DNA of 64,000 nucleotides from Halorubrum sp. F4 (GTDB lineage Archaea > Halobacteriota > Halobacteria > Halobacteriales > Haloferacaceae), in contig NZ_JAPDFS010000001.1 in assembly GCF_027257195.1 (NCBI RefSeq), positions 433,049-497,048 on the forward strand. Direction: 5' to 3'. How positions within the stretch are numbered: position 1 is the stretch's first letter; each line of letters starts with the position of its first letter. Below are positions 1-64,000 of this stretch, in pieces. The translations under genes and the position numbers were made by a program. The notes beneath the pieces were generated by a model. That model was not told where the DNA came from. It did no database searches and saw only the letters and a list, made by a program, of their open reading frames with translations.

Positions 1-2823
1 ATCCCCACGCGATGAAATCTGCGGGAACAGCGCCGCTTCGGGCGAATAATTTGTTAGTACCTTACGTGGAATCTTGACTGTTTTTTCCTCAAATTTCTCA
101 ATCACATCAATGGTCTTTTCCAAGAATATTCCTCGGAGTTCATTTGTCTGCCCACCGTTTTGGAAGGTGAGGATACCAAACCGATACTGATTGTGTAACC
201 CCTCGAAAATGCCGTGGTTCTCGAAATGTAGGAGCGAATCCACGGTAGTATTGTTTAGTAGGTGTAACCGGAGGTCTTTGGCGGTGGAACTGGTGAATAT
301 CACATTTGGCAGGATAAGAGAAACATAGGCATCGTCTCGCGCTATGTTATATACGCGCTCTAAGAAAAGAGCAGATAACTCATTTTCTGATGTTACTTCT
401 TTGCCGTCTACAACTGGACTCTGAAGTTCATATCCATCGGAATTATTGAAATAGTCGGCTCGTGCCTGCATCTGCTGATTATATTGTTCCCAGCCCTCCT
501 CGATTTCGGGGTCTTCCAGTAACTCCTCCATTTTCGCGTCCTTGTTTTCCGGCATCCGAGTTCGGAAGGTCGGGTCATACCGAGAGAAAAAGTCATCTCG
601 ATTCGTCCGTAGCACATCCCAAGGCGGGTTTCCTACAACAACATCGAAGCCACCGTCGGCATAGACCTCAGCAAATTCAAGAACCCAATTGAACGGCTCT
701 AATTCCCTGACTTCTTCCGGTGTAATATCATCAATGCCCGCATCTACGAAGTCTGAGTGAATGTCGTCTATCAGTTCTTCGCGGGCGTTCCGTAGTTTCT
801 CGAAGGCTTGACTGCGGTGTTTTTCGGCGGTCTCGCTGTCGATAGCCTGTTCGTGTTTCTCGATTTCGTCAATAATATCCTGATAGCGGTCGCGGACGGT
901 GTCCTCGCTGAAACTCCCGAGTCGGTACTGGTCGTCACCGTTCGTTTCGGGGAATCCCGTGTATCCAATGAGGCTGTTGCCTTCCCGCAGGTTGAAGGCT
1001 ATGTTAGGTAGTGCGAGGGCGTCGTCTTCCGCGAGGTCGTCCACGTTCTCGGTTTCAAGTTCAGAAATAACCGAGAGCCAACAGCGGAGTTTCGCAATCT
1101 CCACGGCTGGCCCCATCAGGTCAACACCGTAGATGTTGTTGAGAACAGTCGTTTTCTTTAGACGGTACTCGTCTGGGTATGATTCACTTTGAGCATAGAG
1201 GGCCTTGCGGACGTTGACAATTTCTTCGAGGACGCTGGTAAGGAAGTGACCACTCCCACACGCGGGGTCAACTACACGGAACTCGTCCACCTCAGCGAGA
1301 AGGGCGCTTACCGTACTCCAGCGTCCCGGCAGGTCTTCAATGAGTTCGTAGACGGAGTTGAAGCCCGTCGCCTCGTGTTCCGGCCAGTCGGCCTCCTCTA
1401 CCAGAGCAGTCTCGAAGCGGTCTAACAGAGCCGGGCGGACGGTCTCCTCAGCACAAAATCGGGTTATCTCGCTCGGCGTGTAGTACGCCCCGAGTTCCTT
1501 GTTCGTGTCCGCGTTGTCGCTGGTGATGTAGTTGATAGTCTTCTCGAAGACGTTGCCAAGAACACTCGGGTCGAGGTCGGTTGGTGCGCCCTCGGCGGAG
1601 AAAGTGTATCGCTCCAGTAGGTCGATGATAGAGAACAGCACCGAGTTCCGCACGTCGAAGTCCTCTTCCTCAAAGTCGTCCCCATCGATGGAGGGCCGAA
1701 AGAGACCGCCGTTGAGGTACGGGATGTTCTGGAAGAGGTCGATATTCTGGACGGAGTCGGGGCGGTCGTCCGGCTTGTTGTTCATCACATCGTAGAACAG
1801 CGGTTTGCAGAACGTCTCGTAGAACGAGGCGGGATGCATCCCGTTCTCGTAGTTATCCTTGAGAGTCTGAAGGAGGTCGGGCTGAACGAGGGTCTTGTCT
1901 TCGAGGAACTTGATGAATACGAGGCGGTTCATCAGTTCGACCGCGAAGAGTCGAGCGTCGTCTTCGGTGGCGGCGTCGGGGACTACAACACCATCCCCGA
2001 CGAGCGAACGGGCAGTCTCCTCACCATCGTCAACGATACCGAAGACATACCGAATATAGTCGTCATAGAACTCATCGGTGACCTGCTCCTTCTTTTGCTT
2101 GATGACCTGCCGGGCGTCTCCGGCGATGGATGTGAAGTTCTCGAACTCGAAGGTACGGATGAGCCGGGTGACGAGGTCGCGGTCGGCGTCGAAGAGGGCT
2201 TCCACCGGGTCGTCTCGCTTCCCGACCTGATTCTCGAAGAGAGCGAGGAAGACGGGCTGTAAGTCCACTTCCTCAATAGTGTTGAGTGTGTAAGAATCGG
2301 GGTCGTACCGGACAAACACCCACCGGAGGCCGTCCGTGGCGAAGCCGAAGTCCGACTCGAACTCTCGTTGACTGAGCCAATCGCGTACCTGCCCAATACC
2401 GTGCTTACGGCTATCGAGGTCTTTGTTGATGTGTTCGGCTTCGATAAGTAGTCGAGTGGAGTCAATTCCGTGGAAATCGCGGAGAGAGATAGTGTAGTCA
2501 GCAACTTGGGTTTGCCCGCCGGAGAGGCCACCAGCCTCGGTAGAGTATTCGTGGCCGAGCGCGTCGAGAAGAGGATTGATGACGGCTTGCTTTGTGAAAG
2601 ACTCGGGCTGAAGCCCGTCTTTCGTCATCCCACTCTTGAGTTCGTAGGAACCGGGGTCGGCTCGAAGGATACTTTCGAGGGTCTCGTCGTCTATCTGGTC
2701 GCGGAGGTTCGAGACAGACTCGTTGATGGTCTCTATGAGCCGAGCCTCTTCCGGCTCGGAAACGGTTGTCTCGAAGGCATCAGCGACAAACTCGGTCGGG
2801 GTGGAGGATGAATCGGAAGACAT
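1..2823 (-). CDS. Eco57I-type (type IIG / PglX-like) restriction-modification protein, 3' end cut by window
   Basis: The frame stays open from an ATG at 2823 to the window edge, giving about 941 residues without a stop. Two adenine-specific DNA methyltransferase motifs are visible: DPACGSGHFL near residue 518 (S-adenosylmethionine binding) and NPPW near residue 729 (catalytic). A long N-terminal part precedes them and contains RLLIEAEHIN near residue 125, the kind of E-x-E context seen in fused nuclease domains. This layout fits single-chain Eco57I-type enzymes or the BREX methylase PglX; the missing C-terminus would hold target recognition. It is the leftmost gene seen and reads out of the window. 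Its region lacks GATC like the rest of the virus, so I treat it as viral cargo rather than host DNA. Confident in the methyltransferase domain, less in the exact system. Confidence 0.85.
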   Translation of the reverse strand, partial: MSSDSSSTPTEFVADAFETTVSEPEEARLIETINESVSNLRDQIDDETLESILRADPGSYELKSGMTKDGLQPESFTKQAVINPLLDALGHEYSTEAGGLSGGQTQVADYTISLRDFHGIDSTRLLIEAEHINKDLDSRKHGIGQVRDWLSQREFESDFGFATDGLRWVFVRYDPDSYTLNTIEEVDLQPVFLALFENQVGKRDDPVEALFDADRDLVTRLIRTFEFENFTSIAGDARQVIKQKKEQVTDEFYDDYIRYVFGIVDDGEETARSLVGDGVVVPDAATEDDARLFAVELMNRLVFIKFLEDKTLVQPDLLQTLKDNYENGMHPASFYETFCKPLFYDVMNNKPDDRPDSVQNIDLFQNIPYLNGGLFRPSIDGDDFEEEDFDVRNSVLFSIIDLLERYTFSAEGAPTDLDPSVLGNVFEKTINYITSDNADTNKELGAYYTPSEITRFCAEETVRPALLDRFETALVEEADWPEHEATGFNSVYELIEDLPGRWSTVSALLAEVDEFRVVDPACGSGHFLTSVLEEIVNVRKALYAQSESYPDEYRLKKTTVLNNIYGVDLMGPAVEIAKLRCWLSVISELETENVDDLAEDDALALPNIAFNLREGNSLIGYTGFPETNGDDQYRLGSFSEDTVRDRYQDIIDEIEKHEQAIDSETAEKHRSQAFEKLRNAREELIDDIHSDFVDAGIDDITPEEVRELEPFNWVLEFAEVYADGGFDVVVGNPPWDVLRTNRDDFFSRYDPTFRTRMPENKDAKMEELLEDPEIEEGWEQYNQQMQARADYFNNSDGYELQSPVVDGKEVTSENELSALFLERVYNIARDDAYVSLILPNVIFTSSTAKDLRLHLLNNTTVDSLLHFENHGIFEGLHNQYRFGILTFQNGGQTNELRGIFLEKTIDVIEKFEEKTVKIPRKVLTNYSPEAALFPQISSRGD

Positions 2824-2906
2824 TGAGTAAATTGACTCCGTGAACTACTGCTATCTGGATGGCAAGTCCAAATAAACGTGCGGGTAAACGCTCCACTCCA
2901 CGCCCT

Positions 2907-3101
2907 TTACAGAGCCACCCTCTCCATCGTCGCTGGCATCCTTGATTCGAGGTGAGCGGTCTCCGAGACCGGGAACTTCATCACGAGCGTCAACTGGAGG
3001 CAGGTGTACCAGTTGAGGCCGTACTTGTCCGCATACGGCGGGAACCCGCTGTATTCGACTTCGATGCTAACTTCTGGGTCGGGTAAGTGATTTTCTGTCA
3101 T
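2907..3101 (-). CDS. small protein of unknown function
   Basis: 64 residues, not recognised. It begins 4 nt after the stop of the gene upstream (3106-3891), so it is probably translated from the same message. The protein is mixed and soluble-looking, with one cysteine and several aromatic residues, and no clear motif. An 83-nt gap separates it from the restriction-modification gene downstream, which has its own start. Confidence 0.55.
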   Translation of the reverse strand: MTENHLPDPEVSIEVEYSGFPPYADKYGLNWYTCLQLTLVMKFPVSETAHLESRMPATMERVAL

Positions 3102-3105
3102 ACGA

Positions 3106-3891
3106 TTAGTCGCGCTCAGGGATGTTTCGAGAGCCGCGCTTGTGTTGCCACATCTCGTTCCGGTACGCGGACTCCCGGCTCCCCAGAATCGTCTTCGTCT
3201 TCTGGAGGGCCGCCTGCTCGTCCTCGTTCATCTCCTTCACGACCGCGTCCGAGATGATACCGTCGCGCTTGAACGGGATTGCCTGAATCAGCGGGGTTCC
3301 CGCCGGAATAACACCTGAGAACTCGGGGTCAGACCAGATGAACGGGAAGTTGATGTGGTTGTAATAGGAGTCGCAATCGACTACTCCCGAGAAGACCTGA
3401 AAGCGGCGCTCGATGCGGTTGAACGGCTTGGTGAACAGCACCGAATAGCCGTCGGGGACGTTGATGGCCCAGAAGTTGTGGAACTTCATAATCGGGGCCG
3501 GAAACGTCGGGAACTCGTCTCCCCCGACCTGCCCGTGGCTGTGGTTGCTAATCAGGTCGCGGTCGAAGCCCCATTGATAGTCCACGTTGCCCTCACCGTT
3601 CGAGTTGAACTGGACTTCCCCGGCGAGGGGGATAATCCAGCCCATCGAGAGGGCGTCGAGAAACGGAGCGCACCGCTTGACGGTGGACTGCTTGATGCCG
3701 TCGCCCATCCTGCCTTCGAGGTTCTTGTACCACTCTGGGAGAACCTTGTTGGCTGGAATCGGCTCGGGGATGGCCCCGTAGAGTTCCGGCTCCGTGGCGA
3801 ACTCGATGGTCGGGTCGTCTGTGTCGAGGGCCTTGAGAGAGGCCGCGTCCTTCACTTTCTCGATGCTTCCGAATAGGTCAAATGCTGTCAT
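3106..3891 (-). CDS. conserved phage-type hypothetical protein
   Basis: 261 residues. The series LPEWYKNLEG, TVKRCAPFLDALSMGWIIPL and a Trp/His/Phe-rich centre resembles a family of hypothetical proteins common in marine and other tailed phages; no function is known to me. No signal peptide or membrane segment is visible. The start codon is preceded by TAACCAGACCTA, a slightly degenerate copy of the early leader motif found before most early genes here. It ends a run with the TGT-like gene upstream (3901-4755), 9 nt away. Confidence 0.75.
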   Translation of the reverse strand: MTAFDLFGSIEKVKDAASLKALDTDDPTIEFATEPELYGAIPEPIPANKVLPEWYKNLEGRMGDGIKQSTVKRCAPFLDALSMGWIIPLAGEVQFNSNGEGNVDYQWGFDRDLISNHSHGQVGGDEFPTFPAPIMKFHNFWAINVPDGYSVLFTKPFNRIERRFQVFSGVVDCDSYYNHINFPFIWSDPEFSGVIPAGTPLIQAIPFKRDGIISDAVVKEMNEDEQAALQKTKTILGSRESAYRNEMWQHKRGSRNIPERD

Positions 3892-3900
3892 TAGGTCTGG

Positions 3901-4755
3901 TTAGTCCGCATACATTTCGTACATCCGAGACGGCGCTTCCTCTCCCGGCCCCCAACAGTCGGCGTCGGGGTGGGAGTCGTAGAAGGCCTCTTCGTAGTCG
4001 TGCTGTTCGTTCCGGGCGCGGGGCGACCATACCGAGCGGTCAGGGTTCAGGGCAAACCGCAGATTGCTATACGAACGCCGGACGCACTCGTAGTAGTCCG
4101 ACCGCTCGCTGGGGAGTTTCGTCCAGCCGTAGCCGTCGAAGTAGCCCATCCAGTTCGCCGCCGTTAGGGGGCTTGTGGTGTCGGCGCTCTCGACGGGAAC
4201 GCCATACTTCCGGGCCTGCGCCTGTTTCACCGGGGAGCCACCGAGTAAGTGGACTTCCGGGCAGTCACGGTAGGCCGTCCACGGGTGCGGACTCGGGCCG
4301 TACCGTTCTTGGCAGGGAAGGCCGACCCGATAGCGAGCCGGAACGTCGCGGGGGTGATGGAGTTTCGGGACAACGATAACAGTCTCCGCGTACTCCGCGA
4401 GGTCGGCGGCCCGGTCGAGAACCCACCCCCAACCGGGACTGTTCTCGTCGTCGTCCGGGGCGACCGCGTAACGGGGCTTCTCCGAGCGCACCGTCTTCTG
4501 GTGTTCTCGCCACGCTCCCTCTTCGTCGGGAACGGTCTGCTTCTTCAACTTCGAGAACGGCCAGTCCACGAAGTCCACATCGAACCGCTCCGGGGGGCGG
4601 TAGTTCATCGACTCGTAGCCGATTAGCGCCCCGACCCGCCACGCCGCTTCGGTAGCGTCGGCGGAACCACGGGCCGTGAAGACTACGTCGCGTTCCCGCT
4701 GGTTTGAGGTCGGTACAGATGTATCTCCTACGGGTAGTTTCTGCTGGGTACTCAT
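3901..4755 (-). CDS. putative TGT/DpdA-like protein (DUF6610-like)
   Basis: 284 residues. The centre carries VIVVPKLH, then a GLPCQERYG segment, HLLGGSP and VESADTTSP followed by AANWMGY. This order of short motifs (glycine-rich loop, then a Ser/Asp element) recalls the tRNA-guanine transglycosylase fold, including DpdA enzymes that put 7-deazaguanines into phage DNA, and haloarchaeal DUF6610 proteins. The catalytic residues cannot be assigned with certainty, so the enzymatic role is inference. It lies directly downstream of the DNA polymerase, which would suit DNA modification, but no deazaguanine-synthesis gene (QueC/D/E or FolE-like) is seen in the window. The start follows a perfect copy of the early leader motif. 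Confidence 0.5.
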   Translation of the reverse strand: MSTQQKLPVGDTSVPTSNQRERDVVFTARGSADATEAAWRVGALIGYESMNYRPPERFDVDFVDWPFSKLKKQTVPDEEGAWREHQKTVRSEKPRYAVAPDDDENSPGWGWVLDRAADLAEYAETVIVVPKLHHPRDVPARYRVGLPCQERYGPSPHPWTAYRDCPEVHLLGGSPVKQAQARKYGVPVESADTTSPLTAANWMGYFDGYGWTKLPSERSDYYECVRRSYSNLRFALNPDRSVWSPRARNEQHDYEEAFYDSHPDADCWGPGEEAPSRMYEMYAD

Positions 4756-4773
4756 TTGGGTCTGGTTAGGTGG

Positions 4774-7254
4774 TTAGAAGAACGCCCCGAGGCCGGTCTG
4801 GAGTTGGCCCTCAACGGCGGCTTCCACGTCGATGCCGACCGCGTCGAGGACGGGGCCGAGCGGGTTGATGATTAGGGTCTGGGTCATACGGCCCACGTCC
4901 GGCGTCAAGCCGGTGTTCTCGACCTGCTCGGCGTCCTCGTAGGCGATGCGGTCTATCTTCTCGCCCAGCGCGTCAACGTAGGTGGGCATAATGTAGCACC
5001 GCATCGGCTTGCTTCCCTTCGAGAACTCCGTGCCGAGGAGTTCGTTCGAGTTCATCGCGGCCTCGACGTGAGCCGTCGGGGAGTCGTACTCGTTGAACTC
5101 CTTGCCGATGCCGCCGGGGATACCGATGTTCTCCCAGTCGGGGTCGTCGGGGTCGAGCGAGGTTCCCGCCTGATAGACGTAGTTGGCTATCTCGTTGTTG
5201 TCCTTGTCGTGGAGGATGGCCTTGATGACCTTCTTCTCGGTGTCCCGAGTGAGGCGGGAAGCATCCGACCGCTTTGCGGCAGACCCCTTGATGGAGATAT
5301 CGTACTGGTCGAGGGAGTCGGAGAAGTCCATCCCCTCCTTCCACGAGGCCGCGTAGGCGTACTTCTTCTTGCGGCCCCATTGGAAGAACCGGGGCGCGAA
5401 CATCTCAATCTCAATCTCCCAGAGGTTATCCTCGGCGGGGACGCCCATCGTCTCCGCGAGGGCCGGGTAGACCTCGTTGTTCAGGGTGTCGCAAATCTCC
5501 TGTGCGGCTTCGAGGCAGGACTCCTGCCGCATATTCCTCGGGAATCTGATATAGTTGCTGTCCGTGTCGCCATATATCACCTCCGCGATAGTTTCTTCGT
5601 TGACGTAGCGGGCGGTCTCCTTGAGAACCGCCTGCCCGGCGAGGGTGATAGCCTCTGCTGTCTTGCGGTCGTAGAGGAAGAACTTAGACCAAGCCAAAAC
5701 GCCGTAGATTGAGTTGGTGATTGTCTTACTAACCTGATACATTTCTGCGTATCTTTCCTCTTCATCTGAACCCGGTTCCGCCTCCCGCTTGAGGCGCTTG
5801 TAGGTCATCTTGAGGTCAAGGGCGTCGTCAACGATTTGCCGGAAGAGGCCATCCCGCTCCAGCGAGAACGCCTGCCCGTTCGGAGCGACCGCGACCTTCC
5901 CGAGTTCCGGCTCCGTCGCGTCGAGTTTCACCTCGGGCGACGTGTTCAGCATCTTCATCGTCGCCGGGTACAGGCTCGCCAAGTCAATTCCGACGACGTT
6001 GGTGGCCTTCCCGGTGTACGGCTCAACAACAAAGCCCCCTTCGTAGTCTTCTGCGTTCGAGTGGGTCTTCGTCGGGCCGACCTCGCCGCGCTCGTCCAGT
6101 TTGCGGCGAACCATCATCTCGATGAACTGGAAGTTCTCTCGGGTGTCCTCGAAGTCCACGCCGACCATCTTTCGCAGGGAGTCGCGGAAGGAGACCACAC
6201 CGGCCTCCTCGTCAATCCCGGCGGTGAGGCGAACGTCCCGAGCGTTGTAGTTCATCAACTTCTCGGGGTTGTCCCGCCACATCTCGAAGTACCCTTCCTC
6301 GTGGGCCAGTTTCGACGCGCCCAGTTCTTCGCCCGCCACGTAGTCGAGCGAGTAGGAGCGGAGTTCGCCCCACGAGTTCTTCTTGTAGGCGTGGAGCAGG
6401 TCGTAGACCGTCCGGCCCAGAATCTTCGGGTCGCCGCGCCGGGTGACGTGGGCGTTCCCCTCGGGGGAGAGCCGGGAGGGGTGCGCCGAGACCTTCTTCA
6501 TCCGCTCGATGGTGTACGGCCCGTCGAAGGGAGCGTTCCACGCGGTGAGCAGGTCGGGGTTGCGCTCTTCGACCCACTCCCCGAAATTGATGAGCATAAC
6601 GCGCTCGTCGGGGAAGTAGTGGAGACGGTCAAGTTCCTCCGGCTTGCCGTTCGGGAAGCAGGTCTCGGAGGGCCTTCCCGCCGTGTCGAAGAAGCCGACG
6701 TACTCCCCCTCGTAGGAGTCGTAGGCGACCAGCGAGGTGATACGCTTCTCGCCCGGCTCGGGGAACGAGCCACGGTCGTCGGTCTCAATGTCGAACACGA
6801 CCACCCGAGGCCGGGGGTCGTTCTCGACGGGGGCCTCGATGGCCTCGACCTCGTCCAGAGTGACCTCTTCGGCGGGAACGCGAATCCACGCCTTCACATC
6901 GCGGTCGATTCGGACGCGCTGGGTGGGGTTTACGTCGGCCTCGAAGGTCTTGCCGTGGAACTCCTTTTTCGCGTCCCGAACGTCTCCGGGGGTGGTGACG
7001 TAGACGCAGGCGACCTCTTCACCGAAGAAGCCGGTGCGGTCAACGTCAAAGTCGAACTCCCGAATCCCGCACTCTCCGAGGAGTTCGTTCTTCCGCTCAC
7101 GGGCCTCAGCGGCCTCCACGTAGAAGTAGGGCCGGAAGTCCGTGATGGTCACCGTGTGTCGCTCCTCGTCGGCGTCGCGCCCGTAGAGGCGGAGCGTGAA
7201 GGAGTCGTCGTGGTTCTCGATACAGGCGGTGTTGGTGACGAGTATTTCGAGCAT
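4774..7254 (-). CDS. polB: family B DNA polymerase with 3'-5' exonuclease
   Basis: 826 residues, normal for a viral family B polymerase. The exonuclease part shows FDIETDD (residues 154-160), LLTAWNAPFDG (Exo II) and YNARDV (Exo III). The polymerase part shows GIDLASLYP (motif A, near 421), KTITNSIYGV (motif B, near 511) and YGDTDS (motif C, near 560, the two catalytic aspartates). All key acids are present, so the enzyme should be active in replication and proofreading. It follows the early leader motif at 7255-7268 and heads a run with the TGT-like gene. Together with the primase (13394-14605) and AAA-type ATPase (14614-16161) it forms a self-contained replication set. Confidence 0.97.
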   Translation of the reverse strand: MLEILVTNTACIENHDDSFTLRLYGRDADEERHTVTITDFRPYFYVEAAEARERKNELLGECGIREFDFDVDRTGFFGEEVACVYVTTPGDVRDAKKEFHGKTFEADVNPTQRVRIDRDVKAWIRVPAEEVTLDEVEAIEAPVENDPRPRVVVFDIETDDRGSFPEPGEKRITSLVAYDSYEGEYVGFFDTAGRPSETCFPNGKPEELDRLHYFPDERVMLINFGEWVEERNPDLLTAWNAPFDGPYTIERMKKVSAHPSRLSPEGNAHVTRRGDPKILGRTVYDLLHAYKKNSWGELRSYSLDYVAGEELGASKLAHEEGYFEMWRDNPEKLMNYNARDVRLTAGIDEEAGVVSFRDSLRKMVGVDFEDTRENFQFIEMMVRRKLDERGEVGPTKTHSNAEDYEGGFVVEPYTGKATNVVGIDLASLYPATMKMLNTSPEVKLDATEPELGKVAVAPNGQAFSLERDGLFRQIVDDALDLKMTYKRLKREAEPGSDEEERYAEMYQVSKTITNSIYGVLAWSKFFLYDRKTAEAITLAGQAVLKETARYVNEETIAEVIYGDTDSNYIRFPRNMRQESCLEAAQEICDTLNNEVYPALAETMGVPAEDNLWEIEIEMFAPRFFQWGRKKKYAYAASWKEGMDFSDSLDQYDISIKGSAAKRSDASRLTRDTEKKVIKAILHDKDNNEIANYVYQAGTSLDPDDPDWENIGIPGGIGKEFNEYDSPTAHVEAAMNSNELLGTEFSKGSKPMRCYIMPTYVDALGEKIDRIAYEDAEQVENTGLTPDVGRMTQTLIINPLGPVLDAVGIDVEAAVEGQLQTGLGAFF

Positions 7255-7272
7255 TTGGGTCTGGTTGGGTGG

Positions 7273-7677
7273 TTAGTACGCGGCGTGGTTCTCCCACGTT
7301 CGAGCGGCGAAAGAGACGGGAACGCACGTCTGGGGGTCGCCCGGCTCGTCGGTGGTGTCGATTCCGTGGTCTCGGAAGTCCTTGATGTGGTACTCGTAGA
7401 CCGTCCGGGTGTCTTCCTCGGCTATCAGGACGGTGTTGACGCCCTTCCGGTCGAGGTAGTCGATGATGTGGTCGGAGACTGCGTAGCCACGATGCTTCCG
7501 GTAGAAGTGTTCTTCTCGGGTTCTCTTTGAGAGGTACGCGACCTCGTCTCTCCCCCTGAGAACACCGACCGTCCCGGCTACCCCGTGCATCTCGGGGGCC
7601 GGGACACGAATATGCCGCCGGGGCTGGTGTTTCAGTATCGGCGCTTCAACGTCCTCGTAGTCGAATAGGTTGGTCAT
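7273..7677 (-). CDS. hypothetical protein upstream of polB
   Basis: 134 residues, not recognised. The N-terminal half contains GVAGTVGVLRGRDEVAYLS and the centre GVNTVLIAEEDTRTVYEY, suggesting an alpha/beta fold; no catalytic motif stands out. It sits 18 nt before polB in the same direction and probably shares its transcript. A promoter-like block (7707-7747) lies upstream and a variant of the early leader motif (CAATCAGACCCA) lies 6 nt before the ATG. Confidence 0.7.
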   Translation of the reverse strand: MTNLFDYEDVEAPILKHQPRRHIRVPAPEMHGVAGTVGVLRGRDEVAYLSKRTREEHFYRKHRGYAVSDHIIDYLDRKGVNTVLIAEEDTRTVYEYHIKDFRDHGIDTTDEPGDPQTCVPVSFAARTWENHAAY

Positions 7678-7706
7678 CTCTCTGGGTCTGATTGGTCTCT
7701 GGATTT

Positions 7707-7747
7707 ACGCCTCGCTTCCTGCCGCTTTCATACATTTTCAGACTCAG
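7707..7747 (-). promoter_or_regulatory. candidate early promoter (GTATGAAAGCGGC block)
   Basis: On the minus strand this reads GAGTCTGAAAATGTATGAAA followed by GCGGCAGGAAG. Nearly the same block occurs at 22205-22245 and, more loosely, at 23868-23905 and 16208-16245, each upstream of a minus-strand early gene. The AT-rich core lies about 25-35 nt upstream of the leader motif, the spacing expected of an archaeal TATA box from its transcription start. The promoter role is inference. Confidence 0.5.
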
Positions 7748-7756
7748 GAAGGGCCG

Positions 7757-8725
7757 TTACAGGTTCATCTTCCGCATCGCGTAGGTCACGTAGTTCGACT
7801 TCGTACCGAGTTCCTGCGCGATTTCGTGGGGCGTCATACCGGCGTCCAGCATCTCCTTCAATTGGTCGTCGTGTTTCAGGGCTTCTCCCCACGTCGAGGA
7901 GCAGATATCGTAGTAGGAGCATTGCTCGTCCCGGCCCGGCCCCCACTTGCAGAGCGGGGTCTCGTTGATGGGCCAATGCGGCTCGTCAGCCTCCATCATA
8001 TCCAGCATCTCGCTGATGGTCTCGTAGATGAAGTCCCGGCGAGACTCCTTGAGGGGGCTGATAATCAGGTCGTCCCCCTTGGGGTAGTACCCAGCGACCG
8101 CTGTTACGTCCCACTCCTGCTCGAACAGGACGGCGTAGTATTCGCCTTCGAGGTAGATGCCCTCGTCGCGGTACTGCTTCTTGGGGGTCTTCCCGGTCTT
8201 GAAGTCCGTGATGACCACTCCCCCGGCGGGTTCGACGCCGGGAACGGAGCGGTCGTCGTAGATGGCGTCCGCGTACCCCATCCACGATGGCTGTCGGCCC
8301 TCCCTGTCCGGTAGGGGGTCTTCCAGCCACGACTCCGCCTCGATGCCGACCGGGAGCCACGTCTCAGGGTCGGGTGAGACCTCCATCCGGGCGTACTCGA
8401 AGTTGATGAAGTTCGTGATGTACGGCTCCAGATAGTCGGCCCACCTGTCCCACTCCGGCAGGAAGGCGACGAGGTCTTCGGGGAACTCCCCGGTCTCGTT
8501 GACGTAGGCCTCGACGGCGTAGTAGTAGTCTTCCAGCACCTCGTGGATGATGGTTCCGCGCCGGGTGTAGATGGTTCCCGGCTCCTTGAGGCCCTGAACG
8601 TAGGAGTACCGGAACTGCTCGGGGCACTTCACGTACTTCGTCAGCCGACTCTTGCTGATATACGGGAGTTCACCTTTCGGGGTGCTGTCACGCAGGCTCG
8701 TCAGTCGGTCACTCTGGGTTGGCAT
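7757..8725 (-). CDS. PD-(D/E)XK nuclease, Cas4/RecB-like, with iron-sulfur cysteines
   Basis: 322 residues. Seen: SKSRLTKYVKCPEQF at the N-terminus (first cluster cysteine near 34), RRGTIIHEVLEDYY (conserved His near 61), an acidic ADAIYDD, VITDFKTGK (the D-x-K of the nuclease core near 170), a following Q/E-Y-Y element, and a C-terminal trio of cysteines in CKWGPGRDEQCSYYDIC. This is the Cas4/AddB-type 4Fe-4S nuclease plan. The last 45 residues form a likely helix-turn-helix (MTPHEIAQELGTKSNYVTYA), unusual for the family. The role is probably DNA end resection in viral recombination or replication. Its start overlaps the end of 8709-8966 by 17 nt, implying coupled translation. Confidence 0.9.
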   Translation of the reverse strand: MPTQSDRLTSLRDSTPKGELPYISKSRLTKYVKCPEQFRYSYVQGLKEPGTIYTRRGTIIHEVLEDYYYAVEAYVNETGEFPEDLVAFLPEWDRWADYLEPYITNFINFEYARMEVSPDPETWLPVGIEAESWLEDPLPDREGRQPSWMGYADAIYDDRSVPGVEPAGGVVITDFKTGKTPKKQYRDEGIYLEGEYYAVLFEQEWDVTAVAGYYPKGDDLIISPLKESRRDFIYETISEMLDMMEADEPHWPINETPLCKWGPGRDEQCSYYDICSSTWGEALKHDDQLKEMLDAGMTPHEIAQELGTKSNYVTYAMRKMNL

Positions 8726-8966
8726 CTTCTTCCTCGTCGTCCTGCATCAGCAGGTCGTTGACACCCTCCAGCACCTCGACGTGCTGGGTAATGTCCTGTA
8801 TGTTCATCGCGCCGCTCTCGGTCTTCTCGAACTCGATGACGCACTTGCCCTTCTCGTGGGCGGTCTGATTCGCGTGACCGATGATTTCGAGTGCCGTTCG
8901 CAGGCCCGGCACCGAGTCGATTTCGGCGTCGGTCGCGGCGGGAACCTCGGGGTCGCTCACGGCCAC
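8709..8966 (-). CDS. small acidic protein of unknown function
   Basis: 85 residues with an acidic tail (DDEEEDANPE). The middle, ALEIIGHANQTAHEKGKCVIEF, looks helical. No function recognised. It overlaps both neighbours (17 nt into the nuclease gene, 10 nt with the 54-residue gene upstream), so it belongs to a tightly coupled cassette. Confidence 0.7.
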   Translation of the reverse strand: MAVSDPEVPAATDAEIDSVPGLRTALEIIGHANQTAHEKGKCVIEFEKTESGAMNIQDITQHVEVLEGVNDLLMQDDEEEDANPE

Positions 8967-9121
8967 ATCCCCGGCCCCAGCGTGGGGTCGTTCAGTTCAC
9001 GGGACAGTTCGAGGCGTCGGCGTTCCCGCTCCTTGCGGTCGCGCTCAAAGGCCTCGATGGCTTCCCTGCTCTTCCGAATCGTCTCCGAGTCCGCCTCGGC
9101 GTCGGGGAGTGAGAAGGTCAC
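8957..9121 (-). CDS. 54-residue basic/acidic helical protein, GTG start
   Basis: The start is GTG at 9121, which forms a GTGA overlap with the stop of the gene upstream (9118-9447). The same frame is open further upstream but would run through that gene. The product is a charged helix rich in Arg and Glu (a KERERRRLELSREL stretch), possibly coiled coil. Its end overlaps the ATG of 8709-8966. No function recognised. Confidence 0.6.
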   Translation of the reverse strand: MTFSLPDAEADSETIRKSREAIEAFERDRKERERRRLELSRELNDPTLGPGMWP

Positions 9122-9447
9122 TCTCGGGCCTCTGCCGAGTTGTCGGCGTCTTGGGGGACGTAGAGGGACGCGATGGCCGCGTACCCGATGGCGTCCCGGT
9201 AGTGGTCGGTGTCCATCCCGCCGACGTGCTTCCGGCTGAGTTTCAGCAGAATCATCATATCGGCCACCTCGTCGCCTCGAAGGGGCCTTACGAGGACGCC
9301 GCCCAGATACGAGTTCCACAGGTCAGCGATGTGGTCGTGATTCTCGATGGGGTCTCCGTGGGTGCCGTTTCGGTCAGCGATGACGCCGCCGACCTCGGAC
9401 GCGAGTTCTCCTGCCTGTTCCACGTTGCGGTTGTTCTTGACTGCCAT
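9118..9447 (-). CDS. DUF6378-like phage protein
   Basis: 109 residues. NGTHGDPIENH near the N-terminus, then WNSYLGG, MMILLKLSRKHVGG and a D-HYRDAIGYAA end match the pattern of small phage proteins grouped as DUF6378, which are all-helical and of unknown role. The start follows a perfect early leader motif at 9448-9461 and opens the coupled cassette down to the Cas4-like nuclease. Confidence 0.75.
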   Translation of the reverse strand: MAVKNNRNVEQAGELASEVGGVIADRNGTHGDPIENHDHIADLWNSYLGGVLVRPLRGDEVADMMILLKLSRKHVGGMDTDHYRDAIGYAAIASLYVPQDADNSAEARE

Positions 9448-9471
9448 TTGGGTCTGGTTGGTAAGGGGTGT

Positions 9472-9780
9472 TCACAGGTCGGCTCGCTTCAGTCGCTTGA
9501 TGCGACCGGCCTTTCGCTGTTCGTAGCCGTCGTAGTCGAACTTGATGAGGTCGTTCGTCTTCGTGTAGGGGAGCGTGAGGATGGGGCCGGTGACCGGCTC
9601 CGCATTGATGATGCCTCGTCCGGTGTCGAGCCACATCTTCCACTCGTCTTCCCAGACGGCGAAGATTTGGCCGTCCGCCATCTCGGTCTCCCCGTTGAGG
9701 AAGACCAGTTGGACGCGCCCCTCGGTGACTTCGGCGGCGTCGGCCACGTCTCGGTAGCCAACAGCGCCGTCGTCGGTCAT
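9472..9780 (-). CDS. hypothetical protein
   Basis: 102 residues from an ATG at 9780. An earlier ATG at 9858 gives 128 residues but overlaps the HAD gene by 68 nt, so I prefer the shorter form, which begins 10 nt after the HAD stop. The protein is probably mostly beta (REGRVQLVFLNGE-type strands, WEDEWKMWLDTGRG) with a very basic C-terminus (KAGRIKRLKRADL). Function not recognised. Confidence 0.65.
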   Translation of the reverse strand: MTDDGAVGYRDVADAAEVTEGRVQLVFLNGETEMADGQIFAVWEDEWKMWLDTGRGIINAEPVTGPILTLPYTKTNDLIKFDYDGYEQRKAGRIKRLKRADL

Positions 9781-9790
9781 CAAGTGAAAT

Positions 9791-10177
9791 TCACGCCTGT
9801 ACGTCTCGTCCCTCTTCGTACTCTTCGAGGACTCGTTGGCTTGGGTCGTGGTTGTCATAGTCTACAAGGGCCGTTACGCGGTCTTCCCATCCCTCTCGGT
9901 TGTGGTTCACCGCTTTGTCGTCCAGATAGACGTGAGCGCCACCCTTCTCGCACTTCAGGCCGTTGTAGGGGACGCCCCACATCGTCAGCAGGCCCGCGAT
10001 GTGGCCCGCGTGCTTCCACGGGCGGGCCGTCCAGACGACGATATCGTACTGCTCGTCTTCCTTGAGCCGCCGGACGTACTCGACCATCTCCTCGTCCGGC
10101 TGTTCGCCCCCCACTTTGTAGGGGTCGCCGGAGTCACGGGTCAGGGTCTCGTCAAAGTCTACCGCGATGATAGTCAT
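9791..10177 (-). CDS. HAD-superfamily phosphatase-like protein
   Basis: 128 residues. Shows the HAD motifs: DFDETLT (nucleophile Asp near residue 7), VVWTARPWKHA (motif II Thr) and HVYLDDKAV (motif IV acids). The size and motif spacing match small phage HAD proteins that may dephosphorylate nucleotides or sugars; substrate unknown. The start overlaps the stop of the gene upstream as TAATG, so translation is coupled. Confidence 0.85.
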   Translation of the reverse strand: MTIIAVDFDETLTRDSGDPYKVGGEQPDEEMVEYVRRLKEDEQYDIVVWTARPWKHAGHIAGLLTMWGVPYNGLKCEKGGAHVYLDDKAVNHNREGWEDRVTALVDYDNHDPSQRVLEEYEEGRDVQA

Positions 10178-10323
10178 TAGTCGAAGATGGGGTCACCCCG
10201 CTCGTCGCGGGGGCCTTCGGGTGCCTCAACGGGAAGCGCCCCGGCGAGCCGGTGGGGAGCGTCTTCGTCGTCGTGGGGCTGGTGAGCGGGCTGTGCGTTT
10301 GCGAGTCGGTGTTCGGGGTTCAT
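10177..10323 (-). CDS. 48-residue protein of unknown function
   Basis: Begins MNPEHRLANAQPAHQPHDDE and is rich in His, Pro, Asp and Ala, probably disordered. Its ATG overlaps the stop of the XapX gene upstream (ATGA) and its stop overlaps the HAD start (TAATG), which is the main reason to believe it is real. Confidence 0.6.
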   Translation of the reverse strand: MNPEHRLANAQPAHQPHDDEDAPHRLAGALPVEAPEGPRDERGDPIFD

Positions 10324-10499
10324 AGGTAGGTAGTCGTCAGCAGGTATCCGAGGTAGATTCCACAGACGGAGCCGGAGACGGCAAGAACGCCTGCGAGCGT
10401 ACCGGGTGCCGGGCTGGGGAGTCCGAGGTAGCCGAAGAGGCCACCGAGGACAAGCCCAGTCAGGAGGGCCGCAACGAAAGCGACAGCGAGGATGTTCAT
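10320..10499 (-). CDS. XapX-domain-like small membrane protein
   Basis: 59 residues. Two hydrophobic helices flank a short loop with GYLGLPSPAPGTLAG; this loop followed by a glycine-rich second helix is typical of XapX proteins (small two-helix membrane proteins of unknown role). It overlaps both neighbours by 4 nt (ATGA), so it is part of the coupled early cassette. The membrane location follows from the two helices of about 20 residues each. Confidence 0.75.
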   Translation of the reverse strand: MNILAVAFVAALLTGLVLGGLFGYLGLPSPAPGTLAGVLAVSGSVCGIYLGYLLTTTYL

Positions 10500-10648
10500 A
10501 CGCGGAACCGTTGACGGCGTTCGTAGTCGCGGAAGTTCCCGTTCACGACGCCCCGGAAGAGGCCGCCGTCGTGTTCGAGGTCGGCGTGAACGGCGGGGTC
10601 AACCCGGAAGTGCCAGCCGCAGTCGGCGCAGTAATGCTTCGCTCGCAT
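10496..10648 (-). CDS. small zinc-binding-like protein (50 residues)
   Basis: Begins MRAKHYCADCGWHF at 10648, with the ATG overlapping the stop of the gene upstream (ATGA); a longer frame upstream is an artefact. The single C-x2-C pair plus histidines could hold a metal only with partner residues or as a dimer. The rest is basic. Function unknown. Confidence 0.65.
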   Translation of the reverse strand: MRAKHYCADCGWHFRVDPAVHADLEHDGGLFRGVVNGNFRDYERRQRFRV

Positions 10649-10962
10649 CACTCGTCCTCCGGGTGTTGCCAGCAACGGTCGCCGGGGTTCTCGACGCGGC
10701 GGGAACACTCCCCGCCCTTTCCGGCGCACGTCGGGTCTTCTTCGATGGTCGCAACAGGCTCGTCGCTTCCCGCCGCGTAGAGGTCTACTCCTTCGGAACC
10801 CTCTGCAAACTCCGAGGGGATATTTCGCCTGTCTTCAGTCTGCACCAGCAGATACGCACCCCTTGTAGGGTCAGACGAAGTAACAGCAACGTGAACGACA
10901 CGACCAGCCACATCGAAGCCGCCATCCTCGTCGGGCCGGACGTGTTTCCACTCATATCTCAC
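10648..10962 (-). CDS. hypothetical protein with C-terminal Cys cluster
   Basis: 104 residues. The first half is a likely beta domain (AGRVVHVAVTSSD, GAYLLVQTED). The end carries CAGKGGECSRRVENPGDRC followed by WQH, a possible C3H metal site. The start lies 4 nt inside the end of 10959-11252 (overlapping genes). No function recognised. Confidence 0.65.
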   Translation of the reverse strand: MRYEWKHVRPDEDGGFDVAGRVVHVAVTSSDPTRGAYLLVQTEDRRNIPSEFAEGSEGVDLYAAGSDEPVATIEEDPTCAGKGGECSRRVENPGDRCWQHPEDE

Positions 10963-11252
10963 GGTTGCCTCACGCGGCTCGCGTCGCCGCCCTCAATTCG
11001 GTCGGCCACCGTCAGCAGGTGGCGGGCCACGTCACGGAGTTCCGCAACGTCTTCCTCGTCGCCGTCGCCCATCTCAAGGACGGCGGCGCGGGCGGTCACC
11101 TCAGCGAAGGCCTGATGGCTCCACGACTTCATCGCGTCTATCTGGTCGTGGAAGGTCTTGGCCTGCTGGAGCATCTGTTCAACTTCGGGGTCTGCCTCGG
11201 TCTCGGTATCGAACAGGTCGTCCGAGACCGGAGGCTCAACTTCTTGACTCAT
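10959..11252 (-). CDS. hypothetical helical protein
   Basis: 97 residues from the ATG at 11252, chosen because a perfect early leader motif (TACCAGACCCAA) directly precedes it; a longer frame starts at 11369. The product is acidic, then helical (VEQMLQQAKTFHDQIDAM, VAELRDVARHLLTVADRI). It may form a coiled coil. It opens the coupled cassette that runs to 9791. Confidence 0.7.
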   Translation of the reverse strand: MSQEVEPPVSDDLFDTETEADPEVEQMLQQAKTFHDQIDAMKSWSHQAFAEVTARAAVLEMGDGDEEDVAELRDVARHLLTVADRIEGGDASRVRQP

Positions 11253-11304
11253 TTGGGTCTGGTAGGAGAGAGGAAACACCGGGTTTCCGTTGAATAAGGT
11301 CGTC

Positions 11305-11766
11305 TTATTGTACGTCGGGTTCTGCGGGCTGGGCTTCCATAATGGCGGGAATCCCGGTTCCCCCATCACCGCCGCATCGCCCGTCGAAGTGGTCTTCTGG
11401 GAGCATCATCGGCGCGTCGCCGCTAATGACGACACCGCACTCGTCGTCCTCACAAACAACTTCTCCCCGACTGTCGTGCCACCCCGGAGAACCGCACTCC
11501 GGGCATCCCATCGTGTAGTGAAACACCTCTTTTAGAAGCGTGTTCGGGCCGTACAGGCCGGGGTACATCTCCCACTCACACTCGTCTATATCACACAGCG
11601 GACAGACCACGGCCACCTCGCCGTCGTCCCCGTGTGCGGGTTTCATATGGTCTTCCAGTTCGCGGTCACATTGCCACGAGGCCGTGTGATAGTCGAATAC
11701 AAGTCGGGAGCGGATATCGGTAATCTCGAATTTATCTGCGCGGACGCCTTCGTTGTGAGCGGACAT
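11305..11766 (-). CDS. multi-zinc-ribbon protein with a TFIIB-ribbon-like segment
   Basis: 153 residues with three cysteine clusters: CPLCDIDEC near 55, CPECG near 88 and CEDDECGVVISGD near 106. The stretch from CPECG through RGEVVC to CGVVIS closely follows the B-ribbon of archaeal TFB, the zinc domain that contacts RNA polymerase, although the second pair is spaced C-x4-C. There is no cyclin domain in this gene; a cyclin-fold TFIIB-like protein is encoded separately at 18872. A role in redirecting transcription is inference. The ATG follows AACCTCACCTAA, a weak leader motif. Confidence 0.7.
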   Translation of the reverse strand: MSAHNEGVRADKFEITDIRSRLVFDYHTASWQCDRELEDHMKPAHGDDGEVAVVCPLCDIDECEWEMYPGLYGPNTLLKEVFHYTMGCPECGSPGWHDSRGEVVCEDDECGVVISGDAPMMLPEDHFDGRCGGDGGTGIPAIMEAQPAEPDVQ

Positions 11767-11961
11767 TTAGGTGAGGTTGTTACTCTGTGACGCTGGTAGA
11801 GAGCGGGAGATAGCCACGCCTCTAATCGGGCGGGTCATTTCGGCTTTCAGGAGGGAGCGTCGTCCCCGTAGTAGGCAGTAATCTTTAGGGAAGTAAGCAG
11901 ATATTAACGTGTCGGTGAATTTAATACTCTGCTACGTCCTGTCTATCAGGTAACTCGAACG

Positions 11962-13167
11962 TTACCGGAAGTAGACGGGCTTCATCCACGCCATCGGCTC
12001 GTCGTCGCTGACGCCGTGGAGGATACCCGCTGGCCGGGACGACGCAATCCCGAGACCTTCGGTGTAATCGCCCTGATTCTGGAGCGTACCGCCCATAATG
12101 ACGGGACGACCCGCGACCGGCTCGACCTTCATCTCGTGGAAGTGACCCCGGTAGGCCACGTCGAACTGATTGTCGATAAGCCACGAACCCCAGCGGGCCT
12201 TCGGAGACGAGGTGCCGATGTGAGCGAGGCACCCCTTCTCGTGACCGTGCCGGATGTGGCCCCGGTGGCCGCGCATCTCGAAGTTCGTGAAGTAGGTCGC
12301 GTCGTTCTGGATGAACGTCACGTTGTCAATGCCGGACTGCCGAATGGCGAGGTCGAGCATCGAGTAAACGATATCATCGGCGTTGGCCGCCGAAGTCTGT
12401 CCACCCGTGCGGAGTTCGCCGTGGTTCCCGTGCTGGGTCACCACTTGGACGGTCAGGAACTCTTCGGCCAGCCGCTTGATGACCTCCGTGTAGACCGTCG
12501 AGGCCCGCTCAATCTGCCCCCGAAGGTGGAGGTCAATCGAGTGGGGCTGAGTCGCGTAGATAGTCTCGTTCGTGATTATGTCGCCGCCGAGCAGAAGGTG
12601 GGCGGTGTCGAACTCGACGCCCGCCGCTTCCCGACGCTCCTTCTCTCGGAGGCCTTCTTCGACGTACTGCCATACTCGGTCTTCTGCGATATCGGAGTTG
12701 AAGGTCTCCTCACCGTACTCGTTGCGCTCAGTCTGCCCGAAGTGGTCGTCGGTGCGGAAGAACACTATATCCTCGTGGCCCTCTTCAGCGAGAAGCCCGC
12801 CGTCCGCTCGGGCGGGGGCGTACTGCTGAAGGCGGCTCTTCAGGTCGTATTCGAGTTCCGCGAGGAAGTCGGTCGCCGTCCGGCTCACCGACTGTTTCGT
12901 GGTCGTGGGTGTCCGCAGAACCTCAACCGAGCCGGGGGTCTCGTCGGAGCCGTCCGCCGTCGGCGCGTAGCCGTCGATGCGGTAGACCCCTTCTTCCGGC
13001 TCGGGGATTCGGACGCCCGCCTGCCGAAGCCGACTGATAATGTCGTAGGCCCCGGAAGTGGACTTGTAGCCCAGAGCGTCCGCCACTTCTGCGGCGGTAG
13101 CCCCGTCTTCACCGATGGTTTCTGCGGCAATTCGCTGGTTGGTGGTCAACTGGTCGAGATAATTCAT
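11962..13167 (-). CDS. SbcD/Mre11-like metallophosphoesterase with N-terminal winged helix
   Basis: 401 residues. The first 60 residues form a helix-turn-helix (ATAAEVADALGYKSTSGAYD). The rest is a calcineurin-like phosphoesterase: FRTDDHFG, LLLGGDIIT near 190, QHGNHGE near 245, RHGHEK near 305 and YRGHFHEMK near 342, supplying the Asp/His/Asn metal ligands. Phages use such enzymes in DNA repair and recombination; a DNA nuclease role is likely. A partial leader motif (GACCCAA) precedes the ATG, and a promoter-like block lies at 13351-13398. Confidence 0.85.
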   Translation of the reverse strand: MNYLDQLTTNQRIAAETIGEDGATAAEVADALGYKSTSGAYDIISRLRQAGVRIPEPEEGVYRIDGYAPTADGSDETPGSVEVLRTPTTTKQSVSRTATDFLAELEYDLKSRLQQYAPARADGGLLAEEGHEDIVFFRTDDHFGQTERNEYGEETFNSDIAEDRVWQYVEEGLREKERREAAGVEFDTAHLLLGGDIITNETIYATQPHSIDLHLRGQIERASTVYTEVIKRLAEEFLTVQVVTQHGNHGELRTGGQTSAANADDIVYSMLDLAIRQSGIDNVTFIQNDATYFTNFEMRGHRGHIRHGHEKGCLAHIGTSSPKARWGSWLIDNQFDVAYRGHFHEMKVEPVAGRPVIMGGTLQNQGDYTEGLGIASSRPAGILHGVSDDEPMAWMKPVYFR

Positions 13168-13350
13168 TTGGGTCGGCAGAGATTCCTCGCTCTCGGGTGA
13201 TTTCGGCGGTGAGAGCGACGGCAGAACGGCAGAGAGAGGTGTCTATATGTCTTCGTTGCTGGAAGGCTTGGACTTCGGAACGCCTCAATCGGTTGTCTGT
13301 GAGGAATCGGGTGGTTGGTCGGTTGTCTCGCGGTTCAGAAAGGCTACCTC

Positions 13351-13398
13351 TTAGCCCCCATCATAACCGGGTACTCTATCTTAACTGTATCGTTCAGG
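13351..13398 (-). promoter_or_regulatory. recurrent promoter-like block
   Basis: The minus strand reads CGATACAGTTAAG, a spacer, then GGTTATGATGGGGGCTAA. Close copies lie at 17893-17940, 17975-18014 and 28421-28462, all in gaps upstream of minus-strand genes or tRNA-like elements. It may be a promoter or operator for early units; that role is inference. Confidence 0.45.
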
Positions 13399-14605
13399 CC
13401 CGTTCCCGTCGGGCGTTTTCGCTAACCCAGATGCCGCACGAATCCTGTAAACAGAAGATAGGAGCCTTCTGCCATACGGTTTCGCACTTCATTGGGGAAT
13501 AGTCGAGTGAGATGTATGTCTCGATACGCTCCCTCGTGTAGTCTTCCTCGAACTCTGGAAGACCCCTAAAGAACTCTACCATCGTGTCGATGGGTACGTT
13601 CTTGTCCATCATATGCGTGATAACGTACATCTCCATCATATGAGACTGGGAGCGGTGAGCGAACGCATCATCCCGGTCACGGAAGGCCATAATACACGGC
13701 CTGTCCGAGAGGACGAAGTCGAGGTCGTCCACGGTGATGTTGTCGTTCGCGTTTTCCTCGTACCGCTTCACCCGGCTCCGGTCGTAGGTCGCACCGCCGA
13801 CCGACCGGGAGGACGACGAGGCGTTCCGAATCCGCTGGGTCAACACCTCGGCGGCCTTCTCGTTCGGCGTCGGCTTGAACCGGGCGTCGAGTTCCCGCCG
13901 CGAGCGGGTCAACTCGATGTAATCAGCCGGTCGCAGGGTCGCCAACTCTTCGAGCGTCACCGGGACGCAGAAGCGGTCTTCCCCGAAGGCCTTGCTCGCC
14001 CCGAGGTGCTTCGTGTTCGGCACCCGGCGCATCCTCCCGAGGTCGGACGAGTCCACGTCAATATACTCATCGAGGTCGTCCAGCCCGGTCGCCTCAACGA
14101 TGTATTCCTTGAGTGCCCCCGAGTAGGCGTTCAGGCCGTTGATGAACTGGGAGAAGTCCCCGTTCGACGTGCTAATCGGCGGGAACACCAAGTCGATGTG
14201 GATGCCCTTGTGGCCGCTCAAAACGACCTGCCACGACTCCGGGCTTTGGGTCTTGAGCAGGAACCGAGCGACCTTACGCGCCCGCACGAGGAGTTTGCTC
14301 ATATCACGAATCCACGCCGCCGTCGGGTCGCCCCGGTCGCTCCCTCGGTAATCACCCGTGTCAGGAACGTCGAGGTCGATGAACAGCCGGTCGATTCGCG
14401 GGATGTTCCCGTCCTTAGTGTGTCCGTCTGGGAACGAATACACCGAGATGAACGGCCAGTTCTGGGGGTCGTCTTCGGCGTCGAGGACGAGTTCAGCGGC
14501 TTCCTCTGGAGTGGTAGCCCACCGCTGGTACTTGGTCGCTCGACGCGGCCACGAGTCCGCCCAGTACCGGAATCCGTCGGCTACGAGTTCTGTCTCTGTC
14601 TTCAT
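13394..14605 (-). CDS. archaeo-eukaryotic-type primase
   Basis: 403 residues. Carries the AEP catalytic pattern: FIDLDV (the D-x-D metal site, residues 75-80), SGHKGIHIDL (S-x-H element, 130-139) and DSSDLGRMRRVPNTKH near 190-205. The C-terminal third is helical with cysteines, including CLQDSC, possibly a metal site. It should make primers for the family B polymerase. It lies 8 nt after the stop of the AAA-type ATPase (14614-16161), forming a primase-helicase pair. No early leader motif is seen before its ATG (CACCATCTACTCAAG stretch reversed), consistent with translation from the upstream gene's message. Confidence 0.88.
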   Translation of the reverse strand: MKTETELVADGFRYWADSWPRRATKYQRWATTPEEAAELVLDAEDDPQNWPFISVYSFPDGHTKDGNIPRIDRLFIDLDVPDTGDYRGSDRGDPTAAWIRDMSKLLVRARKVARFLLKTQSPESWQVVLSGHKGIHIDLVFPPISTSNGDFSQFINGLNAYSGALKEYIVEATGLDDLDEYIDVDSSDLGRMRRVPNTKHLGASKAFGEDRFCVPVTLEELATLRPADYIELTRSRRELDARFKPTPNEKAAEVLTQRIRNASSSSRSVGGATYDRSRVKRYEENANDNITVDDLDFVLSDRPCIMAFRDRDDAFAHRSQSHMMEMYVITHMMDKNVPIDTMVEFFRGLPEFEEDYTRERIETYISLDYSPMKCETVWQKAPIFCLQDSCGIWVSENARRERA

Positions 14606-14613
14606 CTCACCAT

Positions 14614-16161
14614 CTACTCAAGCGTCCCACCGAGGGACTGCTGGGCTTCCTGCTCCTTCGCCTGCTGGGCGTGGAGTGGCTCTTCCTCGAAGATGGACGC
14701 CATCTCGTCGTCCACCTCCTCGCCGTTGAAGGCGGCCCTGCGGGCCTCGCTGGCCTGCTCGGTCATCTCCCCGAGGCTGTCGTCTTCGGTGATATCGACG
14801 GCCTCTCCCGTGAACGGGTGGACAGCGATGGTGCCGGAACCCTCGCAGTACCGCCGCACGTACTCGTCCGCGACCTCCGGCTCGATGCCCGAGATGTTCC
14901 GCACCTCTTCGGCGGCGGCCTCAACGATTTCCGCGTAGTTGAGGCTCACACTCACGTCCGTCACGGAGGCGAAGTCCGACAGCGAGTACGTAAGGGGGCT
15001 TCCGCTGTGTTCGGTGATGTACCCGGACTCCCGCATCGAGTCAAGGCTACGCTTCACGTCGCTGTCTCGGATGTTGTGACCGAGGCGACGAAGTTCCTGC
15101 TGGATATCCTTCCGAGCAGGGGCGTAGTCGAGGTCGTGAAGGAGCCGGAGGATGGCTTGGTCTTCGTCGGTCAGGTTCAGCGCCGACATAACCATATTGT
15201 TCCCCATCACCTGCATCGTGTACCAGTAGTCTACTGGCGTCGAGAGGAGGAGAAGGCCCCTTCCGGTGTCAACGGTCATCCGGTCGGCGTGGTGGAGCAG
15301 GCCCATATTGCCCATCATCGAGGCGAGCCGGTCGAAGTCGAAGCGGGCTTCGTTGAACTCGGTGGGCATCATCGCGCCATCCTCGATGGTCTGTCGGGCG
15401 ATTTCCTCCATCCCCGGCTTCATCACCTTGTTGTTCACGTTGTCCGTGAACAGCGACACCGGGATAGCCTCGAAATACTCCCGAATCTTGGCGCGCTCGA
15501 CGGGGTCAACGTTGAGCGTGACCTGCCCGGAGTGTTCGCGGGCCTTCCGCATAATGACGCGCTCGGTCTGCTCCTTCGTGGTGTCCACGGACTGCATAAA
15601 CGCCCGCTTCAGCAACTCTGGGAAGTCGTTAAAGTCGGCGTTGCGGTTGTCGGTCGCCATCGTTGCGAACACAATCCGGGGACACTCCAGCGTCATCGTC
15701 TGGGTGCGGTCGTCGTCGTCCTCGGACTTCGTAATGTCCGTGACCTTCCGAATCGAGTCGTTGCCCTCGCCCCAGTCCTTGAGCATCTTCTCGGTGCCTT
15801 CCCCGACGCGGGCAAGGTCACCGACGATGTGGATGGGGTACTTGTTCGCCTCCTTCGCAGAGTAGTACCGGGCCGTCTCGGACTCGTCGGTGGGGTGTTC
15901 GTAGACCATACCGGGGCCGTAGATGGCCTCCAGCGTCTTCCGAAGGGTGAAGTCCTTACCACCGCGAGCGGGGCTATACAGGACGAAGAGGCCGCCCCCG
16001 CTTTCGAGACCACCGTTGATTGACGCCGTGGCGACGGTGAGGCAGGTGTCTTCCTCTCCGACCACGCCGAGGTCTCGGGTGACCTGAAGGATGGTGTGGA
16101 GTTCGGGAACGTCCCAGTCGATGCCGTTCGTCGTGTCGTACAGTTGTGCTTCTACGCTCAT
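14614..16161 (-). CDS. AAA-type ATPase, probable replicative helicase
   Basis: 515 residues. A P-loop-like LYSPARGGKDFTLRK sits at residues 61-75; the usual Ser/Thr after GK is replaced by Asp. Further on, PRIVFATMATDNRN could be sensor 1, and a winged helix follows (TDEDQAILRLLHDLDYAP through SLDSMRESGYI). A soluble acidic tail ends the protein. Its position next to the primase and its size suit a viral replicative helicase, but the altered P-loop leaves doubt about the family. The start follows a perfect early leader motif at 16162. Confidence 0.65.
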   Translation of the reverse strand: MSVEAQLYDTTNGIDWDVPELHTILQVTRDLGVVGEEDTCLTVATASINGGLESGGGLFVLYSPARGGKDFTLRKTLEAIYGPGMVYEHPTDESETARYYSAKEANKYPIHIVGDLARVGEGTEKMLKDWGEGNDSIRKVTDITKSEDDDDRTQTMTLECPRIVFATMATDNRNADFNDFPELLKRAFMQSVDTTKEQTERVIMRKAREHSGQVTLNVDPVERAKIREYFEAIPVSLFTDNVNNKVMKPGMEEIARQTIEDGAMMPTEFNEARFDFDRLASMMGNMGLLHHADRMTVDTGRGLLLLSTPVDYWYTMQVMGNNMVMSALNLTDEDQAILRLLHDLDYAPARKDIQQELRRLGHNIRDSDVKRSLDSMRESGYITEHSGSPLTYSLSDFASVTDVSVSLNYAEIVEAAAEEVRNISGIEPEVADEYVRRYCEGSGTIAVHPFTGEAVDITEDDSLGEMTEQASEARRAAFNGEEVDDEMASIFEEEPLHAQQAKEQEAQQSLGGTLE

Positions 16162-16207
16162 TTGGGTCTGGTTGGTTTGGTTACGCCTCGGTTCTCTCTC
16201 GGGACAG

Positions 16208-16245
16208 CGCCGCCGCTATTTCATTGCGCTATTTCATACTCCTAT
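16208..16245 (-). promoter_or_regulatory. possible early promoter with tandem ATGAAATAGCG
   Basis: The minus strand holds GTATGAAATAGCGC then AATGAAATAGCGGC, two related 12-nt units, about 45-75 nt before the ATPase start and just before its leader motif. They resemble the block at 7707. Possibly a TATA element with an operator. Confidence 0.35.
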
Positions 16246-16267
16246 GCGGCGGAAAACGAGCGGTGTC

Positions 16268-16483
16268 CTATTCGTCGCGCTCTTCGCGCTTCTTGGTGGC
16301 GACGCGCCGGGCAAGTTCGCGCTCGACGGCGTCCTGAACGTCACCGGCCACCTCGGCGTACACCTCGTCGGGGTCGTCTCCGTCTTCGAGGGTCACGGTC
16401 GCGGTCGCACCGAACGTAATCGGCTCGAACTGGTCTAACTGAACTTTGCGGTCGTAGGTAACTTCGAGGGTGTCGATTTTCAT
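16268..16483 (-). CDS. small conserved phage protein
   Basis: 71 residues beginning MKIDTLEVTYDRKVQLDQFEP. The N-terminal beta segment followed by FGATATVTLEDGDDPDEVY and a charged helix matches a type of small protein often found beside phage replication genes; its role is unknown. The ATG follows ACCAGACCCTA, one change from the leader motif. Confidence 0.7.
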   Translation of the reverse strand: MKIDTLEVTYDRKVQLDQFEPITFGATATVTLEDGDDPDEVYAEVAGDVQDAVERELARRVATKKREERDE

Positions 16484-16540
16484 TAGGGTCTGGTTGCTTG
16501 TTCTAAGTGAAGGAGGGCCGCGTCAGCGAGTGTTACGCGC

Positions 16541-17527
16541 CTACTGGAAGACGCGAGCGACGACGGCTTCCCGCCCACCGAAGTCTTCGACCAGATTCTC
16601 GGTCAGGTCGTTCCCGGCGTCTTCAACGAGGTCACCCAGCAGGGCCTCGGCCTTCTCCTCGTCGTCGTACCCGAGGGTCTGACACGTCGAGATGAAGTCC
16701 TCGATGGCCGCCGGGACTTCCTGTGCCGCCGCCGCGCCGCCGTCGGCCACGGCCTCCGGCTCGGCGTCGCCGTCTTCGGCGGGGGCGTTCCCGCCGTCGA
16801 GGGTGCCCTGTTCGCTCGCCGTGTTGTTCGCCACGGTCACGTCAGCGCCGGTCTCCACGTCCTTGACGATGGGGTGGTGGTACTTGCGGTCGCTCTGGTT
16901 CGACTGCTTCTTCACCTCGAAGAAACCGACGCGGCGGCCCTGAAGGTCGCCACGCAGGATGTTGTCGCCGCTGGTGTCAGCGAGCCAGTTGTGGATATCG
17001 CTGTCGTCCACGACGGCGTCCCGACCGTGGGTGGTCAGAATCTTCGCCAGCGTCTTGGACGCCGACTTGGGGCCGAAGCGGTCGGAGCCGCCGTACCACA
17101 TAATGACGTTGCCGAGGTCAGCGGGGTCGTCGTCGTTCGCCATCACGACGGCCTCCACGAGTTCGTACCGCTTCTCGGTGCCGCCGTAGTTTTTCACGAG
17201 GAACTGGTTGGCGTCGTCCGCCGAGACCTCGGGTGCCTCGGGGTCGTTCGGGTCGATGCCAACCACGTCGCGCCACGAGAAGACCTTGAACTTGCCTTTC
17301 TCGGGGTCGTGGTAGAGGCACCCGTCTACCAGTTCGACGTTCTCCATCGCAATACCGAGGGACTGACCCCACGAGTTCGCGTTACCGAACACGCGGGTCA
17401 TCTCGCCCTCGATGGGGGCGTAGGGGGTGATGGTCAGATTCTTGTCCGGTTCGTTGGAGCCGCCGGAGTTGTCGGAGCCGCTGTTGTTGTTGCCGCTGTC
17501 CTGCTCGTAGGAGTTGTAGTCGTACAT
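16541..17527 (-). CDS. replication-cluster protein of unknown function
   Basis: 328 residues from the ATG at 17527, chosen because the leader motif ACCAGACCCAAA abuts it. After a disordered Asn/Ser/Gly N-terminus, a globular domain (residues about 35-210) follows, then a disordered Ala/Glu/Gly linker and a helical C-terminus (EKAEALLGDLVEDAG). The disordered-globular-acidic layout and location next to helicase and primase would fit a single-strand DNA-binding protein, but I see no diagnostic OB-fold motif. Function is therefore unassigned. Confidence 0.65.
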   Translation of the reverse strand: MYDYNSYEQDSGNNNSGSDNSGGSNEPDKNLTITPYAPIEGEMTRVFGNANSWGQSLGIAMENVELVDGCLYHDPEKGKFKVFSWRDVVGIDPNDPEAPEVSADDANQFLVKNYGGTEKRYELVEAVVMANDDDPADLGNVIMWYGGSDRFGPKSASKTLAKILTTHGRDAVVDDSDIHNWLADTSGDNILRGDLQGRRVGFFEVKKQSNQSDRKYHHPIVKDVETGADVTVANNTASEQGTLDGGNAPAEDGDAEPEAVADGGAAAAQEVPAAIEDFISTCQTLGYDDEEKAEALLGDLVEDAGNDLTENLVEDFGGREAVVARVFQ

Positions 17528-17619
17528 TTTGGGTCTGGTTGCGTCTGGTTGTCTTCTGTCGGGCGGTACTGCTCTCGGTGGGGTACTGACTATCTGAGTT
17601 TCTTGGGTCACCCCAAAGG

Positions 17620-17677
17620 CCGGAGCCGGGAGTCGAACCCAGCAGGAACGCTCCCCGTCCTAACCGGGGAACTCCGG
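17620..17677 (-). ncRNA. tRNA-like element lacking a D-arm
   Basis: On the minus strand CCGGAG pairs with CTCCGG as an acceptor-like stem. Inside lie a 5-bp arm with 7-nt loop (CCCCG-GTTAGGA-CGGGG, U33 present, nominal anticodon UAG) and a T-arm (CTGGG-TTCGACT-CCCGG). There is no room for a D-arm. It lies about 90 nt upstream of the leader motif of 16541-17527. It may be a decayed tRNA or a processing signal for RNase P/Z; I cannot tell which. Confidence 0.5.
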
Positions 17678-17749
17678 TTACCGTGGCCGCTCATAGAGGC
17701 CAATCAGAGTAGAGAGAGGTTGTTCTGTCGGGGGAGGCGTATCCCCGAG

Positions 17750-17853
17750 TGGAGACGACAGGATTTGAACCTGCGTCTGGGCATCTTTTCTTATCCGGTG
17801 ACGTTTCTCATCGTCACCCGTGCCCCGTGATGGGCCGCTATCACTACGTCTCC
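17750..17853 (-). tRNA. tRNA-like cloverleaf with ~30-nt insert in the anticodon loop
   Basis: Minus strand: acceptor GGAGACG/CGTCTCC with discriminator A, D-stem GTGA/TCAC with GG in the loop, anticodon stem GGGCA/TGCCC, T-arm GCAGG-TTCAAAT-CCTGT. The anticodon loop is 37 nt instead of 7 and holds a perfect 7-bp hairpin (GGTGACG/CGTCACC), as an archaeal tRNA intron would. If the intron sat at the usual 37/38 site, position 33 would not be U, so I cannot name the anticodon; it may be a non-standard intron or a decayed gene. It lies near a LAGLIDADG-type gene (18040-18588). Confidence 0.6.
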
Positions 17854-17892
17854 AGAAAGGGCTGTGTGGTTGTACCCCACCGAGTACCGCCT

Positions 17893-17940
17893 TTAGCCCC
17901 CATCCTAACTTGGTGAGGTACTATAACCGTATCGGTTGAG
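17893..17940 (-). promoter_or_regulatory. recurrent promoter-like block (copy 2)
   Basis: Minus strand CGATACGGTTATAGTACC then AAGTTAGGATGGGGGCTAA. It lies 40 nt upstream of the intron-like tRNA and could drive the tRNA-like elements and the gene at 16541-17527. See the copy at 13351. Confidence 0.45.
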
Positions 17941-17974
17941 GAACTCTAAAGCGTCGAGAGGGACTCTACCGCTC

Positions 17975-18014
17975 TTAGCCCCCCTCTCAACTGTATATCT
18001 CTATATAACGTTGC
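17975..18014 (-). promoter_or_regulatory. recurrent promoter-like block with TATATA (copy 3)
   Basis: Minus strand ACGTTATATAGAGATATACA, then GTTGAGAGGGGGGCTAA. It has the clearest TATA-like stretch of the four copies. The gap 17528-18039 holds nothing else besides the two tRNA-like elements and these two blocks. Confidence 0.45.
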
Positions 18015-18039
18015 CGGTCAGACGGGTCAAGAAGGGGCC

Positions 18040-18588
18040 TTACCAGTCCACGCCGAGTTCGTCGGCCACGGTCTCGGCGTCGTACTTCTTGTGTCCGCCG
18101 CCACGCTGGAAGCCCGCTTCTTGGACGCTGTCGAGCATCGACGCGAGTTCAACCATCCCCTCCGCCGTCCGGTGGCGGCCCTCGTCCAGAAGGGGGAACA
18201 CGTCTTCCAGCAGTATCTCGACCTGCTCGTGGCGGGCTACCACGAACGGGCCGACTGCCTCCAGAAAGCCCCGAACGTCGTCGCGGCGGGTGAGCCGAAC
18301 ACGGTAACGCTCCGAGCCATCGTCCCGGTCGAAGACGCTTGCCTTGGGGTCGAGGCCGAGGTCTTCGCAGAACTCGTCCAGCAGGCCCGCCGCTTCCGGG
18401 CTGGCCTTCTCGAACTTCACCTCGAAGGAGACCTCGAAGCCGTGTTTGGAAGACCCCTTCTTGCGGAGGGAGGCCTGTAAGTTGCCGCCCCAGTCTAAGG
18501 CACCTGCCGCATACGGCCCCCTCCAGTCGTTTTCGGCCATCTCTATACCACTCTCTGCCACCGACACGCTTAATACTGTCTCTGTCAT
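18040..18588 (-). CDS. LAGLIDADG-type homing-endonuclease-like protein
   Basis: 182 residues. GPYAAGALDWGGNLQ at residues 25-39 is a LAGLIDADG helix followed by a first beta strand; SFEVKF, then LLDEFCEDLGL, YRVRLTRRDDVRGFLE and HEQVEILLED follow the order of a single-domain LAGLIDADG fold. The catalytic acid (D after L in ALDWGG) is kept. Such proteins either cut DNA or act as non-cutting DNA/RNA binders. It lies 190 nt from an intron-bearing tRNA-like gene, but is not inside it. A second ATG at 18540 would remove 16 residues. Confidence 0.7.
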   Translation of the reverse strand: MTETVLSVSVAESGIEMAENDWRGPYAAGALDWGGNLQASLRKKGSSKHGFEVSFEVKFEKASPEAAGLLDEFCEDLGLDPKASVFDRDDGSERYRVRLTRRDDVRGFLEAVGPFVVARHEQVEILLEDVFPLLDEGRHRTAEGMVELASMLDSVQEAGFQRGGGHKKYDAETVADELGVDW

Positions 18589-18645
18589 TTTGATGGGGGA
18601 AACAGGGTGCGGTCACCCGATTTCGATACTCTTCCTCGGTCTGCC

Positions 18646-18688
18646 CAGAGAGGGGAGACAATAGAGGGGAGAGTCCTATTCGGTATTC
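18646..18688 (+). repeat. 43-bp perfect inverted repeat, left arm
   Basis: All 43 bases are the reverse complement of 24316-24358. The arms bracket 5.6 kb that includes the only plus-strand genes of the early region. Each arm also lies in the region upstream of a transcription unit, so it may be a shared operator as well. Confidence 0.9.
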
Positions 18689-18847
18689 TCCTATTGGGAT
18701 AGTCCTAACCAGACTACCCCTATCAGGGAGTCCTACGTTCCTGCCGCATTGGGGAACCCCGGTTAGGACTCCGATTAGTCCGAGTATAGCCGATACACGT
18801 CGGTATGTGAAACTGTTAGCACACCGGCTCCGGCCCGCCCTGCCCTC

Positions 18848-18865
18848 CACCAGACCCAAATGTGA
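18848..18865 (+). promoter_or_regulatory. plus-strand leader motif followed by a start-stop ATGTGA
   Basis: CCACCAGACCCAA is followed directly by ATG TGA, then CAGCAA and the real ATG at 18872. This is the leader motif on the plus strand with a one-codon open frame between it and the gene. Ribosomes starting at the first ATG would stop at once and could reinitiate 7 nt later. Seen directly; any regulatory effect is inference. Confidence 0.6.
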
Positions 18866-18871
18866 CAGCAA

Positions 18872-19393
18872 ATGCCATACGACGAAGACCTCGCAGAGCC
18901 TCTGACCGAACCAGACACTCCTAACGCTACGAAGTTCTACGGCTACGACGCTTCTGCTAACTACGACACCAAGAACAGACTCGACGGCTCCGGCTCCGTC
19001 TCCGACCACTACTCGCGGCTCGCCGCGTACAACACCGGAGTTCGGAACGGCAAGTGGGGCGACAACGAACTGCTCCGTGAGCAAGACAACCTCGCCCTCT
19101 TCGACGCCATCGCATCGCAACTCGAACTGACGAACTACCAACACTCCCGAGGACGCCAAGCGTTCTCCGAACTCGACCTCTCGGAACTCTCGTCTCCGGG
19201 GTCGATTGACGCAACCCTCTGTGCTGTAATGGTGGCCGCTGTGGTCGCCCGCGAGGACGGAAGGATGTACCACCCGTCTCGTGACGAAAACACCAACGAC
19301 GGGCTGTTTGTGGCCCTCCTGTCCGACCTCGACTACTCTGAACATCTGCTCCACAGTTGCTTCGGGAAGGTTCTGAATCGGGTGCATCTCTAA
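18872..19393 (+). CDS. TFIIB-like cyclin-fold protein (haloarchaeal 'RNA polymerase epsilon'-type)
   Basis: 173 residues. LTNYQHSRGRQAFSELDLS, then a cluster of Ala/Val helices, GRMYHPSRDENTNDGLF and a final HSCFGKVLNRVHL follow the pattern of haloarchaeal proteins annotated as RNA polymerase subunit epsilon, which are single cyclin-fold relatives of TFB. There is no zinc ribbon here. It could bind DNA near the TATA box or RNA polymerase. It is the first gene of a two-gene plus-strand unit with the ERCC4 nuclease, overlapping it as TAATG. It lies inside the 43-bp inverted repeat. Confidence 0.75.
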   Translation: MPYDEDLAEPLTEPDTPNATKFYGYDASANYDTKNRLDGSGSVSDHYSRLAAYNTGVRNGKWGDNELLREQDNLALFDAIASQLELTNYQHSRGRQAFSELDLSELSSPGSIDATLCAVMVAAVVAREDGRMYHPSRDENTNDGLFVALLSDLDYSEHLLHSCFGKVLNRVHL

Positions 19394-19866
19394 TGATTAT
19401 CCTCGTTGACGAGCGGGAGAAGAAGCCGTACAACTTCCCCGCGATGGAGACCGAGACCGCTCTCCTCAACTACGGCGACTACGCCGTGAAGGGCCTCGGC
19501 TACTACGACGTGAATCCGAACACCGGGAAAGAGGAGTTCTACCCGGAGTTCGCTGTCGAACGCAAGAGCCTCGATGACCTCGCCCGGTCAGTTGGCACCG
19601 ACCGAAACAGGTTCGAGGCCGAGATAGACCGCGCCCAGCAGGCCGACAACTTCGCCGTCGTAATCGAAGCGACGATGACTGACGCCTACAAGGGCCGGTA
19701 CTACTCGAAGATACACCCGAACGCCGTTGTCGGCACCGTGAAGAAGTGGCCGTTCAAATACGGCACGCTCGACTTCAAGTGGGCCGAAGACCGCGAGGGT
19801 GGAAAACAGGAGACGCTACGGTTGCTTGATAAGTGGTATATCCACGCCGCGACCGACCTATTCTGA
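19393..19866 (+). CDS. ERCC4-type (XPF-like) nuclease
   Basis: 157 residues from the ATG at 19393 (TAATG overlap with the gene before). Shows the ERCC4 core: VDEREKKPYNFP, NYGDYAV (the G-D), FAVERKSLDDLA (the E-R-K catalytic triad near residue 58) and RFEAEIDRAQ, ending with a VGTVKKWPFKYG region. All catalytic residues are present. Likely a structure-specific endonuclease acting in recombination or as a Holliday/flap nuclease. Its end overlaps the convergent gene 19858-20709 by 9 nt. Confidence 0.88.
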   Translation: MIILVDEREKKPYNFPAMETETALLNYGDYAVKGLGYYDVNPNTGKEEFYPEFAVERKSLDDLARSVGTDRNRFEAEIDRAQQADNFAVVIEATMTDAYKGRYYSKIHPNAVVGTVKKWPFKYGTLDFKWAEDREGGKQETLRLLDKWYIHAATDLF

Positions 19867-20709
19867 CTTTTGACCTCCCTGTTCCTTGGGGTCAAAATAT
19901 ATCCCAAAATAATCTGAATTGTTATACTTTTCAATTTCCTGCTGGTAAGGGATGTGCATTGGAACCGTATTTGTTGCCCTCGAACCTTCCATTGCCTGCT
20001 CAAACGTCATATCTCTCTGAATTTCTGTTGTCCGACTTGTTATCTCAATATCGGTGTTCTTTCTAATTGGGTCAAAGTATCTTAGAGTGATAATAAACTC
20101 AATCTCGTGTTCTCCTTTATTGATGAGATAGTTAACGACTCTGGTGAATTTCCAATGTTGTACGTTATCTACGATAGTTTTCGCAAATGCTGGGCCGACG
20201 AACTCCTTTGTCTCATTTGCGTTAAGAAAGTTTTTCCGGCTATGGTGGTCGGCTTGATATAGACTTTTTGTGCTTACTTGAAATCCTTGAGAATAATCAA
20301 TATTCTGGGGGATAACTCGTATTCCTGCACCGATACCCGTTGCGGCCCCCTCTCCAACATTTGCCAACGTGAATTTCAAAACATTCTCGTCTACGTCCCA
20401 CGCCGCAATTTCAATCCTTGGTAGATGTTGGAGTCGCATAAGCGATTCCTGTTCATCCAAAATGTCCGTTTGTGTATCCTGAACCCCTTTGAGCGACATA
20501 TAGACATAAACCAACACCAACGAAAGTAGCAGAGAAACTACTACGTCCAATATTGTCACTAAATTCAGGAACTCAATCGGGAGATGCGGTGAAGCAAAAA
20601 ACAGAACCACCGGACTCACCAGAATTAGACCGGCAATGAACCAAAGAAGCCAGTTAAAATATTGGGAAGATTCTCTGATTTCCCCCTCAGAATCGTTCTG
20701 ATTCAGCAT
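19858..20709 (-). CDS. AT-rich membrane protein of unknown function
   Basis: 283 residues. Two transmembrane helices occupy residues about 18-40 and 48-75, followed by a short coiled segment and a soluble beta-rich domain of about 190 residues. The gene is much poorer in GC than its neighbours and uses A/T-ending codons, a mark of recent gain. This plan resembles small viral exclusion or defence proteins and also some host membrane-sensor proteins, but no family is recognised. Its start lies 23 nt inside the end of the small zinc gene upstream. Confidence 0.75.
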   Translation of the reverse strand: MLNQNDSEGEIRESSQYFNWLLWFIAGLILVSPVVLFFASPHLPIEFLNLVTILDVVVSLLLSLVLVYVYMSLKGVQDTQTDILDEQESLMRLQHLPRIEIAAWDVDENVLKFTLANVGEGAATGIGAGIRVIPQNIDYSQGFQVSTKSLYQADHHSRKNFLNANETKEFVGPAFAKTIVDNVQHWKFTRVVNYLINKGEHEIEFIITLRYFDPIRKNTDIEITSRTTEIQRDMTFEQAMEGSRATNTVPMHIPYQQEIEKYNNSDYFGIYFDPKEQGGQKSE

Positions 20710-20857
20710 TTATTCGTTTAAGCCGCTCGGGACTCCGTAAATCTATGGGGACTTCGTGGCCGCACTCGGCGCAAACCCACACATCATAAGAGCCGTAGTG
20801 GGTCTCCGTCTCGGAGTAGAAGCCGTCCCCGTCGTGTTGACAGGCGTAGTTCGGCAT
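20687..20857 (-). CDS. small zinc-finger protein (56 residues)
   Basis: Starts MPNYACQHDGDGFYS at the ATG at 20857, just after a shortened leader motif (TAACCAGACT). It has C-x-H near the start and CAECGHEVP in the middle, enough for a zinc site. The C-terminus is charged (SPERLKRINAESER). Function unknown; probably nucleic-acid or protein binding. Confidence 0.65.
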   Translation of the reverse strand: MPNYACQHDGDGFYSETETHYGSYDVWVCAECGHEVPIDLRSPERLKRINAESERF

Positions 20858-20929
20858 AGTCTGGTTAGTCGCCCTCACCGTAGGCTAATAGTCGTCTCTC
20901 ACGCTCGCAGAGGGCTTAATTGCTCCGCT

Positions 20930-22186
20930 CTACCGGGTCTTCTCGACTTTTACGCGGCGACCGCCCGTGTTCAGGAGCCGGGACTCGACCCGGTACGGGC
21001 CGACGACCGAGACGCCCTTGGTGTAACCCCCCTTCTGCTCGACGTTGAGGTTGTTACTCGGGAAGACCGCTTCCCCGTCAACGACCGCGAGCGCCCCGTC
21101 GTCGGCTCCTTCGAGGGCGTCGTCGGCCATCAGGGGGCTTTCGGCCTCGACCCAGCCCCGACCGGCGAGGTCTCCGAAGTCAGCCCGCTCCATTTCTTCG
21201 ACAGCGAGCGGCCCGGCCTCGAAGCCCCCTTCTCCGTCCGGGGTGTAGGTCTCCGCGAAGTCCCGAATCTCGTCTTCTGCGCCCTCCAGTTCCCCCACGA
21301 TGGCGTCGGAGTCAAGGTGGTCGTGGTACTCTTCGATGAGTTCGCCATCCTCGTTGAAGGCCTCTTGCTCGCTGTACGGCGTCGGAGTGTCCGGCTTGAC
21401 CACGTCGAGGTCGCCGGTCGCCTCGTAGTCTTGGACGTACTTCGGAATCTCACCGTCGGCGTCCTCCGTGTAGACGACCCGAGTGAGGTACGTGTAGCCG
21501 AAGATGCCCGCCGTCCGAAGGCGGCGTTCAAGCGTCACCTCCACGTCGCCGTCGCACAACTCGGCGGTCTTCGCCTCGTCTTTGACCGGCTCGCCGCCGA
21601 CGGTGAGTAGGGTGTCGGTCTCGGGGTCGTACTCCGAGAAGGTCGTCTCGACCTCCTTCGTCGTCTCCACCGCGTTCGGGTGGATGAGGAACAGGCGCGT
21701 TCGTCCGGGGTTAATCTCCGGCGGGGCGTTCCCGCTGGTCACGGAGATGGCCTTCGAGACGCCGTGAACGCGGGCCTCGTTAACGAACTCCTCGGCGGTC
21801 GGGTAATGGGATTTCCCGACGGAGAGGAGCAGGTCGTGACTCTCAAACTCGACCATCTCCCCAGCGTGGGTTCCAGTCGGGCGGTCAGCGAGCAGGCGCT
21901 CGACGTGGCGGGAAGCCTCGCCTTCCGGCACGGTCTCGGTCAGGCCACCGGGGCCGGTGACGGCCAACTCGAACTGGAGGCCGGGGAACTCCTTGTAAGA
22001 CCGCTTCCGGTTCTCCTTGAAGGGGATGGGCTGGGCGAACTCCACGAACGCCGGGAGTTCACCGCCTGCTCCTACGTCCGACCGGAGGTACGCCTTGCCC
22101 TCCTTGAGATAGCCGCATCCGCGCTCGGGGTTGTCGATGGTCTCGGTCTCGATGCTGTTGCTCTGGGTCTGGGTTTCGATAGACAT
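20930..22186 (-). CDS. large early protein of unknown function
   Basis: 418 residues from the ATG at 22186, 3 nt after a leader motif (ACCAGACCCA); a longer frame begins at 22231. The protein seems soluble and mostly beta, with an acidic C-terminal third. Segments such as HGVSKAISVTSGNAPPEINPG and RTRLFLIHPNAVE look like a conserved domain, but I recognise no family. The promoter-like block at 22205-22245 suggests strong early expression. Confidence 0.7.
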   Translation of the reverse strand: MSIETQTQSNSIETETIDNPERGCGYLKEGKAYLRSDVGAGGELPAFVEFAQPIPFKENRKRSYKEFPGLQFELAVTGPGGLTETVPEGEASRHVERLLADRPTGTHAGEMVEFESHDLLLSVGKSHYPTAEEFVNEARVHGVSKAISVTSGNAPPEINPGRTRLFLIHPNAVETTKEVETTFSEYDPETDTLLTVGGEPVKDEAKTAELCDGDVEVTLERRLRTAGIFGYTYLTRVVYTEDADGEIPKYVQDYEATGDLDVVKPDTPTPYSEQEAFNEDGELIEEYHDHLDSDAIVGELEGAEDEIRDFAETYTPDGEGGFEAGPLAVEEMERADFGDLAGRGWVEAESPLMADDALEGADDGALAVVDGEAVFPSNNLNVEQKGGYTKGVSVVGPYRVESRLLNTGGRRVKVEKTR

Positions 22187-22204
22187 TGTTGGGTCTGGTC
22201 GGTT

Positions 22205-22245
22205 GCTTCGCTTCTCGCCGCTTTCATACATATTTCAGACTCGGG
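22205..22245 (-). promoter_or_regulatory. candidate early promoter (GTATGAAAGCGGC block, copy 2)
   Basis: Minus strand GAGTCTGAAATATGTATGAA then AGCGGCGAGAAGCG. The AT-rich core is 45 nt before the ATG at 22186. With the usual 25-nt offset the transcript would start at or just before the leader motif. Confidence 0.5.
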
Positions 22246-22267
22246 AAGGGGCGTTACTCGTCGCCGT

Positions 22268-22633
22268 TCAGTACCACTCGACGTGAACCGCCGCCACGTC
22301 GTAGAGACTCCACGGGCAGAACAGGTCGAAGGCCATCTCTCGCTTCTCGGTGATGGTCTCAGGCGGGTTGATGGGGCCGTAGCCCCGGTTCGGCCCGGCG
22401 GGGATACGACCGACTGCCTCGTGAACAGAGAATCGCCCGTAGACGAATACACCGTTGTCGTGAATCTCTATGTCGGTCGCGTTCGACGGGTGGATGCCGT
22501 CGAAGAACTGGTCGGAATCGACGCCGTCCATAGTCGGGAAGTCAAACTCCCCGTGTTCGTTGACGTTCTCAAACGCCCACTCGATAATGTCTTCAGTCGG
22601 CACTTCGACGGTCTCCGGTAGGTCTTTCTTCAT
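22268..22633 (-). CDS. hypothetical protein
   Basis: 121 residues, not recognised. A predicted helix (TEDIIEWAFENVNEHG) precedes a beta region with HDNGVFVYGRF. The ATG at 22633 sits 3 nt after a perfect leader motif (AACCAGACCCAA). It is separated from 20930-22186 by the promoter-like block. Confidence 0.65.
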   Translation of the reverse strand: MKKDLPETVEVPTEDIIEWAFENVNEHGEFDFPTMDGVDSDQFFDGIHPSNATDIEIHDNGVFVYGRFSVHEAVGRIPAGPNRGYGPINPPETITEKREMAFDLFCPWSLYDVAAVHVEWY

Positions 22634-22649
22634 AGTTGGGTCTGGTTGG

Positions 22650-22970
22650 TTAGTACGCCGCTATCTGACCGGCCTCTACGGCCATCTCCTTCGGGGGAGC
22701 GCACCCGTACTTGTTCTCGCCCATCCAATCCTTCGCGGCGGCTACGGCGAGCATACGGCCCTTGTGTCCGCCCCCGCAGTTCCCCCGGATTCGGAAGGAC
22801 GGGCCGGGATACCACGACGTGAACAGCGCCTCGAAGTGCCCCCGGTCGTTCAAGTGGACGACAACCCGGTAGGGAGTGTCCGAATACTGCCACTTGATGA
22901 AGTCCGAGTAGTTCGCTATCTCGTGCCACCCCTTCTTCCCCGTCGGCGGGACGTGGTCTTCGTGCTTCAT
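22650..22970 (-). CDS. hypothetical protein
   Basis: 106 residues, not recognised. NDRGHFEALFTSWYPGPSF and NCGGGHKGRMLAVAAAKDW are the most distinctive parts; the second could be a small nucleic-acid-binding helix. Its ATG overlaps the stop of the gene upstream (ATGA), so translation is coupled. Confidence 0.65.
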   Translation of the reverse strand: MKHEDHVPPTGKKGWHEIANYSDFIKWQYSDTPYRVVVHLNDRGHFEALFTSWYPGPSFRIRGNCGGGHKGRMLAVAAAKDWMGENKYGCAPPKEMAVEAGQIAAY

Positions 22971-23260
22971 CGGAGATGCCGCCCGGCTCGCTCTTCGAGG
23001 TGCCGTTCGTACCGACGCTCGGCCTTCGCCAGCGCCCGGCCCTCGGCCTCGGCCATTTCCCGCTCGGCGGCTTCCGCCGGGGTCTCCGTAAACAGGAGTT
23101 CCGTCTCGATTACACCGTGATTCTCGGCCATACCGGAGCCGACGGCGTCGTGAACGGCATCCGCGATTAGGTTCATCCGTCGGTCGTCGTCGGACTCCGC
23201 GTTGACGGGAAGCGATACTCGAACCGTTACTTCTGCGTGCTGGTGTTCGTCGTTTGCCAT
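22967..23260 (-). CDS. hypothetical protein with basic helical tail
   Basis: 97 residues. The first half is beta (AEVTVRVSLPVN, IETELLF); the second half is one long charged helix (EAAEREMAEAEGRALAKAE). The plan is like 16268-16483 in being a beta segment plus charged helix. A leader motif (CCAACCAGACCCA) is 3 nt before the ATG. Confidence 0.65.
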   Translation of the reverse strand: MANDEHQHAEVTVRVSLPVNAESDDDRRMNLIADAVHDAVGSGMAENHGVIETELLFTETPAEAAEREMAEAEGRALAKAERRYERHLEERAGRHLR

Positions 23261-23279
23261 AATGGGTCTGGTTGGGTGG

Positions 23280-23459
23280 TTAGATGCCTCGGCCCCGAGC
23301 GCGGGCCGCGTCGAGGCACTCGTCGCACATCTTGTTGTTCGACTCCGCTCCGCCGGGAGTCATATTCCCGCACTCGTCCCAGAGGACGCAGGCCCCCTCC
23401 GGGCGGGAAGGGCGCGTCTCTTCGGATGAGCAGAGCGTCGATTGTTCGGTTTCGCTCAT
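23280..23459 (-). CDS. small Cys-rich protein (59 residues)
   Basis: Begins MSETEQSTLCSSEETRPS; cysteines at CVLWDECGNM and KMCDECLDAA form two C-x(2-5)-C pairs that would hold one zinc. The ATG overlaps the stop of 23456-23842 (ATGA). Likely a small zinc-ribbon protein; role unknown. Confidence 0.65.
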   Translation of the reverse strand: MSETEQSTLCSSEETRPSRPEGACVLWDECGNMTPGGAESNNKMCDECLDAARARGRGI

Positions 23460-23842
23460 ACCGCTCCGGCGAGCCGGAACACCGTGGGGCGGTGCTTCGG
23501 ACGGTCAGCGTTGATGCGGCGTTCCCCGAACACGTCGAGGAGAATCTTGCGGTTGTTTAGGTCAGCCCGACAGAAGGCTTCGTAGAGGTCGCCGTCCCAC
23601 AGCGCCGTGAAGAAGTGACCGCCGATATGGCTGAACTCTTCCGGGGAAACCGAGCCGTCGAGGTTGCCCCACTTGACGTACTTCTGTACCTCATTCCGGG
23701 CGCTGTTCCGGGTGACCGTGCTGGGGAGTTCATCAAGGGTCTTCTGGATGACCTCGATGAGTTTCGGGCTGGCTCCGGCACGAAATAGGAAGTCGATGTG
23801 GTCGTTGGTCAGTTCAATCTCGGGGATTGGGGTGTCGTTCAT
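23456..23842 (-). CDS. hypothetical protein
   Basis: 128 residues, mostly helical, not recognised. LTNDHIDFLFRAGASPKLIE could be a helical-hairpin start. The ATG follows a perfect leader motif by 3 nt, and a weaker GTATGAAA-type promoter block (23868-23905) lies upstream. Confidence 0.65.
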   Translation of the reverse strand: MNDTPIPEIELTNDHIDFLFRAGASPKLIEVIQKTLDELPSTVTRNSARNEVQKYVKWGNLDGSVSPEEFSHIGGHFFTALWDGDLYEAFCRADLNNRKILLDVFGERRINADRPKHRPTVFRLAGAV

Positions 23843-23914
23843 TGTTGGGTCTGGTTGGTTGATTGCCGCTCGATGCCGCCCGCCCTTTCATAGATATTTC
23901 AAACTACGGCGGGG

Positions 23915-24241
23915 TCAGCCGAGGTAGTAAACGAACGTCGATTCGTCGTCTACGGGGCTGAACACGGTGGTTCCGGTAGCGTAGTAGGGAATTTCCACGT
24001 CGGAGTGGTCACCGAGACCGAAGATTCGCTCCTCGATGGTGAACTCGTTTCCTCCACCGGCTCCGCTGGGTCTTTCATCGGCGTCGTTCGGGACAAGGTA
24101 GGAGACCGTCACGGACTGCTCGAACGGAGTCAGCGGGTGGATACTGATACCGACTGAATGGTACGGGACGGTCACAATCTCTCCAACGATAGCCGTCTGG
24201 GTCTCTATACGGTACTTCTCTGGGTCTAACTGTAATGTCAT
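23915..24241 (-). CDS. hypothetical beta-rich protein
   Basis: 108 residues from the ATG at 24241. Alternating hydrophobic strands (TVPYHSVGISIHPL, SVTVSYLVPND, DVEIPYYATGTTVF) suggest a beta-sandwich. A leader motif (ACCAGACCCAGA) lies 13 nt upstream, farther than usual, with AGTACCAAGAT between. The recurrent GTTCCTGC element and one arm of the 43-bp repeat lie further upstream. Confidence 0.65.
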   Translation of the reverse strand: MTLQLDPEKYRIETQTAIVGEIVTVPYHSVGISIHPLTPFEQSVTVSYLVPNDADERPSGAGGGNEFTIEERIFGLGDHSDVEIPYYATGTTVFSPVDDESTFVYYLG

Positions 24242-24315
24242 ATCTTGGTACTCTGGGTCTGGTAGTCCCAACAGGAGAGTCGGGGTTCCTGCTGGATTGG
24301 GGAAGCCGAATAGGG

Positions 24316-24358
24316 GAATACCGAATAGGACTCTCCCCTCTATTGTCTCCCCTCTCTG
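24316..24358 (-). repeat. 43-bp perfect inverted repeat, right arm
   Basis: Exact reverse complement of 18646-18688. It ends one base short of the stop codon of the small gene 24359-24529 and lies about 75 nt upstream of the start of 23915-24241. Confidence 0.9.
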
Positions 24359-24529
24359 CTACTCTGGGTCGATAGTCACGGTGAAGTCGGGGTTCGGGTC
24401 GTAGGTCAACTCCGAGTCGGAGATGAATCCCGCCACGAGAACGTTCCCGTCGCGGTCTTCAACGACGAGCCGCATTACCCCGAACAGGCTATTCCCGCCG
24501 TGGTGTCCCGTGTCGGGCTTCGTCCCCAC
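24359..24529 (-). CDS. small beta-type protein, GTG start likely
   Basis: From a GTG at 24529 the frame gives 56 residues beginning VGTKPDTGHHGGN and containing MRLVVEDRDGNVLVAG; it ends DFTVTIDPE. The GTG is one base past the stop of the zinc gene upstream and has GGAG about 13 nt before it. An ATG at 24475 would give only 38 residues. The same frame stays open well into the zinc gene, so an even longer overlapping product cannot be excluded. Confidence 0.45.
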   Translation of the reverse strand: MGTKPDTGHHGGNSLFGVMRLVVEDRDGNVLVAGFISDSELTYDPNPDFTVTIDPE

Positions 24530-24530
24530 A

Positions 24531-24632
24531 CTAACACTTGCTCCAACCGCATTGGAGACAGACAGGACAGCCGCCGTCGAGTCGGACTTGCTGGCCCCGA
24601 CACTCCGGGCAGGCCATCTCTTGAGCCACCAT
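24531..24632 (-). CDS. 33-residue zinc-ribbon miniprotein
   Basis: MACPECRGQQV then GGCPVCLQCGWSKC: six cysteines in the pattern C-x2-C ... C-x2-C-x2-C-G-W-S-x-C. It is clearly similar to the miniprotein at 58460-58564. The end resembles the C-terminal zinc element of some ribonucleotide reductases. The ATG overlaps the stop of 24632-24940 as TAATG. Confidence 0.7.
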   Translation of the reverse strand: MVAQEMACPECRGQQVRLDGGCPVCLQCGWSKC

Positions 24633-24940
24633 TAGGCGGTCACCGCCTCGGGTTCCTCCCCGAACTTCCCGGTACTTTCGTCGTACTCGGCCCCGGCGGC
24701 CTCGACGGCGGCCTTCAGTTTCGTGATGTGGCCGGAGGTCGTCACCGAGTATCCGTACCAGCCGTCATAGAAGACGATGTGACCGTCCGCGAATCGAGCC
24801 GCGATAACGGCTCCGTAGGAGTAGAGCAGGCCGCTGTCGTTCTTGCCCGTCGCGGAACGAACGTTCATCGTGCTGTTGTGGTGGTCGTAGTTGCCGTTTG
24901 CGAACGCCTCTCCGATTTCTTCAATGTTGAGTCGTGCCAT
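24632..24940 (-). CDS. hypothetical protein
   Basis: 102 residues from the ATG at 24940, 3 nt after a perfect leader motif. NGNYDHHNSTMNVRS, YSYGAVIAARF and HIVFYDGWYGYSVTTSGH suggest a small beta-sheet domain with a helical tail (HITKLKAAVEAAGA). This pattern is seen in other phage hypothetical proteins; no function known to me. Confidence 0.7.
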   Translation of the reverse strand: MARLNIEEIGEAFANGNYDHHNSTMNVRSATGKNDSGLLYSYGAVIAARFADGHIVFYDGWYGYSVTTSGHITKLKAAVEAAGAEYDESTGKFGEEPEAVTA

Positions 24941-25016
24941 AGTTGGGTCTGGTTGGTTCAATCGTGCCTGCCCGTCCCCCGAAGGGGGTCATCGGCAACG
25001 GTACGGGGAAGGGGTC

Positions 25017-25952
25017 TTAGTCGGCCTTGTAGGAGATGCCGCCAGCCATCCCCGAGTGCTTCTTGTGGCCCATAAACGCCGCCGCGTCATCGACGCAGTC
25101 CGCCGGGGCGTACACGTCCACCATCATCGAGAAGACGTTGCTCGTCGTCCCGAACCGGACGGCCATCGGGAACGGCGGTAACGCCTCGCCGCTTGTGAGG
25201 TCGTTAATGCGCTCGCTGAACTCGGACTTCTCCATCGTGGAGTGCCATCCGCCGCCGATAGTCGTGAACTCGTCCCACGCCTCGACCTCGACGTTGCTGG
25301 GGCCGTCGGAGTAGGAGCGCCAGCCATCGACGGGAACGCGCTTCTCGCCCAGCACAATGCCTTCAACGAGGTCGTAGACCGCGCCGGTCTCAAGCCATTC
25401 GTAGTCGCGGTTGTATTCTCCGTGGTCGAAGACCACCGACCCGTCGTAAGTGACCTTCCAGCGGCGACCGTCCGGCATCACCACCACAAGGGTACTTCCG
25501 TGGTAGTCCATCCCCTCGTAGCAACCGCCGCAGATGAACCAGCGGTCGTCGTCGGGGTCGATGTTCCAGCGGGCTGTTCCGGGGTCTTCGACCGGCTCGA
25601 CGTGGGTGGGTTCGCCCCAGTCGTTCACGCCGTCGTAGGAGCCGTCGCCGCAGAAGTGACAGCCCTCGTCGGCCTCGGCCATAAACACGGTGTCGTCGCA
25701 GATAGCACACTCACCAGAGGTGATGTTCGCGGGGTCTCGAACGTGCCAATCCTCCGGCGGGAGCAGTTGTTCGACCACCTTGTACGGAAGGGGGCTTCCG
25801 TCCTTCATCGAGTAAAGCGCCGCCCGCCGGGCTTCGGCCTTCGTGAGACCGTCGGACTCCATCAGTTCCTCCACCCTCTGCGTGTAGAACTCGTCCGTGT
25901 CGTCAATCAGTTCGCTAAAGTCGTCGCTGTCGGTGTGGTTGTTTTCGCTCAT
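25017..25952 (-). CDS. zinc-finger protein of unknown function
   Basis: 311 residues. Three C-x2-C sites (GECAICDD, GCHFCGDG, WFICGGCYEG) lie in residues about 78-145 and probably bind two zincs. The N-terminal 50 residues are acidic and helical, and the C-terminal half is a mixed domain with SNVFSMMVDVYAPADC. Could bind nucleic acid or act as an adaptor. The ATG follows a perfect leader motif. Confidence 0.65.
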   Translation of the reverse strand: MSENNHTDSDDFSELIDDTDEFYTQRVEELMESDGLTKAEARRAALYSMKDGSPLPYKVVEQLLPPEDWHVRDPANITSGECAICDDTVFMAEADEGCHFCGDGSYDGVNDWGEPTHVEPVEDPGTARWNIDPDDDRWFICGGCYEGMDYHGSTLVVVMPDGRRWKVTYDGSVVFDHGEYNRDYEWLETGAVYDLVEGIVLGEKRVPVDGWRSYSDGPSNVEVEAWDEFTTIGGGWHSTMEKSEFSERINDLTSGEALPPFPMAVRFGTTSNVFSMMVDVYAPADCVDDAAAFMGHKKHSGMAGGISYKAD

Positions 25953-25967
25953 TTTGGGTCTGGTTGG

Positions 25968-26303
25968 TTAGTGCTGGAATCGGTACACGGTGATAGCGTC
26001 GTGCTTGTCCCTCGGGTCGAGGAACGCCCAGCGGTTTAGTTCGACAATCAGGATGTAGGTCTGGAGCGTCGTCGGGTGCGACCAATGGAACTTGTATCGG
26101 TTGTCACCCTCGGCTTCGTAGACCTCGCCCTCTTCGATACAGCCCCGTATCACATCGCCTCCGATGCGGCGGGAACGGCGCTCGTTTACGAAGTGGTCGG
26201 TCGGTTGGTACTCCCCCGGCTTTCGGGGGACGGCCTCAAGCGTGAAGTCGTGGGAGTAAGCGTCGGCGTAGTCGTCCCACTCTTTGTGAGAGATGACGCT
26301 CAT
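25968..26303 (-). CDS. hypothetical protein
   Basis: 111 residues, not recognised. Aromatic-rich (KEWDDYADAYSHDFTLE, YKFHWSHPTTLQTYIL), possibly a small DNA-binding domain. Its ATG overlaps the stop of the SprT-like gene upstream by one base (TAATG), so the two are translationally coupled. Confidence 0.65.
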   Translation of the reverse strand: MSVISHKEWDDYADAYSHDFTLEAVPRKPGEYQPTDHFVNERRSRRIGGDVIRGCIEEGEVYEAEGDNRYKFHWSHPTTLQTYILIVELNRWAFLDPRDKHDAITVYRFQH

Positions 26304-26830
26304 TATGCGTCCTCAACACGAATCCGCGCTCGGCAACAGCCCGAGCGGTACGGGCCGGGGTTCTCCACGATTTTCGACCGCTTGAATCGGGGCGTCTTCT
26401 TGCCGCAGGCCTCGCAGACGAGGAACCATCGGGCTTCGTCGTCAGCGAACGTCGGGCAATGCCGGGGCGCGGCGAGTTCTCGGGCCTTCCGCTTGAACGT
26501 CGGGCCGTGACTCCCTTTTCCGTGGGTTTCGTACTCCCAGATGTGGACGAGTTCGTGGCGAATCGTCCCCTCGAAGTCGTCGCCCCAGCCCCACGACTGG
26601 TACGCCTTCCACGCGAACCTCATAAAGAGGTCACCGTTCTTCTTCCCCGCTTTCCCCGCCGCCCGCTTGAGTCGCTTTGAGACTTGAATCTCGACCTCGT
26701 CAAGCGGTACGTCTATGTCCACGGTCTCGGCGTAGGCCCGAATCACCCCCTTGAGTTCATTTGGAGATAGGCCGTCTCCGGGCCGCTCGAACTGTTCATC
26801 GTCGTCGGTATCAGGTAGTCGGAACGTCAT
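26303..26830 (-). CDS. SprT-like zinc metalloprotease
   Basis: 175 residues. TIRHELVHIWEYETHGKGSHG gives HExxH with a third His, the SprT/Spartan active site, near residue 92. A C-terminal zinc ribbon follows (CEACGKKTPRF and GCCRARIRV). SprT-like proteins cut proteins crosslinked to DNA or act in DNA repair; the role in this virus is unknown. The start follows a perfect leader motif. Confidence 0.85.
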   Translation of the reverse strand: MTFRLPDTDDDEQFERPGDGLSPNELKGVIRAYAETVDIDVPLDEVEIQVSKRLKRAAGKAGKKNGDLFMRFAWKAYQSWGWGDDFEGTIRHELVHIWEYETHGKGSHGPTFKRKARELAAPRHCPTFADDEARWFLVCEACGKKTPRFKRSKIVENPGPYRSGCCRARIRVEDA

Positions 26831-26877
26831 TTGGGTCTGGTTGGTTGCTGACGCTTGGTTGCCGTCGTCAGGCCCCC

Positions 26878-26920
26878 GAGTTCCACTCGGGAACGACGCC
26901 CCCAGAAGGGGCGTTTCGGC
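26878..26920. other. two GC hairpins in the gap before the SprT-like gene
   Basis: CCCCCGAGTTCCACTCGGG and CGCCCCCAGAAGGGGCG are adjacent hairpins between the end of 26922-27056 and the leader motif of 26303-26830. They may end transcription or protect mRNA ends. Similar CCCC-GAAG-GGGG hairpins recur at 24976 and across 30.6-32.1 kb. Confidence 0.4.
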
Positions 26921-26921
26921 T

Positions 26922-27056
26922 TCAGCGTCGGAGAGTCGCCTCGGCGTAATGGCCGGTCGGGAACAGCAGGGAGACCGTAGTTTCCCGCCTGTCCTTGATG
27001 AGCCGGGGCCGCCACTCCCGAAGGGAGATACGTCCGACAGCGAGGGTCAACTTCAT
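26922..27056 (-). CDS. 44-residue protein of unknown function
   Basis: Begins MKLTLAVGRISLREWRPRL and is basic. The ATG overlaps the stop of 27053-27178 (ATGA). Coupled position is the main support. No function recognised. Confidence 0.55.
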   Translation of the reverse strand: MKLTLAVGRISLREWRPRLIKDRRETTVSLLFPTGHYAEATLRR

Positions 27057-27178
27057 CGGTCGTCTCCCATCAGGTGGCCGTACTTCGTTTTCTCTCGGCG
27101 CTTCCGTCGCGCCTCTTTTTCGCCCGCCTGTTTAAGTTCGCGTTTCACGTCGTCTGGAAGGGTATCTTCGAGGTTCAT
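27053..27178 (-). CDS. 41-residue basic helical protein
   Basis: Starts MNLEDTLPDDVKRELKQAGE and then is rich in Lys and Arg. The ATG follows a degenerate leader motif (CCAACCAACCCAG). It may be a short nucleic-acid-binding helix. Function unknown. Confidence 0.55.
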   Translation of the reverse strand: MNLEDTLPDDVKRELKQAGEKEARRKRREKTKYGHLMGDDR

Positions 27179-27191
27179 CTGGGTTGGTTGG

Positions 27192-27788
27192 TTACTGAAG
27201 GTCTCCGGGGTAGTTCCGGTAACAGAGGTTGGCCCACCGAGTCGGAGCGAGGAACGTCTTTTGCTCGAACTCCGGGTTCGAGAAGCCCCCTTCCAAATAG
27301 TAGGCCAGCCCCGTTTGGCCGACGACTTCCTGAAATGTGAGGCGGTGAACCGGCTCGGGATACCACGCCTTCATCGCGTGCCACTTCTGGAACTCCCCCC
27401 AGAAGGAGAAGTCGCAGTCGTTCTTGTAGTGGCCCCAGTAGTCGTGAACCGCTCGGCTCTTGAGGTTGTCATCCCGGCTAATGTGGCTCGGGTGGGTGCC
27501 GCCGGAGAAGATTTTGAGTCGGTCGTTAACGACTATATCCGAACACATCTCCTCGTAGGTCTCGTAGGGGTCTTCCTCGGTGAACTCGACGTGAACACCG
27601 TGAGCCTCGATGGCGTCGAAGAGGTAGTCGTTCATCTTGAGCAGAAGCCGGACGGCTTCGAGTAGTTCCTCGGAGGTCTCACCGTAGACTTCCATCTCGT
27701 CGTATTCTCGTCCAATCGTTTCAGCGACCTGTCGTTCGGTGAGCCGGTGGTTGGTCGGCGTCACCGTAAGGTGGTTGTTTGCTCCCAT
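27192..27788 (-). CDS. conserved phage-type hypothetical protein
   Basis: 198 residues. SRAVHDYWGHYKND and FSFWGEFQKWHAMKAWYP are the most conserved-looking parts and recall a family of phage proteins with an HD-x2-GH core, of unknown activity. NDYLFDAIEAHG and a helical N-terminus precede. The ATG follows a perfect leader motif (ACCAGACCCAA). A tRNA-like element lies 55 nt upstream. Confidence 0.7.
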   Translation of the reverse strand: MGANNHLTVTPTNHRLTERQVAETIGREYDEMEVYGETSEELLEAVRLLLKMNDYLFDAIEAHGVHVEFTEEDPYETYEEMCSDIVVNDRLKIFSGGTHPSHISRDDNLKSRAVHDYWGHYKNDCDFSFWGEFQKWHAMKAWYPEPVHRLTFQEVVGQTGLAYYLEGGFSNPEFEQKTFLAPTRWANLCYRNYPGDLQ

Positions 27789-27842
27789 TTGGGTCTGGTC
27801 TCCGTGTTCCTCGGGCTGGTTACGCCGTCATCGGAAGCCCCG

Positions 27843-27896
27843 CCGGGGAATCGAACCCCGGAGCCGCCAATCAGGGCCGCGCCTTAATCGGGCGCG
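27843..27896 (-). ncRNA. tRNA-like element (T-arm plus hairpin)
   Basis: Minus strand: hairpin CGCGCC-CGATTAA-GGCGCG (7-nt loop) followed by a T-arm CCGGGG-TTCGATT-CCCCGG. I find no acceptor stem and no U33, so it is not a working tRNA. It lies in the gap upstream of 27192-27788, like the other tRNA-like elements. Confidence 0.45.
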
Positions 27897-27902
27897 AGTT
27901 GG

Positions 27903-28109
27903 TTACTGGCTGTCGCGTTCCGCTCTCAAGCCCCCCGAATCTTCCCCCGTGGCCGTTCCCCGGCTCGCTCTTCGAGCCGTTGCTATCGCGTCGTCAATCG
28001 TATCAACGTCGCCTTTCACCATCTCGAAGTCGAAGTCCGATAAGGCCCCTTCGTCGTTCAGTCTCGATGCCTCTCCGATTACGATTTGAAGTGCGTCTCT
28101 GTAATTCAT
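27903..28109 (-). CDS. small helical protein
   Basis: 68 residues, MNYRDALQIVIGEASRLNDE at the start, then DVDTIDDAIATARRAS. All helix, no motif. The ATG overlaps the stop of 28109-28264 (TAATG). Confidence 0.6.
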   Translation of the reverse strand: MNYRDALQIVIGEASRLNDEGALSDFDFEMVKGDVDTIDDAIATARRASRGTATGEDSGGLRAERDSQ

Positions 28110-28264
28110 TAGAACCGTCCGATTACGTTCGCCCCGCTGTACGTTTTGGTCTCGCCGCTCGGGAACCGGAGAATTAAATCCAGTTCGTCATACCACCACG
28201 TTTCAACGCCCTCGACCTCGACCTCCTCGCGGTCGTGAAGGACGACAACGTTAATCGGCGTCAT
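28109..28264 (-). CDS. small beta protein (51 residues)
   Basis: Begins MTPINVVVLHDREEVEVEG and continues VETWWYDELDLILRF, ending SGETKTYSGANVIGRF: a likely small beta-barrel. It overlaps both neighbours (ATGA upstream, TAATG downstream). Function unknown. Confidence 0.6.
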   Translation of the reverse strand: MTPINVVVLHDREEVEVEGVETWWYDELDLILRFPSGETKTYSGANVIGRF

Positions 28265-28365
28265 ATGTGGTCTTCAAGCCACACGAATCCGTCCGTCTCA
28301 AGCCACGCTTCGCCGTCAGTCAGAAGAGCGGTTCCACTCTGAGTTAGTTGAATCTCTGGGTTCAT
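28261..28365 (-). CDS. 34-residue protein
   Basis: MNPEIQLTQSGTALLTDGEA, then WLETDGFVWLEDHI. It has a leader motif (ACCAGACCCAA) directly before the ATG and a 4-nt overlap with the next gene, which argues that this very short gene is real. Function unknown. Confidence 0.55.
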   Translation of the reverse strand: MNPEIQLTQSGTALLTDGEAWLETDGFVWLEDHI

Positions 28366-28390
28366 TTGGGTCTGGTCGGTTACTCTGGTT

Positions 28391-28462
28391 AGGAGAGTCG
28401 GCGTTCCTGCTGTGTTGGGGTATCCCCCCTTCTAACTTGGTATGAGATGATAACTGTATCGG
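28391..28462. promoter_or_regulatory. recurrent GTTCCTGC element plus promoter-like block
   Basis: 28391-28420 is a copy of the recurrent element GGAGTCGGCGTTCCTGCTG found in several control regions; 28421-28462 is the fourth copy of the CGATACAGTTA...GTTAG block (minus strand). The pair lies upstream of the unit 27903-28365. Confidence 0.45.
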
Positions 28463-28465
28463 CGG

Positions 28466-28690
28466 TTAGACGACACGCCGTGGGGAGAGTTCGTCTTCGA
28501 CCTCCAATACCAGCGGCTCGGAGTCAGTATCAATCGGGTTCTCCGCCGTGAAGAACACTCCCCAAGTGTCGTCGTCGTATTGGTGAAGGCTGTAAGCCTC
28601 CGTGTAGTTCTCGTCGTCGTCAAAGGCTTCGTTGAAGCCGATTACCGCTTCGTCCCACGTCTCAGCCGTCACAAGTAATTCGTATTTCAT
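28466..28690 (-). CDS. hypothetical protein
   Basis: 74 residues, MKYELLVTAETWDEAVIGFN, acidic, with DDDTWGVFFTAENP. It looks like a small alpha/beta domain. The ATG at 28690 is 2 nt after the stop of 28693-28833; a TTG two codons earlier is possible. Function unknown. Confidence 0.6.
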   Translation of the reverse strand: MKYELLVTAETWDEAVIGFNEAFDDDENYTEAYSLHQYDDDTWGVFFTAENPIDTDSEPLVLEVEDELSPRRVV

Positions 28691-28692
28691 TT

Positions 28693-28833
28693 TCAATCTC
28701 GTCGTCGGTCTCGCTCCGCCATCGCACGTCCCGCTTCGGCGTCCATCCCGCCCTTGACGTAAGCCCGGATGTGCTTCATCAGGTAGTCGTCGTTCAATCC
28801 TCGAAGGAACTCTCGGTGTTGCTCGGGGTTCAT
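28693..28833 (-). CDS. 46-residue protein
   Basis: MNPEQHREFLRGLNDDYLMK, then a basic end (MAERDRRRD). Short helical protein, coupled to the following gene. The ATG is 1 nt after the stop of 28835-29329. Function unknown. Confidence 0.6.
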   Translation of the reverse strand: MNPEQHREFLRGLNDDYLMKHIRAYVKGGMDAEAGRAMAERDRRRD

Positions 28834-28834
28834 T

Positions 28835-29329
28835 TTAGATACCCCCGACCGGGGCGGCGAGGCTCAGGGCCATACCGGCGAGCCGGTCGTCGCTTTCAAT
28901 CTCCTGCCAGCGTTCGACCTTGGCGAGAAGGCGCTCGCGTTCCTCGTCGGATTTGAAGCCCCAATGCCGAACCGCCGACTCAATCAGGGCGTCGAGGTCG
29001 TTCTTGAAGCAGGCCGAGCCGCGTTCACACCAGCATCCGTATCGGCGGCCTTCGGCCTCGATGGCCTCTCGGCCTTCCCGGTAATCGGAGACGTGGCGGG
29101 CGGCGTGGTACGGCCCGGCGTAGCCGATTGAATCCGAGACGATGGCGGCGATTAGTTCGGCATCCTCCATCGTGTCCGCTGTTAGCGTGTTCTGCTCTTC
29201 GGCGCAGTCGTTACACAGATTCTCGAAGTCGTCCTCGAACTCGAATTGTCGGTAGGTATCAGCGCCCCGAACCGAGGTCGAGTATTCGTTAACGTCACAG
29301 CAGTCGCACTTCGCAAGGCTAAGGTTCAT
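28835..29329 (-). CDS. zinc-binding protein of unknown function
   Basis: 164 residues. KCDCCDVNEY near the start with LCNDCAEEQ about 30 residues later forms a likely four-Cys zinc site; CWCERGSAC follows near residue 98. The rest is helical. The ATG follows a perfect leader motif. Role unknown. Confidence 0.65.
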   Translation of the reverse strand: MNLSLAKCDCCDVNEYSTSVRGADTYRQFEFEDDFENLCNDCAEEQNTLTADTMEDAELIAAIVSDSIGYAGPYHAARHVSDYREGREAIEAEGRRYGCWCERGSACFKNDLDALIESAVRHWGFKSDEERERLLAKVERWQEIESDDRLAGMALSLAAPVGGI

Positions 29330-29353
29330 TTTGGGTCTGGTTGGTGGGTTGGT

Positions 29354-29479
29354 TTACAGGCAGTCCGAATATCCGCAGGCTTCACAGCCGAACGCTCCGA
29401 GCGAAGCCATCCCCAATTGGATAGGTTCGTCTTCCCAGTAGGCGTCTTCGGCGTCGCAGTCTTCGGTGAAGTGGCACAT
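29354..29479 (-). CDS. 41-residue Cys-rich protein
   Basis: MCHFTEDCDAEDAYWEDEPI, ending FGCEACGYSDCL. The spread of cysteines (CEAC-x4-C) suggests a single zinc. It lies 1 nt from 29481-29651. Function unknown. Confidence 0.6.
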   Translation of the reverse strand: MCHFTEDCDAEDAYWEDEPIQLGMASLGAFGCEACGYSDCL

Positions 29480-29480
29480 T

Positions 29481-29651
29481 TTACTCGAAGAGGTCGTTCA
29501 TCACTTCGCCGTCCTGACGCCGCTCGCGCTCTTCAGCGAACGCCTCGCGGTTTCGGTTGTGGGTGATAAACAAGTCGTCGGGGGAAGGGTCAGCGGCCCC
29601 GCCGTAGGTCTGGTACGATTCCCGGTCGTCGCCGTCGTCGTAGTCACTCAT
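29481..29651 (-). CDS. 56-residue acidic protein
   Basis: MSDYDDGDDRESYQTYGGAA then a helical end (EAFAEERERRQDGEVM). The start at 29651 is set by a perfect leader motif 4 nt upstream. Probably partly disordered. Function unknown. Confidence 0.6.
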   Translation of the reverse strand: MSDYDDGDDRESYQTYGGAADPSPDDLFITHNRNREAFAEERERRQDGEVMNDLFE

Positions 29652-29684
29652 CGTTGGGTCTGGTTGGTTTTGGCCTAAAGGCCA

Positions 29685-29735
29685 AGAGCCGAGCCGGGAA
29701 TTGAACCCGGCGAGAAGCCCGCCGCCTTCTCGGCA
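29685..29735 (-). ncRNA. minimal tRNA-like element (acceptor-like stem, hairpin, T-arm)
   Basis: Minus strand GCCGAG pairs with CTCGGC around a hairpin (GAAGGCGGCGGGCTTC) and a T-arm (CCGGG-TTCAATT-CCCGG). There is no D-arm or anticodon arm of normal form. It lies about 30 nt upstream of the leader motif of 29481-29651. Confidence 0.45.
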
Positions 29736-29776
29736 AGCCGCCATCTAAACCCCGTAAGAGGTCTTATCCGTTTCGG

Positions 29777-29917
29777 TCAGAGGTCGGCGGGGTCGGAAAG
29801 CCCCCAGCCATTATGGAAGGCCAGCCGTTCGTCCATCTCGAAGTCCGGCTCAACGTCGGCGTTTCGGTCGTCAAGTGCTACGGCGTCGGTTTCGTCAGGG
29901 TCGTAATCGGTGAACAT
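29777..29917 (-). CDS. 46-residue acidic protein
   Basis: MFTDYDPDETDAVALDDRNA, ending AFHNGWGLSDPADL. A leader motif with one change (ACCAAACCCAA) directly precedes the ATG. Function unknown. Confidence 0.6.
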   Translation of the reverse strand: MFTDYDPDETDAVALDDRNADVEPDFEMDERLAFHNGWGLSDPADL

Positions 29918-29936
29918 TTGGGTTTGGTTGGTTGCT

Positions 29937-30518
29937 TCAGTTGTCGTCGTCCTTCAGGAGACCGGCCTCCTTCAGCGCCTTGTAAGCCTCGGCGGCTCGG
30001 GCTTCGCCAATCCCCGAGATACCTTCGAGGACTTCAGTAACGGTCGTTTCATCGGCGCTCACTTCGTACCACACCTCTTCGGGGGCTTCGTATTCGACAG
30101 GGACGAAGATGGGGTCTTCGTCGTCCCCGAAGTCGTCGGCGGGAAGGCCGAAGTCCTCGGCGGTCTCGGCGGTAATCACGTCGAAGTCCCCTTCGGGGGT
30201 CTCGAACTCGTCCTTGTATTCGGGAAGGTTCCCCGGTAGGTCTTGGCAGGTCTCCTTAAGCCCCGGCTCGTCGTCGGTGCCGTAGGCAATCGCCGCGAAG
30301 TGGCCGTAGTGGTCGGCCCACGGCGACTTACCGGAGTCCTTCACTTTTGCGACGCCGAGGGCCTTACACGACTTCTTAAGAAGTCGAACCATCGAGATGG
30401 CCTTCCAGTAGTCTTCATACTCTTCGATTCTTTCCCCACCGAAGGTGGTTTCGTCGTTGCTGTCGCTGTCGGTCTGGTTGTTAGCGGTGCTGTCGGTCTG
30501 GGTCGGGAGTTCAAACAT
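29937..30518 (-). CDS. early protein with C-terminal helix-hairpin-helix
   Basis: 193 residues. After a disordered Ser/Asn/Asp start, YEDYWKAISMVRLLKKSCKALG and a YGHFAAIAYGTD segment form a domain I do not recognise. The end, VLEGISGIGEARAAEAYKAL, is a classic helix-hairpin-helix for non-specific DNA binding. It is the first gene of the leftward early region and starts 5 nt after a perfect leader motif, right beside the non-coding control region. Confidence 0.7.
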   Translation of the reverse strand: MFELPTQTDSTANNQTDSDSNDETTFGGERIEEYEDYWKAISMVRLLKKSCKALGVAKVKDSGKSPWADHYGHFAAIAYGTDDEPGLKETCQDLPGNLPEYKDEFETPEGDFDVITAETAEDFGLPADDFGDDEDPIFVPVEYEAPEEVWYEVSADETTVTEVLEGISGIGEARAAEAYKALKEAGLLKDDDN

Positions 30519-32407
30519 TTGTTTGGGTCTGGTTGGTTTGTTTCACGTCCCTCAAGGGACGGAGCCAAGGTCATCGTCAAAGGCGAGGTAGGCTATTTCC
30601 CCGCGACAAGGCCTTTAGGGCCTTGTTTCGACCATTTTCTTTTCCCCCGAAGGGGGCTTTTGGGTAAGTTGGTTTCGTCGGCGGTTTTGTCCGTTTTCGC
30701 GGTTTCAAGCCACCAAAATCAAGTCCATTAACCCCCGCTTCGGGGGTTTTAGTACGACTTAATCCCGAAGGATAGGCTGGATAAGTCCCTTCTCCCGTCG
30801 CATATCCCGCCGACTTACCACGGGCTTAGAAAAGCCCGGAATAGTCGGGATTAACCCCCAGAAGGGGGCTTGCGCGAGGTACTACGGATAGATTAGCCTA
30901 ATCGCCGCTGGGTCGTATGATAATGGTGTTTTACCGTTTTCCGGTTAGTTAAACGTCCTAATCCCGGTTTACGGTCTCATAGGTAAACCCCGCCGTAGCC
31001 ACACGACGTATGGAACTTAGCACAATCCCCGGCGGGAAGGGTGCTAAGGGGGAATACCGGGCTTCTTAAGCCGGTTTTCGGCGTTACCCACTTTTACGTG
31101 CGTATGGGGGCTTAAAGCAAGGCTGGTTAACCGCCTTGCCGTCTTTGTCTCCCGAGGGAGACTGGATATGCTGGGGTTGCGCTATATTGTATTTTTCCGG
31201 TGATTGACGTTTCCGCCGAGTTTGGCCGCTAATACGACCGCACACACTACCCTTAGACGGTCTCAAGCCGTCAGTCAGACGCTTACGCGCCTTTAAGGGG
31301 GCTAAGCCGACCGATACTCCTTTTCTCGGGGGCTTCGGGAGCGTTTACCACACTTGCCCGGTGCCTTACCAGCATACCCACACTCTTGCCCCCGGCCTAC
31401 CCGACCGGCGGGGGCAAGCAAGTTGAAAATCCTCCAACCCCGAGGGGCCTTCATCGGCATCCTACCGTAAGACTGGGGAGTATATAAACTTGTCGTGGAC
31501 TCTGGAAACGCTGTCTGTGGGGGTTTGAGTAGGCCAAGCCCCCCGTCTCCAGATAGTTGACACTAAATCGTGTTATAGCATACCATAAAGAACCGTGACA
31601 TAGCCGTAGGGGGCTTGAGACCGCCGAGAAGGGGCCTTAGAACGGATATAGATATAAAGAGTCGTTGTGTTGGGTAGGCTGACAGGATGGGCGGAGGGTG
31701 ATGCGGGGGCGCTATTCCCGCCGCATAGGGCTTGAAACCGCCGTGAAAGGCCTTTGAAGGGTCACCGTGAAAGGGTCTCCGTGAACAATCGTGTACGTCC
31801 CTCCCGCGCCGTAGCCTGAAACCCCCGAATACTAACCCCTCGCGGCTTCTGTCGGCGTTTTAGGGTAGGCCGCCGAACGGCCCCCGTAGGGCATTACGCA
31901 TAGTAATATCTGGGTCATCTTATTTGAGTGTATCGACGCCCGAGAAGGGGCCTAACTGGGTGTTACTACTGGGTAGTAAGCAGGGTTGCTGGGTCGGGAG
32001 ACCGCCGGGAAGGGCCTTGAAAGGGCCTTGAAAGGCCGCATAAGCCCTTGAAAGGCCCCTACGGGGGTTATTACACCACTTGCTGGGCAGAATCCGATTT
32101 AATACGTTAGTTGCCTCGAAAATATCCAGATTTTGGGTATATGAACGGTCTTGAAAATAATTTCCTGAAATTCTCCGTGCGCGAAGGGCCTCTGCTCGGC
32201 TCACAGCAACGAGTTTATAGAATCAGCGACTCAAATCCGGTTGGTCGCTTGACGGCGACCGTCAAAGGGGCCTTGTCCGCTTGCCTACCACGGGGAAAGG
32301 CCCCTTTTCAGAAGTCGCCGGACTCTCCTACGCTTTAGGTGATATAAGGACTTGCTGTATAAGGAGTGTCAATCGCCCAACTCGGCGGGAACGGGGCGAG
32401 CCGGTGA
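30519..32407. other. 1.9-kb region without convincing genes, rich in short GC hairpins
   Basis: No frame over about 90 codons and none that looks like a protein. It contains many small hairpins of the type CCCCC-GAAG-GGGGG (30644, 30732, 30853) and repeated words such as CTTGAAAGGCC (around 32000-32060) and GGGCTTGARACCGCCG (31612, 31728). It lies between the leftward early and rightward late genes and just upstream of the terminase operon. An origin, packaging site or non-coding RNA region would all fit; none is proven. Confidence 0.6.
30731..30750 (+). terminator. hairpin followed by T-run
   Basis: ACCCCCGCTTCGGGGGTTTT: a 5-bp GC stem with a 5-nt loop followed by TTTT, a terminator-like structure on the plus strand. 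It stands in the non-coding control region. Confidence 0.4.
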
Positions 32408-32647
32408 TTAGTCGAGAGCAACAATCTCAGAGATTCCGTGCGTGGTGAGCGTGACCTCGTAGCCTTGATAGACGAACGACACTCGGATGGAAGAGCCGGG
32501 CTTCGGATTCTGTAATAGGTTTTCCAGCGCGTCAACGTCAATGACCTCTTGTATCGGTGGGTTGAGTTCGGTTGGGTCGGTGTCCTCGCGCTCGGAGACC
32601 TCCTCTATGGCCTCGTAAATTATTGAGTCAGTAGATGCACTATCCAT
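32408..32647 (-). CDS. HalOD1-domain protein
   Basis: 79 residues. IIYEAIEEVSEREDTDP, LNPPIQEVIDVDALENLL and VSFVYQGYEVTLTTHGIS follow the haloarchaeal output domain HalOD1 over its whole length. In host proteins this domain is often an output module of signal transduction; alone it may be a regulator. A TATA-like TTTTATG lies about 23-30 nt upstream of the ATG, so the transcript is probably leaderless. Confidence 0.85.
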   Translation of the reverse strand: MDSASTDSIIYEAIEEVSEREDTDPTELNPPIQEVIDVDALENLLQNPKPGSSIRVSFVYQGYEVTLTTHGISEIVALD

Positions 32648-32670
32648 TATGAGAAGTTCAGGGCAGGCAA

Positions 32671-32680
32671 CATAAAAGAG
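32671..32680 (-). promoter_or_regulatory. TATA-like box for the HalOD1 gene
   Basis: Minus strand CTCTTTTATG, about 24 nt from the ATG at 32647. The spacing matches an archaeal promoter with a leaderless transcript. Confidence 0.5.
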
Positions 32681-32773
32681 TCAGGAAGTAGGAAGCGCGT
32701 TCCTGCCGCTCTCGGCTCGGTGAGGGTACACAGATTTTATCGGAGGATAGGTTCTATTCGCCAAGGAGACCTA

Positions 32774-33049
32774 ATGAGAGAGCATCCGCCGGAGTACGAC
32801 ATTGCTGACCGAGAAGAGGGCGATGACATACTTGCTCGGGGCGACGTGGTCACTCACAACGGGAAGGAGGTCAAAATCTACGACTTCGAGGAGGAGATAG
32901 TGTACGTCGATGAGGACGGCGAGCCGTCGAGGAGTCTCGCGGTGTACCACTACTTCCTCGATGACTTCTCTGGGGACATTGACGAGGTGCCGAAGAAGTA
33001 CGTCCAGTCCCTCGAAGTCGGGAACTTCCTGAATCTAATGGATATCTGA
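32774..33049 (+). CDS. hypothetical acidic protein
   Basis: 91 residues from the ATG at 32774, which has AAGGAGA 5 nt upstream, a real Shine-Dalgarno site and rare in this window. A TATA-like ATTTTATC lies at about 32732. The protein is acidic with GDVVTHNGKEVKIYDFEEEI, likely a small SH3-like barrel. It is divergent from the HalOD1 gene. Function unknown. Confidence 0.65.
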   Translation: MREHPPEYDIADREEGDDILARGDVVTHNGKEVKIYDFEEEIVYVDEDGEPSRSLAVYHYFLDDFSGDIDEVPKKYVQSLEVGNFLNLMDI

Positions 33050-33137
33050 GTATGGAAAGTGGGGGCGTTGGGTAACCAGCCCTGCGACGCGCCCCCGGTC
33101 GCCGTCTGAGTTGACCTTGGGGGCCAACCAGACCCAA

Positions 33138-33323
33138 ATGTGGGCCTCCGTAACCAGCGGAGTGCCCGTGCTGAGAGAAGGTGTCGGGGTACTAAAAGCG
33201 TTCCGTGGAGCGCCCAGAAGTATGCTTCTCTGTTCTCACACAACGGCTATAATAGCAGACGGCGTACCGATTAATCGTAACGGGAGAGACACGGCGACCG
33301 CCCGCTTGCCTACTACGGGGTAG
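33138..33323 (+). CDS. possible small protein after a plus-strand leader motif
   Basis: 61 residues, MWASVTSGVPVLREGVGVLK at the start. The protein is not typical of haloarchaea (few acidic residues), so coding is doubtful. The reason to list it is the perfect leader motif CCAACCAGACCCAA at 33124-33137 abutting the ATG. Confidence 0.35.
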   Translation: MWASVTSGVPVLREGVGVLKAFRGAPRSMLLCSHTTAIIADGVPINRNGRDTATARLPTTG

Positions 33324-33742
33324 TCGCCTGTAATCTCCCCCGTTGCTCTCCAGCGCGGGCAAAAAGGTAGATTTCCGGGGAAGTGGTAATATTTTCTGGT
33401 ACTCTGGGTGCTACTACCGAGTGAACTGACAGCCTCTCCGAGAGGTCACTTATAAAGGCACGACCCCCTATATAAAAGGGTGTATATTATTAGGAGTGAG
33501 ACAAACTGGCTTCAGCAGGACTCAGTTGGGTCTGGTTCTTCTGTTTCAGTCTTATCCGGTGACCGCTCATAGGGGCCAGTTGGTCTCGGTTCTACCCTTC
33601 TACCCAATTCAGGGAACAGAGACTCCTAATCAGGGAGTCGGCGTTCCCGCTGGATTGGACTAAACCGGAGTGGTCACTTCTGGTTGGTCTACTACGGGCA
33701 TCTTCTACTGCCCAAATCTACTCTCCCTTTCAGTACCCTAAT
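33324..33742 (+). promoter_or_regulatory. late-operon control region with TATA boxes
   Basis: CTTATAAAGG and CCTATATAAAAGG lie at about 33449-33480 and look like strong archaeal TATA boxes. Transcripts would start near 33500 and carry a leader of about 240 nt. That leader holds a reverse-oriented leader motif with no ATG (33527-33537), a CCGCTCATAGGGGCCA segment shared with 17688, and a copy of the GTTCC[CT]GC element (33630-33655). Confidence 0.6.
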
Positions 33743-34501
33743 ATGGCGAAACAGTCAGTCAGCGGCAAGACCGAAGCGGAACTCGCCCAGATGCGGGCCG
33801 AGTTCAGCGGGAAGCCGCGCTCTCGAATCTACGACTTCGAGGACTGCTACTGTCTCGCTAAGATACCGCATCAACCCGACGACTACGACGGCCCCGACCG
33901 TTACTGCGCCTCTCACAATCTCGACTACGAGACGAAGCGGTGCAAGTTCCACGGCGGAGCCGGGCACGGTAACCCCGAATCGCTCGACAAATACGCTAAT
34001 CTCAAACACGGTATGAAGGCAACACGCAAGGCGCTACTCGACACGATGACCCGCGAGGGGAACGAGTGGCAGGTCGAACTCTACGAGTGGGTCACAGAGG
34101 AGTGGCCCGAGGCTTATGGAGTAGACACCGCCACCGACCCGAACGCGGAGTACGAGTTCCACGCGCTTGCTCTTGAGATTATCCGAGCAGAGCGAGCCGA
34201 GGGTTGGATTTTCAAGGAAGGCGAGAAGGGGTCGAAGAAAATCTTTGGCCCGGATGGGAGCGTCCACTACGAGGACGTACCCCACTACCTCGCCGATATG
34301 ATGCAACGCCAGCGGAAGTTGATTATGCGGATGGAGGACAATCTCGGTATTAGTCGGAAGGCCCGGCTCAAGGCCGAGAAGACGGACGAGGCCAGCGACC
34401 TCATCAAGTCGTTTGCGGAGGTCGGTGCCTCGCTCATCACCCAGTCCGACAAGGCCTACGACCCGGACGAGTTCGGGCCTCCGTCGGATTCTGCGGAATA
34501 G
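33743..34501 (+). CDS. putative terminase small subunit
   Basis: 252 residues. A Cys/His cluster (DCYCLAKIPHQP, YCASHNLDYETKRCKFHGGAGHG) in residues 30-75 probably binds zinc. Then come LKHGMKATRKALLDTM and a C-terminal NLGISRKARLKAEKT, features seen in small terminase-type proteins of haloarchaeal viruses and phages. It is the first gene of the late operon and lies two genes before the large subunit. DNA-recognition role in packaging is inferred from this context. Confidence 0.6.
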   Translation: MAKQSVSGKTEAELAQMRAEFSGKPRSRIYDFEDCYCLAKIPHQPDDYDGPDRYCASHNLDYETKRCKFHGGAGHGNPESLDKYANLKHGMKATRKALLDTMTREGNEWQVELYEWVTEEWPEAYGVDTATDPNAEYEFHALALEIIRAERAEGWIFKEGEKGSKKIFGPDGSVHYEDVPHYLADMMQRQRKLIMRMEDNLGISRKARLKAEKTDEASDLIKSFAEVGASLITQSDKAYDPDEFGPPSDSAE

Positions 34502-34505
34502 GAAA

Positions 34506-34799
34506 ATGACGTACCTACAACTGTTTAGCGCGGGATACCTGATTGCCCCGGAGGTTCACGTTCGACCCTACGACGGCAGGAACGCCATCGTCGCACAAGA
34601 CCTCTACGCCGACCTCGAATACGCGGTCGGCGGCCCGGTCTACGTAGCGGTCTCCGGCGTCCGGTATCAACTCAAGCCCGAACACGGTGTCCCCGCTGAC
34701 ACGTTGGCTCTCCCAGAAGACCAGTTCCCGTTCCCTCACGAGGAAGGCGACGTGATGCTGGTCGAGAAGGAGGGCGCGGTCGGAGGCCGGTTTGCGTGA
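34506..34799 (+). CDS. hypothetical protein in packaging region
   Basis: 97 residues, MTYLQLFSAGYLIAPEVHVR, mostly beta (GGPVYVAVSGVRYQL) with an acidic EEGDVMLVEKEG turn. Starts 4 nt after the putative small terminase. Function unknown. Confidence 0.65.
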   Translation: MTYLQLFSAGYLIAPEVHVRPYDGRNAIVAQDLYADLEYAVGGPVYVAVSGVRYQLKPEHGVPADTLALPEDQFPFPHEEGDVMLVEKEGAVGGRFA

Positions 34800-34875
34800 G
34801 CGCGTTCCCGCAGTTATGCGCTCTCCCGACCTCGGCGGTTCCCCATAATGGGAACCAACGGTTGCGAGTACGCTG

Positions 34876-35064
34876 ATGGCGGCTTCTTCCCACGCAGGCC
34901 CCGGTGAGGGGCTTGACAAGCCGGAAGAGGTCATCATCGAGACCCACGAGGAGTTCGACCGAGAACGGCTGTTCGTCGGTTGGCAGGGAAACGGCTACAC
35001 CGAAGACACCTGCTGGCTTCTCGCTGACCTCGATATCGTCTGTAAACTGTCGTCTTGGGAATAA
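34876..35064 (+). CDS. small protein upstream of terL
   Basis: 62 residues, EEVIIETHEEFDRERLFVGW and TEDTCWLLADLDIVCKLSSW. A small alpha/beta protein, 3 nt before the terminase gene. The 76-nt gap upstream carries a GCGTTCCCGCAG word like the recurrent element. Function unknown. Confidence 0.6.
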   Translation: MAASSHAGPGEGLDKPEEVIIETHEEFDRERLFVGWQGNGYTEDTCWLLADLDIVCKLSSWE

Positions 35065-35067
35065 TCT

Positions 35068-36771
35068 ATGGAAGAAGACGGAGATATCCTCACAGCCTTT
35101 GCTGAACAACTCGGCGTCGAGCCGGAGGTTGTGGAGGAACGCTGGGACGGTCGCCCTGACCGTCTGATGGAGGATATCTTCCGTATCCGTGATATGGACA
35201 CGGGCGAGGTTCGAGACCTCGAACTGTTCGAGACACAGCGGAAGGCCGTTATGGCCTACTTCTACGGCAACGCCGACACGATTAACAACTACAAGGGTCG
35301 GCGTATCGGGTACTCGTTCATCTACGGCCTCTGCTTTCTGGTAGAGGGGATTCTCGTTCCTAACTCGTTCTACCCCGTGGTTTCACGGAAGTACGAGCAG
35401 GCCGAGAACCGCATCGAGGATATCGAGAACCTGATTGACAACGCGAAGGTCGATATTCCGACGAATTTCGTCAACAAGGGCGAAATCGAACTCTGGAACG
35501 GCTCGGGCTACAAGGCCTACTCCGGTGACCCGGACGCCTCTCGTGGTGACAAGTCCGCACGGGCTGTTCTCCTTGACGAGATGGCCTTCATCGAAGACCA
35601 GAATAAGGTCAAGCGTGCGTTCGGGGCTTTCCTCTCTCTGGGGAAGAACCGGAAGATGGTGCAGGTCTCGACGCCGAACGTCAAGAACGACCTGTTTATG
35701 ACTACCCACAATCGGGGAACCGAGAGTGGGTACGACGAAGACGGCAAGCGTGTTGGCGTCATCGCCATCAAGCAACCGTCGTTCTACAACGCCGACGAGA
35801 TTGACATAAACCGCCCCCTCTACGAGCAGGATGTTCAGCCGGTTCGCCCGGATATGAACATCGAGATGATAGAGGACGAGCGGGCGTCCGACCCGCTCGG
35901 GTTCGGGCAGGAATACCTCTGTCGGCCCATCGTTGACGAGTACCGCTTCTTCTCCGAGGAGGCGATTGCGGAGGCGATGGAACGCGGCGAGAACGTGCTG
36001 ACGGGTCTGGAACTCCCGAGCGCGGACTTCCGCGTTATCGGCGTGGACATTGGCATCTCGAAGGACGACACCGTTGTTCAGGTGTTCGACCACGACGGCT
36101 CCCGGCGGATTCACCGCTATATGGAGGTCGTGACCGACGAGGTGCTGGCCCAGCACGGGTTCGGCTCCCCCGACCGGGGGAACGCCCGTCAGGTCGCCAC
36201 TCGAATCGCCCACCTCTTCCGGGCGCTCGACGCCGACCTCGTCGTTCTCGACAAGACGGGGCCGGGCGAGACCTTCGACCGGCAGATTACCGAGAAGTTG
36301 GGAAGGGCCGTTCTCGGCTTCAACTTCTCAGACAAGCGGCGCGTCGAGGAGATGATGGGAGACTTCAACAATGCCCTACGGAACGGGCAGGTCTCCTTGA
36401 TTCCCGACGACCGCTTCCGCGACGAACTTGAGTCCGTCGTGAAAATCAAGAAGGAGGACTGGTCGGTGCCGAAGTTCTCCGGCAAGGACAACTCCGAGAC
36501 GGGGAAGGACGACACGGCGATGGCCGCTGTGTTAGCCGCTTTCCCGCCGGGTTACGCAGTCCAGCCGGGGCGACAGGCCGACCAGCGCAGTCCCGACGAC
36601 TCCTTCAGCGAGATGGGGGTGACGGAGACCCCGCAGACCCCCGAGAAGCGCGACGTATCGAGAGAGGCGGCCCAGCGCCACGCAGACGCGGCGTTCGGGT
36701 CAGCCAGTATCAATAGGAGCAGAGGCGGATACGGTTCGCGGCGCTCCTACACAGCAAGACACAGACGCTAA
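35068..36771 (+). CDS. terL: terminase large subunit
   Basis: 567 residues. The N-terminal ATPase shows VLLDEMAFIED (Walker B near residue 168) and VSTPNVKNDLF (coupling motif); the Walker A is divergent. The C-terminal RNase H-like nuclease shows VIGVDIGISKDDT (near 324), LVVLDKTGPGET (near 390) and GKDDTAMAAVLAAF (near 479), supplying the acidic triad. It drives DNA into proheads and cuts it. It is followed by the portal gene after 15 nt. Confidence 0.93.
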   Translation: MEEDGDILTAFAEQLGVEPEVVEERWDGRPDRLMEDIFRIRDMDTGEVRDLELFETQRKAVMAYFYGNADTINNYKGRRIGYSFIYGLCFLVEGILVPNSFYPVVSRKYEQAENRIEDIENLIDNAKVDIPTNFVNKGEIELWNGSGYKAYSGDPDASRGDKSARAVLLDEMAFIEDQNKVKRAFGAFLSLGKNRKMVQVSTPNVKNDLFMTTHNRGTESGYDEDGKRVGVIAIKQPSFYNADEIDINRPLYEQDVQPVRPDMNIEMIEDERASDPLGFGQEYLCRPIVDEYRFFSEEAIAEAMERGENVLTGLELPSADFRVIGVDIGISKDDTVVQVFDHDGSRRIHRYMEVVTDEVLAQHGFGSPDRGNARQVATRIAHLFRALDADLVVLDKTGPGETFDRQITEKLGRAVLGFNFSDKRRVEEMMGDFNNALRNGQVSLIPDDRFRDELESVVKIKKEDWSVPKFSGKDNSETGKDDTAMAAVLAAFPPGYAVQPGRQADQRSPDDSFSEMGVTETPQTPEKRDVSREAAQRHADAAFGSASINRSRGGYGSRRSYTARHRR

Positions 36772-36786
36772 TCTATCTACTAACCG

Positions 36787-38238
36787 ATGGGAAACGTTAA
36801 AGACGAAATTCTCCGCCGAGCGATGGCTGGCGAACTCGACGGCGTAAGCCGCGAGCAGGCCACGTTCGCACTCGACTCCTCCAAGGCCGTCATCAAGCAA
36901 CGGCAGGGGTCGGGAAGCGAACCAAGGCCGAGCGAGCCGCCGACGGAGAAGATTCAGGAATACCGCCTCGTGGCGGATACTGACCCTCACATCAAGGAGG
37001 GCGTCGAGACGTTCGTGGACTATCTCATCGGGTCTGGTTGGAACATCGAGCCTTTCAACGTCATCGGCGTGGACGAAGGCCAAACCGACGACGACGGCGA
37101 GGTGTCCGACCTACGACTTCTGTTCGCAATGTCCCCGACGTGGGAGGACGCCTACGATATGTGGGTGAAGCACGCTCTCATCGACGGGACGGCCTTTATG
37201 GAACTCGTTGTCGAGAACGACGTGTTCCGTCCGAAAGTCCTCCCGACGGAGATGGTCTCTATCCAGACCGACGAGTTCGGGAAGGAGACCGGGTACGTCC
37301 TTGAGACAGAGGACGGCGATGAAATCGAGTTCGAGCCGTATGACCTCGCCGTACTCCGGTTCCACCGGCACCCCGGCGAGGACTTCGGGCGCTCGCTCAT
37401 CGAGGCGTGTGAAGAGCAGGCCGATATGCTCCGCGATATGGAGATTGATATGGCCCGCTTCATCGCCACGAAGGCCTACCCTCCGATTCTGTGGCAACTC
37501 GGGAGCGAAGAGCGCCCGTGGACGCAGACGCAAATCGACACTTGGCTCAACACGATTCAGGATATCGAGCCGGAGTCGATGTTGGCGGTCGGCCACGACG
37601 TTGACCACTCGGTTGTCGGGGTCACTTCGACCTCGTCCGACCAAGGGGCGATGAAACTGGAAGGCACCTTCCAGCATCTCCTGAAGCGCATCTACACGGC
37701 GCTCGGCCTTCCCGCCTTCCTCGGGAATATTGATTCCGAAGGTGGCCGGAACGAGGCCGTCGCCCTGATGCCGAAGTTCGACCGCCGCATCCAGCGGTAC
37801 AGGTCGAAGATTCGGGACGCCGTTCGGCACCAGATTTTCGTCTCCATCCTCGCTGGTGACAGCGAGCCGGGTGAGGCGGGAGTCCTGCCCCCGGAGTTCG
37901 AGTTCGGCCAGCACTCCAGCGAGGAGGAGCGGCTGGACGCCGATATGGCAATCAAACTGGTCAACAATGGTCTACTCTCTCGTGAAGCCGCCGCCAAGCG
38001 CGTAGGCATCGACCCTGAAACGGAAATGCCCCAAGACGGGGAACTGGACGAACACATCCGTATCATCCAAGAGTTGGCTGGTAAGGGCGACGACGTTCAG
38101 AATCCCGACGGCGGGCGTCCCTCTGATACAGGCGGTGGTACGCGGTCGAGCGGCGAAGAAGTCAAGACTCGACAGAACCCCGAACGTGATTCTTCCGGCG
38201 GGAACTCCCGCCCACAGGAGGATATCTCGAACGACTGA
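36787..38238 (+). CDS. portal protein
   Basis: 483 residues. DPHIKEGVETFVDYLIGSGW near the N-terminus, LRFHRHPGEDFGRSLIEACE in the middle, and LGLPAFLGNIDSEGGRNEAV with a following MPKFDRRIQRYRSKI are the usual portal landmarks. A disordered Ser/Gly tail ends the protein. It forms the ring through which DNA enters. Position directly after terL supports the call. Confidence 0.9.
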   Translation: MGNVKDEILRRAMAGELDGVSREQATFALDSSKAVIKQRQGSGSEPRPSEPPTEKIQEYRLVADTDPHIKEGVETFVDYLIGSGWNIEPFNVIGVDEGQTDDDGEVSDLRLLFAMSPTWEDAYDMWVKHALIDGTAFMELVVENDVFRPKVLPTEMVSIQTDEFGKETGYVLETEDGDEIEFEPYDLAVLRFHRHPGEDFGRSLIEACEEQADMLRDMEIDMARFIATKAYPPILWQLGSEERPWTQTQIDTWLNTIQDIEPESMLAVGHDVDHSVVGVTSTSSDQGAMKLEGTFQHLLKRIYTALGLPAFLGNIDSEGGRNEAVALMPKFDRRIQRYRSKIRDAVRHQIFVSILAGDSEPGEAGVLPPEFEFGQHSSEEERLDADMAIKLVNNGLLSREAAAKRVGIDPETEMPQDGELDEHIRIIQELAGKGDDVQNPDGGRPSDTGGGTRSSGEEVKTRQNPERDSSGGNSRPQEDISND

Positions 38239-38244
38239 TGTATT

Positions 38245-38478
38245 ATGGACGACCGCGAGCGTGACGAAATCCTGTGGCGGCTCGATGAGCGGACGGAACG
38301 GATGGACGCTCGCGTAGAACGAATCGACAACCGGCAATCCGAGAACGCCGAGGCAATCGAAGACCTCGACACTCGGGTAACCCGGAACACGACCGTTCTC
38401 GCGGGAATCACGTTCGGCCTTTCCTCCCTTCTCGCCGCCGTCATCGGGAAATTCAACGCACTATTTCACCTAAAATGA
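38245..38478 (+). CDS. small coiled-coil membrane protein
   Basis: 77 residues. An N-terminal heptad-type coiled coil (DERTERMDARVERIDNRQSE) is followed by one transmembrane helix near the end (LAGITFGLSSLLAAVIGKF). This matches the layout of XhlA-type or other small phage membrane proteins; a role in lysis is possible but unproven. The stop overlaps the protease ATG by 4 nt. Confidence 0.7.
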   Translation: MDDRERDEILWRLDERTERMDARVERIDNRQSENAEAIEDLDTRVTRNTTVLAGITFGLSSLLAAVIGKFNALFHLK

Positions 38479-39131
38479 GTACCGCACAAGACGCCCAGCC
38501 GGACGACGAAGCCGGGTTCGGGCTGAACATCTCGTTCAGCGCCCCCGAGGTCATCGTCCGCGACGAAGACGGCTTCAACGAATACGGCGTCCGAGAACAC
38601 GACGACGGCTCAATCGACGTTATCTTTGCGGCGATGGAGCCGGGCGAGCGCAAGGGCATCGAAGTGACCGAGGCGTTCCTGCGGCGTGTGGCCTCCCACC
38701 AGTACGGAGACCGCCTTCCGCTCCAGTTCGACCACTCCCGCTCACAGCGGGCGAACGTCGGCTGGATTGACCCCTCGAACATCAAGTTCAGCGATGGGTT
38801 CCTGAAGGTGATGGCTCACATCCCGAACACGGGGAGCCAAATCCGCACGGACACCATCAAGGACTTCACCCACGACCCACCCGCAATCTCGGACGGCTCC
38901 GTTGGGTTCGACTTCCGTTCCATCAAGGTCGAGAAGTCGAACGACCCCGACGAGTCGCCCCAGTTCAAGGACGCTCGGCTTCAGGAGTTCTCCCTGACGC
39001 CGTTCCCGGCAGGCTACGACAACGGCGGCCTGTCACCGCAATTCAGCCAGTCAGTAGACGACTTTATGACCCCCGCTAAGCCCGACTGGGGAGAGAGTTG
39101 TCTGCTTGCTCGGCCCTACCGAATCGAATAA
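38475..39131 (+). CDS. prohead maturation protease
   Basis: 218 residues. LPLQFDHSR (His near residue 79), DGSVGFDFRS (Ser near 142) and LQEFSLTPFPA (near 174) match the catalytic order of HK97-type U35 prohead proteases. It should trim scaffold and capsid during head maturation. It lies between portal and the scaffold-like gene, as usual. Confidence 0.88.
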   Translation: MSTAQDAQPDDEAGFGLNISFSAPEVIVRDEDGFNEYGVREHDDGSIDVIFAAMEPGERKGIEVTEAFLRRVASHQYGDRLPLQFDHSRSQRANVGWIDPSNIKFSDGFLKVMAHIPNTGSQIRTDTIKDFTHDPPAISDGSVGFDFRSIKVEKSNDPDESPQFKDARLQEFSLTPFPAGYDNGGLSPQFSQSVDDFMTPAKPDWGESCLLARPYRIE

Positions 39132-39146
39132 TCTCTCTACACTACT

Positions 39147-39599
39147 ATGCACGAGTTCTCACTCACCAAGGATATCGAGGAGATGGACGCAGGCGAACTT
39201 CGCTCCACCCTTGACGAATTTATGGAGAAGCACGGCGAGAACGTCGAGGCCTACGCGGGCCTTGAGGACGACCTCGCGGAATACAGCGAGCAGGTCGAGG
39301 CCCTTGAGGGCGACCTTGAGACGGCCCAGACCTACTTCGCTGAGAAAGCCGCTGACTACACCCACCTCGAAGCGGAGGTAATCGTCGAGCGGTTCTCGCT
39401 CGCGGAGACCATCGAGATGGCTGGCGAGGCCGAGGAGGCCGAGTTCAGCGAGCCGGAGGCCCCCGAAGAGGAGGCCGAGGCCGACGAGGAGACCCGCTTC
39501 TCGGAGCGCCCGGAGAAGGGCCGCGTCCCCAGCGACGCCGACAAGAGCGCCTTCTCGGAGCAGGCTGAGGACGACGTTTCCCGCCTGCTCGGACTGTAA
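39147..39599 (+). CDS. scaffold-like protein
   Basis: 150 residues, very acidic. A helical coiled coil (NVEAYAGLEDDLAEYSEQVE) covers residues about 25-75, and a Glu/Ala/Pro-rich linker leads to a short C-terminus ending in RLLGL. The composition, size and place between protease and capsid fit a head scaffold. The leader before the ATG is pyrimidine-rich (ATCTCTCTACACTACT). Confidence 0.75.
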   Translation: MHEFSLTKDIEEMDAGELRSTLDEFMEKHGENVEAYAGLEDDLAEYSEQVEALEGDLETAQTYFAEKAADYTHLEAEVIVERFSLAETIEMAGEAEEAEFSEPEAPEEEAEADEETRFSERPEKGRVPSDADKSAFSEQAEDDVSRLLGL

Positions 39600-39608
39600 G
39601 CAGACTTC

Positions 39609-39629
39609 TAACTCTCACTCTCTCTACCA
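39609..39629 (+). promoter_or_regulatory. pyrimidine-rich late leader
   Basis: CTAACTCTCACTCTCTCTAC lies directly before CAATG of the decoration gene. Similar CTCTCTCTAC stretches precede the scaffold (39125), capsid (40126), sheath (45127) and tube (46439) genes. No Shine-Dalgarno site is present. Confidence 0.5.
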
Positions 39630-40106
39630 ATGGTTCACGCACGTATTGCTACTGGTGCAGAACAGCCCATCAACCGCGATGGCGGTCTCGCGCAGGCCGT
39701 TGTCGAAGAGGCCGACCTCGTTGGCCTCAACGCGGACGGCGACGTTGTCAAGGCCGACGCGGACTCCGCTTCTGCGGTCTCCGCTGTCGGTATCGCCGCC
39801 GCGCCTACTGACGACCTCTCGAACTATGCGACCGCTCCCGACACCGTTCGCTCGGTTGTCGAGAGCGAGCGCAGTCTCGTTGGCCGCGACCGCATCGCGT
39901 TCATCAACCACGGCGTTATCGTGGAGAACGCGGACGAGGACTGGGGCTTCACCCCCGGTGAGCCGGTCTTCCTCGCGGTCGGCGGCGGCTACACGCAGGA
40001 CGAGCCTGCGGACGCTTCCGGCGAACTCCGGCAGGTCGTCGGTGTCGCTATCGAGGACGGCAACGCGCTGTTCCTGAACATCAACTACGACTACACGGTT
40101 GCCTAA
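39630..40106 (+). CDS. head decoration (capsid cement) protein
   Basis: 158 residues. Mostly beta and rich in Ala, Val, Gly and Asp. VVKADADSASAVSAVGIAAA and DWGFTPGEPVFLAVGGGYTQ match the pattern of DUF2190-like or lambda D-type decoration proteins, which sit on the capsid surface. It lies just before the major capsid gene. Confidence 0.82.
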   Translation: MVHARIATGAEQPINRDGGLAQAVVEEADLVGLNADGDVVKADADSASAVSAVGIAAAPTDDLSNYATAPDTVRSVVESERSLVGRDRIAFINHGVIVENADEDWGFTPGEPVFLAVGGGYTQDEPADASGELRQVVGVAIEDGNALFLNINYDYTVA

Positions 40107-40156
40107 TCCGGCCCGCGCAGTCTCTCAATCTCTCTACACTTTCGAGGTATTCTACA

Positions 40157-41125
40157 ATGGTTAACCCCTCCCGCAAGCGCGAACTGACCACCAAGGACGA
40201 CGTTCCCCTCTCCGACCTTCTCGGCTACGGTCTCGAACTCATCGAGACCTACAAGGAGGCCCCGCGCTCGTTCCTTGCGAACTTCACTCAGGAGGTTTCC
40301 AGCCGCACGTTCCTCACCCGCACGGGTGATATGACGTGGCAGGAAGCCGCCGAGATGGAACACGCTCGCACCGGCACCCTGTCGAGCGAGCAGATGGCCT
40401 TCTCGGTCAAGTCCTACGAGCGTTCCCTCGGCTACTCCCGCGAGTTCATTGAGGACAACCCCTCCGAGATTCTCCGAGCGGAGTTTCAGGAACTCGTCAA
40501 GGGCGCGGACACCAAGGAGTTCGAGGTTCTCTTCGAGGTTCTGAAGAACGGTGTCGCGGACGGCACCGAACTCTGGTACACGCCCCAGCCCTACGCCGGG
40601 CAGACGTTCACGAACACCCACGACCACGTCCACGAGGACACCGCATCGCTGTTCGGTGACACGTCGGCGCACACGGTCGCCCAGCACATCCGGGCGGCCA
40701 ACAAAGACCTCCGCGAACACGGCTACCGCCCGCAGGTCGCCCTCGTCTCTCACGAGGTCGCTGGCGAGATGGTCGGTGAGCGCAAGGACGGTATGAACTA
40801 CCACATCCCCGAGGCCGAGGGGCTTCGTGAGGGTGCGCTCCCCGAGACCACGCTGGTCGAGGACGGCGTTCGCTTCGTCCAGACGGCGTGGCTCAACGGC
40901 GACGAGGAGATGGACGTGTTCGTTATCTCCGAGGGCCAGCCCATCAAGACGAACTACGTCCGCCCCGTCGAACTGACGGACAACACGGGCGCTCCCATCG
41001 GCGGTTCCGGTGGCTCCTTCGGTGACCCCGCCGCTCTGCTCGGTGCCTACGGCTCGATGCGCTTCGGCGCGAAGATGGCCGACCCGCTCTCGGCTGTCAA
41101 GTTCACCATCGACAACCTCGCCTGA
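40157..41125 (+). CDS. major capsid protein
   Basis: 322 residues. No signal; the layout suits an HK97-fold capsid: extended N-arm, a helical RSFLANFTQEVSSRTFLTR, YERSLGYSREFIEDNP, GYRPQVALVSHEVAGEM (A-domain) and a C-terminal AYGSMRFGAKMADPLSAV. It has the low-tryptophan, strongly biased codon use of a highly expressed gene. The leader holds CTCTCTACACTTT with the ATG some 20 nt on. Confidence 0.9.
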   Translation: MVNPSRKRELTTKDDVPLSDLLGYGLELIETYKEAPRSFLANFTQEVSSRTFLTRTGDMTWQEAAEMEHARTGTLSSEQMAFSVKSYERSLGYSREFIEDNPSEILRAEFQELVKGADTKEFEVLFEVLKNGVADGTELWYTPQPYAGQTFTNTHDHVHEDTASLFGDTSAHTVAQHIRAANKDLREHGYRPQVALVSHEVAGEMVGERKDGMNYHIPEAEGLREGALPETTLVEDGVRFVQTAWLNGDEEMDVFVISEGQPIKTNYVRPVELTDNTGAPIGGSGGSFGDPAALLGAYGSMRFGAKMADPLSAVKFTIDNLA

Positions 41126-41136
41126 ACGGGTCATAG

Positions 41137-41538
41137 ATGGCCGTTAACGACGAGACTCTGATGGCGGAAGTCCGTGTTCTAACTGACTACGACGCGGGCC
41201 TCATCGCTGACGGCGACCTCCTTTCGCTTATCGAGATAGCCAAGTCGGAACTCGCCGCTGAGACCGGGGACGACAACCTCGACTTCTACGGCGGGAACCT
41301 CGACGCCGAACGGGCGCTCTTCTGGTTGACGTGCCTCTTTCTGAAGGCCAAGACCGGAGAGATTGACGCCCCGAACTTCTCGATTTCCGAACTGCAAGTC
41401 CGCCATCAGGCGATGGACGAGCAGGCCGGGTTCTGGTTGAACAGCCTCTCCCGGCGGCTCGACGCTCTACGTGGAACGGGCCTTATCGGCCACGTCCAAA
41501 TCGAGCGGGCTGACCGCACCTACCAATTCGATAACTGA
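41137..41538 (+). CDS. head-tail connector (adaptor) protein
   Basis: 133 residues, helical: AEVRVLTDYDAGLIADGDLL, ALFWLTCLFLKAKTGE and FWLNSLSRRLDAL. This resembles gp6/gp15-type adaptors that bind below the portal. The stop overlaps the ATG of the next gene by one base. Confidence 0.75.
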   Translation: MAVNDETLMAEVRVLTDYDAGLIADGDLLSLIEIAKSELAAETGDDNLDFYGGNLDAERALFWLTCLFLKAKTGEIDAPNFSISELQVRHQAMDEQAGFWLNSLSRRLDALRGTGLIGHVQIERADRTYQFDN

Positions 41539-41900
41539 TGATTCTCCCCGCCCAGCGCCGACAAGCCCGGCTCGCCATCCACAGGCTCGGGGCTTCCTGC
41601 ACGATTCAGGAACCCGGCGATGGCACCGTGAACGGCTACGGCAAGAAGGACGGGTCGGAATCGTGGTCGGGAGTGGCGACCGAGAAGGTCGTCCGCACCT
41701 ACACCCGGAGTTCTGCCCCCTCACAGGCCCGAGTCTCTGGGGGCCGCTACCGCACCGAGTCGCCGCTCCTCGTTTTCCGCGACGACACGGCGGTAGAAGA
41801 GGGCTTCCGCGTTTCGTTCCCCGACGGTCGGGTGTACGAAGTGGACGCCCTCACCCCGTATCCGTCTCACTTCGAGGCGACGACGACCGTGGTTGAATAA
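41538..41900 (+). CDS. head closure / head-tail joining protein
   Basis: 120 residues. Beta-rich, with ASCTIQEPGDGTVNGYGKKD, YRTESPLLVFRDDTAVEEGF and VSFPDGRVYEVDAL, in the style of HK97 gp7/SPP1 gp16-type stoppers. Position after the adaptor supports it. Confidence 0.7.
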   Translation: MILPAQRRQARLAIHRLGASCTIQEPGDGTVNGYGKKDGSESWSGVATEKVVRTYTRSSAPSQARVSGGRYRTESPLLVFRDDTAVEEGFRVSFPDGRVYEVDALTPYPSHFEATTTVVE

Positions 41901-41918
41901 CCCCTCTCCTCTCTCCTT

Positions 41919-44069
41919 ATGGGCAAGATAGGCTTCCAAATCAGCGTTGACGATAATGGTGTCCCCAAGGATATCAAGAAGTCGATAGAACGCGGTGTTC
42001 GGAAGGCCACTAAACGGCTTGCCAAGCGGATTCAAGAAGAGGCTGAGGCGGAGATTCGACGCAAGGAAGCGTCGGACTCCTACGGTATCTGGGAAGGCGA
42101 CCTCGTCGGCGGCTTCAAAACGGCCCGGAAGGGCGACTCTCTCCGGGTCTACAACGACGACGAGGCCGCTGGCCCGATGGAATACGGCGTTGACCCCGGC
42201 GCGTTCGGCGCTCGGGGGCCGCCGATTCGGAACCTCCTGCCGTGGGTTCGAGAACACTTCCCGACCGATTCATCCTTCGACCCGTGGGGGATTGGTGGCG
42301 GGGAGAACTTCGACACCGACCGGCTCTGGTCACCCGAGCGCGACGGGAGCGACACGGGGGCCACCAGCGGCTCCAGACAGCGATTCACACTCCCCGAGGG
42401 TAATCGTACCCAGACGAGTGAGGACGCTGTCTCGGCACAATCTGGGGCCTCTGGTGGCACCACGCGGCGAGGTGTCGAGGATATCAAACCCGGCGACTCC
42501 TACTACGCCCGACAAGGGCGCTTGTGGGAGTACGGCGAGGTTGACTCCCTCCGCGACGGCGGCTTCGAGGACACACTCGGACGGCGGTTCGCGGACGCCG
42601 AGTTCGTTGAGTACGCCCCGGACGACCTCGACCCCGACGACCCCGACCTCTCTGGGTTGACGAAGGGCGATACCCTCCGGTGGGAGTTCGACGGAGACGC
42701 CTACGAGGGCGTTGTCACCGACCCTAACCCGGACGACACCTACACCGAAGTCCAATACGACGGGCTTCCGCACTTTATTCAGCGGGAACTTGTCACCGAC
42801 TTCGACGCCGCGACCCTCCCGAGTTGGGTTCCCGGCTCGTGGTTCCAGATTCCCGACGACGAGCCGTGGGATTTGGACTTGGTCTACTACGGCCAAGAAG
42901 TGGCCTTGTGGGACGTAAACAACGCGGAGTACCTGAAGGCCTACGTTCGGGACTTCAATCCCCAGAACATCGAGGTCGATTTTGCTGATTACAGCGGCGG
43001 CACTCGGGTTCACCTCGACAACCGACGCGAGTACCGACTCGTCGCCGGGCAACGCTGGGGTGACCTGACACGGGCCGAGCAGATGCAGACGCTCGAAGAC
43101 TACTGGGACGCCCAGATTACGTCTCGGGCTACGCTCGACGCGGCCCGGCTCGACTTCGTGAAAGACCACTTGTTCGGGACGCTGTTCCCCCGATTCAAGA
43201 ACACGGTCGCCCTGAAACGGACGCTCCATATGCTGAACAAGGTCGAACCGGCGACCCAGCCGAGCGGCCCCGCGTTCCGTATGGGGGCTATCAGTCCCCG
43301 GAACAACGGCATCTGGAACTTCAACGTCCTCAAGAAGCAGGATTACGACGACGAGAACGACCGTCGCCGGAAAATCCTGAAACAGCAGAGCCGGGACACG
43401 CAGGAGAACTTGGATAAGTACCTGCTCGGCCCCTACGAGGACACCATCAACCACGAGTTCTCCCACGCGGTCGTCCACGCTCACCGCTACGAGATGGGCG
43501 CGGACTCACAGGGACTTCCCCAGAAGACCCACGCGGGTATCACGGAGGTTCGATGGGCCGACGACGGCACGGAACTGGAGAACGGCCCGGTCAGCCACGC
43601 GAAGCATATGATGTTCCGCAAGGCCGACGAGAACGGGCCTGCTCTCGGGTTCACGCGCTGGAACCAGTATTCGTACAACAACGCCCTCGGCCTGCTACTT
43701 CCCGGTATGGACGACCCCGGCTGGGAGTCTGATGAAGCAGGAACGCTCGACCGTCTGGTTGAAACCGTTAACCGGGCGTGGTGGAAGCAGTCTATCTGGG
43801 GACAGGACGAATACTGGAACAACGGCAACAAGCCCAGCGAGCGCCACTTACGGTTCCTCGAACGGGACTACTCAGCGTACTACTCCCACGAGACCATCGC
43901 TACGTTCTCCCAGATGATGATGGCCGAAGACCCGACGGACTACGACTACCTCAACCGGCTCGAAGTCCTCGATGAACACTATCCGTGGCTCCTCGAAGAG
44001 TGGCTTAAGCATTTTGAGCCGCAAGGGGACGTAGCGGACAAACTCGAAGAACTCGGGTACGACGTATGA
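41919..44069 (+). CDS. gp10-like neck/tail protein fused to a zinc-metallopeptidase domain
   Basis: 716 residues, far larger than the usual 120-200. Residues 1-120 look like an HK97 gp10-type protein (RKATKRLAKRIQEEAEAEIR, YNDDEAAGPMEYGVDPGAFG). Residues about 180-370 contain repeats resembling SH3-like barrels (GDTLRWEFDGDAYEGVVTD). The C-terminal part has NHEFSHAVVHAHRYE (HExxH near residue 512) and YYSHETIATFSQM (candidate third ligand Glu near 657), as in toxin-like or phage-associated metallopeptidases. The leader before its ATG is CCCCTCTCCTCTCTCCTT. Fusion and activity are inferred. Confidence 0.75.
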   Translation: MGKIGFQISVDDNGVPKDIKKSIERGVRKATKRLAKRIQEEAEAEIRRKEASDSYGIWEGDLVGGFKTARKGDSLRVYNDDEAAGPMEYGVDPGAFGARGPPIRNLLPWVREHFPTDSSFDPWGIGGGENFDTDRLWSPERDGSDTGATSGSRQRFTLPEGNRTQTSEDAVSAQSGASGGTTRRGVEDIKPGDSYYARQGRLWEYGEVDSLRDGGFEDTLGRRFADAEFVEYAPDDLDPDDPDLSGLTKGDTLRWEFDGDAYEGVVTDPNPDDTYTEVQYDGLPHFIQRELVTDFDAATLPSWVPGSWFQIPDDEPWDLDLVYYGQEVALWDVNNAEYLKAYVRDFNPQNIEVDFADYSGGTRVHLDNRREYRLVAGQRWGDLTRAEQMQTLEDYWDAQITSRATLDAARLDFVKDHLFGTLFPRFKNTVALKRTLHMLNKVEPATQPSGPAFRMGAISPRNNGIWNFNVLKKQDYDDENDRRRKILKQQSRDTQENLDKYLLGPYEDTINHEFSHAVVHAHRYEMGADSQGLPQKTHAGITEVRWADDGTELENGPVSHAKHMMFRKADENGPALGFTRWNQYSYNNALGLLLPGMDDPGWESDEAGTLDRLVETVNRAWWKQSIWGQDEYWNNGNKPSERHLRFLERDYSAYYSHETIATFSQMMMAEDPTDYDYLNRLEVLDEHYPWLLEEWLKHFEPQGDVADKLEELGYDV

Positions 44070-44377
44070 CGTGGAAACTCTACCTCTACGACGAAGCCGG
44101 TGACACCATCGGGACGGCGAATCACTTTGAGTCGTCGTTCTCGGTGGATATGGATGCCCCCAGAGCGGAGGCCCTTCGTGATGCTCTCGCGGAGCGCCCC
44201 GAACTGGAGGGCAACGTCGGCCCGGTTGGCGGCTGGGAGTCCGAAGACGGCCTCGCCTACCCCGTCTGGGGTGAGGAGGCCGCCGATATCGAAGACCCGG
44301 AAGTGGCCCTCGACAGGGTCGGCTCCGAGGTCGTCTCGGCGGGTCTTGCGGACTCCTACGAACTGATTGACGAGTAA
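44066..44377 (+). CDS. hypothetical protein in tail region
   Basis: 103 residues, MTWKLYLYDEAGDTIGTANH, acidic, with SFSVDMDAPRAEALRDALAE. Overlaps the gene before by 4 nt. Its size and position are compatible with an immunity or partner protein of the fused metallopeptidase, but nothing in the sequence shows this. Function unknown. Confidence 0.65.
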   Translation: MTWKLYLYDEAGDTIGTANHFESSFSVDMDAPRAEALRDALAERPELEGNVGPVGGWESEDGLAYPVWGEEAADIEDPEVALDRVGSEVVSAGLADSYELIDE

Positions 44378-44397
44378 CCCCCCTTCCCCGTTTCTCG

Positions 44398-44580
44398 ATG
44401 AGTGTTGACCTCGACAAGTGGCATCCAACCCACGTCTATCTCGCGTTCTGGTTACAGGACAAAATCAAGCGAGAGGGACTGGAGGGGATTCACTATATGG
44501 AACACGCCCAGCGGTGGGCGGAACGCAATGCCGACGACGAGACGGCGGATTCTATCTCTAAAGAACTCAGACGACTGTGA
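44398..44580 (+). CDS. small helical protein (60 residues)
   Basis: MSVDLDKWHPTHVYLAFWLQ, then a helix with MEHAQRWAERNADDETADSI. The stop overlaps the GTG start of the next gene (GTGA). Function unknown. Confidence 0.65.
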   Translation: MSVDLDKWHPTHVYLAFWLQDKIKREGLEGIHYMEHAQRWAERNADDETADSISKELRRL

Positions 44581-45089
44581 ACGAACAAGAGGCCATCCAG
44601 CAATTCTTGGCCGCCCTCGACTCGGCGCTTCCCGCCGAAGTGGGCGTCCGTACTGCTGGTGGCGACGGCGACGCGAAGCCGCCTTATGTGGTTGTCCGCT
44701 GGCGCTCTGAACGTCTCCCTGACGAAAACGGCGCGAACCCGTTTGCTGATTTCACCCGCGACTCCCAGACCGGCACCGCGACCGGACGGGAGTTCCACCA
44801 GTATTTCGAGTTCACCGCCGATTGCGTTGTCCGCGTCTACGACGAGGGCGACCGAGATGTGTACCTCGACCAGATAGACGACGCCTTCCTGCCGTATGAG
44901 TACGACAGTTCGGCTTTCCACGACGACACCGCCGAGTGGCGGGTCGGTGGGAGCGAGCCGCGCTCGAACCCCGTGGTCGAGCCGGACTGGTACGAGGGCG
45001 GGAAGGTGGTTCGGTTCAAGTACGTCAAGCGGGTGACGCAGGCGGCGGACGCGCTGGGGACTACCCAGCGCAACATCGACGCGGAGTAG
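44577..45089 (+). CDS. tail terminator/completion-type protein, GTG start
   Basis: 170 residues from a GTG at 44577. EQEAIQQFLAALDSALPAEV, KPPYVVVRWRSERLP and REFHQYFEFTADCVVRVYDE followed by RDVYLDQIDDAFLPYEYD follow the alpha/beta plan of phage tail-terminator proteins (gpU-like). It lies just before the sheath gene, where such a gene is expected. Confidence 0.7.
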   Translation: MNEQEAIQQFLAALDSALPAEVGVRTAGGDGDAKPPYVVVRWRSERLPDENGANPFADFTRDSQTGTATGREFHQYFEFTADCVVRVYDEGDRDVYLDQIDDAFLPYEYDSSAFHDDTAEWRVGGSEPRSNPVVEPDWYEGGKVVRFKYVKRVTQAADALGTTQRNIDAE

Positions 45090-45142
45090 CCCCCTTCTGG
45101 GCGCTCTGCTCCCCTCTCAAATAGACTTCTCTCTACTCTACA

Positions 45143-46411
45143 ATGGTTCAGATTGGCAATTCTACCCTGCCCGGAGTCTCGACTTCGGTGGAATCGGCTA
45201 CCAGCGCGGGTATCAACGTTGGTGCTTCCGCCCAGATTAGTCTGGTCGGGCAGGCAGACCTGACGAGCGGTACTGCTTCGGTCAACACGGTGTATGCGGT
45301 GCGGACGCCCGTGAAGGCCCGCGAACTTTTCGGCTCCGGCTCCCCGCTGGCTGACAACTGCGTGGACGCGCTCACCGAGGGCGCGTACCCCGTCTACGCT
45401 GTCGCCGCTGAGGGCACGGAGGTCGTTGACGAGGATGTTGGTTCGGAGACCGGCACCCTCACCAACACCCCGGTCTCGGAGGACGCCGACGAGGTGACCT
45501 TCGAGGTTGACGGCTCGGCACAGGAGACCGTCGTGGTCTTCTCCGACCCGTCCTCGGTCTCGCTGGACGCGGGACAGACCGCGTACAACCCCGTTACCGG
45601 GGACTACGCACACGACGTGGCCCCGACCAGCGGGAACGCGACGTACTCCCACTACGACTACACCTCGGCAATCTCGACGGTCGAGGAGGAGCGGTCGGAG
45701 GTCATCGACTTCATCGGCGTGCTGTCGGAGGGCGTCGCTGACGAGGCCCACGACGCGACTCTGCGGATGGAGCAGAGTGGCTACTTCGCGGTCGCGGTCG
45801 CTGGTGCGGCCACTCACATCCCCGACCCGAGCGCCTACGACAACCCCCACGACTCCTCGCGCATCCAGTTGCTCTACCCGAGCCGGAACACGGAGGGGCA
45901 GTCCATCATCGGGGCCTACCTCGGCCTTCGGGCCGCGCTGGGCATCAACAACAGCCCGATGTTCAAGCGGCTCTCGACGCAGAACGCGCTCTCGGAGACG
46001 CTGGCGAAGGACGAGCAGGAGTCGCTTATCCTGAAGAAAGTTGTTCCCGTTGCAAACGACTCTCGTGGCGCTCGCATCGTTGAAGACCTGACCTGCGTGG
46101 CGGACGACAATATGGACGAAGACGCGATGCGGCAGGTGCTTCACCGGCTCATCGTGGACTACGTGACGGAGATTACCAACGAGGTCTCCGAGAAGTTCAT
46201 CGGTGAACTACACACGCAGGCGGCCCGGAACGCTCTTCGCTCTTCGATTGTCTCCCGTCTCGGCGGTCTGATGGATATGAACGCCATCACCGCCTTCGTC
46301 GTCACCGTCCAGCCGGTGGACGCGATGACGGCGTCCGTGGACGTGGGCGTGGACACCATCGACCCGCTCCGCAACATCAACGCGACGGTCACGGCTGGGG
46401 CAGTCGCTTAA
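45143..46411 (+). CDS. tail sheath protein
   Basis: 422 residues. The N-terminal STLPGVSTSVES and INVGASAQISLVG, central ILYPSRNTEGQSIIGAYLGL-type segments and the C-terminal RQVLHRLIVDYVTEITNEVS and FVVTVQPVDAMTASVDVGV are characteristic of contractile-tail sheaths. This shows the virus is a myovirus. The leader ends TCTCTCTACTCTACA just before the ATG. Confidence 0.92.
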   Translation: MVQIGNSTLPGVSTSVESATSAGINVGASAQISLVGQADLTSGTASVNTVYAVRTPVKARELFGSGSPLADNCVDALTEGAYPVYAVAAEGTEVVDEDVGSETGTLTNTPVSEDADEVTFEVDGSAQETVVVFSDPSSVSLDAGQTAYNPVTGDYAHDVAPTSGNATYSHYDYTSAISTVEEERSEVIDFIGVLSEGVADEAHDATLRMEQSGYFAVAVAGAATHIPDPSAYDNPHDSSRIQLLYPSRNTEGQSIIGAYLGLRAALGINNSPMFKRLSTQNALSETLAKDEQESLILKKVVPVANDSRGARIVEDLTCVADDNMDEDAMRQVLHRLIVDYVTEITNEVSEKFIGELHTQAARNALRSSIVSRLGGLMDMNAITAFVVTVQPVDAMTASVDVGVDTIDPLRNINATVTAGAVA

Positions 46412-46460
46412 GCCCCCTTCTGCGGCTCTCGCTCGCTGACTACTCTCTCACTCTCTTAAA

Positions 46461-46913
46461 ATGGTTTCTCGCAAGGAAAGCGCCGCCGACATTACCGTGT
46501 CGGTTGGCGAGGACTTCCCCGAAGTCGTTGTTGAATCGCTGTCCGTCACGAAGAACGTCGATATCGAGACTATCTATGGGTCGGGTCAGACCCTCCCCGA
46601 TGGCTACGCCATCAATCAGGTCTCGTATGAAGGCTCTATGTCCTGCAAGGGCAACCGGCAGGACTTGGACGCCGCCTTCTTCGATGAAAACGGTATCCCG
46701 CGTGTTCTCGGCTCTATCACTATCACCCACCTCGACGGTGGGGAGACGGCCTTCTACGATATCCTCGTGACGAGCGAGGGCTACGAGGTCAACTCCGGTG
46801 AGACGGTTGAGACCTCCTACGAGTTCATCGCTATGAGCAAGTCCATCGGTGGTGAGAAGGACACCGACCCGACGGACGTTGCCGAGGACGGGGATACGGA
46901 AGCCTCGGCCTGA
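46461..46913 (+). CDS. tail tube protein
   Basis: 150 residues, mostly beta: ITVSVGEDFPEVVVESLSVT, QVSYEGSMSCKGNRQD and ITITHLDGGETAFYDILV. Size, beta fold and place after the sheath match a tail tube protomer. The leader is TACTCTCTCACTCTCTTAAA. Confidence 0.85.
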   Translation: MVSRKESAADITVSVGEDFPEVVVESLSVTKNVDIETIYGSGQTLPDGYAINQVSYEGSMSCKGNRQDLDAAFFDENGIPRVLGSITITHLDGGETAFYDILVTSEGYEVNSGETVETSYEFIAMSKSIGGEKDTDPTDVAEDGDTEASA

Positions 46914-46953
46914 ATCGACCCCAGAACACCCCTTCTAATTTACAAGACTACCT

Positions 46954-47457
46954 ATGAGCGAATCTGACAAGCCCGTTAGCAAGTTGTTCGAGATGTGCGT
47001 TCGCGGTGACTCCTACCGCGAAGACTACGACTTCGAGATGTTCGGTGAGGACGTTACTGCTGTTCTCCGCCCGATGAAGGACGAGGAGTTCCTGCCGATT
47101 GCGGCGTTCCTGAAGGCCCACCTCGATATGGACGAGGAAGAGGCCATCGACGCCGTCGAGGCCGCCAAGGAGGAGGCCGAAGAGGCCGGTGAAGACTCCA
47201 TCGACATTTCCCAGATGGACGCCGAGTTCGTCGTCGCTATGCAGAAGGCGGCGGTGAACGCTCTCGTCGGTTCCTACGACGGGGACGGCGACTTCATCGA
47301 ACACGACCGCGACGAGGCCGAGAAGATGGTCTCGATGATGGTCGGTGGCTACTCGGTCGAACTCGGCGGGAAGGCGCTCGAAATTGCGGGTGATGTGCGC
47401 GACGCGACCAAGTTTCGTGGAAGCCGGGGCGGCCAGCGGCGTCGTGGCGCTGAGTAG
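46954..47457 (+). CDS. tail assembly chaperone, first frame
   Basis: 167 residues. An N-terminal alpha/beta part (YDFEMFGEDVTAVLRPMKDE) is followed by acidic helices (EAIDAVEAAKEEAEEAGEDS) and a basic end. It lies between tube and tape measure, the standard place for lambda G-like chaperones. The next gene overlaps it in the +1 frame. Confidence 0.8.
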   Translation: MSESDKPVSKLFEMCVRGDSYREDYDFEMFGEDVTAVLRPMKDEEFLPIAAFLKAHLDMDEEEAIDAVEAAKEEAEEAGEDSIDISQMDAEFVVAMQKAAVNALVGSYDGDGDFIEHDRDEAEKMVSMMVGGYSVELGGKALEIAGDVRDATKFRGSRGGQRRRGAE

Positions 47458-47671
47458 CGAACTCGGCATCCCACTCGCTCGAACACAGGCCGACCTGACC
47501 CCCTTCCAGCGGATGGTTCTCCTGAAAGAAATGGAGCGCCAGCACTCGGAAGCGCAGGAGCAGGAAGGCGCTGGGCAGGTCAACACCGGCCCGGTGAATC
47601 AGATGAAGGCTCCGCACGGCGGCGGTCGCGGTGAAACGGTAGTCTACACGAACGAACACAAAGACGACTGA
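47417..47671 (+). CDS. tail assembly chaperone, second frame
   Basis: 84 residues from a GTG at 47417 (another GTG at 47444); the frame itself is open from 47345. ELGIPLARTQADLTPFQRMV and LLKEMERQHSEAQEQEGAG are typical of the C-terminal part of a G-T fusion chaperone, just before the tape measure. It overlaps the first frame by 41 nt in the +1 frame, so it may be made by programmed +1 frameshift or by separate initiation; the sequence does not decide. Confidence 0.65.
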   Translation: MEAGAASGVVALSSELGIPLARTQADLTPFQRMVLLKEMERQHSEAQEQEGAGQVNTGPVNQMKAPHGGGRGETVVYTNEHKDD

Positions 47672-47680
47672 CAGTTCTAA

Positions 47681-49648
47681 ATGGCAAGTTCAGACCCGGT
47701 AGAGGTTGCTGTCGAGATTCTTGACCAATTCTCTGACGACCTCAAGAAACTCGAAAAGCAACTCGACCGAATTGACGGAAAGCGGCTGTCGGTCAAACTC
47801 GACATTGACGACGACGGAGATATCGAGAAGACGAAGGCGCTCCTCGAAGCCCTCGAAGAGAACCTAAAAACCGTCCTCGATATCGAGGTCAGCGGCGAAA
47901 AGGAAGCGGCGGCCATCAAGAAGGCCCTCGCCAAGAACGAGACCGCGACCATCACGTACCTCACCAAAGGGGGCGACGCTCCCGGCGGTGGCGGTGGTGG
48001 CGGTGGTGGGGGCGGCGACGAAGGCGGCGGGGGTTCCCGCCGACGTGGAGGCCGAATCGAAGTCACCCGAGCCGTCAACGACCTAATCGACGGTCAACTC
48101 AAGCGGCTCTCCCTTAGCGGCGACCCCTCGTGGTACGACGACTTCACGATTGGGCGGGAAGGCCACATCTTCGGCGGTGACGGTCGGCCCCTCGACCTGA
48201 CGACGCCCGAGACCGAGTTTATGCGGCGCATCCAGCGTGGGACGAACGTGGCGACCGGCACCGGGCCTGACGTTCCCCACGGCCCGATGCCCGACCGGCC
48301 CGGCCTGACGCGCTCACAACTCGATAAGAGTATGAAGTGGTCTCGCCGCCGGAATATGGTCGGCAACCTCGGTCGGAACGTCGGTCGGCGTGCCCGCCGG
48401 TTCGGGTGGGCGGCCAAGCGCGAGGGCAAGTTCTTCGGCGGTCTCGCCAAGGACGGCCTCGGTAAGATTCCTGAAATGGATATGGTCGGGGGCATCGGTC
48501 AGAAGTTGGCCGCAATGCGCCCGACGATGTACCGCTGGATGAACCTCATTGCGCTCATCATCCCGATGGTGATTGCCCTCGCCGGGGCGGCTCTCGGCGC
48601 GGCGGCGGCCATCGGTGGTCTCGCGGTTGCCGGAGCCGGTCTCATCGGCGTCGGCCTGCTCGGGTACGGCGACTCTCTTGAGGAGTCGATGAAGAACCTC
48701 GGCATCCGCGCCAAGCAACTCAAGGAAGACCTCTATGGGGTCTTCCAGCCGGTTGCTCAGTCCTTCAATCCGATTACCGAGCGATTCCTTGACCACATCC
48801 CGACGGCGCTTGGCCCCATCGCGGACTCGATGAAGGGCCTGACCGCGTTCGAGGACACCATCTTCCGCTCCCTCTACGGCGCGGCGAACTGGGTCTCCGA
48901 ACTGGTTGACGCCATCGTGGAACTTCAGGAACCCATCGAACGGGTTACTCTGCTCGTGGGCGGCGCTCTTGGAGACGCCTTTATCGACCTCTTCCGGTGG
49001 TCTATCAAGGAGGTTGACGATAACTGGGGCGCGTTCAGCGACCTGACGACAATCTTCATCGACCTCATCGTTGTCCTCTACAACGTCTCGAAGGCGGCCT
49101 CGTTCATCATCACGGTGTTCAGGCCGGTCTTCGACCTCTTCGCGTGGTTCAGCGGGTTCCTGAACAACGAGTTCATCCTCGGCCTGCTCCGGCTGATTGC
49201 GACATACTACCTGCTCCGTGTGGCTATCGTGGCCGCCGGGCGGGCGTGGACGTGGTTCATCGGCCTCCAGTTCGTCTCGTGGGCGAAGGCGCTCATCGCG
49301 GGCGTGTTCGCGTCCATCAAGGCAATCTGGGCGTGGGTCACCGCTGTCAACGGCGCGAAGTTGGCGTGGCGTGCCTTCCTCGCCTCGACGGGGCTGGGCC
49401 TGCTCCTTGTGGGCGGCTCCCTCCTCGCTGAAGGCGCGGTTCGGGGCATCAGTAATGTCGGCTCGACCGGCTCGGCTCCCTCTGTCGGCGGCGGCAGTCC
49501 CTACGGTATGGGGGCTGGCGGCGGTGGAGGCGGAACGCAAATCAACATCTACGGGAACGTCGGCAACTCCGAGTACCAGAAACTCGCAGACGAGTTCCCG
49601 TCGCTCTACCGCGAGGAGAAAATCGTGGACGAGGAGACCCAGAAGTAA
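47681..49648 (+). CDS. tail tape measure protein
   Basis: 655 residues. An N-terminal coiled coil (SDDLKKLEKQLDRIDGKRLS), a glycine-run hinge near residues 103-123, a hydrophobic segment near 285-330 (LIALIIPMVIALAGAALGAA), a second hydrophobic region near 490-590 and a glycine-rich end. The order is typical of tape measures, which set tail length and help DNA passage. It is on the short side for a myovirus. Confidence 0.88.
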   Translation: MASSDPVEVAVEILDQFSDDLKKLEKQLDRIDGKRLSVKLDIDDDGDIEKTKALLEALEENLKTVLDIEVSGEKEAAAIKKALAKNETATITYLTKGGDAPGGGGGGGGGGGDEGGGGSRRRGGRIEVTRAVNDLIDGQLKRLSLSGDPSWYDDFTIGREGHIFGGDGRPLDLTTPETEFMRRIQRGTNVATGTGPDVPHGPMPDRPGLTRSQLDKSMKWSRRRNMVGNLGRNVGRRARRFGWAAKREGKFFGGLAKDGLGKIPEMDMVGGIGQKLAAMRPTMYRWMNLIALIIPMVIALAGAALGAAAAIGGLAVAGAGLIGVGLLGYGDSLEESMKNLGIRAKQLKEDLYGVFQPVAQSFNPITERFLDHIPTALGPIADSMKGLTAFEDTIFRSLYGAANWVSELVDAIVELQEPIERVTLLVGGALGDAFIDLFRWSIKEVDDNWGAFSDLTTIFIDLIVVLYNVSKAASFIITVFRPVFDLFAWFSGFLNNEFILGLLRLIATYYLLRVAIVAAGRAWTWFIGLQFVSWAKALIAGVFASIKAIWAWVTAVNGAKLAWRAFLASTGLGLLLVGGSLLAEGAVRGISNVGSTGSAPSVGGGSPYGMGAGGGGGGTQINIYGNVGNSEYQKLADEFPSLYREEKIVDEETQK

Positions 49649-50131
49649 ATGTACGTCAATCCGTATTCGTTTGGGAGCGGTGGCGGCGGCGGCAGGCCGG
49701 TTTCAAACGGACAAGACACCTTCTTCGTTTACGGCTCTGGTGTCACGTTCGCGCCGACCTACGTTCCGACGCGAATCTCGGTGTCGAAAGAACGCAACCT
49801 CAACCGGGAGGATAACTTCTGTGGCACCGAGGACGTGTCCGACCTCGGCTCGAAGAACCGGGAGGTACACATCTCTGGGTTGGTTCGAGAGTCGGAACTC
49901 GATTCGTTCGGAAACCTCCTCGATACTAACTTCCCGATGCGCGTTATCGCGCCGGGGTGGAGCGGTGAGATTCGTGTTATGGACGGGGATTTTGAAGGCC
50001 CACGGGCGTTCGACCCCCAGAACCGCGAATCTCTCTACAAGTATAGCCTGAACGTCCTCTCGACGGGCGCTAATGAAGCGCAGAAGCCCGATAACGAGGA
50101 TGGAGTTATCAGCGACGGACACGACCACTAA
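49649..50131 (+). CDS. baseplate/tail protein (hub-associated)
   Basis: 160 residues. A glycine-rich start is followed by GVTFAPTYVPTRISVSKERN, REVHISGLVRESELDSFGNL and GEIRVMDGDFEGPRAFD, a pattern seen in proteins between tape measure and hub (gp53- or LysM-type baseplate proteins). No LysM repeat is clear. Starts directly after the tape measure stop. Confidence 0.65.
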   Translation: MYVNPYSFGSGGGGGRPVSNGQDTFFVYGSGVTFAPTYVPTRISVSKERNLNREDNFCGTEDVSDLGSKNREVHISGLVRESELDSFGNLLDTNFPMRVIAPGWSGEIRVMDGDFEGPRAFDPQNRESLYKYSLNVLSTGANEAQKPDNEDGVISDGHDH

Positions 50132-51507
50132 TGACCTGCTCACAAGGCGGGGCCGAAATCCACTTTCTTGAGTCTGGGCTGGCGTTCGAGGCCTTCGACC
50201 TCTCTACGGAGTCGGAGAAGACCCGTTACAGCCACGCTCGGGTGACGGTCTCGGAAGAGGCCGGGAAGTTGATGGCCCAGAAGGCCAAGGACGCTGAGCC
50301 GGTCGAGGTTCGGATTGCGGACACGGTTCAGAACCGCTACCTGTACCCGGAAGAGTCCTTAGAGATTCACCGGGACAACGGGCGGTTCCGGCTGTATGAC
50401 GCTCGGAAGATTCTCGAACGCGGTGTCATCACGGAACACTTCGAGGAGGTGAAAGTCGAGGACGTTACCGACTTCATCTTCGAGAACCGCGACGACCCCC
50501 ACAACGTCTTGACCGGCATCCGCGCCGTGAACAACTCCCTTCTCGAACAGGAGAAGCAGGACGCCGAAGAGGACATAGTCGAAGCCATCCACGGCTCCGG
50601 GGCCGACGCGGCCCGAAGCGGCTGGAAGGGCGCAGTCAACGACGCCCTCGGTCTCGCGGCGGACTTCCTCGGTCGAGCCGGGAAGACACAGGGGATGCCC
50701 CATAACACGTACAAGGGGCTGGAGTTCGATGATATCTCCCCGAATCAGGCCCTCAAGATGGTCGAAAACGAGTTCGGCTTCACCTCGTGGGTAGACAACG
50801 AGGGGATTCTCTGGTTGGGCCTCCCGGCGATGAAGCCCAGCAACCGGCACGCCGTAAGCGGTCTTCCGACCGACAAGGCGTACTGTATGAAGGAGTATAA
50901 CGTCGTGAAGGGCGCTCACCCGGTCTCGGTCGTTAAGGTGAACGGCGAGACCCTTTGGTTCGGAGGTAACTTCGATGGGAACGTCTGGAACGGCGGTGAC
51001 CCCTCGGACGAACTCTACCCGATGGCCGAAGCGTGGGTGGAAGACGAGAACGGTGACGTAGCAGGCGGGAAGGTCATCACGACCGACGAGCCGCTGAAAA
51101 TCTGGGACTTGGACTCGATTGAGGACGCGGCCCGGAATATGCTCATTTCGGCGTCCGTGGACTACCGGAACGGCAGTATCATCTTCAACGGGATGGCTTC
51201 AGAGCAGAAGGAGAAGTTGGCCGCGATGACAGTCGGTGACATAATTATGGTCGCTGACTACGTCGAGGGCCATTGTAACCAAGCCGCCGACGGCGGTTCC
51301 TTCATCGTTTCGAGCATCCAGCACAAGTTCTCGCCCCGGCGCGGCTGGAGTGTGACGGTCGAGGTCGGCTCGATTCCCCGGAACATCCAGACGATGGCGG
51401 TCTACTACAACGCCAGCGACGATGTGGGCTACAAGACGCTCAAGGCCTACAAGCAAGACCGCGCCGGGTACGGCGACGGCGTGCGGAACGACGGTGATAA
51501 CGTATGA
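50131..51507 (+). CDS. baseplate hub protein (gpD-like)
   Basis: 458 residues. KTRYSHARVTVSEEAGKLM, FRLYDARKILERGVITEHF, NQALKMVENEFGFTSWVDNE and the long C-terminal beta part (DYVEGHCNQAADGGSFIVSS) fit a phage gpD/gp27-type hub. It overlaps both neighbours and precedes the spike gene, as in other contractile tails. Confidence 0.85.
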   Translation: MTCSQGGAEIHFLESGLAFEAFDLSTESEKTRYSHARVTVSEEAGKLMAQKAKDAEPVEVRIADTVQNRYLYPEESLEIHRDNGRFRLYDARKILERGVITEHFEEVKVEDVTDFIFENRDDPHNVLTGIRAVNNSLLEQEKQDAEEDIVEAIHGSGADAARSGWKGAVNDALGLAADFLGRAGKTQGMPHNTYKGLEFDDISPNQALKMVENEFGFTSWVDNEGILWLGLPAMKPSNRHAVSGLPTDKAYCMKEYNVVKGAHPVSVVKVNGETLWFGGNFDGNVWNGGDPSDELYPMAEAWVEDENGDVAGGKVITTDEPLKIWDLDSIEDAARNMLISASVDYRNGSIIFNGMASEQKEKLAAMTVGDIIMVADYVEGHCNQAADGGSFIVSSIQHKFSPRRGWSVTVEVGSIPRNIQTMAVYYNASDDVGYKTLKAYKQDRAGYGDGVRNDGDNV

Positions 51508-51980
51508 CAAAATTTGGACGAGTATCTTCTGTGTTCATCGGTGAGGCCAGCGGTCGCGTCCTCGTGGACGTAGTGACCGGGCCGAACCGGGAGCCGCGAA
51601 AGATGCCGTTCCTGACGTTCCAGAAGGAGGCTTACTCAGTCCCCGAAGAGGGCGATACGGTACAAGTCTCCGAAGTCGGCGGCGAGCGGGTGGCCCACTC
51701 CCCCGTTAACACGCCGCCGGTCGAGTTCCCAACTGACCTCTCAGAAGGGGACTTCTGCTTCAAGTTCAACGAGGGAACCGAACTCCACTTCTCGAAACAG
51801 GAGGACGGCACCGTGAACGTCGAGTTGTCTTGTGACGGAACGTTGAGTGTGACCGGCTCGGGTGGCTTCGAGTTAGTTGACGGCGACGGCTACGGAATCG
51901 TGACCGAAGGCGGCGGCGTCTTCAACTGGCACCACGAGGACGTGGACTTCAAAACCGGGCCAAAGCCCTCGGAGGAATAG
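51504..51980 (+). CDS. baseplate spike protein (gpV-like)
   Basis: 158 residues. The N-terminal OB-type domain (FGRVSSVFIGEASGRVLVDV, QVSEVGGERVAHSP) leads to beta-helix-like repeats (GTVNVELSCDGTLSVTGSGG). This is the plan of gpV/gp5-type central spikes. It ends one base before the PAAR-like gene. Confidence 0.85.
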   Translation: MTKFGRVSSVFIGEASGRVLVDVVTGPNREPRKMPFLTFQKEAYSVPEEGDTVQVSEVGGERVAHSPVNTPPVEFPTDLSEGDFCFKFNEGTELHFSKQEDGTVNVELSCDGTLSVTGSGGFELVDGDGYGIVTEGGGVFNWHHEDVDFKTGPKPSEE

Positions 51981-52340
51981 ATGGAACCGCTCGCACTAAT
52001 CGGAGCGTCCGTTGAAGCCGGGGGACACCCCGGCGCGTGTTCCGCGACCGTAAGCGGTGTTCTGGACGGTGACTCGACGGTGAAGGTGAACGGCACCCCC
52101 ATCGGCGTCGAGCAGGACGCGAGCCTTGAGTTCGGTTCTCACGGACACGACGTTGACGACGAGGGGGCCTGTATCGCCTACTCGTCTCACTCTATTCAGC
52201 AAGAAAGCGTCTCTTCCACCGTTTCCGTAGATGGGAAAGCCGCTTACCTCGCTGTCTCGGGAGCCGCTACCGACCCCGGTTCGGGTGGCTCCGTTGACTA
52301 CACCTCGTCCGGTGGGAACGACTCGGTTCACTCCAACTAA
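51981..52340 (+). CDS. PAAR-like spike tip
   Basis: 119 residues. ATVSGVLDGDSTVKVNGTPI resembles a PAAR repeat, and GSHGHDVDDEGACIAYSSHS supplies His and Cys that could bind a metal in the tip. PAAR-like proteins sharpen contractile spikes. A Ser/Gly tail ends the protein. Position right after the spike supports the call. Confidence 0.75.
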   Translation: MEPLALIGASVEAGGHPGACSATVSGVLDGDSTVKVNGTPIGVEQDASLEFGSHGHDVDDEGACIAYSSHSIQQESVSSTVSVDGKAAYLAVSGAATDPGSGGSVDYTSSGGNDSVHSN

Positions 52341-52523
52341 CGACCCAAACAGAGTAGAGAGAGTCCTGTCTGGGGAGTCGAGGTTCCCGCAGGTTTGGGT
52401 AAAACCGAATTGGTCGTTTGTATAGTCGCTATGACCGTTCTTCCGCCCTACCTTCGGTAGCCACGCACATAAGCATCACGTATAGTCTGGTTTAGGAATA
52501 TAATGGAAACGCATTAGCATACA
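52341..52523 (+). promoter_or_regulatory. internal late promoter region
   Basis: GGAATATAATGG at 52494-52505 is TATA-like and about 24 nt from the ATG at 52524, so the next gene may have a leaderless transcript. A copy of the recurrent GTTCC[CT]GC element stands at 52372-52397. No gene is seen in this gap. Confidence 0.55.
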
Positions 52524-52844
52524 ATGGACATTGGACTCGATTCTAATTTCGATATCTCACTCGACCACCGCAACGACCTACCGATGGTCGAAGGCCGGGC
52601 AGAGTTCGAGCAACGGCTCGCAATCCGGCTCACGTCGTACTACACCGAACTCATCGGTGAGAACGCCGACCTGAACATCTCGGCGCTCCTCCGGCTTGAG
52701 GCTCGCCGTGTGGCCGAAGAAGACGACGGCATCGACTCGGTACAAAACATCATCATCTCCCCTGACCCGGACGCACCGAACACGGTCGAGATTCGGGTAA
52801 TCTACGCGACCGGCGAGGATTTCCTCACTACTCTCTCTGAATAA
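52524..52844 (+). CDS. baseplate wedge protein (gp25/gpW-like)
   Basis: 106 residues. VEGRAEFEQRLAIRLTSYYT, LNISALLRLEARRVAEEDD and NTVEIRVIYATGEDFLTTLS show the alpha/beta layout of gp25-like wedge proteins. The gene opens the second half of the tail operon with its own promoter and is followed directly by the gpJ-like gene. Confidence 0.83.
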   Translation: MDIGLDSNFDISLDHRNDLPMVEGRAEFEQRLAIRLTSYYTELIGENADLNISALLRLEARRVAEEDDGIDSVQNIIISPDPDAPNTVEIRVIYATGEDFLTTLSE

Positions 52845-54074
52845 ATGACAATCAACGACGAAGGCTCGTTCGACCCCGACACCAAAGAGGTCATCCTCGA
52901 AGCGATGATGGCCGACGCCAAGACCCGGTTCGGGGAAGACCTCAACGACAGTCAGTATGCGGCCATCCGCTTTTACTACGACCCGATTGCTGAACGCCTC
53001 GCGGAAGCCCAGATTGACCTCGCGGGCATCCTCGACGCCTCCCAGATTGCGAACGCCAGCGGGGCGGCTCTGGATAAGGTCGTGGAGCAGGTCGGTGTCA
53101 GCAGGAAGCCCGCCCAGCGAGCGACCGGACAGGCCCGCTTCCACCGCGAGAGCGCGGCCAGCACGGACTACACCATCCCGGTCGAGACGGTCGTTCAGAC
53201 CGGCGGCTACGAACCCATTGAGTTCGAGACGACCGTTCAGGCGACGCTTCCCGCCGGACAGACCACGGTTGACGTGAACATACAGGCGCTCGAAGGCGGC
53301 TCGGACTCGAACCTCGGGCCGAACACCATCTCTCGTCTGAAAACGCCCGTGACCGGCATCCACGGCGTCTCGAACCCCTCCGAGACCGACGGTGGCAAGA
53401 ACCGAGAGACCGACCCGGAACTCCGCGAGCGGGCGAAGACGGAACTGGGCGAGGGGAGCCGGGCGTCGGCCCCCGCGCTCATCCGTGGCCTCAAGCGGGT
53501 TTCCGGCGTCAAGTCCGTCTCCATCTTCATCAACGACACCCCGGAGACCGACGCTGAGGGCCGCGACTCGAACGCCTTTGAGTTGGTCGTGGAGGGCGGC
53601 GACGAGCAGGATATCGCTGACCAGATTCTCGAACTCAAGGCTGCCGGAGACGGCACCGTTGGCGGCATCGCCGGGACGGCCAAGACGGGCGCGGCGGCGC
53701 TCCCGAACGGACAGACACACCCGGTCTCGTGGAGTGAGCCGACCCAGCGGCAGGTCTACGTCGATATGACCATCACGACGACCGAGGAGTACGAGGGTGA
53801 CACCGCCGTTCGTGACTCCATCGTTCGGTACGTCGGTGGTATGCGGTCGTCGGGGACGCTCACTTCGGGCGACCTCAGCGGTGGCGACGACGTGCTGGCT
53901 GGCGAGATTGAGTTCGCCATCCGGCAGGTTCCCGGCGTCTATGACGTGACCGACCTGAAACTGGGTCTCACAGAGAATCCGACCGGAACCGACAACGTCG
54001 AGATTAGTGGACAGGAGGTCGCCACGGCTGACGCCCTCGACGGCTCGCTGACCATCACGCGGAACCCCCTCTAA
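52845..54074 (+). CDS. baseplate wedge protein (gpJ-like)
   Basis: 409 residues. YAAIRFYYDPIAERLAEAQI, ASGAALDKVVEQVGVSRKPA, ATGQARFHRESAASTDYTIP and GGKNRETDPELRERAKTEL are the standard landmarks of baseplate J-like proteins. It forms the wedge with gp25- and gpI-like proteins. Confidence 0.92.
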   Translation: MTINDEGSFDPDTKEVILEAMMADAKTRFGEDLNDSQYAAIRFYYDPIAERLAEAQIDLAGILDASQIANASGAALDKVVEQVGVSRKPAQRATGQARFHRESAASTDYTIPVETVVQTGGYEPIEFETTVQATLPAGQTTVDVNIQALEGGSDSNLGPNTISRLKTPVTGIHGVSNPSETDGGKNRETDPELRERAKTELGEGSRASAPALIRGLKRVSGVKSVSIFINDTPETDAEGRDSNAFELVVEGGDEQDIADQILELKAAGDGTVGGIAGTAKTGAAALPNGQTHPVSWSEPTQRQVYVDMTITTTEEYEGDTAVRDSIVRYVGGMRSSGTLTSGDLSGGDDVLAGEIEFAIRQVPGVYDVTDLKLGLTENPTGTDNVEISGQEVATADALDGSLTITRNPL

Positions 54075-54077
54075 ACT

Positions 54078-54722
54078 ATGTCTAACGAGTATCTCACTAT
54101 CGAGGAATTGACAACGGCCCTTCCGGCGTTTATGCCGAAGGACGAGTCCTCGGGGAACTATGACCTGCTGTGGGCCGCCGCCGAGGCCATCGACCGGCTC
54201 GACGCCGATATCGAGACCGTCGATAAGGCGATGACGCTTCAGGATGCGGAGAAGGCCTCTTCCATAAATCGGATTGCCGACGTGGTCGGGGCTTCCCGCC
54301 GCGATGGAGAGAGCCTTGAGAAGTACCGTGCGCGGGTTCTGATGGAGTTTCAGGCCCTCACCGCAGAGGGCACTATCAGCGATATCTTTATATTGCTCTC
54401 CAGCATCCTGAGGGGGGACGTAGACGAACTCTGGTATCAGGACTGGAGATACCTCTACGACGAACCCTCGACTGTCGCTTTCCTCGTTCCCTCACACCGG
54501 GTCGAAGACTCTGTTCTCGACCCCGCTGACCTGCCGCTGATAGCCGATAAACTGAATCCCGCCGGGAAGAACGTCGAGATTCAGTATAACGGCTCTTTCC
54601 GGCCTGTGTCTGTTGAAGAGTACGAGAGTGGGCAGACTGACCCCAGTAGGGGATTCGGAACGCTCGATGAAAATGGCGACCCCGCCGACTCCGGCGGCAC
54701 CTTCGGAGGACTGATTCAATAA
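54078..54722 (+). CDS. baseplate wedge / tail protein I-like
   Basis: 214 residues. DLLWAAAEAIDRLDADIETV and KASSINRIADVVGASRRDGE then YRARVLMEFQALTAEGTIS resemble gpI/YmfQ-type proteins that join wedge to fibres. The C-terminus is Gly/Asp-rich. Position between gpJ-like and fibre genes agrees. Confidence 0.75.
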   Translation: MSNEYLTIEELTTALPAFMPKDESSGNYDLLWAAAEAIDRLDADIETVDKAMTLQDAEKASSINRIADVVGASRRDGESLEKYRARVLMEFQALTAEGTISDIFILLSSILRGDVDELWYQDWRYLYDEPSTVAFLVPSHRVEDSVLDPADLPLIADKLNPAGKNVEIQYNGSFRPVSVEEYESGQTDPSRGFGTLDENGDPADSGGTFGGLIQ

Positions 54723-56312
54723 ATGGCATACGAGACACTTCTAAAGTCGTGGGGAGACCCCGGCGTTGAGTGGAAGGACGGCTGGGCCTTCGCTAAGGAC
54801 GAGCCGCTTCCCGCCGAGTGGGCGAACTTCCTGTTCGACAATCTCATCAAAGACGTAACGCACACCATCGACCACCTGAACACCCTTGACCCGGAGGCGG
54901 ATGGGACGGTGGTGAACGCGGACAAGGTAGACGGACTTCACGCCGAACAACTGGGAGGCTTCAAGTTCGCCACGGTTGACACCCCGGAAAACCTCACGGA
55001 AGCGGTTTCGTGGTACAAGACCTCCACGGGCGTCCTCTACATCTCCGACGGAGAGAAGTTCGACGCCCACCCCGAAATCGGGTATCAGGAGACAGAGACA
55101 TTCTCGGAAGAGGGCTTCTCGGTCACTCACGATACCGTCCCCCGTACGGAGTTGGTCGGTGGTAATATCAAACTGATTGACGAGGTTTCGGTAGCCCAGT
55201 TTGGGAGTGGCGTTGCCCCGGATGTGGCTGAGTGGTCGTGGGACAGCATTACGAACCTCACCACGTCTGGTAGCCGACTTGCGTTCGACGCTAACGGCTC
55301 CGATATCACGCGGTCGCTCGTTCGGGAAGCCCCCATCCGGCAGGACGTGGGCCTCGATATCGAACTGGGCCGCGACACGGGGAACATCAACGACAGCACC
55401 GGCTTCCGGCTGACCGATAACAGCGGGAACCGCGTCGCCGTCGTTGAGTACGCCGACGGTGCTGGTAACGTCACCGTGAACGGAGAAGAGGTCTTCGCGT
55501 CGTGGGATGCTGGAGTCACCTACCAGTACCGGCTGAACATCGACTGGGACGCTGGGATAGTCGAAGCGGTCGTTGACGGAATCTCGCTCGGCTCGTTCCC
55601 GTTTATGGACGCCGCTACGGAGGTCACGAACATCGAGTTCTTCAACAACCTCGGCTCCTCGAATGACCCCCGAACGACCTACTACGACAACGTCTTCGAG
55701 GGTGCGCGGATGTACGGTGAGGCCATCATCTCGTGGCCCGAACCGGACAACCGGATTGTGGACTGGGATATGCTTCTCTACGACCACACCACCAACGGCG
55801 AGACCGTTATCGTGGACGTGCTGGACGAGAGCGGCAACGTTCTGGTTGCGGACATTGACGACCACGGAGACCTTTCGGCGGCAGTTCCCTCCGACGTGAA
55901 CCTCGACGTTCGGGTTCGTCTCGGTCGGGACTCCGAGAACAACCAGCCTACGTTCGACTCCGTGTACCGTCGCTGGACGATGCGGGCAGGTGACACCGGC
56001 AAGAGTCCCCAAGAGTGGGACGAACACAACGCCTACATCGAGACTCGGTTCAGTAACGCCTACACCGACCTCGTGGAGCGTTCTGGTGACACGATGACGG
56101 GGCCGCTCACGCTCGGTGAAGACCTGACAGCCACCGATGGCGAAACGATTTGGGACGAGACCGCAAGCCACGTCCCACAAGAGCGCGTCGAGCAGGGCCA
56201 CGGCTCCGGCCTCGACTCGGATACCCTCGACGGAAAGCAGTTAGAGAAAATCGAGAAAGAAGCCCAGCAGAAGCGGTTTATGCACGGTCTTCTCCAGAGC
56301 AGGAACAACTAA
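54723..56312 (+). CDS. tail fibre protein
   Basis: 529 residues. The start (WGDPGVEWKDGWAFAKDEPL, then ADKVDGLHAEQLGGF) has the collar-like repeat of phage fibres. A likely lectin-type beta-sandwich follows (residues about 170-320), then a beta domain and a C-terminal MTGPLTLGEDLTATDGETIW with DSDTLDGKQLEKIE, again the D-x-LDGK fibre repeat. It probably contacts the host surface. Confidence 0.83.
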   Translation: MAYETLLKSWGDPGVEWKDGWAFAKDEPLPAEWANFLFDNLIKDVTHTIDHLNTLDPEADGTVVNADKVDGLHAEQLGGFKFATVDTPENLTEAVSWYKTSTGVLYISDGEKFDAHPEIGYQETETFSEEGFSVTHDTVPRTELVGGNIKLIDEVSVAQFGSGVAPDVAEWSWDSITNLTTSGSRLAFDANGSDITRSLVREAPIRQDVGLDIELGRDTGNINDSTGFRLTDNSGNRVAVVEYADGAGNVTVNGEEVFASWDAGVTYQYRLNIDWDAGIVEAVVDGISLGSFPFMDAATEVTNIEFFNNLGSSNDPRTTYYDNVFEGARMYGEAIISWPEPDNRIVDWDMLLYDHTTNGETVIVDVLDESGNVLVADIDDHGDLSAAVPSDVNLDVRVRLGRDSENNQPTFDSVYRRWTMRAGDTGKSPQEWDEHNAYIETRFSNAYTDLVERSGDTMTGPLTLGEDLTATDGETIWDETASHVPQERVEQGHGSGLDSDTLDGKQLEKIEKEAQQKRFMHGLLQSRNN

Positions 56313-56316
56313 TCTA

Positions 56317-57363
56317 ATGCCTATTAACTACGGAAGCGGAGAACTCGGTAACGCCACCATTTCCTCGAATCAGACCGTCAACGCGGTTCGAGAGTATGAA
56401 AATCTGACCATCGACTCCGGCACGACGGTCACAATCCCCAGCGGGGGTGTCTTACAGGTCGCGGATACGCTCACTCTCAACGGCACAATCACGGTAGACT
56501 ACCGCATTGGGTCGTCTGGTAATGGTGGAGTCCCCGGCGGTGACGCTGGAGGTGCTGGTGTTATTATGGCCCGGAACATCACCGGCTCAGGAGCAATCCG
56601 AGCAGATGGTGAAAACGGGAGTAACGGCTCGAACGCCACGAGTAACAACGCGAACGCGAACTCCGGGCTTCCACCGACAATTCCCGGTAAGTCAGACAAC
56701 CTCATCACGACCGGCTCGAACGGCGGCGGTAGAGCCAACAACAGCAACGGTGGGGGTGGCTCGAACTCCTCAGTAACCGTGATGGACAGAGATATGGTCA
56801 ACATTTGGCTCGACCAATGGGCTATCCCGGCGGCCCACGTTTCTTCGTTCCCTGCGGCGAAGATTCTCACAGGAGGCGGCGGTGGTGGTGGTTACGGTGG
56901 AAACGGCAGTAACGGGAACAACCGTTACAGCGGTGGTGGCGGCGGCGGCGGTGCTGGTGGTTCCTCTGCTGGCCGTGGTGGGAACGGTGGAAGCGGTGGG
57001 AACGCGAGTAACAGTAACAACGTCTCCCAGAACTCCGGGCAGTCCGGTGGCGGTGGTGGTGGCGCTGGTGGTGTTCTTATCCTCATCACGGACTCTGTTC
57101 CGAGCAACATCAACACGAACGCAATTGGTGGTGCTGGTGGAAGTGGAGCGAACGCGAACGCCAACAACGACGGGCCGGGTGGCGGTGGTGGCGGCGGTGG
57201 CGGCGGTATCGTCATTGCAATCACACCCGGTGATGTTCCCTCCTACAACGTTTCAGGTGGTTCTGTTGGTTCCTCCGGCAACGGTGGATACGGAAACGCC
57301 AACTCCGGCAACGCCGGGACGGATGGTATCTTCAAGCACATCCCCGCTGAGGTGATTCAGTAA
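56317..57363 (+). CDS. glycine-rich tail adhesin
   Basis: 348 residues. The first 75 residues are beta (NATISSNQTVNAVREYENLT, TVTIPSGGVLQVADTL). The rest has runs of Gly with Asn/Ser, with three or four blocks of GGGGGGG type alternating with short VLILI or GIVIAI strands. This resembles the polyglycine-sandwich adhesins of T-even-like phages (gp38 type) that decide receptor choice. The codon use is unlike the neighbours because of the Gly/Asn bias. Confidence 0.75.
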   Translation: MPINYGSGELGNATISSNQTVNAVREYENLTIDSGTTVTIPSGGVLQVADTLTLNGTITVDYRIGSSGNGGVPGGDAGGAGVIMARNITGSGAIRADGENGSNGSNATSNNANANSGLPPTIPGKSDNLITTGSNGGGRANNSNGGGGSNSSVTVMDRDMVNIWLDQWAIPAAHVSSFPAAKILTGGGGGGGYGGNGSNGNNRYSGGGGGGGAGGSSAGRGGNGGSGGNASNSNNVSQNSGQSGGGGGGAGGVLILITDSVPSNINTNAIGGAGGSGANANANNDGPGGGGGGGGGGIVIAITPGDVPSYNVSGGSVGSSGNGGYGNANSGNAGTDGIFKHIPAEVIQ

Positions 57364-57740
57364 TGCACACTCGCACAGTTCTCCTCGTCCCGCCGGGATA
57401 TGATGGCCCCGTTGACTCGGCTGTTGACGTGGTTCGAGAAGACGAAACAGTTGAACGGCCCGGCGTTATCCAAGAGCGCGTTCCCGACGAGGGGGATACT
57501 TCCGTTGACCGCGCTATGGTAACTGACCAGCGGAAGGAAGATATCGCCTTGGCAATCGACCAGTATGAGTCCGAGACCGCCAAGGACGTGCCCGACCCAC
57601 AGGTTCAAATTGCGGCCCTTGAACGTGTGGTGTCGTTTATGTGGGACGTTATCTCGGGCGAAGACGTAGGCGCGGCGCTTCTTGCTGAACAGGAGAAGAC
57701 CGCTACCGACAACGCATCGACGGACGACACCTCGGCCTGA
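57363..57740 (+). CDS. hypothetical protein after the adhesin
   Basis: 125 residues, MHTRTVLLVPPGYDGPVDSA, acidic, with a helical VQIAALERVVSFMWDVISGE. It may be an adhesin partner or chaperone by position, but no family is recognised. The ATG overlaps the adhesin stop (TAATG). Confidence 0.6.
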   Translation: MHTRTVLLVPPGYDGPVDSAVDVVREDETVERPGVIQERVPDEGDTSVDRAMVTDQRKEDIALAIDQYESETAKDVPDPQVQIAALERVVSFMWDVISGEDVGAALLAEQEKTATDNASTDDTSA

Positions 57741-57764
57741 AAAGGCCACTTCTGCCGTTTTCTG

Positions 57765-58259
57765 ATGGTAAAATTTCTACTCGATAGTGACGACGATTGG
57801 ATTGAGACTGTTCGCCGGGTACTGTATCCCCGGCTCCACCCGTTTCTCGTTCCCCTCGGTGGGTACGGCGTTGGAACGACCACGCTGACTCAGTACGTGG
57901 CTCACCTCGATGAAGACGAGGAGGCCATCGAAGAGGAACTGGTGGCCGCTGGCGGCGAGCGGAACCCTATCGCCTGCTACAAATCCCTTCCAGACGGTCG
58001 GCTGTCGGAGGGGTCGTGGCGGTTCACCCACGCGACCGACCCGACCGGGCGCATCGAGCCGGGGATGCAACTACACATCACCCTGTTCGAGCGCGACGAC
58101 GGCCTTCCCGGCAGGGAAGTCTACGCCCACTACGAGGACGACTGGATGGCTGACGCCTCCGGTCACCTCAAGGCGGCGAACTTCTCGGCGTCTAAGGGCG
58201 TCACCTACGCGACCGTACTGCTCGACAACCACACCTACCTGATTGCACACCAACGATGA
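57765..58259 (+). CDS. hypothetical protein at end of late operon
   Basis: 164 residues. ETVRRVLYPRLHPFLVPLGG, AHLDEDEEAIEEELVAAGGE and a beta-rich C-terminus (MQLHITLFERDDGLPGREVY). Conserved-looking but not recognised. Overlaps the next gene by 4 nt. Confidence 0.65.
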   Translation: MVKFLLDSDDDWIETVRRVLYPRLHPFLVPLGGYGVGTTTLTQYVAHLDEDEEAIEEELVAAGGERNPIACYKSLPDGRLSEGSWRFTHATDPTGRIEPGMQLHITLFERDDGLPGREVYAHYEDDWMADASGHLKAANFSASKGVTYATVLLDNHTYLIAHQR

Positions 58260-58459
58260 ATCTCCCTGAAGTTATCCTGATTGGCGACCTCGAACTGCTC
58301 TTCCTCGGTCTCGCTCTCGGTGCCGGTGCGCCGAAGGCGGCTCGACGGATTCTTCGCCGCCGGTATGGTGCCGGTGACAGCGGGAACTCCAGCGCCGAGT
58401 GTGACGACTGCCCGAAGCCCGTGGACTGTGCCGCGCTCGGTTGTCGGAAGGAACGGTAA
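58256..58459 (+). CDS. small membrane protein with Cys tail
   Basis: 67 residues. One hydrophobic helix (LELLFLGLALGAGAPKAARR) and a soluble end with CDDCPKPVDCAALGC, four cysteines. It may be a lysis-associated or envelope protein; nothing specific can be said. Ends with TAA followed at once by the ATG of the next gene. Confidence 0.65.
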   Translation: MNLPEVILIGDLELLFLGLALGAGAPKAARRILRRRYGAGDSGNSSAECDDCPKPVDCAALGCRKER

Positions 58460-58564
58460 ATGGGCGGGTTCGCTGACAAGTGCCGCGATTGCCGGTCACC
58501 GAACGTACAGATTATCGGGGGTTGCCCGACCTGTATGGACTGTGGATGGTCTGCCTGCGGCTAA
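58460..58564 (+). CDS. 34-residue zinc-ribbon miniprotein
   Basis: KCRDCRSPNVQIIGGCPTCM then DCGWSACG: six cysteines spaced as in 24531-24632, with the same GGCPxCxxCGWSxC end. The two genes are probably paralogues in the early and late regions. Role unknown. Confidence 0.7.
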   Translation: MGGFADKCRDCRSPNVQIIGGCPTCMDCGWSACG

Positions 58565-58776
58565 CCAGAAAATAGTCTATTCTTCACGATTTGTCACGCC
58601 ACAGGAGGCCCGTGGTGCGCTTCCAGCGTGACACCGAAGGCGATACATCCCGGTGTCAGAATCCCCTCAGACGCCTTAGATTGCGTTCTGAGCGGGGGCC
58701 TCTATACGGCTTCTATCTCTCGAAAACGGCTGAATCGGGGTAACTTATTTTTATATGTGGGGACTGGTGGACAGTA
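58565..58776 (+). terminator. end of late operon: hairpins, no gene
   Basis: GTCACGCCA at 58593 pairs with a GCGTGAC at 58625, and GTGTCAGAATCCCCTCAGACG with neighbours can fold further. I see no gene; the stretch probably ends the late transcript and carries the promoter of 58777. Confidence 0.4.
58745..58756 (+). promoter_or_regulatory. TATA box of the 58777 gene
   Basis: TTATTTTTATAT lies 21-32 nt before the ATG at 58777, as expected for a leaderless archaeal transcript. Confidence 0.6.
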
Positions 58777-59151
58777 ATGTTTACCAACACCGACCTTGGC
58801 CCCGAGTGCCCGGTCTGCTCCTCCGAAATGTGGAACTTTACTAACCTCAGCGATTTCACAGGCAACAATAATAGAGAACCCCAGCACGAGGTGACCGCTG
58901 AAGCGGAGTGTTTTGATTGTGATTCAGTATTTGAACTGGATTTAGAACTGGATGATAAGAGCGACTTCCGCAAGTATAAGAGTAAAACCATTAGCCCTCC
59001 ACAGGGCTTCGGATGGGGCACCCCCGGTACACCAGCGCCGGGAACCAATCACGTTCTACACTTCTGGGGAGATATGAACGATAGTGCTGGAACGCAGTAT
59101 CAGGACAAGTACCACTTACAGGAGATTACGGTTGTAGAGGACAATCAATAG
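58777..59151 (+). CDS. zinc-binding protein of unknown function
   Basis: 124 residues. GPECPVCSSEMWNF near the start and ECFDCDSVFEL near residue 46 form a four-Cys zinc ribbon. It is less GC-rich than the late genes. The C-terminus (GTNHVLHFWGDMNDSAG) is unlike anything I know. Own promoter, single gene. Confidence 0.7.
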   Translation: MFTNTDLGPECPVCSSEMWNFTNLSDFTGNNNREPQHEVTAEAECFDCDSVFELDLELDDKSDFRKYKSKTISPPQGFGWGTPGTPAPGTNHVLHFWGDMNDSAGTQYQDKYHLQEITVVEDNQ

Positions 59152-59158
59152 AACTGTT

Positions 59159-59311
59159 TTAGATGCTGACGCCAACGAGGTAGAGGTCGATATCGTTACA
59201 GAAGTCCTGCATCAACTCTTCTTCGTGCTTGCCGAGGTCGCGCTCCTTGATGGTCTCGACCACGGCTTCCTGAACCAGAACGGCCTGCATCGGGGAAGGT
59301 TTGAGCGCCAT
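59159..59311 (-). CDS. 50-residue protein of unknown function
   Basis: MALKPSPMQAVLVQEAVVET, then IKERDLGKHEEELMQDFCND. A small helical protein next to the integrase and convergent with the zinc gene. Coding is supported by composition and by the absence of other frames. Confidence 0.6.
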   Translation of the reverse strand: MALKPSPMQAVLVQEAVVETIKERDLGKHEEELMQDFCNDIDLYLVGVSI

Positions 59312-59375
59312 ACTGTTCTACACGAGACCTGCTATCTTATACCTTTCAGATAGGTTATGGAAGGCCCCTTCTGGG

Positions 59376-60413
59376 TTACAGTAGGTCTCGGTATTCTTTC
59401 CTTCTCTTGAGGGCGTCCTCCTTTGTTCGGGCGTCGTAGTGCTTTTCCAATACCTCGACAGATACATCTACGCGCTCTGATATAATCTCCTTCGGGATGC
59501 CCTTATTGATGTGGTGGGTGATGGAGCCACGCCGGATAGGGTGGAGCGACGTATTCTCCGGGCAGGACATAGCCCGCTTCTTTTTCGTGAACTCGCAGGT
59601 CTCTATGTCTTTCCCGGCGGGACACTCCCCTGAGTAGACGCAGGGCCGTGTGTAGGCGACGACGTTCTTGTAGGCCCGCTGGCGGGTGAGCCGTCCGTGG
59701 GCCGTTGTGAAGAGCGGGTTCCTTCCGTATTCGTCGGTCACATCGTCCCGACGGAGGTTGATGTATTCGTGGAGCAGGTCGTAAAGGGACTCCGTCAATT
59801 GGATTCGGCGCTCGCTCTTCTCGTTGTTTTTGAGGGAAGTCCCCTTCTGCTTCCGGTCTATGAAGTCAAGCGCGGGGTCACCCTCTTCGTCCCGGTGGAG
59901 GTCTTCGAGGTCGAGACTGACAGCCCCGGAGGCCCGGCAGGCGGTGTCCCACATCAGCCGGAACAGCGCGTGTTGTCTGGTGGCGTACTCGTAGGTGGAG
60001 AGGTAGTCGAGTATCTGGTTGGCTCGGTGAGCCGGGACGGTCTCGTAACTAACCATATCGGACTCGTCTACGTTCGGGACGCGGGTTCGGTCGTAGACGC
60101 CCGGCTCGATGAGACCGGCGTTCTCGCACCATTTGATGAACACACGGGCGAGTTTGACCGACTGGTGGGCCGTTGCGGGGGATATGTCCTCGGACTCCCG
60201 CTTCTGTACCCACGTCTCCATCACGTAGGAGTTGATTTCACCGACCGATTCGATGCCTTGGTTCTCGCAGAATTGGACGAAGTGTTTGGTGGGGTACTTG
60301 TAGGCCCGGTAGGAGGACGCCTTAACGTTCTTCTGTTTGACGTTCAAGAACTGCCTGCGTGCGGCTCTGGGTGTGAGTTCTTCTGACGGGTCGCGTTCGG
60401 AGATGGGTTTCAT
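59376..60413 (-). CDS. int: tyrosine recombinase / integrase
   Basis: 345 residues. The N-terminal SAM-like domain (YRAYKYPTKHFVQFCENQGI) is followed by the catalytic part with DTACRASGAVSLDLEDLH (Arg near residue 153), SLHPIRRGSITHH (H-x-x-R near 292) and KHYDART (Tyr near 331). A cysteine-rich insert (CVYSGECPAG, CEFTKKKRAMSC) precedes the H-x-x-R, common in haloarchaeal integrases. It lies beside a tRNA fragment and presumably integrates the virus into that tRNA gene. Confidence 0.92.
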   Translation of the reverse strand: MKPISERDPSEELTPRAARRQFLNVKQKNVKASSYRAYKYPTKHFVQFCENQGIESVGEINSYVMETWVQKRESEDISPATAHQSVKLARVFIKWCENAGLIEPGVYDRTRVPNVDESDMVSYETVPAHRANQILDYLSTYEYATRQHALFRLMWDTACRASGAVSLDLEDLHRDEEGDPALDFIDRKQKGTSLKNNEKSERRIQLTESLYDLLHEYINLRRDDVTDEYGRNPLFTTAHGRLTRQRAYKNVVAYTRPCVYSGECPAGKDIETCEFTKKKRAMSCPENTSLHPIRRGSITHHINKGIPKEIISERVDVSVEVLEKHYDARTKEDALKRRKEYRDLL

Positions 60414-60589
60414 TGTTCGGTGTCTCCGTTCACCCGTCCGCTGGCTGGGTCGTCCGAGGCCGACAGGAGATATCAGTCCGTTCCCCTACGGCCTCACACG
60501 ACAGTTTGAAGAACTGGAGAGTGGGGACGGAGGGCCGACCGAAACCCGTCAGGGTTGAGGGAGGTTGAACCCGCGAACGGCCCGTATGG

Positions 60590-60626
60590 GCCGTGAGCGG
60601 CGGGGGTTCAAATCCCTCCGGCCCCA
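60590..60626 (+). other. attR: attR: tRNA 3'-end fragment
   Basis: GCGGGGGTTCAAATCCCTC is a T-arm (GGGGG-TTCAAAT-CCCTC) followed by CGGCCCC and discriminator A, the 3' acceptor strand of a tRNA. The matching 5' acceptor strand GGGGCCG and the D-arm are missing upstream, so only the 3' end is here. The intact tRNA should be at the other end of the provirus, outside the window. Viral features (no GATC, integrase) end here and host features begin. Confidence 0.75.
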
Positions 60627-60676
60627 TAGCGGTCTTCACTCTATCTTATCACTTCCGAGAGGTATCTATTTAACTA

Positions 60677-60704
60677 AAAACACCTCCGTTTCGGGAGGTG
60701 TTTT
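60677..60704 (+). terminator. perfect hairpin with A/T flanks
   Basis: AAAACACCTCC pairs with GGGAGGTGTTTT around a 5-nt loop. The T-run after the stem gives a bidirectional terminator-like structure between the attachment site and host genes. Confidence 0.6.
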
Positions 60705-60707
60705 CGC

Positions 60708-60877
60708 ATGAGCCTCAGTTACTCCGGCTCCTTCACCGCCGACGGACCCGGAGAGTTCTGGTGTGAGATCTGTGGGGCTCGCTGTACTGAGAGTCCGATC
60801 GATGGGACCGAGTACGGTCACCTCGTCGGCTGTCCGGACATACGAGCCTACAAGTCCGTCCGGCCGCGATCGCTCGT
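60708..60877 (+). pseudogene. possible remnant of a small zinc-finger gene
   Basis: The frame begins MSLSYSGSFTADGPGEFWCE with [10 protein letters not shown] and a later C, suggesting a zinc protein, but it has no stop before it runs through the start of the ThuA-like gene in another frame (open to 61124). Either a stop has been lost or the frame is not used. Weak call. Confidence 0.3.
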
Positions 60878-61621
60878 ATGGTACGCGTCACGGTCTGGAA
60901 CGAGTTCCGTCACGAACGCGAGAGCGACGACGTCGCCGAGGTCTACCCCGACGGGATCCACGCGGTCCTCGCCGAGGTGTTCGAGGCCGCCGGCCACGAG
61001 GTGCGAACCGCCACCCTCGACGAGGGTCCGGAGCACGGCCTCTCGGAGGAGGTCCTCGAGGACACCGACGTGCTCACGTGGTGGGGCCACGCCGCCCACG
61101 ACGAGGTCCGAGACGACGTCGTAGAGCGTGTCCGCGAGCGTGTCCTCGACGGCATGGGGCTTCTCGTCCTCCACTCGGCGCACTACTCGAAGGTGTTCAA
61201 ACGGCTGATGGGAACCAGTTGTTCGCTCAAGTGGCGCGAGGCTGCGGAGCGCGAGCGGCTGTGGACGGTCGAGCCCGGCCACCCGATCGCGGACGGGATC
61301 GGCGAGTACGTCGAGCTCGAGGAGACGGAGATGTACGGCGAGCGGTTCGATATCCCCCAACCGGATTCGCTCGTGTTCACCTCCTGGTTCGCGGGCGGCG
61401 AGGTCTTCCGCTCCGGGTGCTGTTACCGGCGGGGGAACGGTCGGGTGTTCTACTTCCGGCCGGGGCACGAGACCTACCCGATCTACTACGACGACGACGT
61501 CCGGCGGGTGCTCCGGAACGCCGTCGGGTGGGCAGCGCCGGGCGACGGACCCGCCCCGGACTTCGGCAACGCCGACCCGATCGAGGACATCGACACGAGC
61601 GACGACCGCACGGTCCACTGA
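60878..61621 (+). CDS. ThuA-like domain protein (host)
   Basis: 247 residues. [59 protein letters not shown] and [20 protein letters not shown] are the landmarks of the ThuA/trehalose-utilisation family with a glutamine-amidotransferase-like fold. Such proteins act in sugar metabolism. The GC-rich codon use and many GATC sites mark it as host DNA. Confidence 0.85.
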
Positions 61622-61675
61622 CGACGGCGGACTCGTCGGGTCCCTCCCGTTTCGGTCCTCACGACACCCGACCGC

Positions 61676-62345
61676 TCACGACACCTCACGCAACCGGATG
61701 AACGCGGTCATCACTGCCGACTCGGCCTTTCTGAGGTGTTCCGAGGCGGTGCTCGGAGCGGCGTCGATCCGGTCGGCGACCGCCTCGACGGTCGTCTCCC
61801 GCGGGGACTCGTAGTATCCGCTCTCGACGGCGGCCGAGAGCGCGTCGAACTGTCGATCGGTCAGGTCCGGGTCGAAGAGGTCCTGCCGCCAGTCGTACTC
61901 GCCGATCCGGAGCACCGTCGTCTCGATCCGATCCGGAAGCTCCGCGAGCGCGGCGCGCAGCGGATCGCCGGTTCCGATGATCGTCAGGCGGGCGATCCCG
62001 TTCGGACGGAAGTCGATCGGCGGAACGACGACGACTCCGGTCCGCTGGAAGGGGGCGAACATCGCGTCGTCGAGGCCGTCGCGTCGCTGTGTGAGAAGGA
62101 CGTAGTGTCCCGTCTCGTCGATCCGGGTGAGCTCGAACTCCCGGATCCGGTCGACCGATCGGAGCGCGTCGGCGTACACGTCGATGTCGCCCTCGACGTA
62201 GAACAGGAACGTGTCTTCGGGCTCGCCGAGAACCGTCCCGTGGAGGAGTACGTCCCGATCCACCGCGTCCGACTCGTCGACGAGCCGGTGGATCGGGTGT
62301 ATGAGGTCCGGGGGGGTACCGGAGCTCGACCCGGAGGTACTTCAT
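61676..62345 (-). pseudogene. HTH-10 (bacterio-opsin-activator-type) regulator with a frameshift in a G7 tract
   Basis: From 62263 down, 195 residues are intact: a sensor-type domain, then a C-terminal HTH (LTDRQFDALSAAVESGYYES, TVEAVADRIDAAPSTASEHL). The expected start is MKYLRVELR at 62345, but the two parts are in different frames. Deleting one base in the run of seven G at 62310-62316 (plus strand) joins them: after MKYLRVELRYPP the frame would read DLIHPIHRLVDESDAVDRD. Either a disrupted gene, phase variation or a sequencing error. A shorter protein from 62263 is possible. Confidence 0.7.
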
Positions 62346-62429
62346 GTCGGCCAGTGACGACGGGTCGTTTATAAAAACCCGTCCTGATCCGGCAGAAGCG
62401 TCGGGTCGTCGGATCGCGTTCGTTCGAGT

Positions 62430-64000
62430 ATGTCGACCCAGGCGCCGATCGAACGGGAGAAACCCGACGCGGAGGACCCGTTCTCGTCGATCAGGGAGCT
62501 GGTCACGGCACGGGAGACGCACCTGAACGCCCCCGCGGCTCGGATCCGTCCGGACGCGGTCCGGGAGGCGCTCTCGACGCTCAAGACGCAGGCGGGCTAC
62601 GACCATCTGGCCTGCGTGACCGCCCAGGAGTACGAGAGCCGATACGAGACGATCTATCACCTCCGCTCGTTCGACGATCCGACTCGGGAGGCGAGCGTGG
62701 TGGTGCCGGCCGACAAGGACCACCCGATCTCGGAGTCGGGAGAGGCGGTCTTTCGGACGGCGGACTGGCACGAGCGGGAGGCGTACGACCTGATCGGCAT
62801 CGAGTACGACGACCACCCCGACCTCCGGCGGATCCTCCTGCCCGAGACGTGGCAGGGCCATCCGCTCTCGATGGACTACGACGAGGACCGCCCGCAGATC
62901 GTCACGCTCTCGGAAAACGAGCCCGTCGAGCCGGGCTCGTCGACGGCGACCGGGAGCGACACCATGCTCCTCAACGTCGGGCCGCACCATCCGGCGACCC
63001 ACGGCGTCCTCCACCTGCAAGTCACCCTCGACGGCGAGCAGGTGATCGACGTGGATCCGGACATCGGCTACATCCACCGCTGTGAGGAGCAGATGGCTCA
63101 GTCCGGAACGTACCGCCACCAGATCATGCCGTACCCCGATCGCTGGGACTGGAGCGGTGCGGGCCTGCTCAACGAGTGGGCGTACGCGCGGGCTGCCGAG
63201 GACCTCGCCGACGTCGAGGTCCCCGAGTACGCGCAGATGGTCCGGACCATGGGTGCGGAGCTCAGTCGGATCCTCTCGCACATGCTGGCGATGGGGGCGT
63301 ACGCGCTCGACGTGATCGGCGACTTCACCGCGACGTTCATGTACGCGATCCAGGAACGCGAGCGCGTTCAGGAGATCCTCGAGGACCTGACGGGCCAACG
63401 ACTGATGTTCAACTACTTCCGGCTCGGCGGCGTCGTCTGGGACCTGCCCGAGCCCCGCGGGGCGTTCCTCGCGACGGTCCGCGAGTACCTCGACGAGCTC
63501 CCGCGCCGCCTCGAGGAGTACCACGACCTCCTGACTCGAAACGAGATCTTCCAGATGCGGACGATCGACACGGGGATCCTGCCGCCGGAGGTCGCCAAGG
63601 AGTACGGGGCGACCGGGCCGGTGGTCCGCGGGTCGGGCGTGGACTACGACCTGCGCCGTGACGACCCGTACGGTTACTACGACGAGCTGGACTGGGACGT
63701 CGTGACCGAGGACGGCTGTGACAACTACAGTCGGCTGTTGGTCCGGATGCGCGAGGTCGAGGAGTCCGCGAAGATCATCGAGCAGTGTGTCGACCTGCTC
63801 GAGGACTGGCCGGAAGACGAGCGGAACATCCAGGCCAACGTCCCGCGGACGCTCCGGCCGGACGACGATACCGAGATCTACCGCGCCGTCGAGGCCGCCA
63901 AGGGCGAACTCGGCATCTACATGCGCGCCGACGGCACCGACGAACCCGCCCGATTCAAGATCCGCTCGCCGTGCTTCTCGAACCTCCAGACGCTTCCCGA
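62430..64000 (+). CDS. nuoCD: NADH dehydrogenase-like subunit CD, 3' end cut by window
   Basis: At least 523 residues from the ATG at 62430 to the window end. The first 140 residues are the NuoC part (DWHEREAYDLIGIEYDDHPD, LRRILLPETWQGHPL). The rest is NuoD: NVGPHHPATHGVLHLQVTLD, DPDIGYIHRCEEQMA, FNYFRLGGVVWDLPEPRGA. A fused C/D subunit is known in haloarchaea, where the complex oxidises an electron donor and reduces quinone at the membrane. Host gene. Confidence 0.93.
   Translation, partial: MSTQAPIEREKPDAEDPFSSIRELVTARETHLNAPAARIRPDAVREALSTLKTQAGYDHLACVTAQEYESRYETIYHLRSFDDPTREASVVVPADKDHPISESGEAVFRTADWHEREAYDLIGIEYDDHPDLRRILLPETWQGHPLSMDYDEDRPQIVTLSENEPVEPGSSTATGSDTMLLNVGPHHPATHGVLHLQVTLDGEQVIDVDPDIGYIHRCEEQMAQSGTYRHQIMPYPDRWDWSGAGLLNEWAYARAAEDLADVEVPEYAQMVRTMGAELSRILSHMLAMGAYALDVIGDFTATFMYAIQERERVQEILEDLTGQRLMFNYFRLGGVVWDLPEPRGAFLATVREYLDELPRRLEEYHDLLTRNEIFQMRTIDTGILPPEVAKEYGATGPVVRGSGVDYDLRRDDPYGYYDELDWDVVTEDGCDNYSRLLVRMREVEESAKIIEQCVDLLEDWPEDERNIQANVPRTLRPDDDTEIYRAVEAAKGELGIYMRADGTDEPARFKIRSPCFSNLQTLP

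Follow-up and report, generated by a model that had tools for sequence, protein, structure and literature searches.

A clade-specific word next to the start codons of uncoupled early genes in a Halorubrum provirus suggests an unusual translation start signal

A Shine-Dalgarno (SD) site is a short word a few nucleotides 5′ of the start codon, found at independently started cistrons of polycistronic mRNAs and usually spaced 5-9 nt from the start. The motif described here resembles it in this placement, but it has no GGAGG-type word, does not pair with 16S rRNA better than its shuffles and touches the ATG; neither complementarity to the 16S 3′ end nor the 5-9 nt spacing was found. In Haloferax volcanii, SD sequences are not used in 5′-UTRs, and the part of that study on distal genes behind gaps of 10-39 nt reports no conserved motif upstream of them (PMC3986360). 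The non-canonical AT-rich ribosome-binding site of the FCB group (Bacteroides) is likewise a non-SD signal ahead of the start, suggested to be kept in non-coding gaps and not in 4-nt overlaps; our motif, however, is A/C-rich and of high information, belongs to a single virus lineage and a single class of genes, and exists in dialects (PMC9581028). HF2, a relative within the same family, also has repeated conserved intergenic words, but these are 29-58 bp promoters with a TATA element, and their conserved part covers the start site (PMC8707807). The HHphage hammerhead of HF1 and HF2 lies a short way upstream of an early start codon, as does a hammerhead match in our sequence, and a transcript 5′ end has been mapped to no more than 3 nt from where it cleaves (PMC3088659); ours, in contrast, is followed by the start motif. 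A search of the open-access PMC literature (including PMC12542753, PMC7230728 and PMC8651126) brought up no start-adjacent motif.

The DNA analysed (the window) is a 64,000-nucleotide stretch of the Halorubrum sp. F4 assembly and is a provirus whose nearest relative is HRTV-25. The initial annotation had proposed that a conserved leader directly precedes most uncoupled early starts, and the counts agree: the window contains 26 matches to AACCAGACCCAA with at most one mismatch, where 0.27 would be expected (mean of 100 dinucleotide shuffles; maximum 2), and every one of the 15 exact copies in the host assembly, which is 96% complete, lies within the provirus. Minus-strand early starts account for 21 of the 26 matches, the other five being one tandem copy, two plus-strand copies (18848 and 33126) and two matches away from gene starts; the one at 37028-37039 is antisense to a late gene, with no gene start there. 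The start-word test likewise returned an enriched non-SD word before starts in the window (corrected E 3e-19).

Twenty-five minus-strand starts had been listed as strong, and 23 of them carry good copies (Table 1): 13 are exact, 8 have one mismatch and 2 have two (7677 and 24241), while 27178 is degenerate (4 mismatches) and 20857 is cut to TAACCAGACT. The internal G of the word is present at 22 of the 25 sites. Both plus-strand copies exist, the second at 33126 and not at 33124, and the orphan copy at 33526-33537 had been overlooked. The distance to the ATG, given earlier as 0-6 nt, is indeed short: 22 of the 23 good copies have a spacer of -1 to 4 nt (-1 at start 3891, where the last base of the 12-mer is the A of the ATG), and the copy at 24241 has one of 11 nt, not 13. 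The two forms listed as weaker (11766 and 13167) match very poorly in the window; in provirus G053, however, the orthologue of 13167 has a perfect copy.

Table 1. Motif copies and associated features, in window coordinates.
Feature	Position	Strand
Motif AACCAGACCTAA, overlapping the A of the ATG at its 3′ end and the upstream gene's stop codon at its first bases	3891..3902	-
Exact motif, then ATG 4755	4756..4767	-
Exact motif, then ATG 7254 (family B DNA polymerase gene)	7255..7266	-
2-mismatch motif, then ATG 7677	7682..7693	-
Exact motif, then ATG 9447	9448..9459	-
1-mismatch motif, then ATG 11252	11253..11264	-
Exact motif, then ATG 16161	16162..16173	-
1-mismatch motif, then ATG 16483	16484..16495	-
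Tandem motif pair (tandem copy 17539-17550), then ATG 17527	17529..17550	-
Motif, then start-stop ATG-TGA 18860-18865; 12 nt upstream of gene start 18872	18848..18859	+
Truncated motif TAACCAGACT, then ATG 20857	20858..20867	-
1-mismatch motif, then ATG 22186	22189..22200	-
Exact motif, then ATG 22633	22636..22647	-
1-mismatch motif, then ATG 23260	23262..23273	-
Exact motif, then ATG 23842	23845..23856	-
2-mismatch motif, ATG 24241 11 nt further	24253..24264	-
Exact motif, then ATG 24940	24943..24954	-
Exact motif, then ATG 25952	25954..25965	-
Exact motif, then ATG 26830; hammerhead match 10 nt upstream	26831..26842	-
Match to the type II hammerhead ribozyme (RF02276; 53.2 bits), 5′ of gene 26830	26853..26921	-
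Degenerate motif, then ATG 27178	27179..27191	-
1-mismatch motif, then ATG 27788	27789..27800	-
1-mismatch motif, then ATG 28365	28366..28377	-
Exact motif, then ATG 29329	29331..29342	-
Exact motif, then ATG 29651	29654..29665	-
1-mismatch motif, then ATG 29917	29918..29929	-
Exact motif, then ATG 30518	30523..30534	-
Exact motif, then 61-codon ORF (possible gene)	33126..33137	+
Exact motif, orphan (no ATG after)	33526..33537	-

When gene calls blind to the motif were used, and presence was taken as at most two mismatches within 26 nt of the start, the motif was found in none of 14 coupled but in 20 of 30 uncoupled early genes (Fisher P = 3.4e-5), and in none of 34 late genes. The proposal that a cistron begins either by coupling or by the motif therefore describes most of the early region, with real or possible exceptions at 9858, 10845, 13167 and 24475. 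Among the ten uncoupled genes that lack it by the gene calls are also 3891, where it in fact overlaps the ATG, 27178, where it is degenerate, 11366, which is the caller's start upstream of the motif-bearing 11252, and 28264, which overlaps an uncalled 34-codon ORF and is thus coupled; the calls at 18540 and 19959 appear to be spurious or truncated. In the late region, no 8-mer stands before an ATG four times or more; by eye, many late leaders are poor in G and rich in C/U, with no single word in common. As the virus's own late genes lack the motif, initiation as such does not require it.

Upstream of the motif the sequence differs from site to site, being a bare stop codon, a promoter-like block or a predicted hammerhead ribozyme. 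At 10 sites the motif fills a gap of 9-24 nt between two called genes, 9 nt being the smallest, and apart from the stop codon at 3891 it stays outside the upstream coding sequence as called. The mean predicted unpaired probability is 0.70 around the start against 0.44 at random positions, a low pairing that may follow from A/C composition alone.

A scan of relatives, which the initial annotation had suggested, found the same motif in four close relatives, and it recurs at orthologous starts of viruses aligning at about 67-82% nucleotide identity. It also brought out changed words that had not been foreseen: HRTV-25 carries TACCCAACC instead, as does provirus G013, and provirus G300 carries CTGAACCC; 10 of 10, 5 of 5 and 7 of 8 sense-strand copies, respectively, precede an ATG that opens at least 30 codons. 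The swap takes place at orthologous starts: for 18 window starts there is a hit in HRTV-25, and in 11 of these the HRTV-25 leader contains ACCCAAC. The dialects (CCAGACCC, TACCCAACC and CTGAACCC) are consistent with the tree, sister clades exchanging the entire word. Such words are not general, however. In the 15 of 19 loci on which the start-word test was run, L009, L010 and L041 were strongly positive and L056 gave AGAGAA (corrected E 0.003), while the remaining 11 had no significant start word (L042, L043, L045, L049, L050, L052, L053, L055 and L057 among them), and neither had three (G271, G262 and G043) of eight further provirus loci. HRTV-27 gave a weak word, AACTACC (corrected E 0.001).

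The shared leader, together with the dialects of the relatives at the same genes, suggests that protein synthesis is started here by a signal other than the usual one. Judging from sequence comparison, we put at roughly 55% the probability that the motif acts in RNA as the start signal of uncoupled early cistrons. Positions -12 to -1 of an mRNA lie, by general ribosome geometry, in the E site and mRNA exit channel of the initiating small subunit, and this is about where the motif would be placed. It could there let the ribosome start early cistrons that are out of reach of termination-reinitiation, and we infer that it raises initiation. The setting would be a host group in which, at least in Haloferax volcanii, SD sequences do not drive initiation in leaders (PMC3986360). 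The motif starts themselves have an SD-like word in 1 of 25 cases, while SD-type words top the same start-word test in HCTV-1, HVTV-1 and phiH1, if only with corrected E values of 0.003, 0.06 and 0.14. Where the motif follows type II hammerhead matches by 9-12 nt (once in the window, twice in G053), it would sit inside the leader of those mRNAs if the predicted ribozyme cuts. As stated earlier, the motif has no anti-SD match, and its pairing does not exceed that of shuffles elsewhere in the rRNAs: its best pairing with a whole 16S from the same genus (the host's own was not found in its assembly) is matched by 55% of shuffles, and against the host's own 23S it pairs no better than shuffles. 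A host antisense RNA with at least 11 matched bases was rejected, all 20 copies of ACCAGACCCAA on either strand of the 96% complete assembly lying within the provirus (C1:437-467 kb).

The candidate reader could be the ribosome or initiation factors directly, or else a fast-evolving, perhaps viral, factor, the latter because the word turns over between clades. That ribosomes start uncoupled early genes through a virus-encoded or virus-reprogrammed factor and a clade-specific word touching the AUG, the two co-evolving into dialects as a private code replacing Shine-Dalgarno, is an idea that we regard as tentative and rather doubtful. In a Pfam scan of 20 early proteins (from about 44 called genes), six matched any family and four passed the curated cut-off (DUF6610, PDDEXK_1, DUF6378 and SprT-like), a TFIIB zinc-ribbon match at 11305-11766 fell under it, and none of the 20 has a known role in translation. 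On balance, the dense start-locked motif, its absence from all 14 coupled genes, the filled short gaps, the swapped words, the low predicted pairing and the start-stop conserved in three proviruses count for a start signal; its absence from all 34 late genes, the several relatives without a start word and a spacer (-1 to 4 nt, once 11) more variable than might be expected of a contact fixed by geometry count against it. Most of the observations would fit equally well with a site for cleavage or for repressor binding at the start codon.

Of the three roles originally offered, a translation-initiation element is the best supported and a processing site stays as a rival. In the latter, an endoribonuclease would cut within the motif and give each uncoupled cistron a leaderless mRNA, which haloarchaeal ribosomes start readily. 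Of the 23 good motif copies, 22 do end no more than 4 nt from the ATG and, since the motif lies outside the upstream coding sequence but for the stop codon at 3891, a cut would leave the upstream gene intact. That these viruses process their transcripts is also suggested by ribozyme and tRNA-like matches: the hammerhead at 26853-26921 (minus strand), the only match in the window, scores 53.2 bits in the covariance model against a gathering threshold of 37, and covariance models pick up tRNA-like pieces scoring under their cut-offs, ARAGORN finding no tRNAs in the window. Before gene 30518, a fold that resembled a hammerhead by eye drew no Rfam match at E ≤ 5. We nevertheless consider cleavage unlikely, given that no RNase candidate was identified, that the ATG-TGA start-stop behind one copy would be hard to explain as a leaderless start, and that words with two mismatches within genes (30479, 22174 and 4884) would be cut if mismatches were tolerated. 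Where the motif follows type II hammerhead matches by 9-12 nt (once in the window, twice in G053), it would sit inside the leader of those mRNAs if the predicted ribozyme cuts.

In phage T4, RegA or RegB is a single protein that binds or cuts at many early starts. The motif could similarly be an operator through which a translational repressor or nuclease shuts off many early-gene starts late, a single factor acting at many early start regions as in T4; it is restricted to early genes (none of 34 late ones), overlaps the ribosome site and turns over between viruses as the site of a viral protein might. This seems quite improbable to us, for the motif starts have no other visible initiation signal (the single SD-like word in 25 apart) and, unlike in T4, no RegA or RegB homologue appeared among the 20 scanned proteins. 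A plain unstructured A/C-rich leader, or a copied gene-boundary or recombination repeat, with no specific reader would account for the high predicted accessibility and the tandem copies, and late leaders are similarly G-poor and pyrimidine-rich without one common word; but a precise word with an internal G at 22 of 25 sites, its presence at orthologous starts despite about 67-82% identity and its wholesale exchange in sister clades make such an origin very unlikely.

Least probable of all is that the motif serves as the initiator of leaderless promoters whose TATA element lies about 26 nt further up. At some long-gap sites a paired, promoter-like TGAAA block does precede the ATG by 27-75 nt, and the HF2 repeats are promoters conserved across the start site (PMC8707807). 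However, the AT profile upstream of the motif is flat, and the best AT-rich 8-mer at -50 to -23 of the ATG does not exceed background at the 10 short-gap (P = 0.92) or the 15 long-gap sites (P = 0.40), a comparison of base content, without a true TATA matrix, in which single sites do show an AT-rich block. The claim that predicted transcript starts fall at the motif where a TATA-like block is near is therefore no general rule, and TATA-driven leaderless starts were rejected as a general reading. In addition, none of four HF2 class I repeat patterns is present in the window, the class II substring CCCTTTAC occurs only outside the early region, at 2903 (plus) and 59788 (minus), and the hammerhead match lies immediately upstream at 26830. 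The promoter-proximal option is likewise disfavoured because AT is flat, the AT-rich block is not enriched and 10 sites lie in gaps of 9-24 nt.

A translation start signal of this kind would bear on the question of how internal, uncoupled cistrons are begun in haloarchaea without SD. One high-information word at such starts is a concrete, mutable sequence for testing, the dialects are natural swaps with which its reader could be sought, and a simple rule for correcting start-codon annotation in these viruses would follow; in HRTV-25, some annotated starts look wrong. The ATG-TGA start-stop behind the motif copy at 18848 is kept in L019 and L010 as well, that is, in three proviruses. In other halovirus families, 7 of 8 records have no motif copy with at most one mismatch and phiH1 has one.

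The window (G000:C1:433049-497048) lies within a 3.28 Mb haloarchaeal assembly and contains a tailed provirus. Of the phage records searched, Halorubrum tailed virus 25 (HRTV-25), classified in its record as Hafunaviridae, Laminvirus, comes closest to it in the portal, the DNA polymerase and a conserved 515-aa protein (67.6, 60.8 and 49.6% identity). Early genes occupy the minus strand at about 3.1-30.5 kb and late genes the plus strand from 33.7 kb onward, while 59.6-60.0 kb aligns with part of the HRTV-25 integrase gene. The 12-mer AACCAGACCCAA that stands directly before the ATG of early genes is a real motif, far above chance: allowing at most one mismatch, we counted 26 copies in the window, whereas 100 shuffles averaged 0.27 and never gave more than 2. 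All 15 exact copies in the host assembly lie inside this provirus, as do all 20 copies of ACCAGACCCAA, which occurs 0 to 2 times per genome in 52 other genomes of the genus. For CAGACCCA, 18 of 24 copies fall inside the 22 nt 5′ of the first ATG of ORFs of at least 60 codons (0.47 expected). Over the 25 starts listed in the initial annotation, two poor copies counted in, the numbers of copies that match the consensus from position 1 through position 12 are 19, 25, 24, 24, 25, 22, 23, 25, 24, 22, 23 and 21, and the distance from the motif end to the ATG is -1 to 4 nt in 22 of 23 good copies.

A gene caller that had learned codon use and was given no knowledge of the motif yielded 44 early genes on the minus strand, of which we counted as coupled those that overlap the upstream stop or start at most 8 nt after it. 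The motif was found in none of the 14 coupled genes and in 20 of the 30 others (Fisher P = 3.4e-5). The proposed division between coupled and motif-led starts thus holds with exceptions, ten uncoupled genes having been scored as lacking the motif. Late genes never carry it (0/34), though 18 of these are uncoupled. At ten motif genes the gap to the upstream called gene is only 9-24 nt, which leaves room for little besides the stop codon, the motif and the start codon; the remaining motif genes have an upstream gap of at least 52 nt or no upstream called gene. Uncoupled late genes (33.7-57.8 kb, plus strand) often have C/U-rich, G-poor leaders, e.g. CTCTCTAC before ATG, and no 8-mer reaches four pre-ATG copies as a shared start word of the late region.

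The motif is not a promoter in general. Its suggested tie to a TATA-like block or predicted transcript start was not borne out as a general rule, since over 47 sites taken from the window, L009 and L010, including a few that do not belong to a gene, AT content is flat across the 100 nt upstream except at the edge of the motif itself, and the best AT-rich 8-mer at TATA distance does not exceed background (P = 0.92 for short-gap and 0.40 for long-gap sites). At some long-gap sites a paired TGAAA block stands 27-75 nt upstream of the ATG (13 of 77 sites, orthologues included, in four viruses), and these blocks may be promoters. The paired block also occurs in HRTV-25; it is possibly a promoter or an RNA-binding element.

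Neither is the motif a Shine-Dalgarno (SD) sequence. An SD-like word is present in 1 of 25 motif leaders versus 3 of 14 coupled starts, and pairing with 16S rRNA from the same genus was no better than for shuffled motifs, in agreement with the earlier claim that anti-SD complementarity is absent; pairing with the host's own 23S rRNA was likewise no better than for shuffles. In H. volcanii, 5′-UTRs do not use SD, and no motif is conserved ahead of distal genes that follow gaps of 10-39 nt (PMC3986360). In the same word test, which used only 80 kb of HGTV-1, 60 kb each of HVTV-1 and HCTV-1 and 40 kb of HHTV-2, SD-type GGAGGT leads in HCTV-1 (corrected E 0.003), SD-type words lead without significance in HVTV-1 and phiH1 (corrected E 0.06 and 0.14), TAGCAGG leads in HHTV-2 (7e-4) and GGTGATT in HGTV-1 (0.02), and HFTV1 and HRTV-4 gave no significant start word.

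Five related genomes have type II hammerhead matches close 5′ of early genes. The match in the window ends 10 nt upstream of the motif of gene 26830, two in the related genome G053 end 9 and 12 nt upstream of a motif copy and ATG, and the one in HRTV-25 lies ahead of its own A/C leader, AACCAAACCCAAACTA-ATG. The annotated start of HRTV-25 gp107 (L021 29536) falls inside the ribozyme core; the start is likely the ATG following the A/C-rich leader. For the related HF1/HF2 ribozyme, a mapped 5′ end close to the cleavage site has been reported (PMC3088659). Other motif genes are preceded by tRNA-like pieces, the first two of which score 24 bits with the tmRNA model and 22 bits with the mascRNA model. 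Whether a bare stop codon, a promoter-like block or a putative ribozyme lies before it, the same word thus stays locked to the ATG, which points to a role in the RNA.

Elements upstream of early genes, and a full tRNA match, in the window and in related genomes or provirus loci
Feature	Location	Strand	Remarks
Paired TGAAA block, TCTGAAATATGTATGAAAGCGGC-like	window, about 7726-7740, 16219-16236, 22222-22237, 23886-23901	-	before some long-gap starts
Type II hammerhead match	window 26853-26921	-	RF02276, 53.2 bits (gathering 37)
Type II hammerhead matches	L030 11714-11780 and 12667-12737		shortly upstream of early genes
Type II hammerhead match	L032 16868-16936		shortly upstream of early gene
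Type II hammerhead match	HRTV-25 (L021) 29522-29595	-	shortly upstream of early gene
Type II hammerhead match	L023 35997-36064	-	shortly upstream of early gene
tRNA-like piece	window 17747-17818	-	upstream of motif gene; covariance model match below gathering score
tRNA-like piece	window 27836-27878	-	upstream of motif gene; covariance model match below gathering score
tRNA-like piece	window, about 29680-29720	-	upstream of motif gene; by eye
Full tRNA match	Halospeciosus provirus (L019) 8349-8422		

We give a probability of about 0.55 to the motif being a translation-start element. The uncoupled early genes of the virus need a start signal and show none besides the motif, which occupies the stretch of mRNA that the small subunit would be holding at initiation. 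It is A/C-rich and predicted to be unpaired (0.70, versus 0.44 at random positions, 0.48 at coupled starts and 0.54 at late starts). Directly after the plus-strand motif copy at 18848 comes ATG-TGA, the ATG of gene 18872 lying 6 nt past the TGA, and this start-stop is kept in the provirus loci L019 and L010. The arrangement would fit with ribosomes being brought to the adjoining ATG by the motif and re-initiating downstream, although it admits other readings; coupled haloarchaeal genes are described as using termination-reinitiation (PMC12542753). The same facts would allow a cleavage site that produces leaderless mRNAs, which we consider unlikely, and also a RegA-like operator, which seems to us less probable still. 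Our searches of open-access PMC literature turned up no earlier account of a motif of this kind. Non-SD start signals are already known, as in the FCB group (PMC9581028), where the signal is AT-rich whereas the viral one is A/C-rich, so that the motif would be a variant within a known class of signals, with a putative function.

Related viruses use different start words at equivalent genes. Counting a word as placed when it lies at most 8 nt from an ATG opening at least 30 codons, the placed, total sense-strand and antisense copies of CCAGACCC are 19/22/1 in the window, 22/28/2 in the Halospeciosus flavus provirus (L019, L032; also G055, G225), 19/25/2 in G053, 7/8/0 in L009 and 15/17/1 in G364. 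It is absent from HRTV-25 and provirus G013, which have TACCCAACC (10/10/0 and 5/5/0), as does G390 (6/11/2). Both kinds of word occur in low number in G316 (2/5/0 and 1/2/0), which has mixed leaders, e.g. ACCAGACCCAACCA. G300 has CTGAACCC (7/8/0) and HRTV-27 AACTACC (6/15/1), and in G271, L042, G262 and HRTV-5 each of the four words is placed at most once. In the tree of the 515-aa protein, the five CCAGACCC viruses group together (100/100) and HRTV-25 groups with G013 (99/97), with G316 as sister (100/100); G300 and HRTV-27 are long branches, and it is uncertain that they pair. Orthologous starts have one word replaced by the other at the same place: the polymerase gene starts with AACCAGACCCAA-ATG in the window, but with CTACCCAACC-ATG in HRTV-25. 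By our reading, ACCCAAC stands in the HRTV-25 leader at 11 of the 18 starts in the window for which HRTV-25 gave a hit; at some of the other seven the hit stopped short of the start. The core common to the dialects is ACCCAA.

A translation-start element of this kind could be read by the ribosome itself or via a factor. The dialects favour a fast-evolving reader, while direct reading by the ribosome is possible given the common ACCCAA core and the A/C bias. A protein that remained on the RNA beside the AUG would stand in the way of the subunit, so any factor bound there would need to hand over or belong to the initiation complex.

One exact motif (window 33526-33537, minus strand) is an orphan with no ATG after it; what comes directly next is CTG, with a frame about 11 codons long. 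A second common block, GCAGGAACnCCGACTCTCCT, stands upstream of motif genes 24241 and 28365 (minus strand) in the window and is also present in L010.
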